64,000 nucleotides of DNA from Stratiolaelaps scimitus (lineage: Eukaryota; Arthropoda; Arachnida; Mesostigmata; Laelapidae): NCBI GenBank assembly GCA_019614645.1, contig JABWDB010000004.1, positions 12,586,001 through 12,650,000 of the forward strand. Reading direction: 5' to 3'. The notes beneath the pieces were generated by a model. That model saw only the letters and a program-made list of their open reading frames with translations. It was not told the origin of the DNA and made no database searches. Shown here piece by piece: positions 1 to 64,000 of this stretch (positions are counted from its first letter, which is position 1; each line of letters begins with the position of its first letter). The position numbers were made by a program, and so were the translations under genes.

Positions 1-1376
1 AAATTTCCAAATTAAATTTAAAATTAAATGGCTTTTTAAACTCGCCGCAAGCATATTCCAAGTTTTAAAGCAGGTGTGGCAATTGCTTGCAGCGGGACAA
101 AACGACCGCTCAGTTGTTTGCTAATAACTACAACCACCGACGGTTTAGTAATGGTCTCCCAGACGGCTCAGAACAATCTGAGATGTTGGCTAATCGAGTG
201 TCGCTATTTTGAAGTGAGCCTTGACATGTCTTCATGATCAGTGTTTGACATAAGGTGAACAGCCAAGGGCCGAGTGGCGCTTACGGCCACGGTCCACAGT
301 ATGCCTGGCACTATGGCCAAATACAACTCATACACGGCCATTTGGGGCCTATTATTCCACTGCATAGGTGCAACCGTTCCGGCTTACGACCCACGTACCA
401 GTAATAAACTGGAAATAATAACGATCGTTAGGAAGATGCACTCTGGGGCATTCATTGGAATGCAGAAAGAGCTAATAAAATTATTTCATTTTTTCAAAGG
501 CTGGAGCAGAATCGTTGGTCCAACTTACTTTGCTTCTGTGTGTGTATGTGTGTTGTATTTTTGAGAAGATGGCAACTCCTGATACTCAAGTTCGAACCTC
601 CCTGATCGTTCCGTAGACGTGACAGTGATAGTGGCCGAGGCGTGAAAGTGATAATGACCCTGACAACTGCCAAGTTTGTTGCTAAATCGTGTTCATGATA
701 ACGTTTGAATATGAGTCAGCTACTTAGGGACAAAGGTATCCTTAATAGTACTTTTTCGCTTTAGTTTTATACGTATGTGCCTTGGGCAATGAGTTTTGGA
801 GTTGTTTAGAGTTCACCTTAACTATGGTCATTATCCTTTAAGCGTGCTATGGGTAAGCGGACTTTGTTTCTGAATAAGGAAACCATCGCATCACTTTTCA
901 GACTCTGCTGACACCGTTGATTTAATCTGTATTTTAATTCTGCACATATATCGATCTTTCGGTACATATGTGTGGATCATCAACTCACGGTGATCCGATT
1001 CTAAGTTTCATTCCGCGATCAAAACGGAGCAGATGATGAGTTTCGGCAATTACGGCCACAAATCGGATGACTTATGATGAAATTATTTTCAAAGTATACT
1101 GTTACAAACATTCGTTCATTCTGTCAACTGTGGGATTATCTATCCTAATCCGTTGGCTTTGAGTAAACCCCCAAGAGAGAAGGCCCTATGTCGGACGTTC
1201 CAAACGTCTCGTTTCGCAAACGAATACTTCAGCTGCGAAAAACATACGTGAGCAATAGTAACGAAGACTGTTCTGTAATTAAAGTCTTCAGTATTTGTAC
1301 ATTCAATTAAGGAATTCAAGTAGAATTTTTATTAAAATTTCGTGTTTCAAAACTATAATAATATGTATGACCTAGG

Positions 1377-1551
1377 TTTCCGGGCTGACTCTCGGCCAAC
1401 ATTTAACGTCCACGGTACTGCTTGTAGCATTGCTTGTAGCATTGTGTGTGTGTGCGCCTCGGTTCAATCGGAGGAGACTGATGTAGGTGCACGGGTTCGA
1501 TCCCCACCGTTGCACATTCGCATTTTAAAGTGGTCAGTCTTACGAAGCAAT
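1377..1551. repeat. tRNA-derived SINE, two halves head to head
   Basis: The block 1377-1430 matches the body of the SINE at 63544-63690 in - orientation. The block 1456-1551 matches the head and body of the same repeat in + orientation. The head contains GGTTCGATCCCCACC, close to the RNA polymerase III B box of tRNA genes. The junction is a short duplicated stretch with GCTTGTAGCATT twice, then a (GT)n run. Two truncated copies joined in opposite orientation would explain the layout. Confidence 0.7.
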
Positions 1552-1849
1552 AATATATTTGACCAAAATATCATAGCCGGGAGCGTACCTGTGTAGCACC
1601 AATATTATGTTGTCGTTTCGCGTGGACTGTATAACAAGGCTAATATCTATGACATTAAACATAGACTTTGATTTGTTGAGTTCTTCTCTCAGCGACGAAG
1701 CTATTGATAAATTTCGAATTTTTATCGGCTTTTATTTTTATTTATTATCCGCTGTGGCAGCATTACTGTATCGTATGCCTCTAAAAGAGAACTGCTAATG
1801 GTCCGCCTTTTGTACAATCTGGCTTTTATTGTATATCCCGTACAATAAA

Positions 1850-1965
1850 GCTAGGTTCGATGCCCGCCATCACACATTTGCATTTAAGAGGTCCATCTTA
1901 TGAAGCAATGTCGAAAGCAGTATCGTGGACGTTAAATGTTGGCTGTGGGTCAGCCTGGAAAATTT
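1850..1965 (+). repeat. tRNA-derived SINE, 5'-truncated copy
   Basis: The order is B-box-like AGGTTCGATGCCCGCC, then the body motif TTATGAAGCAATG, then ACGTTAAATGTTGGC, as in the copies near 31.2 kb and 63.6 kb. The tRNA-like 5' end is missing. Several substitutions relative to the other copies suggest it is old. Confidence 0.7.
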
Positions 1966-2468
1966 TCTTTTTATATATCTTATACTGAACGGCCCTCAAG
2001 AAATTTGTGTCAGCCCATCGGATTCCCTAGGCAGTTGGATTGAACCTTCAAATTGAACGTCGACCCTAATAAACTGTCATAATCTGTGTCCATTACACAG
2101 GAATATAAACATATAACAAGCAAAGTAGAAGTAATACTTAATTATGTAAAATCGTTTATGAGTCATCACATTGTAAACGTAAGGAACAGGTGTAACTTTC
2201 GGTTGTGCATGGCTACTCTCGTGTAATTCAGTAAGTTTTTCTATACTTCTCAGCTCCAATGTATTTTTAAAAAATAACCTCTACTCATAACAGGCCCTTA
2301 GAGATTTTATGCCATAGAGATGTTAGATGCGTCTTCCCTGTTTCCACTGATAGTGCTATTGACAGATTTCAACAACCTGATAACTCCGAGAGGCCTCCGG
2401 GTCATCATGTTGTGCAGGCTGTATGGAACAAACTAATGAAGTTATCCCCTTTCATTGAACTTTCTCAG

Positions 2469-5400
2469 CGACTACTCCCCGGCAAACTGGCTCGAGTGGA
2501 AGAAGCACATTTTGGCTCAAAAGCAAAGCGACGTAGATCGGCACTCAACTAAACGGCGACAGGAAGGCCGTCTATTAGACGAGCTGAAGTACTCACTCGA
2601 TCAGGACACAGGCGCGGCTGGAAAGCCCGTGGTAACCGTCATCAAAAAGGACGAAACCATGACCCGCAAGACCGTACAACCAGTGGTGAGGAATATATAT
2701 ATATATATATATATCTATATAATACTATAACCTTTACAGAGTATAACATTCGTCTTATTTTGTCATTATCACACCCCTTTATAAATGTCATATACATATT
2801 TATCCAAAGGATTCTGTAGCCGACCCAAACGGCCGAAATATGTCAGAAATGGCGCCTCCTCCTCTTCAGTTCGAAATAGCATTCTGTACCGTCTAATTCG
2901 AAATTCCTCTATCCTCCTAAATGATAGCAACACGTGTCGCACACGATGCCTTTCGTCCAGCGTGCAGCAATTTCCCCCGCTGTTTCACACTCGCCGCGGA
3001 CTCCTGGATCCCCCCACGTCCAGCATGCGCATACACCCAGGCCAGCACTTCGCCGACAGACATCTCTGCCCACGCGGGCTACGATCTCCTCGCTCGAGCG
3101 CGAGGAGTATGACCGCGATCGCGAACGTGAGCAGGAATTCGTACGACCCACCACCCCAACGAGACTGGTACGTAAATCGGACCTAACCCATGTTAATGAT
3201 AACGTCATCATCCATATATATATATGTAATACCTGTATTAGCTATAGTACTAACTACCTATTCTAACCACTGCTACCTTCGTTTTGACCTCATTGTATTC
3301 GCCACATATCCACTCCACCTGCTCGATTCGATGTATCGCTACTGCAGTTAACAGCAGCGGTTCACCCACCCACACTGCTTACCCTATATAACAAGGTGTA
3401 GCTGCACTGCTGCTGCTGCTGTTGTATCCGGCTTGGCCGTGGCAAGCAAAGTATCAGGCAAACGTAGCCTGATGCTCCTGTACCCGAGAGAGCTAAAAGT
3501 GCTACTACTACTACTACTACTACTACTATTGTATTACTTTTCATAAGCAGCTGAACAAATGGCCGTCGGTCTATCTGTCAGGCTGAACGCTGACTGATCC
3601 TCGACATGTATTTACGTCGACCATGGCATTGATAGCAAACAATAACAACAAGAGCAAGGGCAACAGCGCCAACGAAGACGACAACGATAACATCAACATA
3701 TAGGTATTTATCTCTGCTGCCGCAATGCAGATCAAAGGCAACAAATGATGATGTCTTTTGGATGCGTCGTCCGCCCGTGCGTTGTCAGCCATCGTTTCGT
3801 CGTTCACTGACGGTCACGGTAGTGGTGGCCGCGTCAGCGAGGAGAGTGTAACGTCGAACGCGCTGGCGCAATATAAAAGACAGGGAACAACAACAGAAGC
3901 AGCAACAGCAACAAAAAACAGCAGAAACGACAACAACAACCACAACAACGACGACAACAACAATAATAGGAGCAGAATCGGTCAGCTAAGCTGATGGCAC
4001 CAAACTATCCTCATCTCTCGCCCTCTCTCTCTCTTCCTTCATTCGTCGTCTTCGTCGCCTTTGTCGAATCGGCCCCTTTCTCTACACGGAAAGGGAATTA
4101 ACATAACCACTGTCACGGCTATTGTTACGACTGGGACGTTGAAAACTAACTAGATACTGGCGGTAGTGGTACTACTGGTCGCTGACTAGTACTATGATAT
4201 TAGCACGATTAGCGAAACTCGACGGAACCACTACAGCTCCGTTGACTTCTCAGTCCATCCATCCGTTGACTGTTCGTTCTCACTCTCTGCTCTCCAACCG
4301 TTGCCCTTACTGTGCTGTACCGGTAGTTGCTGTTTATAGTTATGCTGTATGTGTTCTATGATATGGTGATTCTGGTGAACATCCGAGAGCCAGGAACGAT
4401 CGTAGCAGCTGATGTTACTGGCGCTGCGTCCATCGAGAATATTTTAGATTGTCTGTCACGTCCGGCTGGAATTCATCTGGCTGGAAATGACGCTTGGCTT
4501 CAAAAAAAAGAAAATGAAATGCCACCTATCCCGCTACATGCCAGCAGCACTCGTTACGAAGATCAGCAAATATACAAAAATTGCATGCACATGGGCTTTG
4601 GAGAGGCACGCAATCCCGTCGAAGACTCTGACTAAACTTCGACCTGTGAACTCTTGGTTCTTTTTTCTCTTCGTAGATAATTCCTTGTGTGTTTAAAAAA
4701 AGTAAGAAAAAAATTAACTTCATTCAAAGTTTTGCCAACGCTACAGGAGTGTTGCTGAAATTTGATGTTTCATGAGATTAACCTTCTTCGATTTTTCCTC
4801 TTTCTTTACTTTGCACTAAAGGTATGTATTGGCAGAAATAATCGACAAAACATTTAACGAAAGTTACCTTCGATATCAGCGAAGTTTAGCTAGCCCCGCG
4901 CAGGGGTATTTTGACCTTCGGAACACCCTGTAAAGAGAAAAATCCCTTAAAGGCTAGTAGCATTTTCGCTCAGTCAGATTGTGATCGAAAGCACTCGCTG
5001 AAAAACACTGTTTTCAGTCCATAACAGCCACTTACCGGCCTGCTCGAAACGCGCGAAGATCGGCATTTTTCAAGGACGTAAGGTTCGATGTTTACTGCGA
5101 GTCACCCCTGAAAATGGACTTACCGGGTGCATTCATCCTGAGTTTAGTAACTTTTTTACAAATGTATTATTAGTCTATACAAGAGAAAAATTAAATGAAA
5201 TCCACCAGATTCCTTCTTTTTGCTATGTGCTTTATATACGACACACTTTCAACTCGAGGTACACCTCGTACCGAGCCAAGTCAAGTGCAAGGTCATCATG
5301 CCGTGCCGTCCACAGAGCGGTTAACGCAATTAATCGGCCTTTCGGTTAACCATGTAGTCGATGGCCGCGGATACCAGTTCTGCCACAGGGGCTCTCCTCC

Positions 5401-8400
5401 TTGCCCGGCAGCCCAGATGGCTGTCACGGTGGCGGCGACGGCGGCGGCACCGCCGGCAACTGAATACGCTACTCACGGCGTTTACCTTCCGCGCGCGCCA
5501 CACACCAGATAACGAGCCGCCAACCACAAGAACAGCACATCGACAGATGGCAGACACCTTGCTACAGAGAGAATGATGTCCGCCACAAACGCAACCAGTA
5601 ATCGACTGATTCTTAGCCCCATTTTGTGTCCAATAGATTCGTAAGATTATGCCATAATATGGCATAATAGGTGGCCAGTGGTATTCGTGTCCCGCATGTA
5701 AAGCCAGGTACCCGAGCAGTAAGCTGTGCCGGCGGCTAAAGGGGCACCTCGAACTAACGTTCAAAATTAGTAGATTCAATCTGTGGATGAAATCGATCCA
5801 ATATTCTACTTGTGAAATACGGGCTATCAGATTGACGTCAACGTTAAACAGTGTGATTCTGCTGCGAGACGTTGATCAAGAGCATAGGGTTAGCAACGGA
5901 TGACATGAGACAGAACAACAGGACCGATGAAGACAGTATAGCTTAATAGAAAAGCGAAGAAGACCAGCGGAAATATAATGAATCGGAACACTGTGCTCGC
6001 CTCGGATCTGTGTGCACTATACATTGAACGCGAATTGGTGGCTTCTAGGATCTGACTCGCTTGACTCGTTGGAATAATTAATAAGAATAATGAACATTCT
6101 GTGTTTACCTGAATTATAATGAGGTGCGGCGATATGTGGGTGAACAGATATCGCTCTTTCTGTTGTGTGGAGTGAATTAACTGTATGGTGCTTTATGTGA
6201 TTCTGTCGCATTCGGCAGCTTATCTAATCTTCAATCGGATGCTTAAGACTAGAACGGACACAGGCGCCAAAATGCTTCGTTCTCTAAATAAGGAATAGTA
6301 CGATGATGGATATAGATGGTAAAAGGTACAAATGAACACAGGCTGTTCATGGAATTATAATAGCTAGTTAGCTGGCCATAAACTGCCATTGCGAACACCT
6401 ATGGAGTATGCATACTGAGTTAGATGGAGCTTGATTATCGATCGCTCCGAGAGAATAGCAGGGTGACTGGTTGGTGACAGTCAGGAGCTTTGGAGATATA
6501 TATATATATAATAGTATGACACATATCATTGGAAAAGAGCTCTGCTGGATAGACACATAGTAGACGTTCGGTAATGAAATGTACGAAACACCGCTTCATT
6601 AGAAGGGGGCAATCTTCGATTAAATTACTGGGCACTGATGCAAATGATGCATTATAATTATGTTAGCTAAGTTCATGGCAGTGCGAAACAAACGCTAGAT
6701 AGCCTGCGCCAATCACAGCCTCGGGTATCAGTGACCCCGACAGTGAGCGATAGGAGAGGAACTATGTTGAACTGAAAATCGATTTTTATGTCATTTGAGT
6801 CACGCTTCATGTTCTGATTGACCCCAAAGACACTACCTACACGAAAAAAACTACTGCGCATCAATCTATCTTTGACTACTCAACGTTCGCCCCTGCTTTT
6901 GAATGAGAGACATTGTGGCCTAGTGTGTCATTTTGAACCTTAAATCGACGGTCGCCTTTCAGATACTCATGATCAACCTTCGAGGCCGACCTAGGCATAC
7001 GCGTTGATAAATCTCATTCCATGAAAATAAGCCTAGATAGTCTTTCGGCCGTTTACTGAGCGTGGATGAAAGTCGTGCACTTTGCATTCATGTGAATTAT
7101 GCACTCGTTATAGGGTTAACGAATTTCACCGATCAGGCCGTTGTAAATCTGTCATTACGACCGAAATAGTTGGTCATTATGGACTATCAGCAGCTGTCAT
7201 CATCGACATATCATGCATACTATCCGAAATAATCCGATTCCATCTGTTTGCGTTACAAAGACATACTTGGGTGTCCATGTTTATATATATATATATATAT
7301 ATATGTATACATATATATTCGGCCAATATCTATGTTACATTGGCATTGAAACACCCGCGATCGTATGCTATCTCGCTTCATCCGACACCGGAAGGATGAC
7401 AGGGAAGCACAATTACTTTGCTGCCTCCGACGTCCTCGCCAAAATTATACAAATCGATACAATCATGGAAATGTACGCGCGTCACGCTTATATATAAAAA
7501 AAAATATATATATATATAACATTTATTCTTATATATATATATATATATATATACTCTTACAACTTAAAATCAATTTCTATGCAACGTCAAACGTCCCTCG
7601 TCTGAACGACGAGGAGCTATGGTCATGTGGCTAGCACAAGTTTCCATTTAGACATTTTTATCGACCCTACGATTTGTGCGCGCTCGCGACGCTAGATATC
7701 TTCTCCTCCGATTGGCTTGACATCCCTTGGTGCTGCGGCAGTGTTGGTTAACGTATATATATATATATATATATTAATGGAAAAAGCCATGCAATGGAAT
7801 GGAACTGTGTAGGGTTGTTAGCAAAACTACGGTAACGTGCCAAGTTCATCGAATCTGTTCGTACAAAAACGAACTTTAAATTTATTCAAACATACAGTAG
7901 GGCGGGATTTCTAGAGATTATGGGGGGGGGGGGGGTGAGGACGACAATGTTCCGAGGAAGGCGATGGCATTGCCTCTCTGCACGGCGAGGGACAGCCGCT
8001 GCAGGAGGAAAGAGCCAGCGCGCTTGTCCCCGGTGGCGCGGATCAGCCTATGGTAGACCCCCTCGAGGAAGTTCGCAGTGAGAGGGCCGTGCCCGCCAAG
8101 TTCATTCATCTCACTGTTTTGGTCAGTTAGTGGAAACGACTGTGGAAACCCCAATGTCTAGAGAGTTAACCACGATTTGCGATTTAGTGTATTAGAGATG
8201 AAGTTCTCATAATTGGCTTTTTTTACAATGATACATTATTTATAACATTGGCTGGCTTCCATTCAATGCCAGCCAATCAAATCACAAATCGTAATCGTGA
8301 TTTACATTTGAACTTGTTCGAGTGGTTCACTTACAAGCACATATTGATTATAGTTTTGTATGCAAGTAGATCTTCTATGATGTGATAAGAGTGTTTTACG

Positions 8401-11400
8401 TTCGTATACTTTCGTTAGGTCATCCCCGGTATCAAACTCTACCCCCACCTAAAGGCCTTGCTCGTACCGCAGCCGCAAATACTTAGTTATACACAAGGCT
8501 ATATTGAGATTTTGAAATTAATCCATGCCTTCGTTAGACCTAATAAGTATCACCTTCCGTTGATATGAGACGCATTATTGTACTATCGATTTCATTCCGT
8601 GGCGGAGCCAGTGGCTTTTATTTATGCCCAACCAGGTAACGGTGACAGCTCGTTCCGCGTGGTGAACTCATACATTTACATACGTGACATATATTGGTTG
8701 TATTCGTCATCCCGATATAGCTAGCGCTTACCTACCGCCTGTCGTTGGATTCAGAAACACCAGAACAGGCGTCAGACCGAACCTGTTAGAACTTATTTAG
8801 ATAAGTAGAGTCCTGCGGGTTAGGAGTGCGTTGCCTTGCGGCACATCTTGACCTCGACGTTCGGGTAGACGCGTAACCTTGGGCCCGCTATACGTGTAGC
8901 GAGCGACACCTTCAGCTGAGGGGATGTTCACAGGGAGCTGTGTCTCCAGTATCAGTATCTATATGTCCAGATGTGTTCTTGGTTTTTTGGGCGGGATTTC
9001 GGGCCTTGTGTCGGTGCCTCTTTAGCAGCATCGCTGGCTGCGACGGCACGTCACCGCAGCGAATCGCACTCACCGCAGAAGGCTACGCTTGTGGCGGCGG
9101 CTTGCTGTACACACGATGTTACGCAGGGTCGATCTGAGTCAACAGGCATCCAATAGCGCATAGATCATTCGAGTGGTGTCACAGTTGTCGTTGGGATAGG
9201 TATTATATAATGGGTCTGTGGGCGTGCATGTGTGTATGTATGTATTGGTTAGTGAGCCTCGCGCCAAAACAACGACGTCCACAATAAGCACACACGATCT
9301 CTCACACACACACACACATATATATATATACCGCGTGCCGGTCGCTGCGTGGACTTGGCTTAAGCGAAGCGTTTAAGTGACTACGCCGTGGTGGTGTACC
9401 ACATCGGTGGACAGCCAACAGTCGCATTTCAGCCAACCCAAGAGTTCGTTGGGTGGAGACGGCCGTTTACGATCGACCGACCGACCACGTGGTGATGAGC
9501 TTTTTTTATCGCTTTCGCTGGCGCCGCCACCGCTGCAGACGCTGTTGGCGCTACTACTGCAGGAGGAAAAGATGTTATGATGGAGAGGTTGATGAGCTTC
9601 TCCTTTGACTTCTCACAGCCGCTTCGGTTTCCCACACCTTTGGAAAGGGAGCACTCGAGCGCATACCGTGCTAGGGGCTGCATGTCTCCGTTATTGGGAC
9701 TCCCTCTAGGGCCGGCCATGGATGACTGCGATGTAGGCGCTAGAGAAGCAGAAGCTACAAGAGCAGCATGTGACCCGCTGACAGTGACCGAGCTGTCCAC
9801 GTCGGAGCGATGATAATATTCTAACGGAGAGGAGGGGAGAGAGAGAGAGAGAGATGAGTTGATACCCGGTGGAATTTTCGTTCGCGAGCAACGCGCAGTA
9901 GCGTAATCCCATTGCTCTTTATGCCGCTCTTTATGACTGTCTGCCTTTCCACTGCGCTCAGGAAAGTCTCGAAGCGTCTTATGAGAAGCCGGCACATGGA
10001 GCTTTGAAACAGCGGCGAGTCTGTTGGTGGACAGAGGTCGACGAAAAATATAAGCCTTTCTAAGGAACTCTATGGGCGAACATTGAAGTGGAGAACGCAC
10101 GAACCGATGTGTGTGCGTGTCTTGCTGTCGGCTATTTCTTTATTCGTACGATTCGGCCTACCGATATATTGTGTTATACTAGGATCGAGTGCAGTTAACT
10201 CACCTGCGACGATTGTGACATATGCTGTTGGAACACAAACCTCACACGAACGGGATATAGCGTATATCACATACAAACCTATTGTAGATGACGGATCTTC
10301 TCCACTTTCGCGCTTGTCCATTTGATTTGCGCACGATTCATTAGAAACAACTCATTGGACAAGACATTAACGCATATTCACAACCTGAGCGTCCGTGGAT
10401 GCATCGAGAGTCATCGCTTGGGGGCCTGGCTGCTGTGAACACGCCCCTACATACCCCTCCTTGGCTCACCCTCTCGACCTTCCCGAATATGTCGATCAAA
10501 CCTTGCCCTTCTCGCGGATTCCTTGTCCGTCTTGAGTATCATGATTGCGTCGAAACAGGTCGTAACCTCCCTCCATGCTACCGCAGAGGCCATTACGTAG
10601 TCTACGACCACCGTGATCGGTTTGTCCCTCACGGCACCCGACCTCGCGTCTCTTGCTTTCCTGGATGAGCCACAGCGCAGAACTGTATGTTCCACATCGT
10701 CCGGCTCCCCCGAGTCGCATGACACGCAGGAATCGGAGTTGGCTTTACTGATTCTAACCATGTAGCTCTGGAACCGGCCGTGTCCAGTCAGGACTTGAGT
10801 CGTACAATAGGATAGGCTCGCGATGTTGACAGTCGTTGCGCAATCGAAGATTCGGTATGAGATAAATACAGAAAAATACGATCAGAGAGAGGGAGTCACT
10901 TAACGCTACCAGCGCATTTGGCTCAACTATAATAATAGTTGTCTCATTCAAAAGTAGCCTCCAAACAAGTATAGGACCTATGGGCTTCGCCGCACCGTCA
11001 CCGCTGGGGAAAAATGTATCCAATTTTAGTGTTTTTTTTTTCGCCGTTGGATTAATGCTTCCCGATGCGGCGTCACCCCAAATATGGCGTTGTGGACTTC
11101 ATCCCTCCATCAGATGGTCCCCTGATGTACCCCTGTCGAGATTTTTCCATTGTACAATAGCAATCTTGCATTTGTCTCGTCAGTCAATCTCAGGCAAATT
11201 CTTGTACAGTTTTTCCTTGAACAACAGTCCCTCTGCAGTATCAACCCGAATTCCCATCTAATAATAACTATCTATTCCATCTAATTCCCATTTAATACAC
11301 AACATCATCATACATTTCGATTAACACGGAAATGTCACGGGTTGAACACGTTCTATGTAGATGAATCGTCCACATGATGTTTGTAAGTATTCTCAAGTAA

Positions 11401-14400
11401 ACGCGCATTGAATGCTCGAAAGTCATCCGTCTGCGAACTGTCGTTTATCCCCGTTTTCCAACATAGATCGTTCCTGAGATTGTGCGTCAGATGAATGAGA
11501 TATCCGAGAAGCAGAAACGCGAATTGGAACGAACTGAGTCGCTCCGACAGCGCACCCGAGCGTTCACACCTCCACCGTTCCGACGCTCGAAATCGAAGAG
11601 CCCCGTCACGTGAGTATTTTATAACAAAAGTTGCTATTTTTGTCGATGTCAAAGTAACTTGACGTTCATTTCGCCATTTTGTATTCTGTGCACATTTCAT
11701 ATATTTGGTGCCTTTTCTCTGTCTTCGTTGGTTTTTGTTTCAACTGACTGAAAGGTGCGCAACTTGGCCCTGAAAATCGCCGAGCGTTTCGCCTGACGAG
11801 CATAAGTGCTCTTGAATTGTGCCTTGCATTACATATTATTTCATGGCAGTTTCAAGGTGAAGGGATCTCCGATAGAATATGCTTGAGCCATTGTGAAATA
11901 AGTAAATGATCGGGAGTAGGCGTCCACCCTCGAATGCGTTTTTTTTTCGGTTTTTTTCTTGCCGTGGATTCGAACTAGATCTGCCAAGGCGACAGGCGAC
12001 AACGTTAACACGTTGCTGCCTTTGAGGGTAACTGTTATCCACTGATATATTTCATTTCTTGTCAGGGATATATATATATATATATAGGTTAGCAGTTGAG
12101 TAAGTAGACATTTTGCTGCTATGGCTTATGTTCGTGAGTATATTACTATTGTGAGTCTTATGTTCGACTATTACGACTTAATCGTTTGAATACTTTCATT
12201 CTGGATCTTCTTGACTTCACCCACGTATAACCTTACCAATGCTTTCAATAACAAACTCCTTGGCGTTCAACAGCGAGCGTCATCATCGGGGATTATGTAC
12301 TTACGGGGTGTGAAGTTTTTGTCGAGGATTTTCGCCTAAGCCGCTAACTGAAGCGCAGGTTCCCCTTATTATTGACACCCGTTGCTCCCTTAAGTTTAAG
12401 GCGGCGAATGAGCACCGACGCCCGAACTACTCATCACCTTTCATCTACGTATAAGCACATGCTTAAACAAACGTCGACCTTTGTTATAGCACCATTTGCC
12501 AATCGGATTTAAAACTGTGTCAATTTACTTAAGTCAAGCAGTGAAGTAACCCCGGACGCGGCCACCGCCGCCGCCGCCGGATCCCATTGACGAACAAGAC
12601 AACAATATATCGCAGCTCAAGGTAACCGAGCGCTTGTTTATATTATAGCTCGGACAAAGCAATCATCCAGACAGTGGTGTGGTAGAATGAGCAGTGGCCA
12701 AGGTGGTATGCTGCTCTAACATATCAGCAGTAAGACTGAGACGCCCTGTTGCTCCGTTCACGTCGAGTGCATCACGAGACAACGTTAGTGAACGTTGACA
12801 AAAAACAGCTGCGGATTCGAATTTCTCCCCTTCTCGACTTGGTTATCTATCACGCCATAGTCGTGGTATGATTTCCAAAGCGCATATTGCAGCAATCAAT
12901 TACCATTTCGGGAGCGGCACAGCTGGAAGTGGATACGCCCGTGCAAAGTCGCTGTGTGAACTTGTGATTGTAATAAATGGTTTGTCTGTTCCTCTGCCGC
13001 TGCTACAGGGTTCGATCAGTGTCGCCCGTCCGGTACGCGCGGAGATCGGCGTCGCCCCACGCCATCGCGACTCTGCAGGCCGTCAACGAGTCGCTGCGAA
13101 AAACAGCCGAACATTTGTCAGCGTCGAACGAAAAGCTTCACAGACTTACTCCGGAGAGGGTGTCCCCACCAAGGTGCGTCGGGTAACCTTGCGCGAGCAT
13201 TGTTTGATAGTCAATGATCCTATGATCTGGTGATAGATACAGTGTGCAGATTCAGTATTGTACAGATGTAAGCTAAGTCGCTACAAATAGGTACTGCTTT
13301 TATTTATTTTCTTCTATTTATTACGGAGACGTGCTGCTGTCTCACATACGTGTAAATATATGAAGTATAATGATATTTTAATATATATGTATATATATTA
13401 GTCAGCAAACCATAAATTTACTCTATATGACCAATTGACCCTGAAGGTATTATAAATTTGCCATGTTCAATAGTTATCTATATGTGTTTAACTGGATCAA
13501 GGCTATTGTCTCTTCCTGACTCAGGACCATTACGCCCGTCGCGTCTGAGCCGATCACGATGCCATCAGCCGTAACTGTCGCCCACTGGTATCGGCCGCGT
13601 ATGACGCGCGATGCTGCCATTGAGTACCTCAAGGACAAACAACCGGGCACATTTATCGTACGCGATTCGACCAGTTACCCGGGAGCGTACGGACTTGCCG
13701 TGAAAGTACCGGACAGAGGCGAACACAAGTCCCCCGATGAACTGGTAAACTGCATGCAGTTTGATTTGTTAGCGTTGCTCTGAGGTTGTCGTGGACGCCC
13801 TCGTGCGTTTGTGATATCATTAGTCTGTCTATTCGGCTAATTCACGGAATCCGAACTGAGTCAGGCTGATCAGAAATACACATAATAACAATGAGTGTTA
13901 CGAACAACTTAATTCGTTGCACTTGTGTTGAATCAGTGGTTTTTTTTTCACATTTTCGCGAAAACTTGTCGTCTCCATTTGACCATGGTCATGTTGTAGG
14001 TGCGGCACTTTTTGATCGAACCCGCTCCCGGTGGAGTAAGGGTCCGTGGCTCGGATATTGAACCAGTGTTCAGTTCTCTCAACGCTCTGGTCTACCAGCA
14101 CAGTCTGCAGGCGCTCTCACTCCCGCACCGTCTTATATTGACCGAAGCCCCGGTCGAACCAAAGAGCGCTGATAAGCTGCTGCAATCGTTGGCCGGCCTC
14201 GTACCGGACTATGGCAAGGGTGTGGCATTCATGGTGTTGTATCTAGGTGAGTGAAGAGTATTTCTAATCGCTCTCTCAAAACAAGCGTTCGTTATGTATG
14301 GTACGGTCCTCTTACTGTATCTTGTACATTACAGTATGGTCGTTTATTTGTGATGAGAGATACAGGCTAGTCAACATTGTGTTCTTGGCACGGTCCCTTC

Positions 14401-15367
14401 ATTTTTTGGGGCGAATTAAGCGTCTAGTTGAAGTGCTCAATTCGTCTAACCTTTGTAGATGGATAGGTTCAGCCGAAAAGCGCCCGAAACGAGAGCTTAG
14501 TGGGTAATCGGCAATTATCCACTGATTTCGATAGAATACATCCCGCTAAGTTTACTGCTGAATTTTAGCAGAACAACTAAGTGAATTACAACCTAATGAG
14601 GCATCTTTCCTTGAGGAGCATGAGACTTCTAATCAACTTATCTTGACAGAGTTAATGGTACCGACTACTTAACTAGAGATTCTTCGAGACCCTAGAAGGA
14701 TTCTCACGTGATTGTCATGTGAGAATCGCTCAAAAATGTACCGTCTTGGCTATGTTATTATTAAGGTTATGCTTTCATTCCGATTTAGGTTGCCACGAGA
14801 TCGGCATGCTTACTGGCCCTCATGCAGTGAAGAATGGCTTCGATAATCTGTTTTCTGAACGTTCGAGGAAGCCCATCACGATCGCAGCCGTCGTCATGAA
14901 GGTCAACGGGGAGGGAATCACTCTGACTGACCACGAACGACGGTACGTATCATTGGCCATTATGAGTAAATTATCTATAGTATTTATTAATTAGTTATAG
15001 TATTTATTTATTATCCCGTGGACGGTCGTCTATAGCGGTGAGCGTTGTGGAGTGCGAGATCGGAGGGACGTATGGATTGGTATCAAGTCCTGTCAGACGC
15101 TTTGGATAATTTCTTTGGAGTTCTTAATCATGTTTCTTTATCTGAGGGTTCTCGCCAGGTACGAGTGAGGTGAAGAAAATAAGTAAAGGTGGCCCCGACA
15201 GGCCCTCATAGTAATAACTCGAGGTTAAGTACGGGGTCTTGTCAGATAGGGGTAAAGATTAAAAAAAAAGTATAATATTTATTTATAAGTGAGTTGCTAC
15301 TAATTTGTTAGTAACTAATAACTGGATAAGAAATACAATATGCGAAATCGTCTCGAGAAAACATCAC

Positions 15368-15415
<48 letters not shown>

Positions 15416-17047
15416 TGTTTGATTGAGTCAGATTACATATTGTCTTTCTTACCCCATTACCAACATTATATATATATATATTTATAAAGAACTCGTTTAT
15501 TCACGTGTTGGTTCAGGGCTAACACATACTAAATTGTTAGTGCTAAATTAGTGGAACTGATTATAATTTTTCTGTACACCACTGTGTTGTGTGATATTTG
15601 GTAGGCTATTCTTTCGTATGCACTTCCCAATGAAGAATTTCCGCTTCTGCGACATGGATCCTGGACACCGCCATTGGGAGTATCGAGACGAACTCTCCGG
15701 AGATTCACGCGCCCCAAGGTAATTTATGATACATTGCTAGCTTCCTGCGCTACTAATCAGGCTGTGTTTCAACGTACGAGAATATTTTCGGTTTGCCCCC
15801 TAATTAGCGAACACCAACGAGTTCAAAGAGAGGGAGAGAGAGTTCGATTCATGTTGAACTTGTTAAAACCAGTGGTGATTGGTTACGATTAGCAGATCAT
15901 CATATGACTCAGCACGATATGTTGTGCGATTGGTATGCAGCTACGCTGGCTTCGTGTATAATTAAGTATGCCATGTAACTGTTTGATTTGATTGATCGGG
16001 TAGAAATACTATCAACTGCAGCGTTACATATGGTATGGCAATCCCTTGCCCGATACGGAGCTTACTTCGGCCGACGTCTGGTCCGGTGTCGGATCTAACA
16101 TCCTCGTTCCAATATTGTACATTCTATCTGCGCACGTTAACCACTCCCCATTAGGGCCTAAGCAATCCCAGGCATTGCCCCGATAGATGTATAGTCGTAT
16201 AGCGTATTGAAGCGTGGTTCGTTTAGTCGCTTCCTGTCTTACTGCAGAACGACGCTTTGAATACACCGTTTAGTACCTCATCCCCTCGTGGAGACAGTGA
16301 TAAGCGTCAGAACCGTTAGAGGCTGATTCAGTCTCGCTTTATATTAGTCTGTAGTGGAACATCTTTTCCGGTTTAAACCTTCTCAAATGTTCGAGCGTCG
16401 GACTACCCTTGAATCAAGGGGAGTCTAAGGCCAGCTGTGTGTGTTCAGGAACTGAAACATGGTCCGACAAGGTGCACTGTCCTATACGTCTTACATTCAC
16501 ATACTATAGGACACGTGCGCACGAGTGAATGCCTTCGATTGTCGTACGCGAACATGAGAGACTCCTATTTCACATAGACGGTGCCCATTGTTGAAACGGA
16601 GTTTTCGATTGTCTCCACCCGCGCAAGTGAGAGCTAAGCAGTACGATACGCATATCGTTGAACAGGCGCTTTGCGCTGTTTGCTATTTGATAACAGCAAA
16701 CAAGGGATCTATAAGACTAAACGGAGGCGCTTACCCCTGCAGATTGTCCCCCCCCCCCTGAACAACGCCAATAGAAGCCCCTCTAAAAATCATTATTAGT
16801 CTATCGGACGCAGCTTTCACACCAAACGTAGTTACACATACAGCTGTGCCTGCTAACCGTACAAAAGTCAAACTACTTTATCCAGACACCTTGACTCTCG
16901 TTGGGTTTCACTTTCAGCTGCTTCGGTATCGTGTGCTCTTCAGCAACAGATCCGCTCGAGAACGAATGTCACATGTTTGCCGAGTTCGAGCAACCTGCCA
17001 ATCTTCTTGTCGAAGAAATTAACAAGTGGAACGAACGATTCTTCTAA
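2469..17047 (+). CDS. tensin-like focal-adhesion adaptor, 3' part (SH2-PTB), partial
   Basis: Nine exons: 2469-2685, 2928-3167, 11467-11609, 13009-13173, 13525-13744, 14000-14246, 14789-14942, 15605-15718 and 16918-17047. All have AG/GT borders and phases that join in frame, giving about 542 residues. Tensins are cytoplasmic adaptors that link integrin tails to actin through SH2 and PTB domains; the Drosophila member is blistery. The first two exons give a charged, then Pro/Arg-rich linker, with NWLEWKK near the start and TPTRL at the end of the second. Exons 3-4 are basic and Ser-rich (KSKSPVT, VRSVSPVRYARR). The rest is SH2 plus PTB. The first exon starts with the third base of a codon, so the gene continues upstream; the phosphatase-like and C2 domains of long tensins are not visible here. 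The 8.3-kb intron could hide further exons because the flanking phases are both 0. Confidence 0.9.
3872..3878 (+). promoter_or_regulatory. candidate TATA box for a short tensin isoform
   Basis: TATAAAA occurs in the context GCAATATAAAAGACAGG, inside a GC-richer stretch of the long intron, and is followed by a CAA-rich segment resembling an arthropod 5' UTR. An internal promoter here could drive a transcript made only of the downstream SH2-PTB exons. This is inference from sequence context only. Confidence 0.3.
4342..4635 (+). CDS. unidentified open frame, about 97 residues
   Basis: An ATG at 4342 opens a frame of about 97 codons ending at 4635. It lies a few hundred bases downstream of the TATA-like element at 3872. 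The first 15 residues are hydrophobic (MLYVFYDMVILV), then the sequence becomes mixed and charged, ending NPVEDSD. I recognise no domain. It could be a first exon of an alternative tensin transcript, a small gene in the intron, or chance; an overlapping frame (4487-4696) is also open, so support is weak. Confidence 0.2.
   Translation: MLYVFYDMVILVNIREPGTIVAADVTGAASIENILDCLSRPAGIHLAGNDAWLQKKENEMPPIPLHASSTRYEDQQIYKNCMHMGFGEARNPVEDSD
7930..8154 (-). mobile_element. retroelement-like coding remnant
   Basis: The - strand frame reads LIRATGDKRAGSFLLQRL followed by SLAVQRGNAIAFLGTL, a pattern that I associate with the C-terminal part of arthropod retroelement polyproteins rather than with host genes. 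The frame ends in a poly-G tract (poly-Pro when translated), which looks like decay. It is only about 75 codons and has no partner domains nearby. The family assignment is from memory of sequence style and is uncertain. Confidence 0.35.
8168..8303. mobile_element. MITE-like foldback element
   Basis: The left end CACGATTTGCGATTTAG is roughly the reverse complement of the right end near 8283-8303 (right strand reads ACAAATCGTAATCGTG). Inside, ATTGGCTGGC (8247-8256) and GCCAGCCAAT (8268-8277) form a perfect 10-bp stem with an 11-base loop. Short length, terminal inverted repeats and no coding capacity fit a non-autonomous DNA element. I did not identify a clear target-site duplication. Confidence 0.4.
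10447..10803 (-). mobile_element. R1-type non-LTR retrotransposon, 3' end of ORF2
   Basis: The - strand frame begins in the block TQVLTGHGRFQSYMVRI, followed by a zinc-knuckle pattern (C-V-S-C, then VEHTVLRC), and a downstream W-R-E-V helix with CFDAIMILKTDKESARRAR. This is the typical arrangement after the reverse-transcriptase region of R1/I-group elements: LTGHG-F-Y, CxxC, H-x4-C, then AWxxVxxFCexVMxxKExxxR. Upstream of 10803 the frame is broken, so only the terminal 115 or so codons survive. It sits antisense in the long tensin intron. Confidence 0.75.
13525..14246 (+). CDS. tensin SH2 domain exons
   Basis: Exons 13525-13744 and 14000-14246 together encode a complete SH2 domain. It starts at HWYRPRMTRDAAIEYLK and has FIVRDS as the equivalent of the classical FLVRES, so the phosphotyrosine-binding arginine is kept. 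GAYGLAVKV follows, as in tensins. The intron falls inside the domain between DEL and VRHFLIEP; ELVRHFLIE across that junction is a tensin hallmark. The second exon continues with EPVFSSLNALVYQHS and LPHRLIL, the C-terminal SH2 strands, and then enters the PTB domain. Introns here are short (255-542 bp). Confidence 0.93.
14699..14727. repeat. short hairpin in a tensin intron
   Basis: GATTCTCACGTGA (14699-14711) and TCATGTGAGAATC (14715-14727) pair over 13 positions with one G-T type mismatch and a 3-base loop. It lies about 60 bases upstream of the PTB exon 14789. Its role is unknown. Confidence 0.5.
14789..17047 (+). CDS. tensin PTB domain exons and stop
   Basis: Exons 14789-14942, 15605-15718 and 16918-17047 complete the C-terminal PTB domain, which starts at the end of the preceding exon (VAFMVLYL). 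Recognisable tensin blocks are MLTGPHAV, GITLTDHERR-LFFRMHFP, FCDMDPGHRHW, CFGIVCSS and ECHMFAEFEQP. Tensin PTB domains bind NPxY motifs of beta-integrin tails. Two conserved blocks are split by introns with matching phase 2 (HERR-LFF and APR-SCF), which supports both splice choices. Translation stops with TAA at 17045-17047. The domain end matches the usual end of tensins, so this is the natural C-terminus. Confidence 0.92.
15374..15413. repeat. (TA)n microsatellite
   Basis: Forty bases of uninterrupted TA dinucleotides in the intron between two PTB exons; a shorter (TA)n follows at about 15468-15482. Confidence 0.95.
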
Positions 17048-17420
17048 TCGAATCTCGTCGACGCGACATCCACCGATGCATACACATACGTGGCATCTCT
17101 CCTTCGAAGGGGAATGCAGGAAGAAGGAGGGAAATCTTTTCTACTAAAATGCCTACTGTTTTATTTTATTATTATTATTATTAATATGATGGTGTCATTA
17201 ATGTTACATTACTTGTTATAATTGCTACTACGCGACGATTGGATCTTATCCAATATCGCTATCGAGCTTAACCCGGGATTGCCTCACCACACGGCACGTA
17301 ACGGATTTCAACACGTGAAACTCGTACAACACCGATTGTATCCCGATGAGATGGGATGGATGGAGTGCGTATTATATCCATATCAGCCTTCATAGTGTTT
17401 GAAGGCACCTAAAACTGCCA

Positions 17421-17426
17421 AATAAA
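17421..17426 (+). terminator. poly(A) signal, candidate end of tensin mRNA
   Basis: AATAAA lies 374 bases after the tensin stop codon, in CCAAATAAACTAAG. It is the first canonical hexamer after the TAA on the + strand that I noted. It would give a 3' UTR of about 0.4 kb. Confidence 0.5.
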
Positions 17427-19047
17427 CTAAGTACCGATTATAATGATATCAATACTAGTTATACTAATCATAACATTGATATAGCAGCGGACTAGTGCAA
17501 CGTAACACTGATGACTTTACGAAATATGTTAGATTTGATATAAAGCTTAGAGGGGGTCTAGCCGAGTCATTGGACCAGGTGCCTATATGAGGAAAGCGTT
17601 AGTGCTCAACGAACGTCTGGAGCCGATTTGATGCCACTCTCAGATCGATACGATCGGGGCATGAGGAACTATGGGCAGCTGGTGGCCGACGATGGGGATT
17701 GATTACTGCTGCCTATCAATAATCCGATGGAGGTGGCATTCACTAACGTACACAGTTTGACTATGTAAAATAATAACTGATACTTTCCGCTATACATGAT
17801 AGGTAAAATGAGAATGGATATATATATACACACACACACACATATATACATACGTGTGCATATATTTAGTCAAGCACGTTGGGTACGCTAGGGCACCGCT
17901 ATTAATAACAGTTGTTTCGACCGCCGAGATACATAGATCGTTTGCACTCTCATTATTAGTAATTGCTTTGTTGTTCTACAATAATAAATTGCAATATGAA
18001 GTGGCATACACACATACATTTATAGGTATATATAGATATATATACAAATATACATAGAGGAGAGATAGATATAACGGCGACTAATATGCTCTTACAGACA
18101 TGCTTTGATGACGATGATGATAACAAATAATGAAACATAATTGATGTGTCGCGTCTCAAAAAACCACAGAAAGGAAATTGCTCTATGAAGCTGTCGATCG
18201 AGCTGATAAACGAAGGAATCATAAATTGAACGCGTTAAGTTCTACTCAATGGCGATCGGTGAGAGGAGCAATTCAGCAATTAGCTGGTCGCAACCACGTT
18301 TCGTTGTCTTGACATAACTCAAATCGTTTTAAGCATCAATGTAATCCGCTGAACTCTAGTGTTTGCGATTCTATGTGTAATAATCATACATTGAACAAGC
18401 GAATTGTAGGTTTACCTAAAGTGACCGACGTTTTACAATAGATACGCGATAATAAGAGATTCTTGGGGGCACCATCGTATAAGAGGATTGATTGTCTCTA
18501 ACTAGTCACCCGGTGTGCCCTCTTCACTGTTAACCTGAATTCAAATGTTTCATTTTTTTTTGTTGTTGTTTTTTTCGCAACTATGACATCGTCTATTATT
18601 AACGATGAGAAGATTGTCCGCCGTGGGCGGTAGTGCTCGAGGACGTTTACGAGAGCGCCCTCAAACCACTTCGAAATCAGTGTTGTGACATGCATCAAAT
18701 TCGGACGAGGTTCTGCGGACAACCAGCCCACTGATAGCCCGTTGTGTTGGTTGTGGGAAAAATAAACAGACCAAATTGTCGAACTACCCATTGGGCGCCA
18801 TACGAGAGAAACCTGAATAGATGTGATTGTTTATGGGAATTAGCAATATTTCACATCTGCCGATCAGCGGTCGCTGTCGCCGCGCTGTGAGCTGACCAGA
18901 ATCGAATAAGAATCTCATGACACCAAAGCATTTACCTGTAACCGGACAGCCACTAACAATCATGACATAAACAGGCAATATTTATTAATACATTGTGAGA
19001 ATGATGTCAAAAAATGCAACACTAATAAATTTCTAAACATTTTTGCA

Positions 19048-19489
19048 GAAGCTGCCTTTTCGTCTCTTGAATGGTTCACTGAATGGGCCGTTTTATTTTA
19101 ATTACGATATGCTGGCGTCTTCGAGAAAATACCACCTCTGTAGACCACTTTCTGGTAGGATTCTTGAGGACGCGATGCATAAGGTTCTGTACGTACAAAC
19201 GGTTCGTCGAATTTGTCGAAAACGAGTTGTCGAATTTGAAGATGAACTCGAGGGTAATATTTCCCAATCCAATTGTATGTCAAGGTTCGCTGCTCCCTCG
19301 GCTGCTGCCGTTGTCGAAGCTGGTCTGCAAACTTGCTTAGATAGTCTAGGAGGGAAAAGTTTCGACAATCCGATTATCATCGAGTTAGCAACTGGTAGAG
19401 GAGGGCATATTGACAACAAGCAGCCTTGGCCTGTCAAGAACCCCGGTGAAGATCGGCAGACCACCACAACAGGCGAAGCGATGTGCTAA
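19048..19489 (+). CDS. candidate exon, unknown product
   Basis: A pyrimidine-rich acceptor (CATTTTTTGCAG) ends just before this frame, which stays open for about 147 codons to a stop at 19489. The translation has mixed composition, including RFAAPSAAAVVEAGLQTC and GRGGHIDNKQPWPVKNPG, without a domain I recognise. Other frames in the same stretch are open too (19083-19340 on +, 19102-19467 on -), which weakens the case. No partner exons were found. Confidence 0.25.
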
Positions 19490-20066
19490 ACTGCAAAGTT
19501 ACCCTATCCGAATGAATGTAGCAATTATTTGTGTAGCGAATGGGAGGATAACAAGTCTCCGTTTGACTTTTTCATTAGATTTCAATTAAAAGGGTCACCA
19601 TATTGAAAATGAATTCAACATGCGACAAGTGGTCAAGTATGGGCTAACTGCTTGCGCATAGATCGGCCTTTGCTAAAGGATTCCGTTAAAGGTGTCTCTT
19701 AGAAGGCATCCGCAAGTATAAACGAGCGCTGTCAGCCTGCCGTCAATCTTGAGAAGGATGAAGATTAATGAGATCGTCTTCGTGTTTGGGGCTGTTAGCT
19801 GCCAACTGAGAAGTTGATTCGCGATGGAAGAAATGTCTTCATTGGGTTGTTGTCGGACGTTGGGTTCTCTTCTCGATTGCTCCGCCCTGTATATATCCAT
19901 GGAAAACGTTAGTAACCATTAATTATAACATATGTTACACCAAATAATAATTACTTTGCAATACGATCATTCGAATGCGGGGTTCTGGCCAGCTGGCTCC
20001 CATAATTGTTCAATGCCATATCCCATTAATTATCTATATTAATCGGCTATGTATATAAACAATCAC

Positions 20067-20106
20067 CGCGAAGAATCATATGTATATTTACATGTGATTC
20101 TCCGCG
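20067..20106. repeat. 16-bp inverted repeat with 8-base loop
   Basis: CGCGAAGAATCATATG (20067-20082) and CATGTGATTCTCCGCG (20091-20106) pair at 14 of 16 positions around the loop TATATTTA. GC ends stand out from AT-rich surroundings. It could be a small RNA hairpin, a foldback element remnant or a protein-binding palindrome; nothing in the sequence decides. Confidence 0.55.
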
Positions 20107-22169
20107 TATGTTACTTTGCAAATTCAGCTGTGGTGGGTGATCCTGTGACAATTCAGCCGAGTTAGAAACGCATCGTCGATGTTAGTAAAGCTTACATTTC
20201 TCTTTTTCATTTAACAAATCACATCCAATAGGAATTAGATATCGTTCGCAAGAGGGAGTTTCTCGGCATGCACTCGGTCAATGTCGTCGAGTAACGTAGA
20301 GTGACGCTTTAGTTCTGCGTCTTAACCTGGTGCATGTCATCCACTCTGTCTCTAATCGTTCGCATAGAATTTTCTTTTCCACAGACGAGGCAGCTTTTTT
20401 GAGAACGCCAATCCCCGCAGGCAGAGAGCTCAGGAGTCGCACGTAGATCTCTCTTCAGGGTGTGGGTATCATAAGAAGGCTAATGGATTTGGCTTTTCAG
20501 GAACCTGATGATGGTAGCCACAGAATGAAAATGGCCTGAAAACATCTTCTCCGTCGCACTGCACTAATGTACACCTATTGCGCTCACTCGAGTAATAATC
20601 AGCAGAAATTTCGGGGATGGTCTGGAGTTAGTACACGTCGGATCGTGTTGCGCACCTATCTCTCGCTCAACGTGACGGTGGATTTTCGTCAGTAATGAGC
20701 TTCATCAGCATTTTTATTCCGGAAGTCCAGCATGAGCTACAGCCCGAATAAGAGACTCGTTTCTATACGTACTGTAGTGATTTGAACAGAACACAACTGG
20801 CAAGATCCGCATGAGGATATGTTGCCATCATTATCACTTATTATTACTATTACATTAATTGAGTGTCTTCAACGATATATTTGTGAGGTGCGAACGTGTA
20901 AATGACAATAGGGTGAGACGTGCCTTCGAAGAGTCCAGGGTTCGCGGAGCAAGATGAGTAGAAGGCGGCTAAAGCCGGCCAATGTACCACCCTCCCGCGA
21001 GACGTGACACATCCCTTTGAATAAGAAACGTGCTATTGTTTTCTATTGTGAATTCATTCGCCGAACGCAATTGATCGTGCAGCATCTGCATCAATGACAG
21101 CAGATAATTTTCCTCTGCAGGATTCCGTTACGCCCTACGAGGTGCCTCACTCGGGCGTTACCCTTAGAAGATCATACGAACTAAAATCATGAGACTACTA
21201 AAGCAGTGCTCTTCTATGATGTACATAAATACAGTCACGGTGAAAAAATAAAGGAGTGTCGCACTGCTGATTCGTTGAGCTAAGCTAAACTCGAAGTGTC
21301 GAGTCTCCCCGAAGATTCTTCCGATAACAGAGCTTAAACGCCAAGTCCCGCGAACAGAACCATAGGGTTCTCCGAGAGCTATTTACATATATGGCGATGA
21401 GTACCGGATTCACTCTTATGGCATTATTTCCGGGCACGGAGTGTCGCATTGTCCTTTTCGGCTGGCCCAGCAAGAATAGGAGGCAGATAATGGTGACGAG
21501 TCTTTTTTCGCTTACGCTACACTCTTCCATGTTAGACTGTTCTCATGAGCGGGGACGTGTCCCTTCATGTGATTGCGATCGCGAGATGAATTGTAAAGGC
21601 TAGTCTTCCATTGCAGATTTTCCTGGTTAGCTAGCAAACTAGATTCTTGAAATACGAGTACGGGTAACCCTATGACATTCAAGCAGATTGAAATGCGATA
21701 CTCTTCAATAATGACTTAGGGCGGAGAAAGAACGCCCAACGATCTAGATAAAACGCAATTAGCTCTAATTTTGCGCCCCTATGAATTTCAATGTATTATC
21801 ATTTTTTCAGATTATCTTCTGATATATATTTAGAAAAAAAAACACTGTTTCCTTTACATTTTATTTAAGCTACAAAGAACGAACTGTGTTTTTCGGTCGC
21901 TTGTGTAAGTACGCAGTATTTATAAGATTTGTTCATCAGAGAATTAAGATTCCTTTTCCTTATTAATATGGATCAGATAGGCCTGACAAAGCACTGATGT
22001 CCGATTAAAACAAAACGAGTCATCTACGTAATTCCGAGTGCGTTTACCCGAAAAGCATGAACGCAAAGTGACATTCGTTTGTAAGACATATTTACATGAT
22101 AACATACAGTCTTGCACTGGTTCAGTTCAGCTGTCGTATCCACTGTGAGAAGAGGTATTTTCTTCTTGT

Positions 22170-24207
22170 TTAGACCGTTTCTGTAGTCATGCATTTCTCG
22201 AACGCAGAATACTTTGTTTCGAGTCCGGCTTGCTTTAGAACTTTCTTGGTCGCTTTCTCAATAGTCAGACTAAGCGCCTTTAATCCCTCACCTGGAATAG
22301 ATTCCATGTAAGAAATTTATCGTACGTACCCGAGACGAGGGTGGGAGCTAAAGGAGCCCATAGCCCCAGGGAGCATTGAAATATTGTAGCCATCTTTCTC
22401 AAATTGCCACAGTTTTCGAAAGAAGGAATATGTGCTTTAGAGATAGCTATCGTGTACAGAGTCTCGACCATGCTGCAGGTCAAAAGCGAAGTTATGATTG
22501 AAATTCCGCTTTTACAATGTCTGAAGTAAAAGAAGGGAAATGATTATGTTTTGACATTAGGCCACAACAGCAGAATGCAGAGAAATTAACTTCTCAACTA
22601 GACAAGTTATTTTTTTTATTACCAAGAAGGGATTTTTGTACTAGACAAGTTCGATGTAACAGTGGGCATACCTAATGACTGAATAGAGGCTAGCATTCCT
22701 GCCACAATCGTCAGCGAATTTCTGGTAGAGAATGCGTCTGACGCAGCAGTGCGCTAGTAAGTAATGAAATGATGAAGTTATAAATTAGAGTGATTGCAAA
22801 AGCTACAACCAGCTTGCATATCATATATTAAACTGTCACGTATATATGATGACGCTCAATTCGTCGATCAGACCTTGCTATATATAGCAGAGTTATCGAT
22901 ATCTTCGTCTAGCTAAGCTTTCACTATCGACACAATGGGTTTCTTTTCAAACCGCACAGGTCGACAATGCCACTAGCGTGATATATTAATGTCACCCCAG
23001 AAATCATAAAACATTTAAATGCAATCAAGACACAAACGCTTATTTCAGACCATTCAGGCCGTGTGACGACATCCTAACGAGACATTTAAATAAGGACTTG
23101 CTCAAGCAGGGCTAATCGATACTATTAAATACAATATTTGGCCGATCGATGGATAATGGTCAACTTAAATACGTATGGCAGTAAAAAAGGCGACTTATAA
23201 CGAAAATGCTAACACTAATTCATAATTAGAATATGTCAATTTTTTAAGAAATATCCTCCTACGGAAAGTGGACATCCTGGTGCATATATTTGCATGCTAG
23301 CATTATTTACCTACCCTAATCTATCTTTATGTTACAAATGTATCGTATAATATTTCACTAGGAACTCTGAGTTGAATCGTTTTGTCTGTTTCATCACGTT
23401 GTGAGAGAGTATGAACTGTCGATATCGTTTCCTTTGATGCCCCTGGGAAAGTGCTTGTTCCAATGTACCAACATGAATTGTATAGGATTTATATTCGATG
23501 TCAACATTGTATATAGATATTATGTTGGCGCATACGAACAAATATTCTCCCAAGAGCGTCATCAAATATTTCGGAAATGATGTCGACGATGCATACTCTC
23601 ACATAGTGATGACGATCGAACTTGTCACTATAAACATCGCATAATACCATTCTAGATCCCTCCCTCTGATCTTTGTCCGCAAATTTCAGGAGGTGCGTTC
23701 AGAATGAACTCGCTAGCAGGAGATGAACATACATACCTGCTTTGTTATGGGTATGCCGGATATGATAAATTGACAGGGTGAACTGAGCGTTCTACGTCTA
23801 GTGTCCGGTCCATCTCGCAACAGTATATCAGTTAGAACGACATGATACAACAATCATAATAGATATAATCGAAACCGTCGCACCGACACAAACCGAACGT
23901 TTTGGAGCTCTGTATATGGGCAATTGTAACCAAGAGCAGATCCAGCGTTCTGACGTCTAACTTCATGTCGGTGTCATACAGATAAATACTTGACATAATA
24001 AATATTAGCACCAAACTCCGACCGCAAGTCACCTCTTTGACGGGCGTTAATACAGCTTGTGATAGTTGACAAAAGCTTGTTGGCGACGTTGCTGCTAATT
24101 GCACCCTTCTGTGCGCACGCAGTTACAGCTCGAGCGAGATCAGCAAAGGTGAACTCAACATAAACCGTCCACAATACTGCAAATACGCCAAGGGTAGTCA
24201 ACTTCAT
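22170..24207 (-). CDS. small secreted two-cysteine-signature protein, copy 1
   Basis: Exon 1 is 24207-24033 and exon 2 is 22291-22170, both with consensus borders and a phase-1 junction, giving 98 residues. A signal peptide covers about residues 1-22 (cleavage after FTFA). The first cysteine is C31 in AVTAC, an extra one is C52, and the last is C92 in the family signature KYSAFEKC. The second half is Lys/Glu-rich and probably helical. I do not recognise a named family; seven other copies in this window share the layout. The intron (1.74 kb) is much longer than in the others and contains a second exon-1-like segment (22824-22672), so the terminal exon could instead belong to that copy. A TATATATA run lies about 120 bases upstream of the start. 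Confidence 0.6.
22672..22824 (-). pseudogene. decayed exon 1 of the small secreted family
   Basis: On the - strand, CTATATATAGC is followed about 55 bases later by an ATG (22824) and a hydrophobic signal-like stretch (ICKLVVAFAITLIY). Its frame runs into a stop, but a shifted frame then reads FSTRNSLTIVAGMLASIQSLG and ends at a phase-1 GTATGC donor. The length from ATG to donor (153) is close to the exon 1 of the 42-kb copy (157). The shifted segment equals in length (28 codons) the second exon of the three-exon copy at 37.6 kb. The first cysteine is absent. A frameshifted copy is the simplest reading; a real three-exon gene with an unseen first exon is the alternative. Confidence 0.4.
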
Positions 24208-24338
24208 GTCGGCACACACACAGGTGCTCTTTCGGCCTCTAACGATAGTTTTTAACATTCACAGGTTAGGTAGCACGACGATATTCGTAGCGTTTAGTTA
24301 TTTGTCCATTTGAAGACAAGTGCATCATATATATATAG

Positions 24339-24358
24339 GCCTCCGCTAAAGCGGAGGC
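24339..24358. repeat. 9-bp perfect hairpin next to a TATA run
   Basis: GCCTCCGCT and AGCGGAGGC flank two bases, directly beside TATATATA at about 24328-24337, upstream of the - strand gene that starts at 24207. The GC-rich stem in AT-rich DNA is distinctive. It may be a promoter-proximal element or chance. Confidence 0.4.
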
Positions 24359-25495
24359 AGGTGTCTGCTCGCTGATGATAAAGATCATCTAGACGGACTC
24401 ATCCTTGTTTGTCGAACGAGATGATCGTTGGTATTGTTATATTCCCTACAAATAGTAGTTCCACTGCTGTGCCCTATAGACATAATGGCGAGCAATGGCT
24501 CCAGTCGTGGCATACGCAAATGGAGGTGCAATGATCACACTGTCGCTACACTATAGCTTCTGCAGCTGCTGTCGTGGCTAGGAAATAGGGCTTTTTTTTG
24601 TCACACAGATCCTCCTACTGACGTAGGTGGCTGCGTTTAGGCAGCCGCTTGCGGTGTCACGCACACAGGGGAAGCAGGCGAGTAAATGTGATGGTGAGTT
24701 TATTCTCGCGGCGAACCGTTCTGCTTTCTCTGGTCACGGTAATTTGCGTCTGCATACACACACACACGCACACAAATACCCATGCAGACAGAGAAGAACG
24801 CACACATGACTGCACAGTGTAGACCTAAGCACAGTGTCAGTGCTCATTTTCTCCTCCATCCTCGGCCCGTCTGTGGCCAAAGTGTTTTCCAGCTTTTTCT
24901 ATTCTCGCTCGCGGCATATTGCCCGTTGACATCGGAACTGGTGCGACGCGCACGCTAGCTTTTGACGAGAGACGGACAGACGCTGGGAGGTCCGTTACTG
25001 AGGGGGTTTACAGTGGACTGGGCCAAAATGTCGCGTAGGAATTACCAAGTAAATCACTTCATTTAGAATATCGACTTATTTCCTGGTACTGCCATGTTAC
25101 AGACCAGTGGGAATTTACAAATATTTGATAGGTCGTTAAACGCTGTGGGGTTATTTGTGTGTTGTACTTTTTTCTGGACGCTTGCCACAATAACATTTTT
25201 AAATGTTTTGCTTAAGATTGAATAGATTCGACCGTTAACGATAGCTTAAACGGAGAGGATCGGGTCATTGGAGAGTGGCCTCAGCGGTGGCAGTAATAGC
25301 ATATATGGTGTTCATTGGGTTTAGCTGCGTCATGCTAGGTTTGCAGAGTATTCAAGTCTGAGCCAGCTGAATACTTTTTGATAGCCCCTTCATATATCAA
25401 TGAAACGAAGGCATCTAATAAATTCGTACTTCACAGGATCATTTCTGTAGTCGATCTAACGTATACGTTTTTGCCGGATTCATACACTCTGAAAG

Positions 25496-25554
25496 GAACG
25501 TTCAGAGGAACGTTCAGAGGATCGTAAGGATCGAAAGGAACGAAAGGAACGTTC
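25496..25554. promoter_or_regulatory. cluster of GAACGTTC palindromes
   Basis: GAACGTTC occurs at 25496-25503, 25508-25515 and 25547-25554, with related GGAACG and GATCG pieces between. Each is an exact nGAAnnTTCn unit, the head-to-head form of the heat-shock factor site. The spacing between the first two is 4 bases, not the 2 of a continuous heat-shock element. The nearest gene candidate on the right is the frame at 26445. Confidence 0.35.
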
Positions 25555-26444
25555 TGCTCCAATGTTTAATAACCGCAAGACAAAAATTATTTAGTATATT
25601 TTATCTCTAACAATCGGTAACGCGACCTTACAAATCAGCTACGACACTTCTTCGGAGCAATTCGTAACTCGTTCTGCTATTTGTATTTGAGCTGTGTAAA
25701 TATTTACGCAAAGATCTGAGTAACCCATCCACGAAGATTTTGAATTTTGAAAAATAAACGATTTTGAATTTTTGGAAGGCGGTCCGCCATCGTGGTGAGC
25801 CAGGTTACGGTTGCGCCACCTGGCCAAGCGGATCCACTCAACCAGCAGAGATGACGATGTCAAAAAGTGACTTCTAATTCGGGGGTTTGAAATTGGACAT
25901 TAGCGACTCGAAGGAGTGTTGCGTCAAGCCGAGGTCAGTGCCATATGTGAAGTGTGAGAAATGAACCCGGGCGATCGGTGATCGGGTTGCACAAGGAATT
26001 ATAGAAGATGGATTCACCGTATCGCCGAAGGTCGGACAACACTATCAGACGTGGTGCTGATTTCAAGCTGGAACTCAAAATACAATTGTTTATTGAACGT
26101 GGCATCCCACAGAGAAAAAGTGAGGTTTTCGATGTTTTGGAGGGCCTTCTCCGTATTGTTGTCATGAATGTCCGGACTGAAGATCGATCTTTGACCAGCG
26201 GTGTCCCCGTTACAAGTCGGTCCCGGACAAACAGCGTAGTCCGCCACAGTTTGGTGGTAGCAACGAAGTCCGCGCCTGATCCTCCTGTGGATGTGTTCAA
26301 GACCACGAGGCTGCCGGCTTGGGTCCCTTCTCCGATGGACTGCGAATCACGATTGTTGAACGTCGACAACCGGAGCGGCTGTGGCGGAGTCTAGACATTT
26401 TACCTCTCGACGGGCGCCATTTGCAGCAATTTTCCCGCTCAATA

Positions 26445-26834
26445 ATGCCTATTTCCGTAGCAGATATTTGGCCAAAGGCCTTGTTAGTTCTAATGTGCTT
26501 CCTGATGGTGCTATTAATCGCGCTAAGTATCTGGGCTTTAAAGATGCTAAGACAAGTCAGCTCGCGCTTATCAAGGCCGAAACTTCAGACACGGGATGCA
26601 TGGTCCCAGATGCCGGAGACGAGTAACCTTTCGCCATTGGAGCGGACACGGGATGCATGGTCCCAGACTGGTGACTCGGATCCTCCATCGTTGCCATCGC
26701 CGCTGTCACCGAAATCGCCACAATCGCCGAAAGGATTCAGTTTATCGGAGGCGCGAGCCAGGCTGTTTATGCAGAAGTCTGGCGATGCGCATGTGAAACT
26801 GAACGCCGGGAAAGCAGTCAAGGATCGCGCCTAA
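26445..26834 (+). CDS. candidate intronless single-pass membrane protein, 129 aa
   Basis: The first in-frame ATG at 26445 opens 129 codons. Residues about 12-34 form one hydrophobic span (ALLVLMCFLMVLLIALSIWAL), followed by a basic stop-transfer stretch (RQVSSRLSRPK), so the bulk would face the cytoplasm. The middle has two copies of TRDAWSQ, reflecting a repeated 20-odd-base DNA segment at about 26589 and 26646. A Ser/Pro-rich block follows, and the end is SEARARLFMQKSG and a basic tail. No domain is recognised. A second open frame, 26008-26394, overlaps region upstream in another frame and might be an upstream part separated by a frameshift or intron. Composition is GC-richer than the surroundings. 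Confidence 0.4.
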   Translation: MPISVADIWPKALLVLMCFLMVLLIALSIWALKMLRQVSSRLSRPKLQTRDAWSQMPETSNLSPLERTRDAWSQTGDSDPPSLPSPLSPKSPQSPKGFSLSEARARLFMQKSGDAHVKLNAGKAVKDRA

Positions 26835-29629
26835 GCGCCGAGGTCACCTCGGTTACCACTGCTGCCTCAGTGACGGCCAAGGCCTACCTCAAAAGCTATG
26901 ATCGTTACTAGTGTGGATAATTGTTTGTTATGCTATGGTGGAAATGCGCTTCATTTCGTCGTGAAGTCGTCATGAAGTCAACAGTCATCATGCTTTCCGC
27001 GCGTATTGTAGCCATTCGCCTCCGTTGTGCAGACACCACATTATTTGCAAGTCAATTTGATCACTGGATTGGTTCGTCCCACTACATCTAGCATAACGTG
27101 TACATACGTATTTCTACTAAACGTTTTGATGCTCGAGCCAGATCGTTCTCTCTGCAACCTCCGTTCATCTGCTAACTGATACAAGAAGTATTCAGAGGCT
27201 CGAAAGTGAACGGAGGCATTGGTCCCGTGGACCTGCGAACAGGAGTGGATGAAGTGCCAGAGCTTGTACGTGGTGAGGTACTCAATTACGGATATTCTAA
27301 CAATCTTTAGCCCGACTCAGCCCTCCAAAGTGCTGACCGCCGTTCTTGGCAGCACATGCAAGTGGGCTTTGAGGAGAATCTTCAAAGTGCAGTCTTGAGA
27401 CTCGCTGCTAGGTTCTGCGTAACTGACTTTACTCAAGCGCGTTTCGCAGGGAGTCGCTACTTCTGGTTGATCTTCAGAATCGGAGACCTGTTGTGCACGA
27501 TGATAGCCTTTCCGTGGGGCCACAGAGTGTGAGCAACCCCGAGGCGAGACTGACAGCGAGGCCGTATAGCTGTAGAGACAGCGTGGGCGCAACCGGCCGG
27601 TGGCACGCCCGAATGACAGAACACACTCATGCCCTCGCAGAACTTAGACCACACATTCTCAGTACGACCGCGAGGCTCTTGGCAAGAGGCATACGCAGAC
27701 ATATCGGCCGCTGATTCGATACGTGATTGAACAAGGTCGCACACTATTCGTGCCTAGGGAATCTGCAATCTACCGCAGCGCTGCCAACAACAGCAGCAGC
27801 GACTGCAGTCAGTGCCATAAGATCATCTGTGATCGTTATTTGCGGGTAAAGAATAAATGCGCTCGGTCGTTTTATTACGCAAAGGTTGAAAGCTGAAGTA
27901 TACCACCGAAAGGACTACACAGTGGATATCTTGGTGCTGTAAAAGTGAAGGCTCTCGTTTGAGAACGCTTATGATGACCGGATGTTAGTCGAGAGATCCA
28001 AGTAATCCTCTCTGATTGCACATCTTCAGACATATGGCGACTCATCCCGCGCAAGGAATTCGTCTCTGGGAGTACTTGAATGAACCTTGGAGAAGGATCC
28101 ATTGTGGACTTTGCTCGCTTCTAGAAATAATATGGTATCATCGTTTTGATCAAATGGGTGTAACCCTTTCTTCATGAAGGCGCTACAATGCACTTTCGAC
28201 CGCTGCGGCTATCGGGCCAAGTCGTCAGAAAAGACGCAGCCCACGTCCCCAGCGCTCGAACTGGAAACTGGCCATAGGAGATTGTTTGGCATGAAGATCC
28301 TTGATCGTCTGGCAAATATTCATAAATGGCGACGAACGAAACCGAGCGATGAACATGCGGACCGCTGTAGGCCTCGAAAGATAATGGCCAGACGACCAAC
28401 AGCGACAAATCCAAGCTCCAAAATAATGGATTCATGACGCGAATGGATCGCGAAACGTCGACGCTCGATCGGGAGATCAGGAATATCTCACTGGACTAAT
28501 ACTCAGCTGAGCCCATCAAGCACCCTCTGTCGCAATGGACCCATTTCCAATTTCAAAAACCACTGCTATCCGCTATGGATTTAGTGGGGATAAGGAAACG
28601 ACAAGCATCGAATATACAAGTGACACTGCCAATCAAGAAAATAATCCTGCGCAGAACTGGCCCTCTAATCTTAACGCTACAATGAGCAGCACCGATCAGG
28701 GGGAGAACCCATCCCAGGTATCGCCAATATCGGAGTGCCACTTGGCGAGGCGATTTGGTCAACACGAACGCCGGGAGACCTGAGGGAATCGATCTAAGCT
28801 ATAGTATAAGGGAGAATAAATAGTATATCAAATGATTAGTGAGTCGCAAATGCATGGTACAATAACAAGATCATCGATCCTAGCTGGCGCTGATATCCTA
28901 CAAAACCCCTATAGAATACTGAACCAACTGGACAAACAAGTCGTATATTTGCCAATAGCCAAGGCGGCACAATCAATGAATGAATTTTTCTAAGGCATAT
29001 GAGACTCGGCAATAAGACTGTTTATCCAGTAAAATTCTGTTCTGCAGGCAAGATTCATTTGCTAAACATGGAAGTTTTCCAAGTTACTAGTGGCTGGTAA
29101 CTGCATTCTCTGACCTCGAGGCGTTAATAATCATCATAATCCATTAGAAGGTAGTTTAGTGCGTCTGACTTTTCAATCAACCACAAAAACTATTCGTAAA
29201 AACGAAGAAATCGAGACGGCACGCTTTCACAATCTACGCTTGCTCGCTAGATGGGCATGGGTGATCCCGTGTTCGGTGAAATGTTTATTTTCATATATCG
29301 CACGTTGCATCTTTCAGATGTGGATCAAAAATAATCGAATAGCATCCACACGAATGTGGACAACCAGTATTTATGAAGGTTGTAATGCATCATGTGTTCC
29401 TTTGCCGAATAATGGTTGGACGTCGGCCTCTTGAAAGACTGATATGACCCGTCTTGTTGAGGGAAAGTTTGAGCCTCTAACGAGAACCCTCCAAGAAGTG
29501 GTTATTTTTTCAGTTCGAGATGAAATTTTTCAGAGCCTGTTGCTGGGTAGCCATGTCGAGACGGTGTTTGAGAACCTTCTCTGACCGAAACGAGGAGCTC
29601 GTTATTCGTTTTCATAAAATATAACATCT

Positions 29630-29667
<38 letters not shown>

Positions 29668-30429
29668 TAGATAACTTTGCTGCTATCGGTATGCGTTGGC
29701 CCCTAGAGTAAGCAATTGAGATACCCTATCTGTGGCAAGAAAAAAAAAGATTGCACTATTGTTCGGCTCGCGCGGATTTCAGCTGACCCGGTTTCTTTGC
29801 CGTTTCCTCTAGAACAGTTTGAATATTCTTTTGTAAGGGGCCACGCTAACTTTCTTCAGATTCAACGAATTCTCGATTCACCATTGAGCTGCATCAACGT
29901 TCGAACGATTTGGGTCATGCTAAGTCAACACAGTCGAAACGCGGAGATTGTACGTTTAATTCGTGCGAATCCATATCAGCCAAAGTGACTGAATTGCCTT
30001 TACTTTTACAACTGATCGTTCTTACGATTGCCCCTATATACAATTGTTAATGCTTGAACTAAGCGTTACTTAAACTTGAGAGTTCGCAAACGAGTGCAGT
30101 CCCGCTATTAGACCGAAATTTGTATTGTATTGACCATCTGGCCACCGTCTGGTTCACCAGATTGTTCAGCAGGGTCAAGCCAGTCGCGAAAGTCCGAAAT
30201 GTAATTACATAATAACTAGCTCAAGGATATGCAGGTTGCATATTTGTATATAGAAATATACAATGTATTTATTTTATATACAGATATGCATTTGATTTGT
30301 CGTTCTTTTCAGGGTGTGTTCTGTAACAGCGAATCACATCATGTCTCAACGCGTGAGTTCTATACGAGCTAGCACTGTCTACTCACTATTAGCTCTAAAA
30401 TTATGCATCGTAATTAGCCATCCGCTTTC

Positions 30430-30464
<35 letters not shown>

Positions 30465-30939
30465 CATTGTGATGTCGATGTTGACACGTACCAGTCGAGT
30501 CACGTGGCCTAATACTACAATTCTAAGGGCCTCGTTATTGGGGTCACGTCTTTCCCATGCACTGCTCTATTGGGCTGTTTTTGCCCAAGCTCTCCCCGCA
30601 GCCCTGTCAGAGTTGTGCATCGTTAAGCATATGCAGTGCCATGACTCGTAATGGACCACGTCTTACTTGCATAGCGAAAGACAGTCTGCTGACGGGACTA
30701 TCAGCGTCGGCTCTTTCATGCAATTCTTATATAGTTTAGTTTGGACGCCAAGCACCGGGGACACGCACCCCGACAATGATCTCGTGAAGGGTTAGTGGTT
30801 TGCTCGGCATTCCCTAAGAATGCCAACCCGTTCGTAGTGGTTCATATGCTCGTGCTAACCCGATGGCCCATCACTAGAGTCGGTAGAGCAGCATTTTAAT
30901 TCGACGAAGAACGCGAAATGTTCCTCGGCTGCACTAGAG

Positions 30940-30942
<3 letters not shown>

Positions 30943-30998
<56 letters not shown>
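30943..30998. repeat. (TA)n microsatellite, longest in the window
   Basis: Twenty-eight TA units without interruption, followed by CATATATAC. It is translated as an Ile/Tyr run in the overlapping open frame, which is therefore not a gene. Confidence 0.97.
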
Positions 30999-31004
<6 letters not shown>

Positions 31005-31191
31005 TACTCTGTTTGCGCAAGTTTACAGACAGTTATGCATCGCAATATGAGGCCACTTTTACGTCATAGGGTGCAACTTGCTGCTAAAGGTAGAGATGGA
31101 AGAGAGTACATTGCTCTGGGTCCTTACTGTTCTTATAACGGACAGAACAGAGATGTAATCGAAATAAAACATTGAATGTGTTATACAATAA

Positions 31192-31350
31192 GCTAGTTGG
31201 CTCTTCAAGACGCCCGGCAAGTTGAACTGCGGGTTCGGTCCCTACCGTTGCACGTTTGTATTGCAAAAAGGGGTCCGTCTTACGAAGCAATGCCGAACGT
31301 AGTACAGTGGACGTCGTTTAATGTTGACCGAGAATCGGCCTGGAAAATCT
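31192..31350 (+). repeat. tRNA-derived SINE, nearly full length
   Basis: This copy keeps the tRNA-like head (AGCTAGTTGGCTC then CGGGTTCGGTCCCTACC) and the full body with GTCCGTCTTACGAAGCAATG and GTTTAATGTTGACCGAG. It is the second most complete copy after 63544-63690 and ends at GGCCTGGAAAATC. Orientation is +. Confidence 0.75.
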
Positions 31351-31929
31351 CCTTTAGCAAAAATAACTTAACTTCTAAGCTGCATACTCACTGTCCTCCT
31401 CGTCTTATAAAACTGATTAGTGAGGGTTCTATAGGCTCGAACAATAAGCACAGGCGCGTTCTACAATTCGGACAACTAAGCCAGTTCGACATGAATTCGT
31501 ATAAGCATTTCAAGACAATCATGATTACGCTTTTTTTTTGTTCAGAACTAACGAGTTCTCTCTTCTCATTATCAATCTTTTCTTCTATATATTTTCATTC
31601 TCGGCTGAAAATACTTTTCAGCTAACTGAAAAAATAAATTTCATGCTAACTTTGCCGAACCTCATTGATCAACGATGTCGTTTTTCGATTGTCAGCGATT
31701 AGGCCCCTGAATTTGTAATCACTGCGTCGTCTTGGGGGAGAACTGGAACATCGCGAAATTAGAAGACATTTACACATATGTGTTCAATGAAAAGTACCCG
31801 TAATTGAAATGTCAAAGCGCAATACGTAAACAAGCATTTATTTCTTCACTATCTTCTCTGCCTGATATAATATAGCGTGACGATTCCTATCGGTTAAGTC
31901 ATCCAGCTCATTATAATAAATTATTATAA

Positions 31930-31985
31930 ACTTTCCGGACTGACCCACAGCCAACATTGGACGTCCACTGTACTGCTTTCGGCAG
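31930..31985 (-). repeat. SINE body fragment
   Basis: CCGGACTGACCCACAGCCAA and the following GGACGTCCACTGTACTGC match the 3' body of the tRNA-like SINE in - orientation. The head is absent. Confidence 0.6.
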
Positions 31986-32114
31986 CTCATTACTAACATG
32001 TCTAAATATATGGGGCGTTCTGCTTATAGGATGTAAATTGCTCATAATGATAATCATGGGTTTCACAAATCAGTGTCAAGGTTGTGTGCTCTACCTCTAA
32101 GGGGTAAGAAAATA

Positions 32115-32151
<37 letters not shown>

Positions 32152-32447
32152 TACTATATTATTATTATCTATAACGTCAAAGAGTTGCATTACAACGATG
32201 ACCTCAGCTGTGCACTTCTTATACGCGAGCCGTACGCGAGGCTTAAAAGTATGCTGCCGTGTGAAGTGTGTGTGTGTATAATAGAATATATCTATTAATT
32301 AAGGCAAACAAAAGTTTACGACAACCACATATCTACTTGGCTTGATGTATGTCGTATGTTCCATGCCGCTGTGTTCGACTTGTTTCACAGCCATATAAAC
32401 AAGTGTGCGCCGCATGACCAAACGTTCGCGAAGGCCCGCGTCGAATT

Positions 32448-33104
32448 TTATCCAGCGGTTTTCGGTGGTTCCAGCTTCAGGGCGGCACAGTTCGAGATGT
32501 TAGCGAACTTGCCGCGTTGACCAATGTTATTAAGGAACGTGTCCGTCTCATACGCTACTTTATTTTGAAGAATCTTCAGGTCACTGCCTGCGTTGAAAGC
32601 AATCGGGGTCACATTCGTTACTATGCTATTTCATCGATTTTCTTTGATCGATAACAACTTGATACCTTTAAGACCTGGCTATCTAAGGGTTTGGCTACAG
32701 CGAGAATAAATGTTTTCAATAGGCATACGTCTGAACGTATCGATCAGAATATAAAGGGCAGTACAAAGATGAAGTGTTACGCTTAGGTGGGCGATTTCAT
32801 GCCACAATCTGTCTAATCGACGCACGTTGCTTTGAAACGCTCCTTTTTGAGCAGAATCCCACAATGAATCTGTCTAATTGTTTCAATAAACGCCCTACTA
32901 ACGACGAATGATTGAAAAGTATGTGTCTGATAAACCTGCGGTGTAGTTGGTAATGTGCCTGGCGGCGATGTCAAAGATAACCTGGCCCGTGGTGTCATCG
33001 AGTCCATTTTCTTTGACGCAAGCCTTGATTGCCTGTGCGATAGGCGCAAGGTCCCAGCCCTGGGCCAGCTGGAAAAATGTCCACCCGAGTATTAACGGTA
33101 GCAT
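32448..33104 (-). CDS. small secreted two-cysteine-signature protein, copy 2
   Basis: Exon 1 is 33104-32936 and exon 2 is 32587-32448; the junction is phase 1 and the intron 348 bp, giving 102 residues. A short signal peptide covers about residues 1-16 (cleavage after LAQG). C29 lies in AIKAC and C90 in KFANISNC, the only two cysteines in the mature chain, so a single intrachain or interchain disulfide is possible. NIS at the second signature and NYT before the junction are potential N-glycosylation sites. The C-terminus extends beyond the others with EPPKTAG. The acceptor is a GCAG-GCAG repeat; the chosen one keeps the frame. An AG directly upstream of the start (TTATTCCAG) could mark a 5' UTR intron. 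Function unknown. Confidence 0.7.
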
Positions 33105-33165
33105 ACAGTACCTGGAATAAGCACACCTCTATCCAGTAAATTTTGTATATATATATATATAATGA

Positions 33166-33234
33166 TACCTACAAGTATACAAACTTATGTGTTAGTGTGT
33201 GTGCAGATTACAGTAGTTTGTATACTTGTAGGTA
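33166..33234. repeat. 20-bp perfect inverted repeat, pre-miRNA-sized hairpin
   Basis: TACCTACAAGTATACAAACT (33166-33185) is the exact reverse complement of 33215-33234, with a 29-base loop containing GTGTGTGTG. The total of 69 bases and a perfect 20-bp stem match the size of an animal microRNA precursor, although perfect pairing is more typical of a young foldback element. It lies just upstream of the - strand gene that starts at 33104, next to a (TA)n run. Confidence 0.6.
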
Positions 33235-35946
33235 ACCTTGTTGACGTCATATTGTCAGTGAAACACTTACAATATGCTTACAATACTTAGAACACCAACT
33301 CATAGAATCGTATTTGGCTGATTGTTTTTCAATGGATAGCTGACGTCTCCAATAATCTCAGGGTAACATGATTCGTATCGGAAATGCATTGTTCTCGGTC
33401 TATATTTTTGAGAGCTGCTTAATACGACTTGATATTGGGTTGTGTACGGCCCTATGAAGAACTGATGGGTGCACTACACATTGGTGAGCGGGGCCAATAA
33501 ACACACACACATGAACCATTCAACAAAATATCATTAATTGATGTTCGCCATGGACATAGCGGTCACCTGCCCGTAGCTCCAGGCGAGCCCCAGGCAATAT
33601 GGATAACTGGGCATTAACACAAATCCAGATATATTGATGTTAACATACCAACGTGGTCACCGCGTGACATGCACTACCCAAAATGTAGTCAATTATCGAT
33701 CTCAACTTTATGTTGGTGTACATTTGGTACATTTGCAATTATACCACAAAATATCGCTAATGAGGTAACGTTATCCTTGGAGATGTATGCATATGAAGAG
33801 AATTAATTAGCTAGATATTGCACTCTTCGACAAATGGTTGATTTCGCGAAATTTGTAAAACAATTCGACATACCACTTCATCGCATCGGGAATCGCTTCG
33901 GGTCCACCGGACAAAAATATGAAATACGCAGAGCCGCGCTGATCGCTTTTATTCCTAAGGGAGCTAAATTCTGATCGTCACAGCCTTCCCATCGACGTCT
34001 TGCTGAGCAGTTCGCGTGAGGCACTGTACCCTGTTATTGACAAAATTAAATAGAGCACCCGACCTCTCTGCCCGGATTTCTGTTAAATTCACTCCGGAAA
34101 TTCCATAACAAGTCACGCTTCATACTGATCGTTGTCAACCTCAATATTGACACACACTTTTTGGCGAATTCATTGTGTGAGTGGACATTTCATATATGCT
34201 GTTTTATTTCGTTTGTCGAGATCGGGTCCGGCGGTATTCGAACAGTCCATATAAATGCGTAACTGTTCATCATGAATATTCACAGTACCTGTTCTGAGCT
34301 ACAACGAGGACATTTAAGGCAAAAGAAAGATGACGTTTCAAACCGCTTTATTTTGGTCAATATCTTGTTCTAAGCTGATAACTATTCCATACAACTTGCG
34401 TCGCCTGTTCAGGCATGAAGATGGGTTTTTTAAAAAAGAAAAGGAAAAAAATTCGGAATGATGCACCCATATGATTAGAATACGCTGCCATCCAGCCAGC
34501 GCAGTGACGACTATAAACTAAGTGAAAAAAGTCTTATTAAAGCCAATATATCTGCAGGTGGAGTGTTTCACAGTGGAAATCTACATAGTTTCTAGTTAAA
34601 GAGGACAAAGTGGCGAAAACCAGCTGTATATCCCAGAGTCAAAAGTATGAAGTAAAGCCACTTCTGCAAGACGGAGGTAGCCCTCGATCCTTCTACGGAA
34701 CAAAATCTCCCTTGTTCTAAACATTCGTATTTATTATCACTCCATTATTCTTTCTCTTATACTGAAACCACCTAGGGTAGGTTGCCGTTGAAAATTCAAG
34801 CGAATGACGTCAACGAGTTCAGCCTGAAACATTTTCTATCTGAAAGCTTGAAGGGATTTGTAAGGTCATGCGTTAGCCGTACGGCATTCAGGGGTATCGT
34901 GACTCGCATTCGCTTTGAGTTGTCACTTTCTATTTTTTTTGTTTTATCTTGGCTTTCCGCTCTGTCGAAAATATTCATGTATGGATATGCACGCATTCAC
35001 ACGATATAGAGCTGTACGCGTAGATACGCGTTTCAGAAATAGGCCGGCGTTAGATAGATTAAATGTGATTGAGAAGGCAGCCCGTTCTATGAGCTCGTGT
35101 TAGAACATCCGTGTTTTCTATCAGCGACGTCTACCAGTCGTGGTGCCGTTAGATAGGGCTTGAAATCATTCCTATGTAGAGGCTCAGAGTTCGAGCTTTA
35201 GAAGCTTTTAAATCTCAGCCAAACTCTAAACAGCTGGTCTGCTACGAAATTGATCCATAGAAAAATCCACCAACTGCGAAACCCATATGTTGAAACTAGG
35301 CAACTTAAAAGATCTGGCTTGCGTTCCTTAGAACTCAACCCAGTATACTATGCTATAACGATTTCACTCATTACCCTGAATATGTAGGTATGATTCCAGG
35401 TGTCGCTCATCTCAGTGGAATCGTGTGCCATACAGTGCATCATATACAATAGATGGCACATGGTGTATGGAAACCAAGGATAGCATGCGAGCGTACCTTA
35501 TCACAGTACCCCGATGTTATTACAGGCCGACTTTTTCATCACAGGTGAGCTAATAGATGTTTGCGTTTGCGGCAACCTTAGATTATCTATGAAAGGCTAC
35601 AATGAATACGATGATTTGGCCTGAGAGCACAGGAGCAGCAGGAACATGTCATAACATATCATATATTTGTTTCTTCACGGAATTGCAATTGCACAAACGT
35701 ATACGTTCTCGTTACATAGTACTGCCGAAAGTGCACCGACCACATCTGGCCTGGCAGGATGATTATTCTAATTCCATTGGGTATTTATATCACAAATGAT
35801 TGACCGGTCTAAATGGATAGTAAGCGGAGCATTAGTGAGTACATGTGTCAAGCGTATACATATGTACATATTAATAAGGCACAAGGAGTGAAATTAGTAG
35901 GAGTCTGCTATTCGTTCGTAGCGATTGTCTCTACTTCACATGCCAA
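33235..35946. other. intergenic, nothing recognised
   Basis: Only short open frames (such as 34782-35009) without domains or splice partners occur here. No repeat with a recognised family was seen. Confidence 0.55.
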
Positions 35947-36545
35947 CTATTTAGCTGAGGTGAATGCCCGAGTCTCACGAGGAAGGGAGTCCCAGGCGGC
36001 TGGAAGGCGGTAAGTAGCTACGTGGCGGCTGGACTCCGTAAAGGCGAACGTATCCTTGAACATTGTCGCGCGTCTGACCGAGCGATTTGAGACTGCAATG
36101 TCATTGAGAACAATCCCTCTGTACGAATCCCTTTGGAAGCGAAAAGTATAAGATACACCGACCACATCCTGGCTCCAGTCTGTAGAAAACCATCTTTTCA
36201 AAAACTTTGCATAGGTGGTCAACCAGGGATCTAGATCTGGATTTTGAATTTAGCTTGCGGTCACCTTTGTGTTTGAATAGAGGAGTAATCGTCTCCATCT
36301 TAAGCTTGCCAGGGAAAATCTATTTTGACGGGGGCGAGGACAAAGCGGGGCTTCTGACTTGTCCCGATTGAGACCAGTTCAGGACAGATGTCCTCCTGCA
36401 ACTCGAACGTCGATACAGTTTTTGAATCCTCTGTCACGAAATGCAAGTTTAATTCATCAGCGATCTCTTGGGGAGAGTCGAATAGACCCGATCTACCCTC
36501 AAGAATGTCGACTCTTCTGTACCAGGAGCAAGGTGCCAGCGACAC
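35947..36545 (-). mobile_element. non-LTR retrotransposon, internally deleted remnant
   Basis: Three - strand frames in order carry parts of a jockey/CR1-style ORF2. 36545-36300 has the region before the reverse transcriptase (SPQEIADELNLHF). 36298-36170 has the start of the reverse transcriptase (ITPLFKHKGDRK, then CKVFEKMVFYRL). 36150-35947 has the C-terminal block after it (SVRRATMFKDTF, VATYRLPAAWDSLPRE). The catalytic core between KVFEKMV and the C-terminal block is missing, and there are frameshifts, so the copy is dead. Confidence 0.75.
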
Positions 36546-37151
36546 AACTTATTGACACTATGATGCATTCTCTGAAGCCTAGGCGAGAACTGAAATCCAT
36601 TTTGATGCCGCTAGGAATTAACCATCACTGTTGAGGAGCAGCGGTCGTATTCTGCGGAAACCAGCCTGCTGAAGGCCTCGAACGAATATTATTATTATTA
36701 AACAAAAAATAAGCACATCAAAGCAGGTACCAATAGCGATTGCAGAGCACGCCACAACTCTCAAACTAAGAATGAATAACGATTGCAATAGTTTCAGCAA
36801 TTCATTGGCTATTTCATTGATCACTGAGTAGTCAGAACTAGACTAAGGTTGGCACGTCCCATTGCTATTTATCGCACTCGGCGCCGCCTTTTGTTGCGAG
36901 GTGACATGGTCGTCAGCACCTTTGCAGGACACAGCGGCACGCGTATGCAAATATCATGAATGCATAGGGGGCACCGGTTCTAGGGTATGTCGAGTGCATA
37001 CAGTAGTTCTCTTCAGCGTGTGCGGCTATTCAACTGATTTGCAATGCGTGAACATTGCAACGATATTTAGGTTGAGATGAAGGGTACCCTGTTTACAACC
37101 AAAGAACAAGCTGTAAAAAGGTAGAATAGGATGCATTATTCTGTAACGGTT

Positions 37152-37157
37152 TTTATT
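37152..37157 (-). terminator. poly(A) signal for the 37.2-38.0 kb gene
   Basis: AATAAA on the - strand (TTTATT on +), 49 bases after the stop at 37206. Confidence 0.65.
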
Positions 37158-37205
37158 ATCACCATCTCTCATTTGGTCATTATATAAAATGGTGATTTTG
37201 ATCCT

Positions 37206-37987
37206 TCAGTTGTCCTTCAATTTGGCCGAGACACAGTCGCAGAGGTCAGTGAGCTTATTGCCGACTCCGGAAGCCGTCATAACCTGATTAGCCTGTGATT
37301 TGATGTCTTCCTGGATCTTTGCGGCATCTTGATCTGTATCGCCATAGGAACGTAGGTAAAACAACACGGTTAATTTCTATGCGCCAGCATATTATTGACA
37401 AACAACAAATGGGCCCCCATGTCCGAGTGGACACAGTCACATTTGACTGATCATTCCCATTCGTCGGAAAGCACTGGCCCGAAAACCAGCTCTTTCACGG
37501 AAACTTCTCAAACAAACCTGTTTATACCCGACCGAAACTAAAGTATATCTCGAATTTATCAAAATAACTATCTGCAATTTTCTCACTGACATACCTCCGC
37601 CCTGCATTTTGCTTCGGATGACTGCTTCCAGCTTGCTGACGACATCATCTTTGATGCCGAGCTCCTTCGAGCATGCCTACCAAGGAATTGGAGTAGAGGT
37701 AAGGAAAGATCCAGCATTGTATTTCATTCAATGTAGCGATATCATGATATAGAGATACCAAAACCTCACAGCCATAACAGTAACAAACGGACATTTAGAA
37801 GAAGTTTGAAAATTGATCTGATGTAGCCGTTCGACGGGTTTTTCGAACGATGATTTTGCCATAAACATAAATAGTGTTTTTAGTTATGGGTGTCGCTCAC
37901 CTTCATTGCGTCCACGGCTCCATTGGCGTCCACGGCCTGGCAGCCCGTGAACACTGCGGCGGATATGAAAAAGAGCGAGATGATCAT
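37206..37987 (-). CDS. small secreted two-cysteine-signature protein, copy 3 (three exons)
   Basis: Exons are 37987-37901, 37676-37595 and 37333-37206, with GT-AG borders, junction phases 0 and 1, and introns of 224 and 261 bp; the product is 98 residues. The signal peptide is about residues 1-18 (TGCQA). The first cysteine, C31, sits right after the first junction (AMK-ACSKE), giving the family AMKAC motif across the intron. The C-terminus has KLTDLCDC, with C88 and C90, matching the family K-x-x-x-h-x-x-C motif with an added cysteine. This copy alone has an intron just before the first cysteine; the second intron is at the position and phase shared by all copies. TATAAAA at 38028-38034 and AATAAA at 37157-37152 frame it. 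Function unknown. Confidence 0.75.
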
Positions 37988-38027
37988 TCTGAAAACATTT
38001 CAAATATTAACATTAAGAATTACGAAC

Positions 38028-38034
38028 TTTTATA
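38028..38034 (-). promoter_or_regulatory. TATA box for the 37.2-38.0 kb gene
   Basis: On the - strand, AATATAAAAGTTCG lies about 41 bases upstream of the ATG at 37987. That distance implies a very short 5' UTR. A GTTTTCAG acceptor-like sequence ends one base before the ATG, so a 5' UTR intron is an alternative. Confidence 0.5.
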
Positions 38035-41000
38035 TTGCGTTTTTGTGTCAGCCGAGAACATGACCCAAAAGTCGTCTGCCACACATATACATGCATCGTA
38101 TTTATTAGCGAAGAATGATTCAGAGATGACGCCTCGAATCCAATCAAAAGTGGATTTCATTACGAGCTCTCGGGGTGACATTCAAAAGCAATCACACCCG
38201 ACGAAACGTGACCACGCGAAGCAATATTCTCAAATATGCCTTTATAATTAATGACTTTAACTGGAAGTGTTATATGTAATGAAAACGGTGTCTATTTTTA
38301 ATGAACAATTTTATGTTTTTCAACATTTTGCCTATTTTTTGTGAAAATCCTAACTGAGTACATTGGAGTTGTGATCTTGCCATCTAATCACTGAGTTCTT
38401 TCCTATCTACACTTTCATTACAGCCAAGAAAAGTTCTGCATCATACTTGAACGATCTGAAGCCTATTCGGATGGAAAGGCGCTCACTGTGGACCGGGACA
38501 GCTGACTCTAGTCTACTGTGGCTTTCCGCATGATTCTCCTAAAACGGAGCCATCCAAGATAGACAATGAGAATACTACAGGAATGGAAGTGCTCTGTGCG
38601 GCGTAAGACGTGGTCCGAAAGTTGGTGAACGCTGAAAATATCTATGGACAGAGAAATAGTAATATCTGCGTTGGCCGGATAAACGATCATAGTCGAGTTG
38701 GCCCTCCCCCACTGCGACTACCAGCTGCTGGTATGACAATGGGGAAAATTTGCCCAGTGACGTTCCAATAATGGATACATGTTTCCATGACACATAATCC
38801 TACCTTAACATTGGCACCTTCAAACGTCTATTACATCACATCCGCGAAGGCTGCTCAGTTTGGAAGAGCAGTAATATCCGCAGTCTTAGGGCAGCACTCG
38901 AATAGCACCTGGGAACGACTAGACTTGCGCTCGAACGAATCCTCCACCAGCGTGAAGGCGTGATTTCTTGTACATCAAACACAACGTTGAGATGTCAAAT
39001 GTGGAAATACGAAAATGACAAAGAGAAAAAGGAGAAATGACAGACGGACAGGTCTTGTTGTGTCGTTGTACACTCACTGTCTGCTGTCAAACTGCCGCGG
39101 TCGAGGCGAGGTAATGGACGAGCACGTTCAGTGTGTACTCGATTCGTGATAAATGTGGAACCTGCGAGAGGTTGAAATCGTATGCGTATTCACACAGTAT
39201 CCAGCTCGCTTTGTGCATGCCTGACCGAGTTCAATGAACCTATCATGTACATAGGTATATGGGGGAAAATCCACATTGAACGTTCGCTGCATGTTTAGCG
39301 TCAAGCTAGTTAGTTGAACTAGGCCTAGCGCACAAGAGAAAATACAAGCAAATAATTCCGCATCCACCCCCGGCGACGCAGTATCGCGCGCGGAGCAGGC
39401 GGTTCACCTCTTCTCTTCTCTTGCCTTTGAGCCTTTGAGGCACAAAACCCCTCACGGCCAACTTGTCTGTCACAGGCTGGCCGGCGCCTCGGGTGGCAAT
39501 CGCGCAGGATCCTGCATTCTGCAACTCCTTTACCTTGCTGTACAGAACGGCAATGCCCTCGATTGAAACCGCGTGACCGCCATGAGCTTTTTTATCCTTA
39601 AATGGGGCGCGTTGGCATACTAATGCATCTCAGCATCGTGACCGTCCCCCCTTCTGGAACTGTTGACGATGTTCAACAGCACCGTCCATATCGCTTTGCT
39701 CAGTTGTGACCGCCTCGATCTGGAACTCTGCTTCGATCCCCACTCGCCGCCAAGAATGTAACTGATCTTTGACCAAACAAGGGGCTCAGGTAATAATTTG
39801 CGCTTGGTGACAAACTAAAAATTGTCACCATTCCTTCTTCAGAGATCTGACACACTCTCAGGATAGTTAGCTCAGCAATCTCCACAGGCGTCACATTAAG
39901 ACTGATCTCTGGCGTAAGTATGGCTAAGTCCTTGTCAAAGGCAATACCGTCTACTTTTCCTTGAATGCTAAATACCTCAATCGGCTCCGAACAACTTCCG
40001 AAGATCAGAGAGAGCGAAGCATGGCTAAGAGTTGACCGCCACAGACGGAGACACTTCGCACAAGAAACTGTTTAGTACAATTGATCATTCACCAAATATT
40101 GCATCCAACTGCCACCAGTCTGGCGCGCGTATCGTGCACACTATATTCTATGGCTGCCTAGTGACTAGTACATAGGTACAAGTCGTATATATCATAGAGC
40201 TGTAAAACGTCTATGCCTGCTCTGATTTTGTATTACTCGGATGTTCTCGTTGATACCAGCAGAAATGACCTCACCTGAAGTTCAGCAGAGGCAAACACTC
40301 CTAGTGGAGCCGATATTGCTGAGAGGAGACTTTTATAGTCTACATGATCTCTTTTTTATTAAAAATATTTCGAAAATATCATCCCCCTAACGATTTGCCG
40401 CACGCTAGACTGGCGGCCGCTTCGCGTGAGCAATTGTTTATCGTAAAACTTTCAATTCTCTAGGGCAGCATTTACATCACAGCGGCTATAGGAGGATGGG
40501 GCTGAGATTTGGGAAGCGATTGCTGGCACAGTATCTTGAATGAGTACTGCGGTTCGTCAAGTAGATTTCGAAAAAACACGTGACCTATTCTAATTATGGG
40601 AATATTGATTTTGTGAGTAAGTTAATTGCCCTCAATTTCATTCAGCCCAGCTGCAACTACTATTCTGTTTGAGCTTCCGAAACGGACTAATGTCTATCTC
40701 GTATTTGGTAAGGCTGATTCGGAAATGCTAGTTTGGTCAAAGATCCCCAATACGGATTATTCCACTTGAACTGCTACATTGAACCTTGATCGTTTTTGCC
40801 TTTTTCCCATAGAAATGCAATCGTCCGAAATACTGCTTCAAGTGATCTTCCGTAGCCATAGCAAATCTCATGTTTAGCTATAGTGTATAGCAAGTTCGCG
40901 TAAAGGGGCTTAACATGACAGTCATAATTTGGTCTGTATAAACACTTCAGCGTTCGATAGCATGTAGGCTTTTTATGGTACATATTTCAAAAGCTTCCTT

Positions 41001-41874
41001 CCGCATCCAGCATTCTTTGAAGATACTTCTGTTTTCGTTACTCACGCGAGGACGTAGACCATCGTGCAACCACCAGAAGTATATGTAGAATAATCGGGGG
41101 AATCGGCGAGTGCCACAACTCTCGATCTAAGGCCAGCTATAAATGTAGTATTTGTAATGTAGTATTAATCCTTGGTGCTTCTTTGGTTAGGAAATGCGAA
41201 ATCTGTGTACAAGGGTGTAATATGGCATACAGTAGAGCGGGTCGGGGAACGCTTGGTACTGCCGAGGTGCATCACCCCCGGGGGAAAGCTGAGTAAGTCT
41301 AAGTGGAAAACTTTCCATAGACTTATGCATATATATGCAATATATGGTGAACAAATCGGTGCCACCCAGTTATTCCACCGGGAATATATGGAGGAAATCT
41401 GCAATGTAGAAAAATGCACATCTTCAAGGCACAGATTGCCAACAAAAGTCTTTTACTGCAAATTTAGACAAAGTCGTTGCAATTGACCACTGAATCGACT
41501 AAACTCCAGGTAGACGTACGGACAACGAATTAACCCTTAAAATAGCTATGAATAACTCCTGTTCCTCCTCTTCCTTCTCGAGTAAATTGGTTATCAGGTG
41601 CAGGGCCACGAATCCGTCCTCACTCAGAGGTGGATAATGCCCTGGGCCATTGTGGTTTGTCCTAGTTGACAGTCACTTTATGCATTGACGTGATCCTTCA
41701 TCGGCGTGAAAGAATTCCCAGAAAAAATACACAGAGGAACCGTCACAGAGCGGTGAGTTGGATAACTTTCGCCCATTGTGAGTCAGCCTGCCCTAACACT
41801 GTAGCCCATTCGAAATGACTTGCAGAGCAGACAGTCCCTAACGTGGCACACAATGCATGGCACACAATGCGTCG
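38035..41874. other. orientation switch region; TE-like debris
   Basis: This interval separates the - strand and + strand members of the secreted-protein cluster. On the - strand, 39640-39380 stays open and reads SIEGIAVLYSKVKELQNAG and later GFVPQRLKGKRREEVNRLL; 39894-39820 reads TPVEIAELTILRVCQIS. Both look like coding debris, possibly of a transposon, but I cannot name a family. The frame 39367-39128 begins with a hydrophobic stretch and has cysteines but no phase-1 donor, so I do not count it as a family copy. A tandem TGGCACACAATGC duplication lies at about 41844-41870. Confidence 0.4.
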
Positions 41875-41883
41875 TATAAAGCG
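41875..41883 (+). promoter_or_regulatory. TATA-like element upstream of the 42.0-kb gene
   Basis: GTATAAAGCG lies about 165 bases before the ATG at 42046. The distance is larger than for other copies (41-102 bases), so an untranslated intron or a different start site is possible. Confidence 0.35.
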
Positions 41884-42045
41884 CTGTGAATTCCACCGCC
41901 TGGACAGCTGAGTCGACACGGAACTTGCGAGAGTAGAACTTTATGCGATGGCTCATGAGCGGTTCTACTGAACTCATTTATTTCACCACTAGAAAAAGAC
42001 CACTGAGTGACAGCTGGAGGACACTTCTTTCGACCGCCGATTGCA

Positions 42046-42740
42046 ATGAGGTATCTGACGAGCTATATTCTAGCCGTGATCGCTCTGGTGGGCGTTGTCT
42101 CCGCTGGAGATGACGCAAAGAATAAGGCTGCCGTAGCCACGTGTATCTCTAATGCCAATTTTTCAGAAAAAGAACTCGCTGCACTTCAGAAGGTAATTGA
42201 GAGTAAGTAACGAGTCATCGATATAAGCTCTATAATTAGTTCGACTGCTATACCATATACTTACATTTGTGAGTGCACAATATTGCAGCTGTTGTCTGTC
42301 AATCACAACAATGAGACTTGCATATACCTGGTACATAAACCTCGTTGAATCTGATATATATATGCTTGTGTACGTTGTGGACACCATTACGCAGGTGCCG
42401 AAATGGAAGGGTTAATTATAATATAATACATTATAATTATGGCAATTCGTAATCGTGTAGGACAGCAGCACGAAGACTTTAATAGAGGCTGACATTTTCT
42501 CTAGAATTTCTCCTCCTAAACTTCGCTGTGAGTAGATCAATTCATGCTGTCCTCCGATTGAAAACTCAACCGCCACCTATTGATACCGCTGTGCACCAAC
42601 TCCGCTAACGTGAGTCACATTCGTTTCGATCGTGCACAGGTCAAGGAGCCAAGCTGAAGTTGGATGAAGCCATGAAGCAAGCCAACATCGACAGCGACAA
42701 AGTGAAAGCGATGAAAGATTGTGTTGGACGGGCGGTTTAG
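42046..42740 (+). CDS. small secreted two-cysteine-signature protein, copy 4
   Basis: Exon 1 is 42046-42202 (donor GTAAGT) and exon 2 is 42640-42740; the junction is phase 1, intron 437 bp, product 85 residues, the shortest copy. The signal peptide covers about residues 1-20 (VVSA). C33 lies in AVATC and C80 in KVKAMKDC; these are the only cysteines. The chain between them is Lys/Glu/Ala-rich and likely helical. An alternative donor GTAATT ten bases earlier is in a different phase and would break the frame. An in-frame extension upstream of 42046 exists but lacks an ATG before the signal peptide. AATAAA follows at 42810-42815. Function unknown. Confidence 0.78.
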
Positions 42741-42809
42741 GCCCGCACCTAACGTGCACAACTGGACATCGATCTCTGTAGAATTAAGAATTGCCAGCTA
42801 AATGCTGCA

Positions 42810-42815
42810 AATAAA
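42810..42815 (+). terminator. poly(A) signal for the 42.0-kb gene
   Basis: AATAAA in GCAAATAAAGGACATGG, 70 bases after the stop codon at 42740. Confidence 0.65.
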
Positions 42816-44017
42816 GGACATGGCTGATTGCGAGCCATATACGCTGCAGTAAATCTGGCCTAGAAAGCCAATAGTTTTGTGTAATATTGCTGGGTTTCTA
42901 GATGGTGTAACATAAAATTCTACACACTGTAATTTTAGCGTTTTGCCTATGCATGATGCTCATACGTGTTGGACGGTTCATTTCAACACTGGTGCGGGAC
43001 TTACAAAGAGCTAAAGATCGCGTATCAGACGGGCCGGAAATCTTGCAGCATTACTTCGACTGTTCTATCCGGGGGATCATACAGTCATACAATTGGCCAC
43101 TGGGTGGGGGTGTCAGACCCAGCAGGTCCGAACAAGTGAAGAACCTCCCTGTCCTCCCCCCTCGCAGACTCTGCGATCTGACCATTCTGTCCGCAATTCC
43201 ACCGGATCCGTCATTCTCTCCGCCTGCAGAGGAGTACATTCGAGCAGCGTGTGTGGAACGTGACACATAAACATCTGAGAGGCGTAGCTACGTATGTTTC
43301 GCGTGAAAGGTTGAAAAGACAATTCGCACTCTATAAACTGAGTCCTATTGATAAACATTTAGAGCGCGATTTCCCCATTGAGAACAGATGCATAGCATAA
43401 TTTAGAAACTTCGCTTTCAAAAATCAGTGTGAAACGCCACGTAGAGATTTGCCTGGGAACTACTAAAATTGTTTGGTATGAGCGTTTGTGCTGTGTCCGT
43501 ATCAGACTATCAAGGCTGTTTTGCTAATGCTCGTGTGTACCTTTCAGATGTCCCTTGGCTTATCTTTGCCGGGCAGGCTTCCTGCAAGATTTTTTCCTCA
43601 TGTGTAGATTTGTAGTAGATTCCCTTCTGGTAGTAAGAGGCGACGATATGACGACCACAACTACATCTCCTCCGGTGAACTGCTAACTTCGCTGAGAATA
43701 CGCTTTTTTCTTTCGATGCCGCCACTCTTAGATATTTATTGTTTAGCGTTACATCAGACAGCAGTCGAAACAATTTAGGTAACCCTATCGAACATCACTA
43801 TTGTTATTGGGCTCGTCGAGTCGACATTATTTCTTATTTCATAGATCATATATATATATATTTTTTTGGATCATAGATCATATTGCATTTGTATGAGCCG
43901 GCCTCGAAACCTGCATCTAATACACGAAGTCAATATTAAGGCGAAGGTGGCAGAAGAAAACCGAAGCGAATCATATCGATTTGTGAATTTTCGTTCGCTC
44001 ATCAGGACGATGTTCAC

Positions 44018-44116
44018 CTCTCCCATGCTCACGGCCCAGGATGCTTCAATTGGATCTCGTGGCCAACGGCCTGGAATAACGAGTAACAAAGTTACCACGA
44101 GCGGCTTAATGTTCAT
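44018..44116 (-). pseudogene. orphan signal-peptide exon, possible family relic
   Basis: An ATG at 44116 opens 33 codons with a strong hydrophobic core (PLVVTLLLVIPG) and ends AVSMGE at a GTGAAC donor in phase 0. The length, hydrophobic start, A-V-x-M ending and phase resemble the first exon of the three-exon copy at 37987 (29 codons, ending AVDAMK). A candidate next exon starts at 43581 (CTTGCAG then EACPAKIS, with a cysteine near its start as expected) but does not reach a phase-1 donor. No terminal exon with the family signature was found. Confidence 0.3.
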
Positions 44117-44310
44117 TGCTGTCTGCAATTGAACTACGGATAAAATGCTATATACTCGAAGGGATCGTGAAGCAGTTCTTGTTTGAGTTAGATTCGAGAG
44201 ACATTCGTCAACTAAAGCGGCCGCTCTTTTTGGGGATTACGGATTACGGCCACCGATTCAGACAAACGACATCGTAGCTACATTTGACTTTAGCCCTGCA
44301 CAGAAAAAAC

Positions 44311-44592
44311 ATGGCACTTATTTTTTTTACAATCGCTGCAAGTCTCTCACTGGTTGGTATCGTGAATACAGGCCTTGCAACCATGTGGAAAGCGTTTGTC
44401 ATTCAATGCGACAGCGCGCTGGGAGACAGATGGTCGCTGAATAGCTACAGACCTATTTTCTATTATATTATAAATAACTACCGTTTCATAATCGAGCTCA
44501 GGAGATTTAGTTCTATTCATACAGAATTCGCTATCTATCATTTCTTCCCATGGACATCTTCTTCTGCATCTGCTGTCGAACATTGTAAATAG
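44311..44592 (+). pseudogene. orphan exon-1-like frame of the secreted family
   Basis: The ATG at 44311 starts a signal-like stretch (MALIFFTIAASLSLVGIV), followed by MWKAFVIQC. W-K-F/A and h-x-x-C match the start of the mature chain of the copies at 52.5 and 55.7 kb. After the cysteine the frame continues into an aromatic-rich stretch and stops at 44592 with no good phase-1 donor, and I found no terminal exon downstream. A decayed or truncated copy is likely. Confidence 0.35.
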
Positions 44593-45024
44593 AATGACAA
44601 GCCTCTTTCCTTTGTCGGGCATACTGATTCGTTTTTTTTTTACAAAGGGAGGGCGTAGAGACTGATCCCTTGGCGTGATTCTACGAATCGCGAAGGTCGG
44701 TGACTACTCAGCACGTTGAACTTTCGCTAACTCAGCAGATACCTACCGAAGTAGGGAATTCTTGGTTGTGGCGGAAATGAAGGTAGCACCGAGACTCAAT
44801 GTCATTTAGACATTCATTGACCTTAGCCCAATGGAGGTTGTGGATAGCTGTAATGGTAGTTCGGATGATTGCTTGTACAACATTGTATGGAAACTCGTGA
44901 TTATTTTTCAGTTGAAAACGTAACGAGATTGAACACATGCATGCTGTGCTCAATTTCTTTAGCATATAATTGATGTCTATCTACTTTTACTCCTCGTAAG
45001 AGCTACTCCGGGGGTTGAAAACAT

Positions 45025-45249
45025 TTACACGATGAGAGACACCCTCCTCGCGTTCGAGATGTCGAAGGGTCCGATTCCTTCTGAGATCGCTCTCCCGCTA
45101 TCTCCGTCAACTTTAATCGTCGCAAAACCATATTTGTAACACGTCCAGTTTTTCTCGGAATCGAGCAAACACCGCTCTAGCCTGCCGCTCTCCACCAGCG
45201 TGGTGCTGTTACCCTTCACATGAACTGCGAGCACTTGTGTCGACCACAC
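45025..45249 (-). CDS. candidate terminal exon, unknown secreted domain
   Basis: This - strand frame has coding-like composition: VHVKGNSTTLVESGRLERC, then NWTCYKYGFATIKVDGD, and a stop at 45025. NST and NWT are potential N-glycosylation sites and two cysteines lie 13 residues apart. There is no in-frame ATG upstream, and the preceding AG (GTGCTCGCAG) has a poor pyrimidine tract. I found no upstream exon, so it is an isolated exon candidate or a relic. Confidence 0.3.
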   Translation of the reverse strand: MWSTQVLAVHVKGNSTTLVESGRLERCLLDSEKNWTCYKYGFATIKVDGDSGRAISEGIGPFDISNARRVSLIV

Positions 45250-47215
45250 AGTCCATCACCGAACGTACCTTGTGTGTTTGCTATAATATGTTTTCTAATA
45301 TTATACCGCACACAATGCAAGTATATGCGTTATAAATATGTTATCGACGATCCGTCAATAAACGAACATTTGCATTATATTGCATTGTGACCCTTATTTT
45401 TGAGTTACTACAATGAATCCAGCACAAGGATCCAGAAAGTCATTGGAATATTGGATTCAAATATATGAGTATCGTCCGTTTCAGACAGTTACTTCGTCTT
45501 CGACTTAGATACTCAGTAAAATGAATATACACACACACACACACACTCCCATAAACAGAAAATCAACCGCTCTTGTGGTCGATATGTTCAAATGAATCTC
45601 GCAATGAGTTTGTTTTACTACTACTGGATAGGTGGGATATATGACTTAAAATCAAATCCTACCAAAGAATTCGAAGCCGCTTTGAAGAATCTTTGCATTT
45701 ATTTATTATCTCTCTGTATCTGTGAATTCTTGCCAGATATGACCAGCTACTAAAATAGGTAAGGTGACCTCACTATAATACCTAAAGGCTAATTGCCGAG
45801 GCCAACCACATCGGGGAAAAAAAGGTGAGAGTCAGTTCAAAATAATGTTGGAACTCTTAATGAAGTCTGCGCCCTCGACGAATGATGATCGTAGAAATCC
45901 CATCCACAGGAATACACGCACCGGTTGATCGTGGTCATAAACGTGGTCATAATGGTTCGCAAGTGACGATGCTCAAAGACCGGGTGCGAATCGGTGCGCG
46001 GGGTTGCGAAGCGATATGTTCGATGCATTTGGCAAATAGGTCAAGAAATATGATTGTCGTCATATTTGACGCATGAAGCGTTCATCAAGAAATCGACCTT
46101 GATCTTGATTTATAAAAAAAAGGCTGAGAGTGGCTGAGTTCGGCCACAAAGCCACAAATAATAAATCAGACAAGTCGTTGATATTAACACTGACCTACTG
46201 AAGACGCCGTCAAGACGTTCCCGCACTCTCCGTCGTCGACATAACTGTCTTTTTTTTCTCGTCAATCAATCAGTGGCTGCAAGCATAGTCCAACGGTAGG
46301 GTTAAATTTATTCTATCTCAGCTCAATTGATCTGGTTCGCCAATCTCAGCAGGTCAACATACGACCTATATCCATTATATAATAATAACAAACAGAAAAC
46401 AAACCGTATGCGAATTGTTGCGTTCGACAGTTCCAACTTCGGTTACTGGCAGCTGGACACCTGAACCGATACTCTTAATTAAGGCGAATCTGAATCCCGG
46501 GGTGGTCTCGGAGTCCAAGAACCTTGGCAATAGTCATTCACGAGCAAACCAGCACAGTTGGAATTATTGATTTTCGTTGAATGGCGATTGTACATCATTG
46601 TCGATCAATTGTGCCGGCTTGAATGTTGCAGAGACTGGACAGAAATAGCGCGGATTTATCTATGTAGCTCGAATAACACAGTGCAAATAGAACAATCTCT
46701 AACCGACGATATTGTAAAAGTGTCACCGCTACGCACGTCTCCATCTCGTGAATTCCCTAACCAAGTTATTGCCCTCGGAACCGTTACACGCCGTCAGCAT
46801 TTCCTGACGCAACGCTAATGACGGCGAAATGTGGCGTAAACCATCTGGTCTTCCGAACAGGTTCCATTGTTTTTTGTTGACGAATTTAATCAGTCTCACT
46901 GACGAAAATACATTTCATGACTCTGGCTATAATCGTTTCCTGGAAATTTCAAGGTAAAAGATGGCCTGTATTTTGGATGATTCTAATACATTGATCGGCC
47001 ACCCATTGTCTGTTAGTGGTGACTTCCTGCTGCTGGTCTTCTACTTCGTAGAGTCTAGAGATTTTCAATTAAATTAAATTCAAACACGCCTTTATTTAGA
47101 GCCAAGGGAGATTTACGCCATTTACAGCAGTTTTAGCACATATTATTTTGAATACGAAATTTTCATTGTATTTCATTTGTCTGCATTTATTTCGAAGCGT
47201 TAGCAGGCGAGCCGC

Positions 47216-47545
47216 TTGCCAAGCGTGGACATTGTTTGTGCGACCTCGAGTGCACTGATGGTTTGGCCACTACGTTTGCTGTTTCCGCGTAACGCAAAGA
47301 AGCTATCAACCATGCGCAGTTTGCATTTAATTTTTTTGAAACATACTGATGTCAACAGCATCGTGCCGATCACCTATAGACTTGAGCATGACGAAGTCTC
47401 TGGCGACTCCACTCCTGCCACTGAACCTATAAATAAATCTATTTTGCTATCCATTTCTAAGGCATCTATGTGTTTCATCAAATGGGACCTCCAAACAACG
47501 GAACTATACAACAGCTTGGGAATAGTTAAATTATTATACAGCGTA
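47216..47545 (-). mobile_element. LINE-like coding remnant
   Basis: The - strand carries KLLYSSVVWRSHLMKHIDAL near 47525-47465, resembling the C-terminal reverse-transcriptase segment of CR1/jockey-type LINEs (a Y-x-S-x-V-W-x-P-like block followed by I-x-x-L-E). Further along the - strand, DFVMLKSIGDRHDAVDISM resembles the following basic region. Stops and frameshifts break it. Confidence 0.4.
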
Positions 47546-47653
47546 GTGTAGAAAAATCAACGTATTTAACAACAAAACATTGGAAAGCAGGATTACACGC
47601 AGAGTTCAAAGACCGCATCACTAGGGTAATCGGATCAGTGCTCTCATGCAATT

Positions 47654-47784
47654 GATGGAGATTGATGACCTCGTGATTTTAACTAACCTCATGGATACTG
47701 GGGCGAACTCACCGCCTGAGTCAATGACATCAGCTCCGGCATCCACAAGGACAGTTAAAATCACGAGATCATCGATCTCCATCG
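47654..47784. repeat. inverted duplication, 31-bp arms, 2 mismatches
   Basis: The left arm starts GATGGAGATTGATGACCTCG (47654) and the right arm (to 47783-47784) is its reverse complement at 29 of 31 positions. Inside, the flanks of a 68-base centre are also loosely complementary (CTCATGGATACTGG versus the reverse of CCGGCATCCACAAGG). Both strands therefore encode MEIDDLVILT. It would fold into a long hairpin, about 250 bases upstream of a secreted-family gene. Confidence 0.7.
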
Positions 47785-47957
47785 ATTCGACGGGAGCACC
47801 CACCTACAAGTTGGACTCTCCTGTTCCCTTTGATCGTTTAGTGTCTGATCGGGTTCAGGTACTTGCACAGGTCGCTCAAAGATGGATTGTGGAAGCCATC
47901 TATACTCGAATCGCAATAGAGTCATTTAGATCACACGTACCTCGTGGCTCTCACGTA

Positions 47958-47964
47958 CATAAAA
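47958..47964 (+). promoter_or_regulatory. TATA box (CATAAAA) for the 48.0-kb gene
   Basis: CATAAAAGCG lies 66-72 bases before the ATG at 48030. The same core CATAAAAGC lies before the copies at 52.5 and 55.7 kb. Confidence 0.65.
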
Positions 47965-48029
47965 GCGTGTCATCCGTTTAGTTTTGCCAAATTGTCCTTT
48001 GCTGCACGCGGGACGAGTAGGTCTTCATC

Positions 48030-49045
48030 ATGTGGAAAATTGGCTCCATCAGCTTGTTGATCTTGTCAGTACTGGCATTATGTCAAACGTCTGTAAGCGG
48101 CAAACTCGATAGAGCAGTAATCAAGTCAACGTTCGATGAGTGCGCAAAGAAGAATGAACTTTCAGAGGATTTCATGAAAGAACTGGCTGAAGCCGTTACG
48201 AAGTCAGCGAAAGCAGGTGACCTGAGGATATTTCTTTCACAATGTTCAATAGTATATAGCTTGGGCAGCGGTGTGCGGTATTATGGCGCACGTGCTATCT
48301 TTCGAACTGCAATTATTCGAGAATTCAGTCGTGCACAATGTCAAGCCGCCGTATGCGAGCATGCAATACATCTCTACATCCATCAGTTATCTGAAGCGTT
48401 TGACGTGCACATGAATACGCGCTAGTGTATCTTGACAAGACCCTACTGATTCACCTTTGATGGTAGCAAGTCAACGAAACTTCAATTCAGTTAGGTTAAA
48501 TGTTGGCTGAGAGTCAGTCCGAAAAACCTAGGTTCTACTATGCAGATAACTCTCAAAGGCCATAGTCGAGTCTACGAGGTAGACGCTTTGAAGACGCGGC
48601 AAGTGTAGGGTAACATATAGCAGAGAATACAAGAGCACGAAGATACGAAGAGATGCCAACAATCAACATCGGCAAGAGAACGAACGAATGCCCGCACTTG
48701 AATACCGCAAAGAGGGTGCGAGTATTTATTATTACAATTATTATTTGTTTCATAACTTACATTGTATATGCAATAGCCACTAGTAATTCAGAGTTCATTA
48801 GCACATATGAATACATTGTGCCCTGTAGAAACACTGGAGTCCACTCGGAGAATCGTGCTAAACGCGTTGTTGTTTTCTCCCTGACCCATCCGTATCTAGT
48901 GACTGTCAGCGCATCACCAGCAGATCTCAAAAAGGCGGTGGAAGCTACAGCCTTGGCTAAATTTGACGAAAAAAAGTTGTCCGACAAGTACAAGCCGTTT
49001 GAAGAGTGTGTCCGAAAACAGCTAGCTAGTGCTGTGGCGTCGTGA
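48030..49045 (+). CDS. small secreted two-cysteine-signature protein, copy 5
   Basis: Exon 1 is 48030-48216. Exon 2 runs from 48921 (or 48924) to 49045, because the acceptor is a CAG-CAG tandem that keeps phase 1 either way, giving 102 or 103 residues. The signal peptide covers about residues 1-24 (TSVSG). C38 lies in STFDEC and the last cysteine in KYKPFEEC. Between them the chain is Lys/Ala/Glu-rich (LKKAVEATALAKFDEKKL), predicted helical. Exon 1 stays open past its donor for many codons, which can mislead gene finders. The CATAAAA promoter is at 47958 and AATAAA at 49174. Function unknown. Confidence 0.78.
48495..48530 (+). repeat. SINE 3' body fragment inside an intron
   Basis: TTAAATGTTGGCTGAGAGTC and AGTCCGAAAAACC match the 3' body of the tRNA-like SINE. 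It sits in the intron of the 48.0-kb gene. Confidence 0.55.
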
Positions 49046-49173
49046 AGGATGAGGTTGACGCATCTGAAATTACGCTTTCTTCTATGGTTCCAGTTCGATT
49101 AAACGATTTCAAGTCGAATCGTGACACAAATGCACAATGTTCGTTGATTAAACACAAGTATAATTCGTTCCGA

Positions 49174-49179
49174 AATAAA
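49174..49179 (+). terminator. poly(A) signal for the 48.0-kb gene
   Basis: AATAAA in CCGAAATAAATTTTG, 129 bases after the stop at 49045. Confidence 0.65.
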
Positions 49180-52100
49180 TTTTGATTCATAATATGTGCC
49201 TTTTACATGGTGGGCAAAAAACTGGTCCGATTGACGTTGTCCGTCATCACTTGGCGCGATGTTTTAACTACTGCCTTGATGGATGGAATGACCAATTCAT
49301 GCAATTTATCTAAATACATAGTGTGATAATTTTGAAGCAGATACTTTCTGACGGATTTCAACTACGTTTAAATTCACAGGGTGAAGATATTTGAACGGTG
49401 CTGGAAAGGTTTCCTTTATTAGGAGCACACAGAGATCTATGTTTAATGAGGAGTTTCTTTTCAGGTGGAAAAATTAGTCACTTGATTAGAAGCTGCAATA
49501 GGTCAGATGAACGTGACCTACTGGACTTATTCAATGAGCAATTTGTATGTGTTCATCGTCATGTTTAACTCAAACATCGCTGGAGATTTGACTCAGGAGT
49601 CCGTCAGAAAAAGCAACAATGTGTTATTTATTTAGGTCGATTATCTTACATTTCGCAGCCAACCTTGACCTGATGCTGTGACGGAGAAGACGAACGCCGC
49701 TCGCTAATGCTGAGTGCTGAGAAATATCTCCTTTGACAGAGTACCCCGTCCGTCTGTTCCATATCTATCCTTAGAAAAATAGATGTAATATTATCCCGCT
49801 TGACGCAGTGAGGACGTCAACCAAAAAAATATGCCGGGTGCATTTGTTTTCGATTGTAATCCTCGCATCGTAGGTCTTACTGGACAGAATCGCGATCTTA
49901 ACATAAACTATAATACATAAGTAGGTGGCTGTTCGATATCATACAAAAGGAAAATGGTGAGCGGGATGATGCGGGTCCTACGTTAGCGGTCTAATGATGA
50001 TTTCTGTCTATTTGCATAATTCGGTTCGGGTGCGCTCCAGTATTTCGTGCCAATGAGAGGGAGCCGCTGTTCGGAGTCTTTTCATCTGGAGTTTTTTTTT
50101 ACCCGTCTGCATACGCCACTGAGCTAATTCACTTGGGGTGACAGTCACTTACTTATTTTCCAAAGATCGAAATGGAGTATGGTTATGACAAAGTCGAGCT
50201 TTCTACGAGGCAACCGAAAGAGGAGGATTTAGTCCACTGGGAACTCCCAGCTACAGAAAAACCTTCAGCTTATATTAAATAGTTTTAAGCTATAGTAGAT
50301 TACGCCTAGCGAGTACCCTCCCAATATTGCACCCAGATTCATCAATGTAGTTAGCTTACTCAAAGTGAATAAACGGTCATAATTCTTCGACAATTTCTTT
50401 CCATTTTGGACATTCGAACATGTGCATCACACAAAGGTATGAAATTGCAGTCGATCACGCAAAGGCCACATAGTCACAGCGTTATGCTGCACTAGCTGAC
50501 GAGACATAGAGTGGTTCAGATCTCATATTCACAGAGAAGGAATTGGGCCTCCCAATCATGTTGCATTGGTACTTGAACTAGCTAAAGTATTCTATATAAC
50601 TATTAATAAGCTGCGGCTGTGCGGGACGGTTCACTCCAGAGGAGGAACTGAGGGGTAGGACATGGTTGGAATCAACTGCCGCTCCCTGCAAGGCACTGAC
50701 TGAAGTAATATTTTTGACAGTCCCGGTCAGTGCACCAAGTCAAAATCGGTTCTGGGTTTAGTCAGTAAGAGTCTGACAGTACCAGTCAAATACCTTAGTG
50801 TGAAGCCTGGTGTCCATGCAGGATTTACCTTTAAATTCTTCAAAAAAAAACAAAAGAAGTCGTCCTATAGTAAAAGGAACGGTTCGCCAGGCCTATTATT
50901 TTACTACACCCTCTTATAACAAAAACGAACATAATTATTCGACAGAACTCATCAGGACAAAAACAAATTTCAGTTTTGGCCGAGGTCTCTTATCAGTCAT
51001 CAAAGCTAACATTTTCAATATGCGTGGCACGCGCAATACGCCCTCCATCCATCTCGATATGTACCATAGTACTATTGCTATTGAGGCCTGCTTCGCCTGA
51101 GAAATGTGCAACATTTGCGATATTGCCCGTGATGCCATAGAGCTCTGACGGAACCACTTTCTTCATCGAGGTAGACAAACAGATTTACGTCAGGTGATCC
51201 TTAGTCTACTTTATGGATAGACTGAAAAAAGTAAGCCGATTTCCGTTTCAGCGCCAATAGAGCAATTGAATTATGTACTGGCACGCCACATGGTCCACGG
51301 TTCACATGCTCGTTTCGTGTGCGATCTGGCAAGCGAGCGAGCGCCACTAGGGTTGTGAAACGGGTTTAGTGCTGAAAACACAACATATCACAAATTCGGA
51401 TATCTACTACCGTTCGGTGTACCTGAATGACGCTGGTCAGCTACAAATGTATTATGCCGCATAGACGAATATAGGATTTCTTCCTTTCGCCAGGGCTGAG
51501 AGACAATTTGGGACAAGAAATAGCAGCAGCGGCAGCAGCGATTTGAAAATTAACAGTCACCACCACGAACAAACGCAAGGAATTACTGTCCAGATATCAT
51601 AGCTATAGCATATCTAGGATGCATAGAATATAGCTCATAGCTCAGCTGCCGAATGAGCCGAGTGTTGAGCGTTGCTCATAAACTCCAACCGTGGAATATT
51701 ACCTTCCAGGTTAACTGCACGCGAACTCTATACGAAATCTCAAATGTCGATATTTAGCCAAATGCGATAGCCGAACTATAATACAAATGGCATCCTACAG
51801 AACTCCAAACGAGCTTTCTCCTCTGCGTAAATCAACATACGATTTAGGTTGATGGCCGAAAATGTAGGCAAACAAAGGGAACGAGAAGGCTACAAGGTCA
51901 ACTGCCATCGTCTACGGTCTATCGCGCGGTTGAGCATTTTGAATGTGGACCTTTGTATAATCAGCGCCCCTAGACCACACACCGCCCGTATAACCACCCG
52001 AGTCACTGATGTCACTTGCTTTGTCGCTGCTGTCGCCGTTGCTTGCGTGTTGTACCAGTCGACAGCATTCTATGCAACAAATTGCCTCCGGGGAAACTCC

Positions 52101-52363
52101 GAGCCCACGAAATGAGTCCAGTGGCTACTTGTACCTTTTTGTTGTTGTTGTTGTTGTTGTTGTTGTTGCCCCACCCAACAGGTAACGACCGTAGCCGGCT
52201 TGTGTTGGTGTGAATTTCATGTTTGACTCCATGCCACTGGAATGAAGGCGCACGTCTAAGTGTCGCCGCCAGATACACCTTTCCACAGCGGTGTCAATGC
52301 GTGTGGTTTCACAGAATATGGCATGTCCATTATTGTGGTCAGCGGGAACTACACGCAGGGTGC
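49180..52363. other. intergenic, no recognised gene
   Basis: No exon that I can support. The - strand frame 51178-50993 reads HFSGEAGLNSNSTMVHIEMD and then GGRIARATHIENVSFDD, which looks coding-like, but it has no ATG with clear context, no splice partner and a competing open frame; I leave it unassigned. A (GTT)n tract is at 52141-52168. Confidence 0.5.
52141..52168. repeat. (GTT)n microsatellite
   Basis: About nine GTT units following a T-run; on the - strand it is translated as poly-Asn in an overlapping spurious frame. Confidence 0.9.
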
Positions 52364-52370
52364 CATAAAA
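52364..52370 (+). promoter_or_regulatory. TATA box (CATAAAA) for the 52.5-kb gene
   Basis: GCCATAAAAGCTCAGA is nearly identical to GCCATAAAAGCTCGGA before the 55.7-kb gene. It lies 96-102 bases before the ATG. Confidence 0.7.
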
Positions 52371-52465
52371 GCTCAGACCTCACCGACAGTCTCGCCATGA
52401 TTCCCCGACGATCCCTGTTAACTGGAGCAGCTAGCCACCTGGCCGTCTATTCAGAGCTAGTCACA

Positions 52466-53370
52466 ATGGCAAAACCTATCTGGCTCCTCGTGCTACTGTT
52501 CTGCGCCGTCACGGTCACACTCGGCGAGGAAAATGCTGAATGGGCTAAGTTCCAAACGGTAATCAAGGAATGCGTTAAGGACAAGGCAAACGACGAGCCT
52601 GGATTAGCAGACAAGATTTTGGCTATCGTTAAAGAGAACGTGCCCAAGGATGGTACGTTTCGAACGCTAAACTCATCCAATTAATTAGACTTTGTCCCTG
52701 CAACACATTTGTAGTAGCACCGGTGTGGTTGAACATGATGGAGGCACACTTGAACATCCCTGAATGTTTTTCTACGGGTGTGTCTCTAGGTGTTAGCGTG
52801 TATACAGGAGGGTAATTGGTTGGCCCATTTCGGTCACTCTTCACTGTACAGTGAATGCATTTTGTACACAGAGCTTTCACTGGGCAACGTTCGCGTACAA
52901 GTGTGTAGTGGAAACAATCCGATGATTGCAAATTTCGTTGAGGGCGTGTGGTTCCCGGGCGAAGCACTGTATTGAAACGATGCCGGTGTCAAATCTAAAT
53001 TCCGGTTGCGCCTTAAGCGGCTTCAACTCAATGTATATGTATATATTCATGTGTGTATGTATGTAACCTATAGCCACCGAATCGCCGTTGTCATATGCTG
53101 GTCCTAATTGAAATGCTCAGTTTTAGTGTACTATGCTGGTTACTGTGGCTTAATAGTTACTCTTACTGATCGGAAGTCGCCACAGTGAGCTAATCAGGAA
53201 GAGGCGAATCGAAATAAATGTCCAGTCAAACTAATTACACTATATTGGTTACAGGCACAGTAAACAGCTCCGTGCAACAGGACGTTGAGAAGAAGTGCAA
53301 ACTGCTTTTCTCCGATGAAGCCAAGTATAAGGCATTTTCAGCCTGTGCCGAAACGAAGCTCAAGGCTTAA
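52466..53370 (+). CDS. small secreted three-cysteine protein, copy 6
   Basis: Exon 1 is 52466-52652 (donor GTACGT) and exon 2 is 53255-53370; phase 1, intron 602 bp, product 100 residues. The start at 52466 is preferred (CACAATGG) because the signal peptide begins there; an open in-frame stretch back to 52223 is outside the mRNA if the TATA at 52364 is used. The signal peptide is about residues 1-20 (VTLG). Cysteines are C36 (VIKEC), C77 (EKKCKLLF) and C93 (KYKAFSAC). C77 and C93 are 15 residues apart, exactly as in the 55.7-kb copy. An odd cysteine number allows covalent dimers. The 55.7-kb copy is its closest relative here. AATAAA is at 53528. Function unknown. Confidence 0.83.
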
Positions 53371-53527
53371 AAACGGACTAGTTAATTCAGGCCCGCTGTT
53401 GTTCGCTCTCGAGGAGTGAATCTGCGCTGCTGTAGTACTCAAATATCGCGGGCTCGGCAGTCATCGAGTTTGCTAATTAACCTTTCCTAAGGTACCCTAC
53501 GGTAAATCAAACAAACTTTATTGCAAC

Positions 53528-53533
53528 AATAAA
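53528..53533 (+). terminator. poly(A) signal for the 52.5-kb gene
   Basis: AATAAA in GCAACAATAAAGGTGC, 158 bases after the stop at 53370. Confidence 0.65.
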
Positions 53534-53885
53534 GGTGCTGCAAGTTCGCTGTACATGTAAACCGTCCGCAAAGAGGACTATTGCTAAAAACACTCGTAAG
53601 GTCAGGACAAGTTACTGACTGTTTAAATTACGCTATTTATTGCTCTCTTCTCTGATGGGAATATTTGAGTGTGAATAAAATTCAAAGTTTCTCTATGCGC
53701 TTGATGCTTTTTTTCTGCTGCGATGCGCCAAATGATCAACAGACAGTAGACATCTTGCGGATCTATTATATAAGTGTATTATATTATATCTGCGGGTTAG
53801 AGGAAGACTGTATTATCACTCAGGATGGAAAGGTCGAAGTGATGTGGTCAACGTTCCGAGCCATCTGGGTCTTGGAGTGAAAGCG

Positions 53886-53887
<2 letters not shown>

Positions 53888-53926
<39 letters not shown>
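53888..53926. repeat. (TA)n microsatellite
   Basis: About twenty TA units followed by GTATGTATGT. A (GATA)n run follows further on at 54321-54340. Confidence 0.95.
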
Positions 53927-53933
<7 letters not shown>

Positions 53934-53937
<4 letters not shown>

Positions 53938-55674
53938 CGCCGATGCATGTCAATGTCACGAACTGTCCTCCTTTTCGCATACTAGCTTGTCGGATATTCT
54001 CTGTATTACAACTACTAATCACAAATCTCGAGAAGCTTGCCTTTTGCTTACATCAAAATCGTCCTGTAGACGGTTGTCTCAGTGTCCGAACATGCGCATT
54101 TGTAAGTTTATTCGCTCCCACTTCCACCGCTAACCGGTGCTACGCTAGCAGAAATCAACAACCAGTTGTCGTATATCTTCCTCGAGTTTCAGCCTCCTGC
54201 GTCACTTTCGTCTCGGATCATGGTACGAATACTGCGAGCTCGCTCCGATCATAAAACGCTTCGTTTACTTGATAAGCCAATCAATCGACGTCAATTCGTT
54301 TCTTTGTTTCATTGCCAACCGATAGATAGATAGATAGATACAAGTTGAAACGAAGTCTGATTCTGACCCACGCCGGAATAGAGCCCACTATGCTGAATAG
54401 GGAGACCATCAGCACCCCGTCCATAGGCGTGTGGAAATATTTCTACAGCTAGCAGCGTGATATGTACAAACGATCGGCAGCCTTATGACGAGTGTTGCAC
54501 GCGACGTTCCATGAAACAAGATGTGCTAGCGTATTTTTCGATAGCTTATATTGTTGCTTGTAACTAATTCCATACGAGTGCTTCTAGATCACTCAATGTT
54601 TTGTTCTACGTTGGGTATCCATTGGATCCATAGGAATGCTTTATTCGCGAGTGCACCAATGTACATATTAATATTAGTACGATTGTACATTGAGAAAGCA
54701 TGCGAGCAAACGAAATCACCACGTTTGAGTAGACGATTACATTGATTGTACCGAACAATTTCGTTAATTTGATGAATCTTCCTATTTTGATAGGTTTGCT
54801 AACGTTTTCTTATCGGAACACCATTGTAAGGCTGAGATCACTGTCCGTGATGAGGTAGACAACGGAGAAGGGTTGCCGCTCCTATCAGCCACCCCGTGCT
54901 GGACACTTGTCCATTGTTGTCCATCCGTTGTTTCCATTTCGCGGTACTCAACCAGTGGACGCGATCGCACGACAATACAGTTGATATTGAAATGTCCGTA
55001 AGCGAGGTATTATTAATAGCCGCAATGACATCATTAGCAAATGTAACTCCTATCCAAATTTTGTTACACTTATCTAATGTGTATGCAATGCTTCAATCTG
55101 ATGTAAATATAGCCTATGTTCGGATGCGCTCGTAACTCCGCCAGGCAACGAAGGTATCGCGAAGTCAAACAATGATGTTATACAAGGCCGTCCTCAGCCA
55201 CAGAAGCCGGATGAAACACGAAATTATGCGCAGGGCTGAGAAACAACAAGATCTTCTTAAACGCGTCGATATCTACCATCTTTCTAATTGCTGGACACAT
55301 AATATCTATTGTTATGCATCTATTGTCTAAGCGAGCCATTTCACTATGCGTAGCTTCCTCAGATCTCAGCAGGTCTGCTTGCCTACGCTAGTTTGCGGGT
55401 GGTGTCGTCAACAGCCGTCAAGGGGAGATGAATCACTGAATTCGCATCGTTTTGTCACTTGTTGCTGGTGTTTTCATGGTATTAGCGGTGCCAACACGGA
55501 TAATGTCAATCAAGCAAGTAGTAGTCAAGCGCTCGATCGATATATTGAGTATTTGATGCTGACATTGACCGAACATACCTGCAAGACGCTTTCGAGTCAA
55601 TTCACCAAAGCGTAGGGCGGCAGCGGTCGACAGCTGGGCGTGTCGACTGGGAAAAGGCCGATTGCCCGACCCGC
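53934..55674. other. intergenic, no recognised gene
   Basis: A GATA tetranucleotide run at 54321-54340 is the only distinct element. Short open frames (54896-55135, 55346-55615 and others) show no domain, and none has a supported splice partner. Confidence 0.5.
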
Positions 55675-55681
55675 CATAAAA
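55675..55681 (+). promoter_or_regulatory. TATA box (CATAAAA) for the 55.7-kb gene
   Basis: GCCATAAAAGCTCGGA lies 66-72 bases before the ATG at 55747 and matches the element before the 52.5-kb gene at 15 of 16 bases. Confidence 0.7.
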
Positions 55682-55746
55682 GCTCGGAACTTGGCCGAAT
55701 TTGTCAGGTTGTACCTGTCAGCCAGCCTTGTGTGCCCCTGCTCGAT

Positions 55747-56598
55747 ATGACGAAAGCAGCTTCCATCCTCGTGGCTCTTTGCGCCGTTGGATTTGTTGTA
55801 GGAGCGGAAACCGATTTTTCCAAAATCGAAGCCGTCGTAAAAGAATGCGTCAAGGGCCAGGCCGATGCTAACACAGATGAGACCAAGTTAGCCGAGAACC
55901 TTCTAGCCGCCATTAAGGAGCACCATTCTCCGAAAACCGGTACGTTCTCACGAAACGTAAAGTACGGATAAGCAAGAAATATCCATTCGCTTGTCATTCG
56001 AACGAGGTTAGGTCAGTCGTTTACTCCGAGATCGGTCTTGATGACGAGGGGTACTCCAGTGAAATTGGGATCTCTCATATACCATAGAAGTAAGCGGATT
56101 TCGCTTATTATGATATAATGATACTTGTGATAATAGTAAATAGAATAATTTTGTTTTAGTATATTGGAAAGGTACGGTTTGACGTGGGGCAACTCTACTA
56201 ATTCGCGACTATACACAAATTTGCGCATGTACATACACAAAAATCATTACTTGTAATTATAACATACAGTGTCTACAAAAGCGCCCAATCCGTCCGACCC
56301 GTTATTATCACCAGTTGAGAACTCATTACTATCTATAATAGTACATGTATATGTAGTATATGTCACTGTAATCTAGTAATTTGTACAATGACAATTACAA
56401 GAGACGAGGGAGATATTGTAATAATATACTAAACATACAAATGAACTAACTATTTGCGTTTCATCTTTTTCTGTTACAGCCGGCATGAGCTCGGAAGAAG
56501 CAAAGAATCTGGAGGATAAGTGCAAGAGTTTTTTCACAGATGAGAACAAATTTAAAGCCGTTGCCGCCTGCATCCAGAATAAGACGAAGTCTGTTTAA
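55747..56598 (+). CDS. small secreted three-cysteine protein, copy 7
   Basis: Exon 1 is 55747-55939 (donor GTACGT) and exon 2 is 56480-56598 (acceptor TTTTTCTGTTACAG); phase 1, intron 540 bp, product 103 residues. The signal peptide is about residues 1-20 (FVVGA). Cysteines are C34 (VVKEC), C79 (DKCKSFF) and C95 (KFKAVAAC). It shares the KECVK, KCK-x-x-F-x-D-E and K-x-K-A-x-x-A-C blocks, both splice sites and the promoter core with the 52.5-kb gene, so these two are recent tandem duplicates. The mature chain is acidic in the first half and basic at the end. Function unknown; a secreted or salivary effector or a carrier are only guesses. Confidence 0.83.
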
Positions 56599-57154
56599 CG
56601 ACTACCTCTCCACTTGTCCAAAGAAAAGGTCAAAGCGGTGACGCAAGCCTCCGGAGGCGGCAGAGCGACAACGTGCTAACTCCTACCGCTTAGTCAGACG
56701 GATAGAGACGGATAAAAAACAATGGAGAGCGGTCGTTCATAGATCGTTCAGAGATTCAAGTAAATAACCATGCAGTGTTCACCTTGTTCAGCATGATGGC
56801 GTTTATCTCAAATAGCCTGATAGAAAACAAATAGTCGTCACATACATCGTAATGCCGAGTTTTGTATGTGTCCCATAGTGATTATGTGGGAATTAGCAGG
56901 AAGTTATGAGAGGAGAAGGCACACAATGATATCGAGTATCATAGCAACGAGCTACTGTATATGTTTCTCGTTGTCGTGCTAGCTAGAGTTCAAGGGAACA
57001 TATTACGCTATCGGAACAATTTGCTCGATACCGTGGTCAATAATATGATCTCAAAATAGATCGGTCCTCGACGGATGAACCCCTGCAACGATGGAGTTCG
57101 CCGATTGAGGGTTAACGTCATCTCGAAGTCAGCCAGATGCTTCCTTTGATCCCC

Positions 57155-57194
<40 letters not shown>

Positions 57195-58152
57195 GCTTCT
57201 CTTTGAGATCAATATGATCGGATTGTAGATATGAATTTTGTTCAAGTTCCGCGCATTTTTTCTGCTTTGCGATATCATGTAGGATTGCGTAGAACTAGGC
57301 AGCACCTGAAAGTTCAGGGTATTGATGTTGGATACATCACTTATGCATGTTAGCATAGACCATTATTATGAATGAAACATATGCAGCGTGCAGTTCGTTG
57401 ATTCAAAGGGCATTTTATGTTAATGCGACCAAGTGTGCCCTTGGAACATCCCTGGAGGTAAGGATATCGAAGATCTTTGAAAACATAAGATGTCGTAACG
57501 CTCGCTAAGATTGTGAGAATAAAGCGGTATCGGGCTATATGATAGGAATAGTCGACGCTTCAGCAGTAAACGTGACATTTATGCTGTGTTCCACCTAGGA
57601 TTTAACTGGCGTAGCAGCTAAATGGAGAGGGATGACACAAACGATGCGATTGTACCATATTTAACCTAAGAAATTTTAGCCTCGATCCTAATCAAAATCG
57701 AATCTTAACTCAGTTAATCCTAATCGGATACTATTTGTGGCGAGTCATGTCGACGTTCAAATTTACCTGTTATTCCTGGAAAATTCTGAGAACATATAAA
57801 AATGACTTTCTAAACTGATTTCTCAAAAATTTCAACGAAAAGCGAAACTTATCGTCAAGACGGAGCGAACAAGAAAGAATAAACAAAATCTGAACTATTT
57901 GATATCTTTCGTAACCGCATAAATGAGGATGGCCCCTAACCAGAGAGAAGAAAGAGCGGAGCAGAAGGTATACTTACCATCGCACGTAGACAAGGTGAAA
58001 CTTGGTATTGACTTGTTAGCCTGCAGCCTTTGGAACATTGGGAGGGCTGAGGATACAATCTTGAAACATTCTGCAGATATTGGAAGAAAGGTCATCGTCC
58101 GCTACAGGAGAACCACGTGCAACCAATTTTTAGTGCACAGATATTCCTTAGA
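56599..58152. other. intergenic, no recognised gene
   Basis: A (CT)n tract at 57154-57189 is the only distinct element. Open frames at 57895-58159 on both strands show no domain. Confidence 0.5.
57154..57189. repeat. (CT)n microsatellite
   Basis: About eighteen CT units with one CC interruption; it can act as a GAGA-type element in arthropods, but no gene start is seen next to it. Confidence 0.9.
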
Positions 58153-58375
58153 TATATAAAGGGGAGCAACGCATTTTCTGCTTTGGGCACACTTAGTTAC
58201 CGGGGAATTGGGGCTTTCGTCGCCTACTTTTATTATACAATCGAATTTATTCATATATCAAACTTGGCGCCGGTTAGAAACCCAAGCCAAGTTATTCAAG
58301 CTGTGCGCGAAAAATACGGCACCTTTATAGACAAAAATTGGGTTTTAGTGACCGTGTTGATCAACAAAATAGCCG
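58153..58375 (+). pseudogene. decayed promoter plus exon 1 of the secreted family
   Basis: TATATAAAGGGGAGC at 58153 resembles the family TATA boxes. Downstream, one frame reads SNLAPVRNPSQVIQAVREKYG then NWVLVTVLINKIAG and ends at a phase-1 GTATTA donor (58375/58376). This matches the mature start of the 33.1-kb copy (WDLAPIAQAIKAC ... ARHITNYTAG) in layout, with the first cysteine replaced by Val (VIQAV for VIKEC). No in-frame ATG starts a signal peptide and no terminal exon with the signature follows, so it is probably dead. Confidence 0.35.
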
Positions 58376-58970
58376 GTATTAAGCCTTCGAGGATAGAGGC
58401 TGGCTTTCAGACGTTTCGGTGGTGAAGTCCAATCAGAGCACCTGATTGGACCTGATATCACCTCCCCGAGGTGGTGGTCAGTGATGGTGGTGATCCCGTG
58501 GAGGATCATCTCGAAGTGAGGAGGATCCACCTTTTTTTTCATATTTAGATTTCCCAGAATTATTCTGAGTCATCTTAGCGCCACTCGAACAAATCGATTG
58601 TGCTCATTGTCACAAGCAATGAATAGCTTCCAGCGACGCCAAAGTGACCTCAGATACATTTGGTAGCCAGTGGTGATATCGTCAATTCGAAAACAACTCT
58701 CGTCATCGGGAGGGAGTCAGTTTAAAAAGTCATTTCACAGTCGACCATGAAGTGCCGTTGAAGTGAACGACGCCTCGGTGCGTGTCATTACTGTCACCCT
58801 GACACTTCGTACTATTGTATAATATGCTGACTTTGACACGAACAGAGGATATTTGCGCAAAAGTCCCATTACGCGCTTAATATCATAGACGAACAGTGAA
58901 CCGTGAATTGTGAATTGAACAGCGAAATGGAAGCGTGCCCAGTGTCATCAGGGATGATGTGCCGGATACC

Positions 58971-58980
58971 TTTAAAAAGC
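58971..58980 (+). promoter_or_regulatory. TATA-like element for the 59.0-kb gene
   Basis: TTTAAAAAGC lies 64-73 bases before the ATG at 59044, at the same distance as the CATAAAAGC elements of the neighbouring copies. Confidence 0.5.
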
Positions 58981-59043
58981 GCCACTGGTGAGTGGTTTCG
59001 ACAGTCGTTGACACGCGTCCGGTGTTCGTAAACGTTCGTGACA

Positions 59044-59775
59044 ATGTCCAAGACACTCCACCTTCTGTTCGCCCTTGCGGTCATTGCGATCGCTGCACAA
59101 TCTCCCGTAGAAGCTGGCAAGGAGATCGGTGAATGCATGGAGAAGCACCAGATTGCGAAAGAAGGCTTGAAGGAAAAGATACAAGAGGCAGTTAAGAAAC
59201 ATTTTACCACAGGTGGTAAGTCTCTCGTTTGTTTCAATTGTAGTTAACGTTGAACCCAGTGCAGCAAGACATATGATGATGTTTGTGCGTGAAGACATAT
59301 CGTGAGATTTTTCACGATATTCTCATCGAATACGGGGCGAATCTAATCCAGCAGATGTCACCGATTTTCAAAAAGGGTCTTGAACAAGTCCAGCGAGTAT
59401 GCGGGTCGTCAATTTCAATCTAGTCGAGACATTCGAGGGACTTTAATACACTTTTGGTTCACGAGAGACTCTGCAAGTGCCTCTATCGTTTGACGTTCGT
59501 TATTGGCATGGGTCGTTATTTTTGACTATCTCGTATGTCAGTCTCATGCAGATCAAGCGAACTCGAGTCGGGAGGAAGTAACACAAACAAACAACCATTG
59601 AGTAGAGCAGCAGTTCGCTGATGACACCTCTCCTATTACATTTGCAGGACCACCCGATCCGAAAGCGATCGCCGACTGCGAGAAGGAAGTGGACGAGCTG
59701 TTCAAGAACGAGAACTTGGAAAGCAAGTTTACAGAATTCAAAAACTGCATGCACTCCAAATTTCCGACGAAGTAG
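59044..59775 (+). CDS. small secreted three-cysteine protein, copy 8
   Basis: Exon 1 is 59044-59215 with donor GTAAGT (a second donor 3 bases earlier also keeps phase 1) and exon 2 is 59648-59775; intron 432 bp, product 99 residues. The signal peptide is about residues 1-24 (SPVEA). Cysteines are C31 (EIGEC), C68 (ADCEKEVDELF) and C91 (KFTEFKNC). The last two are 22 residues apart, seven more than in the 52.5- and 55.7-kb copies, so it is a more distant member of the three-cysteine group. The first half is Lys/Glu-rich (KEGLKEKIQEAVKKHF) and helical. AATAAA is at 59995. Function unknown. Confidence 0.8.
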
Positions 59776-59994
59776 GTGCGTGGGAAGTTCGAACGTAGCA
59801 AGCGTGCGTTTTGTACACGGACAAAATGAAAATAACTCGCTCGTCGTTATCCTTGAAGAACCCGTCTCCTGGATCAGGATTTTTTGGTACAGAACACTTG
59901 GCGACACAGCCAGTATCTCCTGGAAAACGTATGATTTAATGGATAAGATATACCATGTGTACTATTGATTTGTAGATTATGTTTCCATTCACTT

Positions 59995-60000
59995 AATAAA
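59995..60000 (+). terminator. poly(A) signal for the 59.0-kb gene
   Basis: AATAAA in CTTAATAAAAATT, 220 bases after the stop at 59775. Confidence 0.55.
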
Positions 60001-60463
60001 AATTTTTCCTAGAGTATTTTTCTGAACACTTTTACGCATTGAGGAACTGTAGAGATAAACATAGAGGAGACCATTCACTTGGGGGTCATCAGTAAGGTTA
60101 TCAGTATGGGACACCGTTCTCGTGTCTACAGGCGATTTCCGTGCTGATCTCAGGTGTCGCCTTATTATTTTTATGGCATAATATTTCGTGCACAATTACC
60201 TCATACACAAATTTAAAGGGAAGCAATAACAGTTCCATGTAGGTCGATTTCTAAAGATGTCGAATAATCGACTACGTGGTCACCTGTTTTGGTGGACGTC
60301 TAATACACCCTGACGCGCTTTAATGAGATAATTATAAGCTTATATTAACGATATTACCAGGCAGATGTACACATTGAAATATGATTTGACAGTAATAAAA
60401 TTAACTCGTTAGGAAACTAATGCAAATACTAAGTTTGATATATCGACTGCTGTAGGTTTCGCA

Positions 60464-60504
60464 AATAATAATAATAATTGAAATTATTATTATTATTATT
60501 ATTA
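60464..60504. repeat. (AAT)n-(ATT)n palindrome
   Basis: A run of AAT units (60464-60479) is followed after GA by a run of ATT units (60482-60504), so the segment folds on itself. It may mark an old inverted microsatellite. Confidence 0.75.
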
Positions 60505-63500
60505 CGGTACAAAATATACAATATTTTAATTTTACATTACGGCTGGGTTGCGTCTATTCTGTGACTTCTTCCATTGTCCGAAATATCAAATCTCCACTAT
60601 CAGCTAGTCTCAGAGAAGGTGGCACATCATGGACTTCGTTCTTCAACCTCTGTACAAGAATACATTTGTCGATGTTTTGATTCGAGCTACGTAGCGTTGA
60701 AAGGACTGCAGATCCAAAATGCGCCTTGGGTAGTTGCCGCGTTGGCTCCGCGGGAGGTTACGTACACGTCGCAAGGAGAATTCGACACAAGGAAAGGTCA
60801 GGCAGGGAATTGCATCAAAGATCTTTTGTGAGTGCAGAGACACCACAAACACGCGAGTGAACATCAAGTAGACTATTCCCGCAGAGTGGCTTGACTGTTT
60901 GCCTTAGGGTGAAATGCCCGTATTCAGATTGACAGGCCTATGCAATCCACGTACCTGTCGAAGACCTGCCGTTTCAATAACAGTTCACAGTTAGCATTTG
61001 ATAAACAAATAGCTATCTACCTTTCCACTAGCGTTTTACCGTCGCCTCCTGTGCATAACTCTACGAGCATGGAAATGTGCGCCTTCTAACGCGTGCGGTG
61101 ATTCCGTGAATTAAACTGCTTTGTCGGCTGTGGGAGCATCCTTTTCTCAATACACGTGTGCTCAACTGTGTGCCCTCGGCAAGTTTAGCCGACTGTGGTT
61201 CCCTAACCCGTTTAATTCTGCAGGCGTGACAGCGAAGTCACGAGTCCCGCGAGGCATTGTAAGTGTAGTGGATGTCGACACTACTGTCAGTCTCAAGGGA
61301 TAAATGTTACGACGAGGACTAGATCGTCGACGCTAGCTGATTGCTGTAGGTTAATGAACACTATATACACACATTGATGAAAGAAGAAACATTGTATTCC
61401 TATCGACTGTTAACTAGTTTCACAAAAAGCCATATGCAAAGACGTTCGTGCAAATATGGCGTTAAGAGGTATCGGTAGAAACAATTGAGAATTCAACGCA
61501 TTTACCAGTGGATTATGTATGGAACGGTTTTGCGACGTCTTTTGCGATGTGGAGCTTCCTATATGGTGAATATAAGATGTGTATGAAATTAATAATGTGC
61601 CAATGTATATTAAATGTTTGATCTTCTTGTGCTCGCCCATAGGGTATTAAATAATACTACACCGAATAATTACAATGAAAACATGTGGTCACAAACTGAA
61701 GAAACCGAAGAGAAAATCCAACGAATATTTCCGAAGGGCTACCCAAGATCGAGTTTAGCTTTGCCTTCCGCTGGTTGAAAAGTTTTGTAAGTCTTCAAAA
61801 CGTATTTCCGCTATCGCACAGTAAAGTGGCTATTATTATACCTCCCCCGAGGCAGAAGAATAACCTGACACGCACAGCAGATCCATCCAAAGATTGCAGC
61901 TCAGAGGGGAGTTTCAATCCTCCTCTACTGATGGACAAGTAGTCCTTCCACAGGAAATCGTCATGGTATTTGTCACCAACCTCAATTTCGTATGATCATG
62001 TCCAACTTAGTCCCCGGTAATAAAAATTATATATTATAAGGAAATGTGGCAGTTTCCGATTTTAGAATGAAAAAGAATTGCGATAGCGTAACATGTGGCA
62101 ACGTAATCAAGTGAGACTCTATTGTATAACCATGCGAATACCCGAGATGCAATATCACAACTGATTCATACCACCCACCGGTGAATTTCAATGCTATTGG
62201 CTCTTTTCCGAGCCGATATCCGTGAACTCGAATTTAACCATTTTGCGCCAATGAATTCGAAGACAGATTCGATTGATTGCACAGAGCGGCCATGGCATCA
62301 CAAAGGAACAATGGCGATATTCTCATTGACACGAGCCCGCCTCCGTGGCGTTCATGCCCAGCAGTAGAGGCAACGGTGACCACAGTCAGCCTACACATTG
62401 CTCATTTGGATGCCTTCCAAAAGGCATCAGCGATGCACCAACTCGCATCGCGTGACCAGTCGTTTTCGCATGTACGATACGAGCACGTCTAGCCAAAGGG
62501 CATCCGGCAAAAATCAGCGGTCCAGGAACTCGTGATGGCCATATCCTAATCTCGTTATCCCACGGCGCCCAGCCATTGCTACTTTTACTCGTCTGTGGAT
62601 AAACAGTATACCGACAATAGCATAAGCGTCTCAAGCATGGTAACAAAATACGCACGCTGACGATGCCGACCGTGCATCGGCATGGTGAGTGTCGAAATCT
62701 TTCACGCTGATATAAAACGCATTATGCAATCACGAGCACAACCACAAATAATTGTTGTTGAAAGACTAATGATTGCATCAAGAAATGCATAGGCCACCAA
62801 TGAACCCAGCGCTTGCGGAACTTGTGGACATAATGATTATAATATCGGGTATTGATTTTATATAGACACAGATCATTTGCTGAGCTGGAGATTGGAAACG
62901 CATCTAGAAACGTCGAGAGTTGCGAAAGAACAACAACTGCAAAGTATATATTATACGTTCCTTCAAATAATTCCACCGAATTAATGGAATTGTGTGTACA
63001 CCTGGCCGCTACCCCCTTTTTTCAAACCCATTTAGCGTTTTGTGTAACGACTGACACTCGCATAGTACAAAATAAAGCACATATAAATAATATCGGGGAA
63101 AGACGAGAGAGAGAGAGAGACGGAGTTGCCAAGATAATCTAAGGCAAAATGGGTCTCCGAACGTCTTTCTACTGTTTCCAGATCTCTCTGCAATTTTTTT
63201 ATTCCATTTTCCCTAGTGCCTAACTACTCGCGGGTTGATTAATGACTTAATGGCTTCTTGCTATATCATGTGTATCGTATCATCTAGGATGCAAAAACCA
63301 CATTAAGCAGCACTTCCACAATATGAATGAAACAGTTTGCTTGATTCACTTTAGCGAGTAGAGAGCCACAATGTTCATACGCTGTGTTCCGATCCGCATG
63401 CTCGCTTGGTTACGAGACGAAGCACGTCAAAATCTATATATAGGTATATTGGTAACTGCCTTTGTGACACACCCAAAACGAAATGCCCAATATACGTTGG

Positions 63501-63543
63501 CTACGACTGTATGATACGAATCTCTCTGTGTACTTAAACTTTT
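60505..63543. other. intergenic, no recognised gene
   Basis: No family copy, domain or splice pair was seen. Open frames such as 60574-60831 and 62277-62492 on + and 62386-62655 on - lack support. A (GA)n run is near 63103-63120. Confidence 0.5.
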
Positions 63544-63690
63544 TCGGGCTGACTCTCAGCCAACATTTAACGTCCACGGTACCGCTTTCGCATTGCTTCG
63601 TAAGACGGACCCCTAAAATGCAAATGTGCAACGGTGGGGATCGAACCCGTGCACCTACGTGTCTCCCCCGATTGCGAGGCGCTTTGTGTA
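63544..63690 (-). repeat. tRNA-derived SINE, most complete copy
   Basis: On the - strand the order is GCGCCTCGCAATCGGGGGAG, then CACGGGTTCGATCCCCACC (B box), then TTGCACATTTGCATTTTAGG, GTCCGTCTTACGAAGCAATG, CCGTGGACGTTAAATGTTGG and CTGAGAGTCAGCCCGAAAAA. The head resembles the variable-arm and T-arm half of a tRNA. Fragments of the same repeat occur at 1.4, 1.9, 31.2, 31.9 and 48.5 kb. Confidence 0.75.
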
Positions 63691-64000
63691 CTTGTGTCTA
63701 TGGAAGTAACAACATTACATCTTAGTAAACACCATCTCTCTGAGAGCAGTCCTTTAGCTCCTCTATAAAATACACCCACACGGCGAAGGCGAAGAGACAA
63801 GAGATGAGTTTACAACCAGACAAAGAGTAGACATCCAGATGAGAAAAAAGTTGATTTACTGCTAAAATCAGTGCCACGTCATCTATCAGTAAACTATTGT
63901 CGTAACTTCGAACCTAGCTTCTTTCTAATCGTAGACTTACGTTTGATCCTGCTGTAAGCGCTATTTTATTTAGACCACACACAGCTAATTAGTTGCTCAG

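Follow-up and report, generated by a model that had tools for sequence, protein, structure and literature searches.

We describe eight clustered genes in a window of Stratiolaelaps scimitus DNA (the window being the whole 64,000-nucleotide stretch that was analysed) and a ninth gene elsewhere in the genome, which very probably represent a real, apparently undescribed family of secreted proteins in mesostigmatan mites. The family is defined by its sequences and includes a protein of the honey-bee parasite Tropilaelaps. The cluster and the ninth gene probably encode exported four-helix bundles with one disulfide, which may be soluble binding or carrier proteins.

Gene structure and cysteine signature

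The cluster (22170-59775) holds eight gene models with GT-AG introns, here called g1 to g8, within a span of 38 kb, and its coding ends, 22170 and 59775, agree exactly with those of an earlier, sequence-only reading of this DNA. On the minus strand, g1 consists of exon 1 at 24033..24207 (signal peptide, AVTAC; donor GAG|GTGACT, phase 1) and exon 2 at 22170..22291 (KYSAFEKC, stop TAA), and g2 of exon 1 at 32936..33104 (signal peptide, AIKAC) and exon 2 at 32448..32587 (KFANISNC, stop TAA). On the same strand, g3 has its signal peptide (MIISLFF..CQAVDANGAVDAMK) on a separate exon 1 at 37901..37987, followed after a phase-0 intron (37677-37900) by exon 2 at 37595..37676 (ACSKELG..) and by exon 3 at 37206..37333 (KLTDLCDC, stop TGA). 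On the plus strand, exons 1 and 2 lie at 42046..42202 (signal peptide, AVATC; donor AGA|GTAAGT) and 42640..42740 (KVKAMKDC, stop TAG) in g4, and at 48030..48216 (signal peptide, TFDEC) and 48921..49045 (KYKPFEEC, stop TGA; acceptor ambiguous by a few residues) in g5. The corresponding exons of g6 are found at 52466..52652 (signal peptide, VIKEC; donor ATG|GTACGT) and 53255..53370 (KYKAFSAC, stop TAA), those of g7 at 55747..55939 (signal peptide, VVKEC) and 56480..56598 (KFKAVAAC, stop TAA), and those of g8 at 59044..59215 (signal peptide, EIGEC; donor GTG|GTAAGT) and 59648..59775 (KFTEFKNC, stop TAG). An SH2 (tensin-like) neighbour is located at 13520.

The shared features claimed in the sequence-only reading were largely recovered. 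All eight window genes carry a signal peptide, as judged by eye, and an h-x-x-C motif followed by a phase-1 intron, with a donor, a compatible acceptor and a sense codon at the junction in every case; these introns measure 261-1741 nt. The split codon had been placed 20-30 residues past the first Cys, which is about right (measured range 20-31). The two-exon plan holds for most genes, with the exception of g3, whose additional 224-nt phase-0 intron gives it three exons. Each of the eight quoted C-terminal motifs was found at its given position and strand, and K-[YFVL]-x-x-h-x-x-C is near-terminal rather than terminal, with 5-12 residues after the last Cys. In the ninth member, its K is replaced by E.

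Two Cys are invariant in all ten sequences (the eight window genes, the ninth gene and the Tropilaelaps protein), and all ten mature chains contain 2 or 3 Cys and 0-3 His. A third Cys is present in the presumed mature chain of five of the eight window genes (g1, g3, g6, g7 and g8), at no common position.

In 4/8 genes, the 150 bp preceding the ATG contain a TATA-like ATAAAAG, where 0.013 per gene are expected: g3 (38027..38033, minus strand, -46 from the ATG), g5 (47959..47965, plus strand, -71), g6 (52365..52371, plus strand, -101) and g7 (55676..55682, plus strand, -71). It was not found within this distance in g1, g2, g4, g8 or the ninth gene.

Evidence for one family

The claim that the genes form one family was borne out by held-out detection and by the profile match of the ninth gene. 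When each gene was held out in turn and sought among six-frame ORFs from 264 kb, at least one of its exons outscored every non-family ORF in 8/8 cases; exon 1 ranked first in five of the eight (the signal exon of g3 excluded) and exon 2 in six. Single-exon E-values ranged from 2e-7 to 110. Both exons fell below 0.01 in g6 and g7 only, whereas one exon each of g1, g2, g5 and g8 and both exons of g3 (E 68 and 0.7) and g4 (3.6 and 2.2) exceeded 0.1, the latter two genes being weak in either exon singly.

A profile of the window genes matched the 97-aa protein BIW11_12011 of Tropilaelaps mercedesae, likewise a dermanyssoid mite, with E=2e-12, the one match out of 501 protein-database candidates sharing words with the query, in accordance with the earlier expectation of acarine relatives. 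This protein is the orthologue of g3 (65% identity) and reads through both g3 junctions; judging from the sequences, g3 is a conserved member of the family, with an orthologue in another genus. Exon 1 of g3 is 57% identical to residues 1-30 of the orthologue (E 0.09 alone). The two proteins share the two core Cys and the signal peptide region, whereas BIW11_12011 does not have the third mature Cys of g3. It is annotated as a hypothetical 'Secreted protein', is the single such protein recovered for the species, and a text search of the literature for its locus tag found no paper. As a protein-database query it matched itself only, and g7 as a single query matched nothing, in a search that requires shared five-residue words and may therefore miss relatives in other mites.

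The ninth member (g9) is an intronless single ORF on another contig that spans the phase-1 junction. It was first matched by g6 (E=1.2e-5), and a profile from which it was excluded matched it at E=3e-10. At the sequence level, the annotated orthologue and this intronless copy contradict the possibility that the exons are not joined as proposed. That the genes are chance open frames or pseudogenes forming no true family, as the weak held-out E-values might suggest, is highly improbable given the top-ranked exons in every held-out gene, the intronless paralogue and zero frame breaks across the eight genes, and is already contradicted at least for g3, because an orthologue exists in another genus.

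Genome-wide distribution and divergence

At the modest sensitivity of these searches, the genome yielded no other family members. The family consensus, searched against the 426-Mb genome, found nothing outside the family (11/11 matches at E up to 10 were family) and missed g4; as it was built from the same members, it is informative only in finding no others, and the missed g4 implies that other equally divergent members could be hidden. Seven single queries were run genome-wide (g1, g2, g5, g6, g7, g8 and, for g3, BIW11_12011), and only g6 and g7 matched another cluster gene, namely each other, while g9 was matched by g6 and, at E 8.6, by g8. Queried without its first Met, g9 matched itself only. 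No convincing extra members were detected in the 100 kb on each side of the window, where the best other exon-1 match was an isolated one of 13 residues (E=0.43) and the best other exon-2 match had E=10, nor in about 22 kb around g9 (best other E 0.72). Ordinary similarity search is inadequate for members as divergent as these.

Pairwise identity among the window members is 10-39%, which the sequence-only reading had ascribed to rapid evolution under selection. Our comparison does not support this claim: dS was saturated and not computable in 18/28 pairs and amounted to 1.41-4.17 in the other 10, and dN was lower than dS in all ten computable pairs. Since synonymous sites are saturated, the copies appear to be old, and saturation together with dN below dS means that the low identity could be explained by age alone.

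Predicted fold and possible function

A single-disulfide four-helix fold is predicted with fairly good confidence. In a single-sequence AlphaFold2 model, the Tropilaelaps protein has four helices at residues 21-35, 39-54, 60-78 and 84-96, with pLDDT values of 78-90 per 10-residue block over residues 21-97. All four helices are amphipathic in the family hydrophobicity profile (permutation p 0.016, 0.005, 0.005 and 0.029); this profile, like the family alignment and consensus, includes one surplus residue beyond the stop of g9. Model and profile agree with the helical fold proposed from sequence. In the Tropilaelaps model and the family alignment, the conserved Cys sit inside helices 1 and 4, and because the pair is invariant, one disulfide likely connects these two helices.

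As to function, an extracellular carrier or binding role is our best guess, offered tentatively. We posit that the eight two- or three-exon genes and the intronless g9 encode small exported proteins, folded as four-helix bundles that are likely pinned by the single helix 1-helix 4 disulfide. Old tandem duplication would have built the cluster, intron loss in a retrocopy-like event would have produced the ninth gene, and the five that carry an odd third Cys may form dimers. The proteins may then act outside cells as soluble binders or carriers. The spread of calculated pI across the family (4.7 to 9.6) speaks against a role that is purely cationic and membrane-lytic.

Somewhat doubtful is a role as salivary or feeding secretions, made in feeding glands, acting on prey tissue or defence and tandem-duplicated in a predator. 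A tandem cluster of small, divergent, secreted proteins with cysteines would be consistent with it, as would the probable source species, a predatory soil mite. However, the sole member with a known orthologue retains its 65% identity in a bee parasite of other diet, and the dN/dS comparison detected no accelerated change. Reproductive secretions often form small tandem families, and the tandem, divergent and secreted nature of this family is likewise compatible with accessory gland, spermatophore or egg-coat proteins. We regard such a reproductive or egg-associated role as unlikely; the sequenced S. scimitus line is described as parthenogenetic (PMC7936031), and this would make a seminal role less plausible, provided that the species identification holds.

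Comparison with known protein families

The sequence-only reading did not recognise a named family, and the databases agree, with zero matches to Pfam or to sequence families of solved structures. None of the eight window models exceeded the Pfam-A cut-off (g3 as a 69-aa partial), nor did any of nine sequences, namely the window models with full g3 and the Tropilaelaps protein (best E 0.02). The PDB sequence search gave chance-level matches only; a designed repeat with E=3e-6 was rejected, as no stretch was significant by itself. Nothing reached Rfam gathering scores, no member bears a family name in the databases searched, and no description of the family was found in the literature searched, PMC5467014 holding no relevant passage on the terms looked for.

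Secretoglobins (uteroglobin) are vertebrate proteins of about 70-80 aa with four helices and two Cys far apart. Their Cys lie outside the helix ends, whereas those of the mite family lie inside helices 1 and 4, and the mite family has no match in Pfam. Classical odorant-binding proteins have six conserved Cys. Chemosensory carriers of this type, cut down to one disulfide, are an improbable reading of the mite family, as the six-Cys pattern is absent from 10/10 sequences, odorant-binding matches are at ranks 31 and 35, and there is no Pfam match. Microplusin-like antimicrobial proteins have six Cys and a His-rich tail, and this identity was rejected on the Cys and His counts of the mature chains. 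The 13-kDa-basic family of ticks and the odorant-binding-like proteins of arachnids are small and secreted, with an odorant-binding-like predicted fold (PMC9779611). The tick family has six conserved Cys (PMC9779611), against two in the mite family, and the Cys counts of the mature chains fit neither it nor classical odorant-binding proteins.

The helical domains of spidroins sit inside long silk proteins. Like the mite family, they are arachnid, secreted and all-helical, and they were among the best-ranked fold neighbours of two models (aciniform and minor ampullate repeat domains; FlSp and AcSp1 N-terminal domains), the second model's alignment taking its exon-1 rows from g3 only. These similarities are repeated but weak, with scores within chance for bundles, and the ranking re-ranks Foldseek picks only, with no control four-helix model as null. 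In contrast to the mite proteins, the spidroin N-terminal domain is a five-helix one (PMC9237525), and no spidroin sequence match appeared in Pfam at E<=1 or among 13 PDB profile matches at E<=10. A silk- or adhesive-type assembly domain, fold kin of these spider domains, is quite improbable, and it is slightly more doubtful still that the cluster represents a mite cousin of them, made of one domain that stands alone. If true, spidroins would gain a relative outside spiders, and silk domains could derive from such disulfide-pinned secreted bundles. The signature, gene structure and consensus now ease studies of expression and structure, which would test whether the spider-silk-like fold exceeds coincidence.

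Gene structure of the cluster

The eight C-terminal motifs (K-[YFVL]-x-x-h-x-x-C) listed by the sequence-only reading are all present in the window on the strands it had assigned. Its shared phase-1 intron likewise held in every one of these genes (g1 to g8, window 22170-59775): the exon carrying the first cysteine, that of the h-x-x-C motif, runs into a phase-1 GT donor, and the one carrying the last cysteine is preceded by AG and begins with two leftover bases. From g1 to g8 these introns measure 1741, 348, 261, 437, 704, 602, 540 and 432 nt, and in all eight genes the reading frame stays open from ATG to stop. The first three genes lie on the minus strand and the other five on the plus strand. 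g3 has three exons, its signal peptide being encoded 224 nt further upstream, ahead of a phase-0 intron. In four of the eight (g3, g5, g6, g7) the 150 bp preceding the ATG contain the core ATAAAAG, with an expectation of 0.013 per gene derived from the surrounding 264 kb (the window plus 100 kb to each side; 44.4% GC), and all except g2 and g7 (6/8) have an AATAAA no more than 400 bp from the stop.

Evidence for a single family

As all-member profiles that find all members are circular, held-out tests are the fairer measure. They were run against all six-frame ORFs of at least 20 residues in the 264 kb, the g3 signal exon not being scored as a false match. The held-out first exon ranked first for g1, g2, g5, g6 and g7 (5/8) and second for g4; its rank was 9 in g8 and 57 in g3, where it is split. 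The second exon ranked first in 6/8 genes, fifth for g5 and 66th for g2. At least one exon thus reached rank 1 for each held-out gene, the weakest E-values belonging to g4 (3.6 and 2.2) and g3 (68 and 0.7).

A database of 5.8 billion proteins, of which 501 candidates were scored with the profile of the eight, yielded a single match, BIW11_12011 (E=2e-12), a 97-residue 'Secreted protein' of the bee mite Tropilaelaps mercedesae, which is classified in Laelapidae, as is Stratiolaelaps scimitus. Over its full length it shares 65% identity with the three-exon g3, so that both g3 introns are supported by an independently made annotation.

Within the genome itself, g6 as query recovered an uninterrupted plus-strand ORF on another contig (C3:12687052-12687375, equivalent to L036:1432-1755). 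This ninth, intronless member carries FIRAC, EYKMFGIC and, by eye, a putative signal peptide, reads continuously across the intron site of the other members, and scores E=3e-10 with a profile built without it. Its intronless structure is compatible with either retroposition or loss of the intron; in the sequence around the gene, neither a poly-A tail nor a flanking repeat could be established. A consensus of ten sequences, searched against all 426,401,914 bases (145 contigs) at E up to 10, gave 11 matches, namely ten exon-sized places in seven of the eight cluster genes plus the ninth gene, and nothing beyond the known family. As the consensus was built from these members, only the absence of other matches is informative, and the search is non-exhaustive because g4 was missed. 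The profile search found no convincing further members within 100 kb on each side of the window.

The held-out ranks, the orthologue and the ninth gene bear out a single family, rightly regarded as nameless; the earlier observation is confirmed and slightly extended by the third g3 exon, the ninth gene and the orthologue.

Age and selection

Identity among window members is 10-39%, g6/g7 being the nearest pair (39%). The proposed rapid evolution under selection is unproven: NG86 synonymous distance was not computable in 18/28 pairs and exceeded dN in each of the 10 remaining pairs, where it was 1.41-4.17. With such saturation the copies are old, and neither speed nor positive selection can be read from them. 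Judged from sequence, the conserved g3 shows constraint on at least one family member.

Neighbouring sequence

A plus-strand SH2-domain exon (window 13520-13780; Pfam SH2, E=1e-9), presumably tensin-like, is a possible anchor for locating the cluster in other mites. On the minus strand, fragments at window 35950-36319 resemble by eye the reverse transcriptase of a decayed CR1- or I-type retrotransposon; a Pfam search of them gave no match. Three plus-strand open frames were read on C4: one of 265 residues (12560517-12561311), which we take to resemble a very-long-chain fatty acid elongase; one of 290 residues (12555442-12556311), whose C-terminal cysteine pattern presumably resembles a TGF-beta ligand; and one of 326 residues (12722356-12723333), mostly helical by eye and absent from the family-profile matches in the 264 kb.

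Predicted structure and possible role

AlphaFold2 folded the mature part of the Tropilaelaps protein by itself into four helices (21-35, 39-54, 60-78, 84-96; mean pLDDT 78.6, pTM 0.60). Adding ten window exon rows returned four helices with ends moved by at most 3 residues, at lower confidence (71.0, 0.58). In the family alignment the hydrophobic moment of each helix exceeds most permutations (p 0.016, 0.005, 0.005, 0.029). The secreted, helical family proposed earlier is right as a prediction, signal peptides having been recognized by eye. According to this model and the alignment, the invariant cysteines lie in helices 1 and 4, and the simplest reading is that one disulfide would join these helices. 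All eight window proteins and BIW11_12011 share the motif's K, located at the start of helix 4; the ninth member has E in its place. Five window genes have a third cysteine, at differing positions, which might allow dimers.

The gene models, the family and the cysteine pair have been demonstrated here; export and a four-helix fold are predicted, and the proteins may act as soluble binding or carrier proteins outside cells. They may alternatively serve in saliva, reproduction or chemosensation. Calculated pI spans 4.7-9.6, which disfavours a uniform cationic antimicrobial role.
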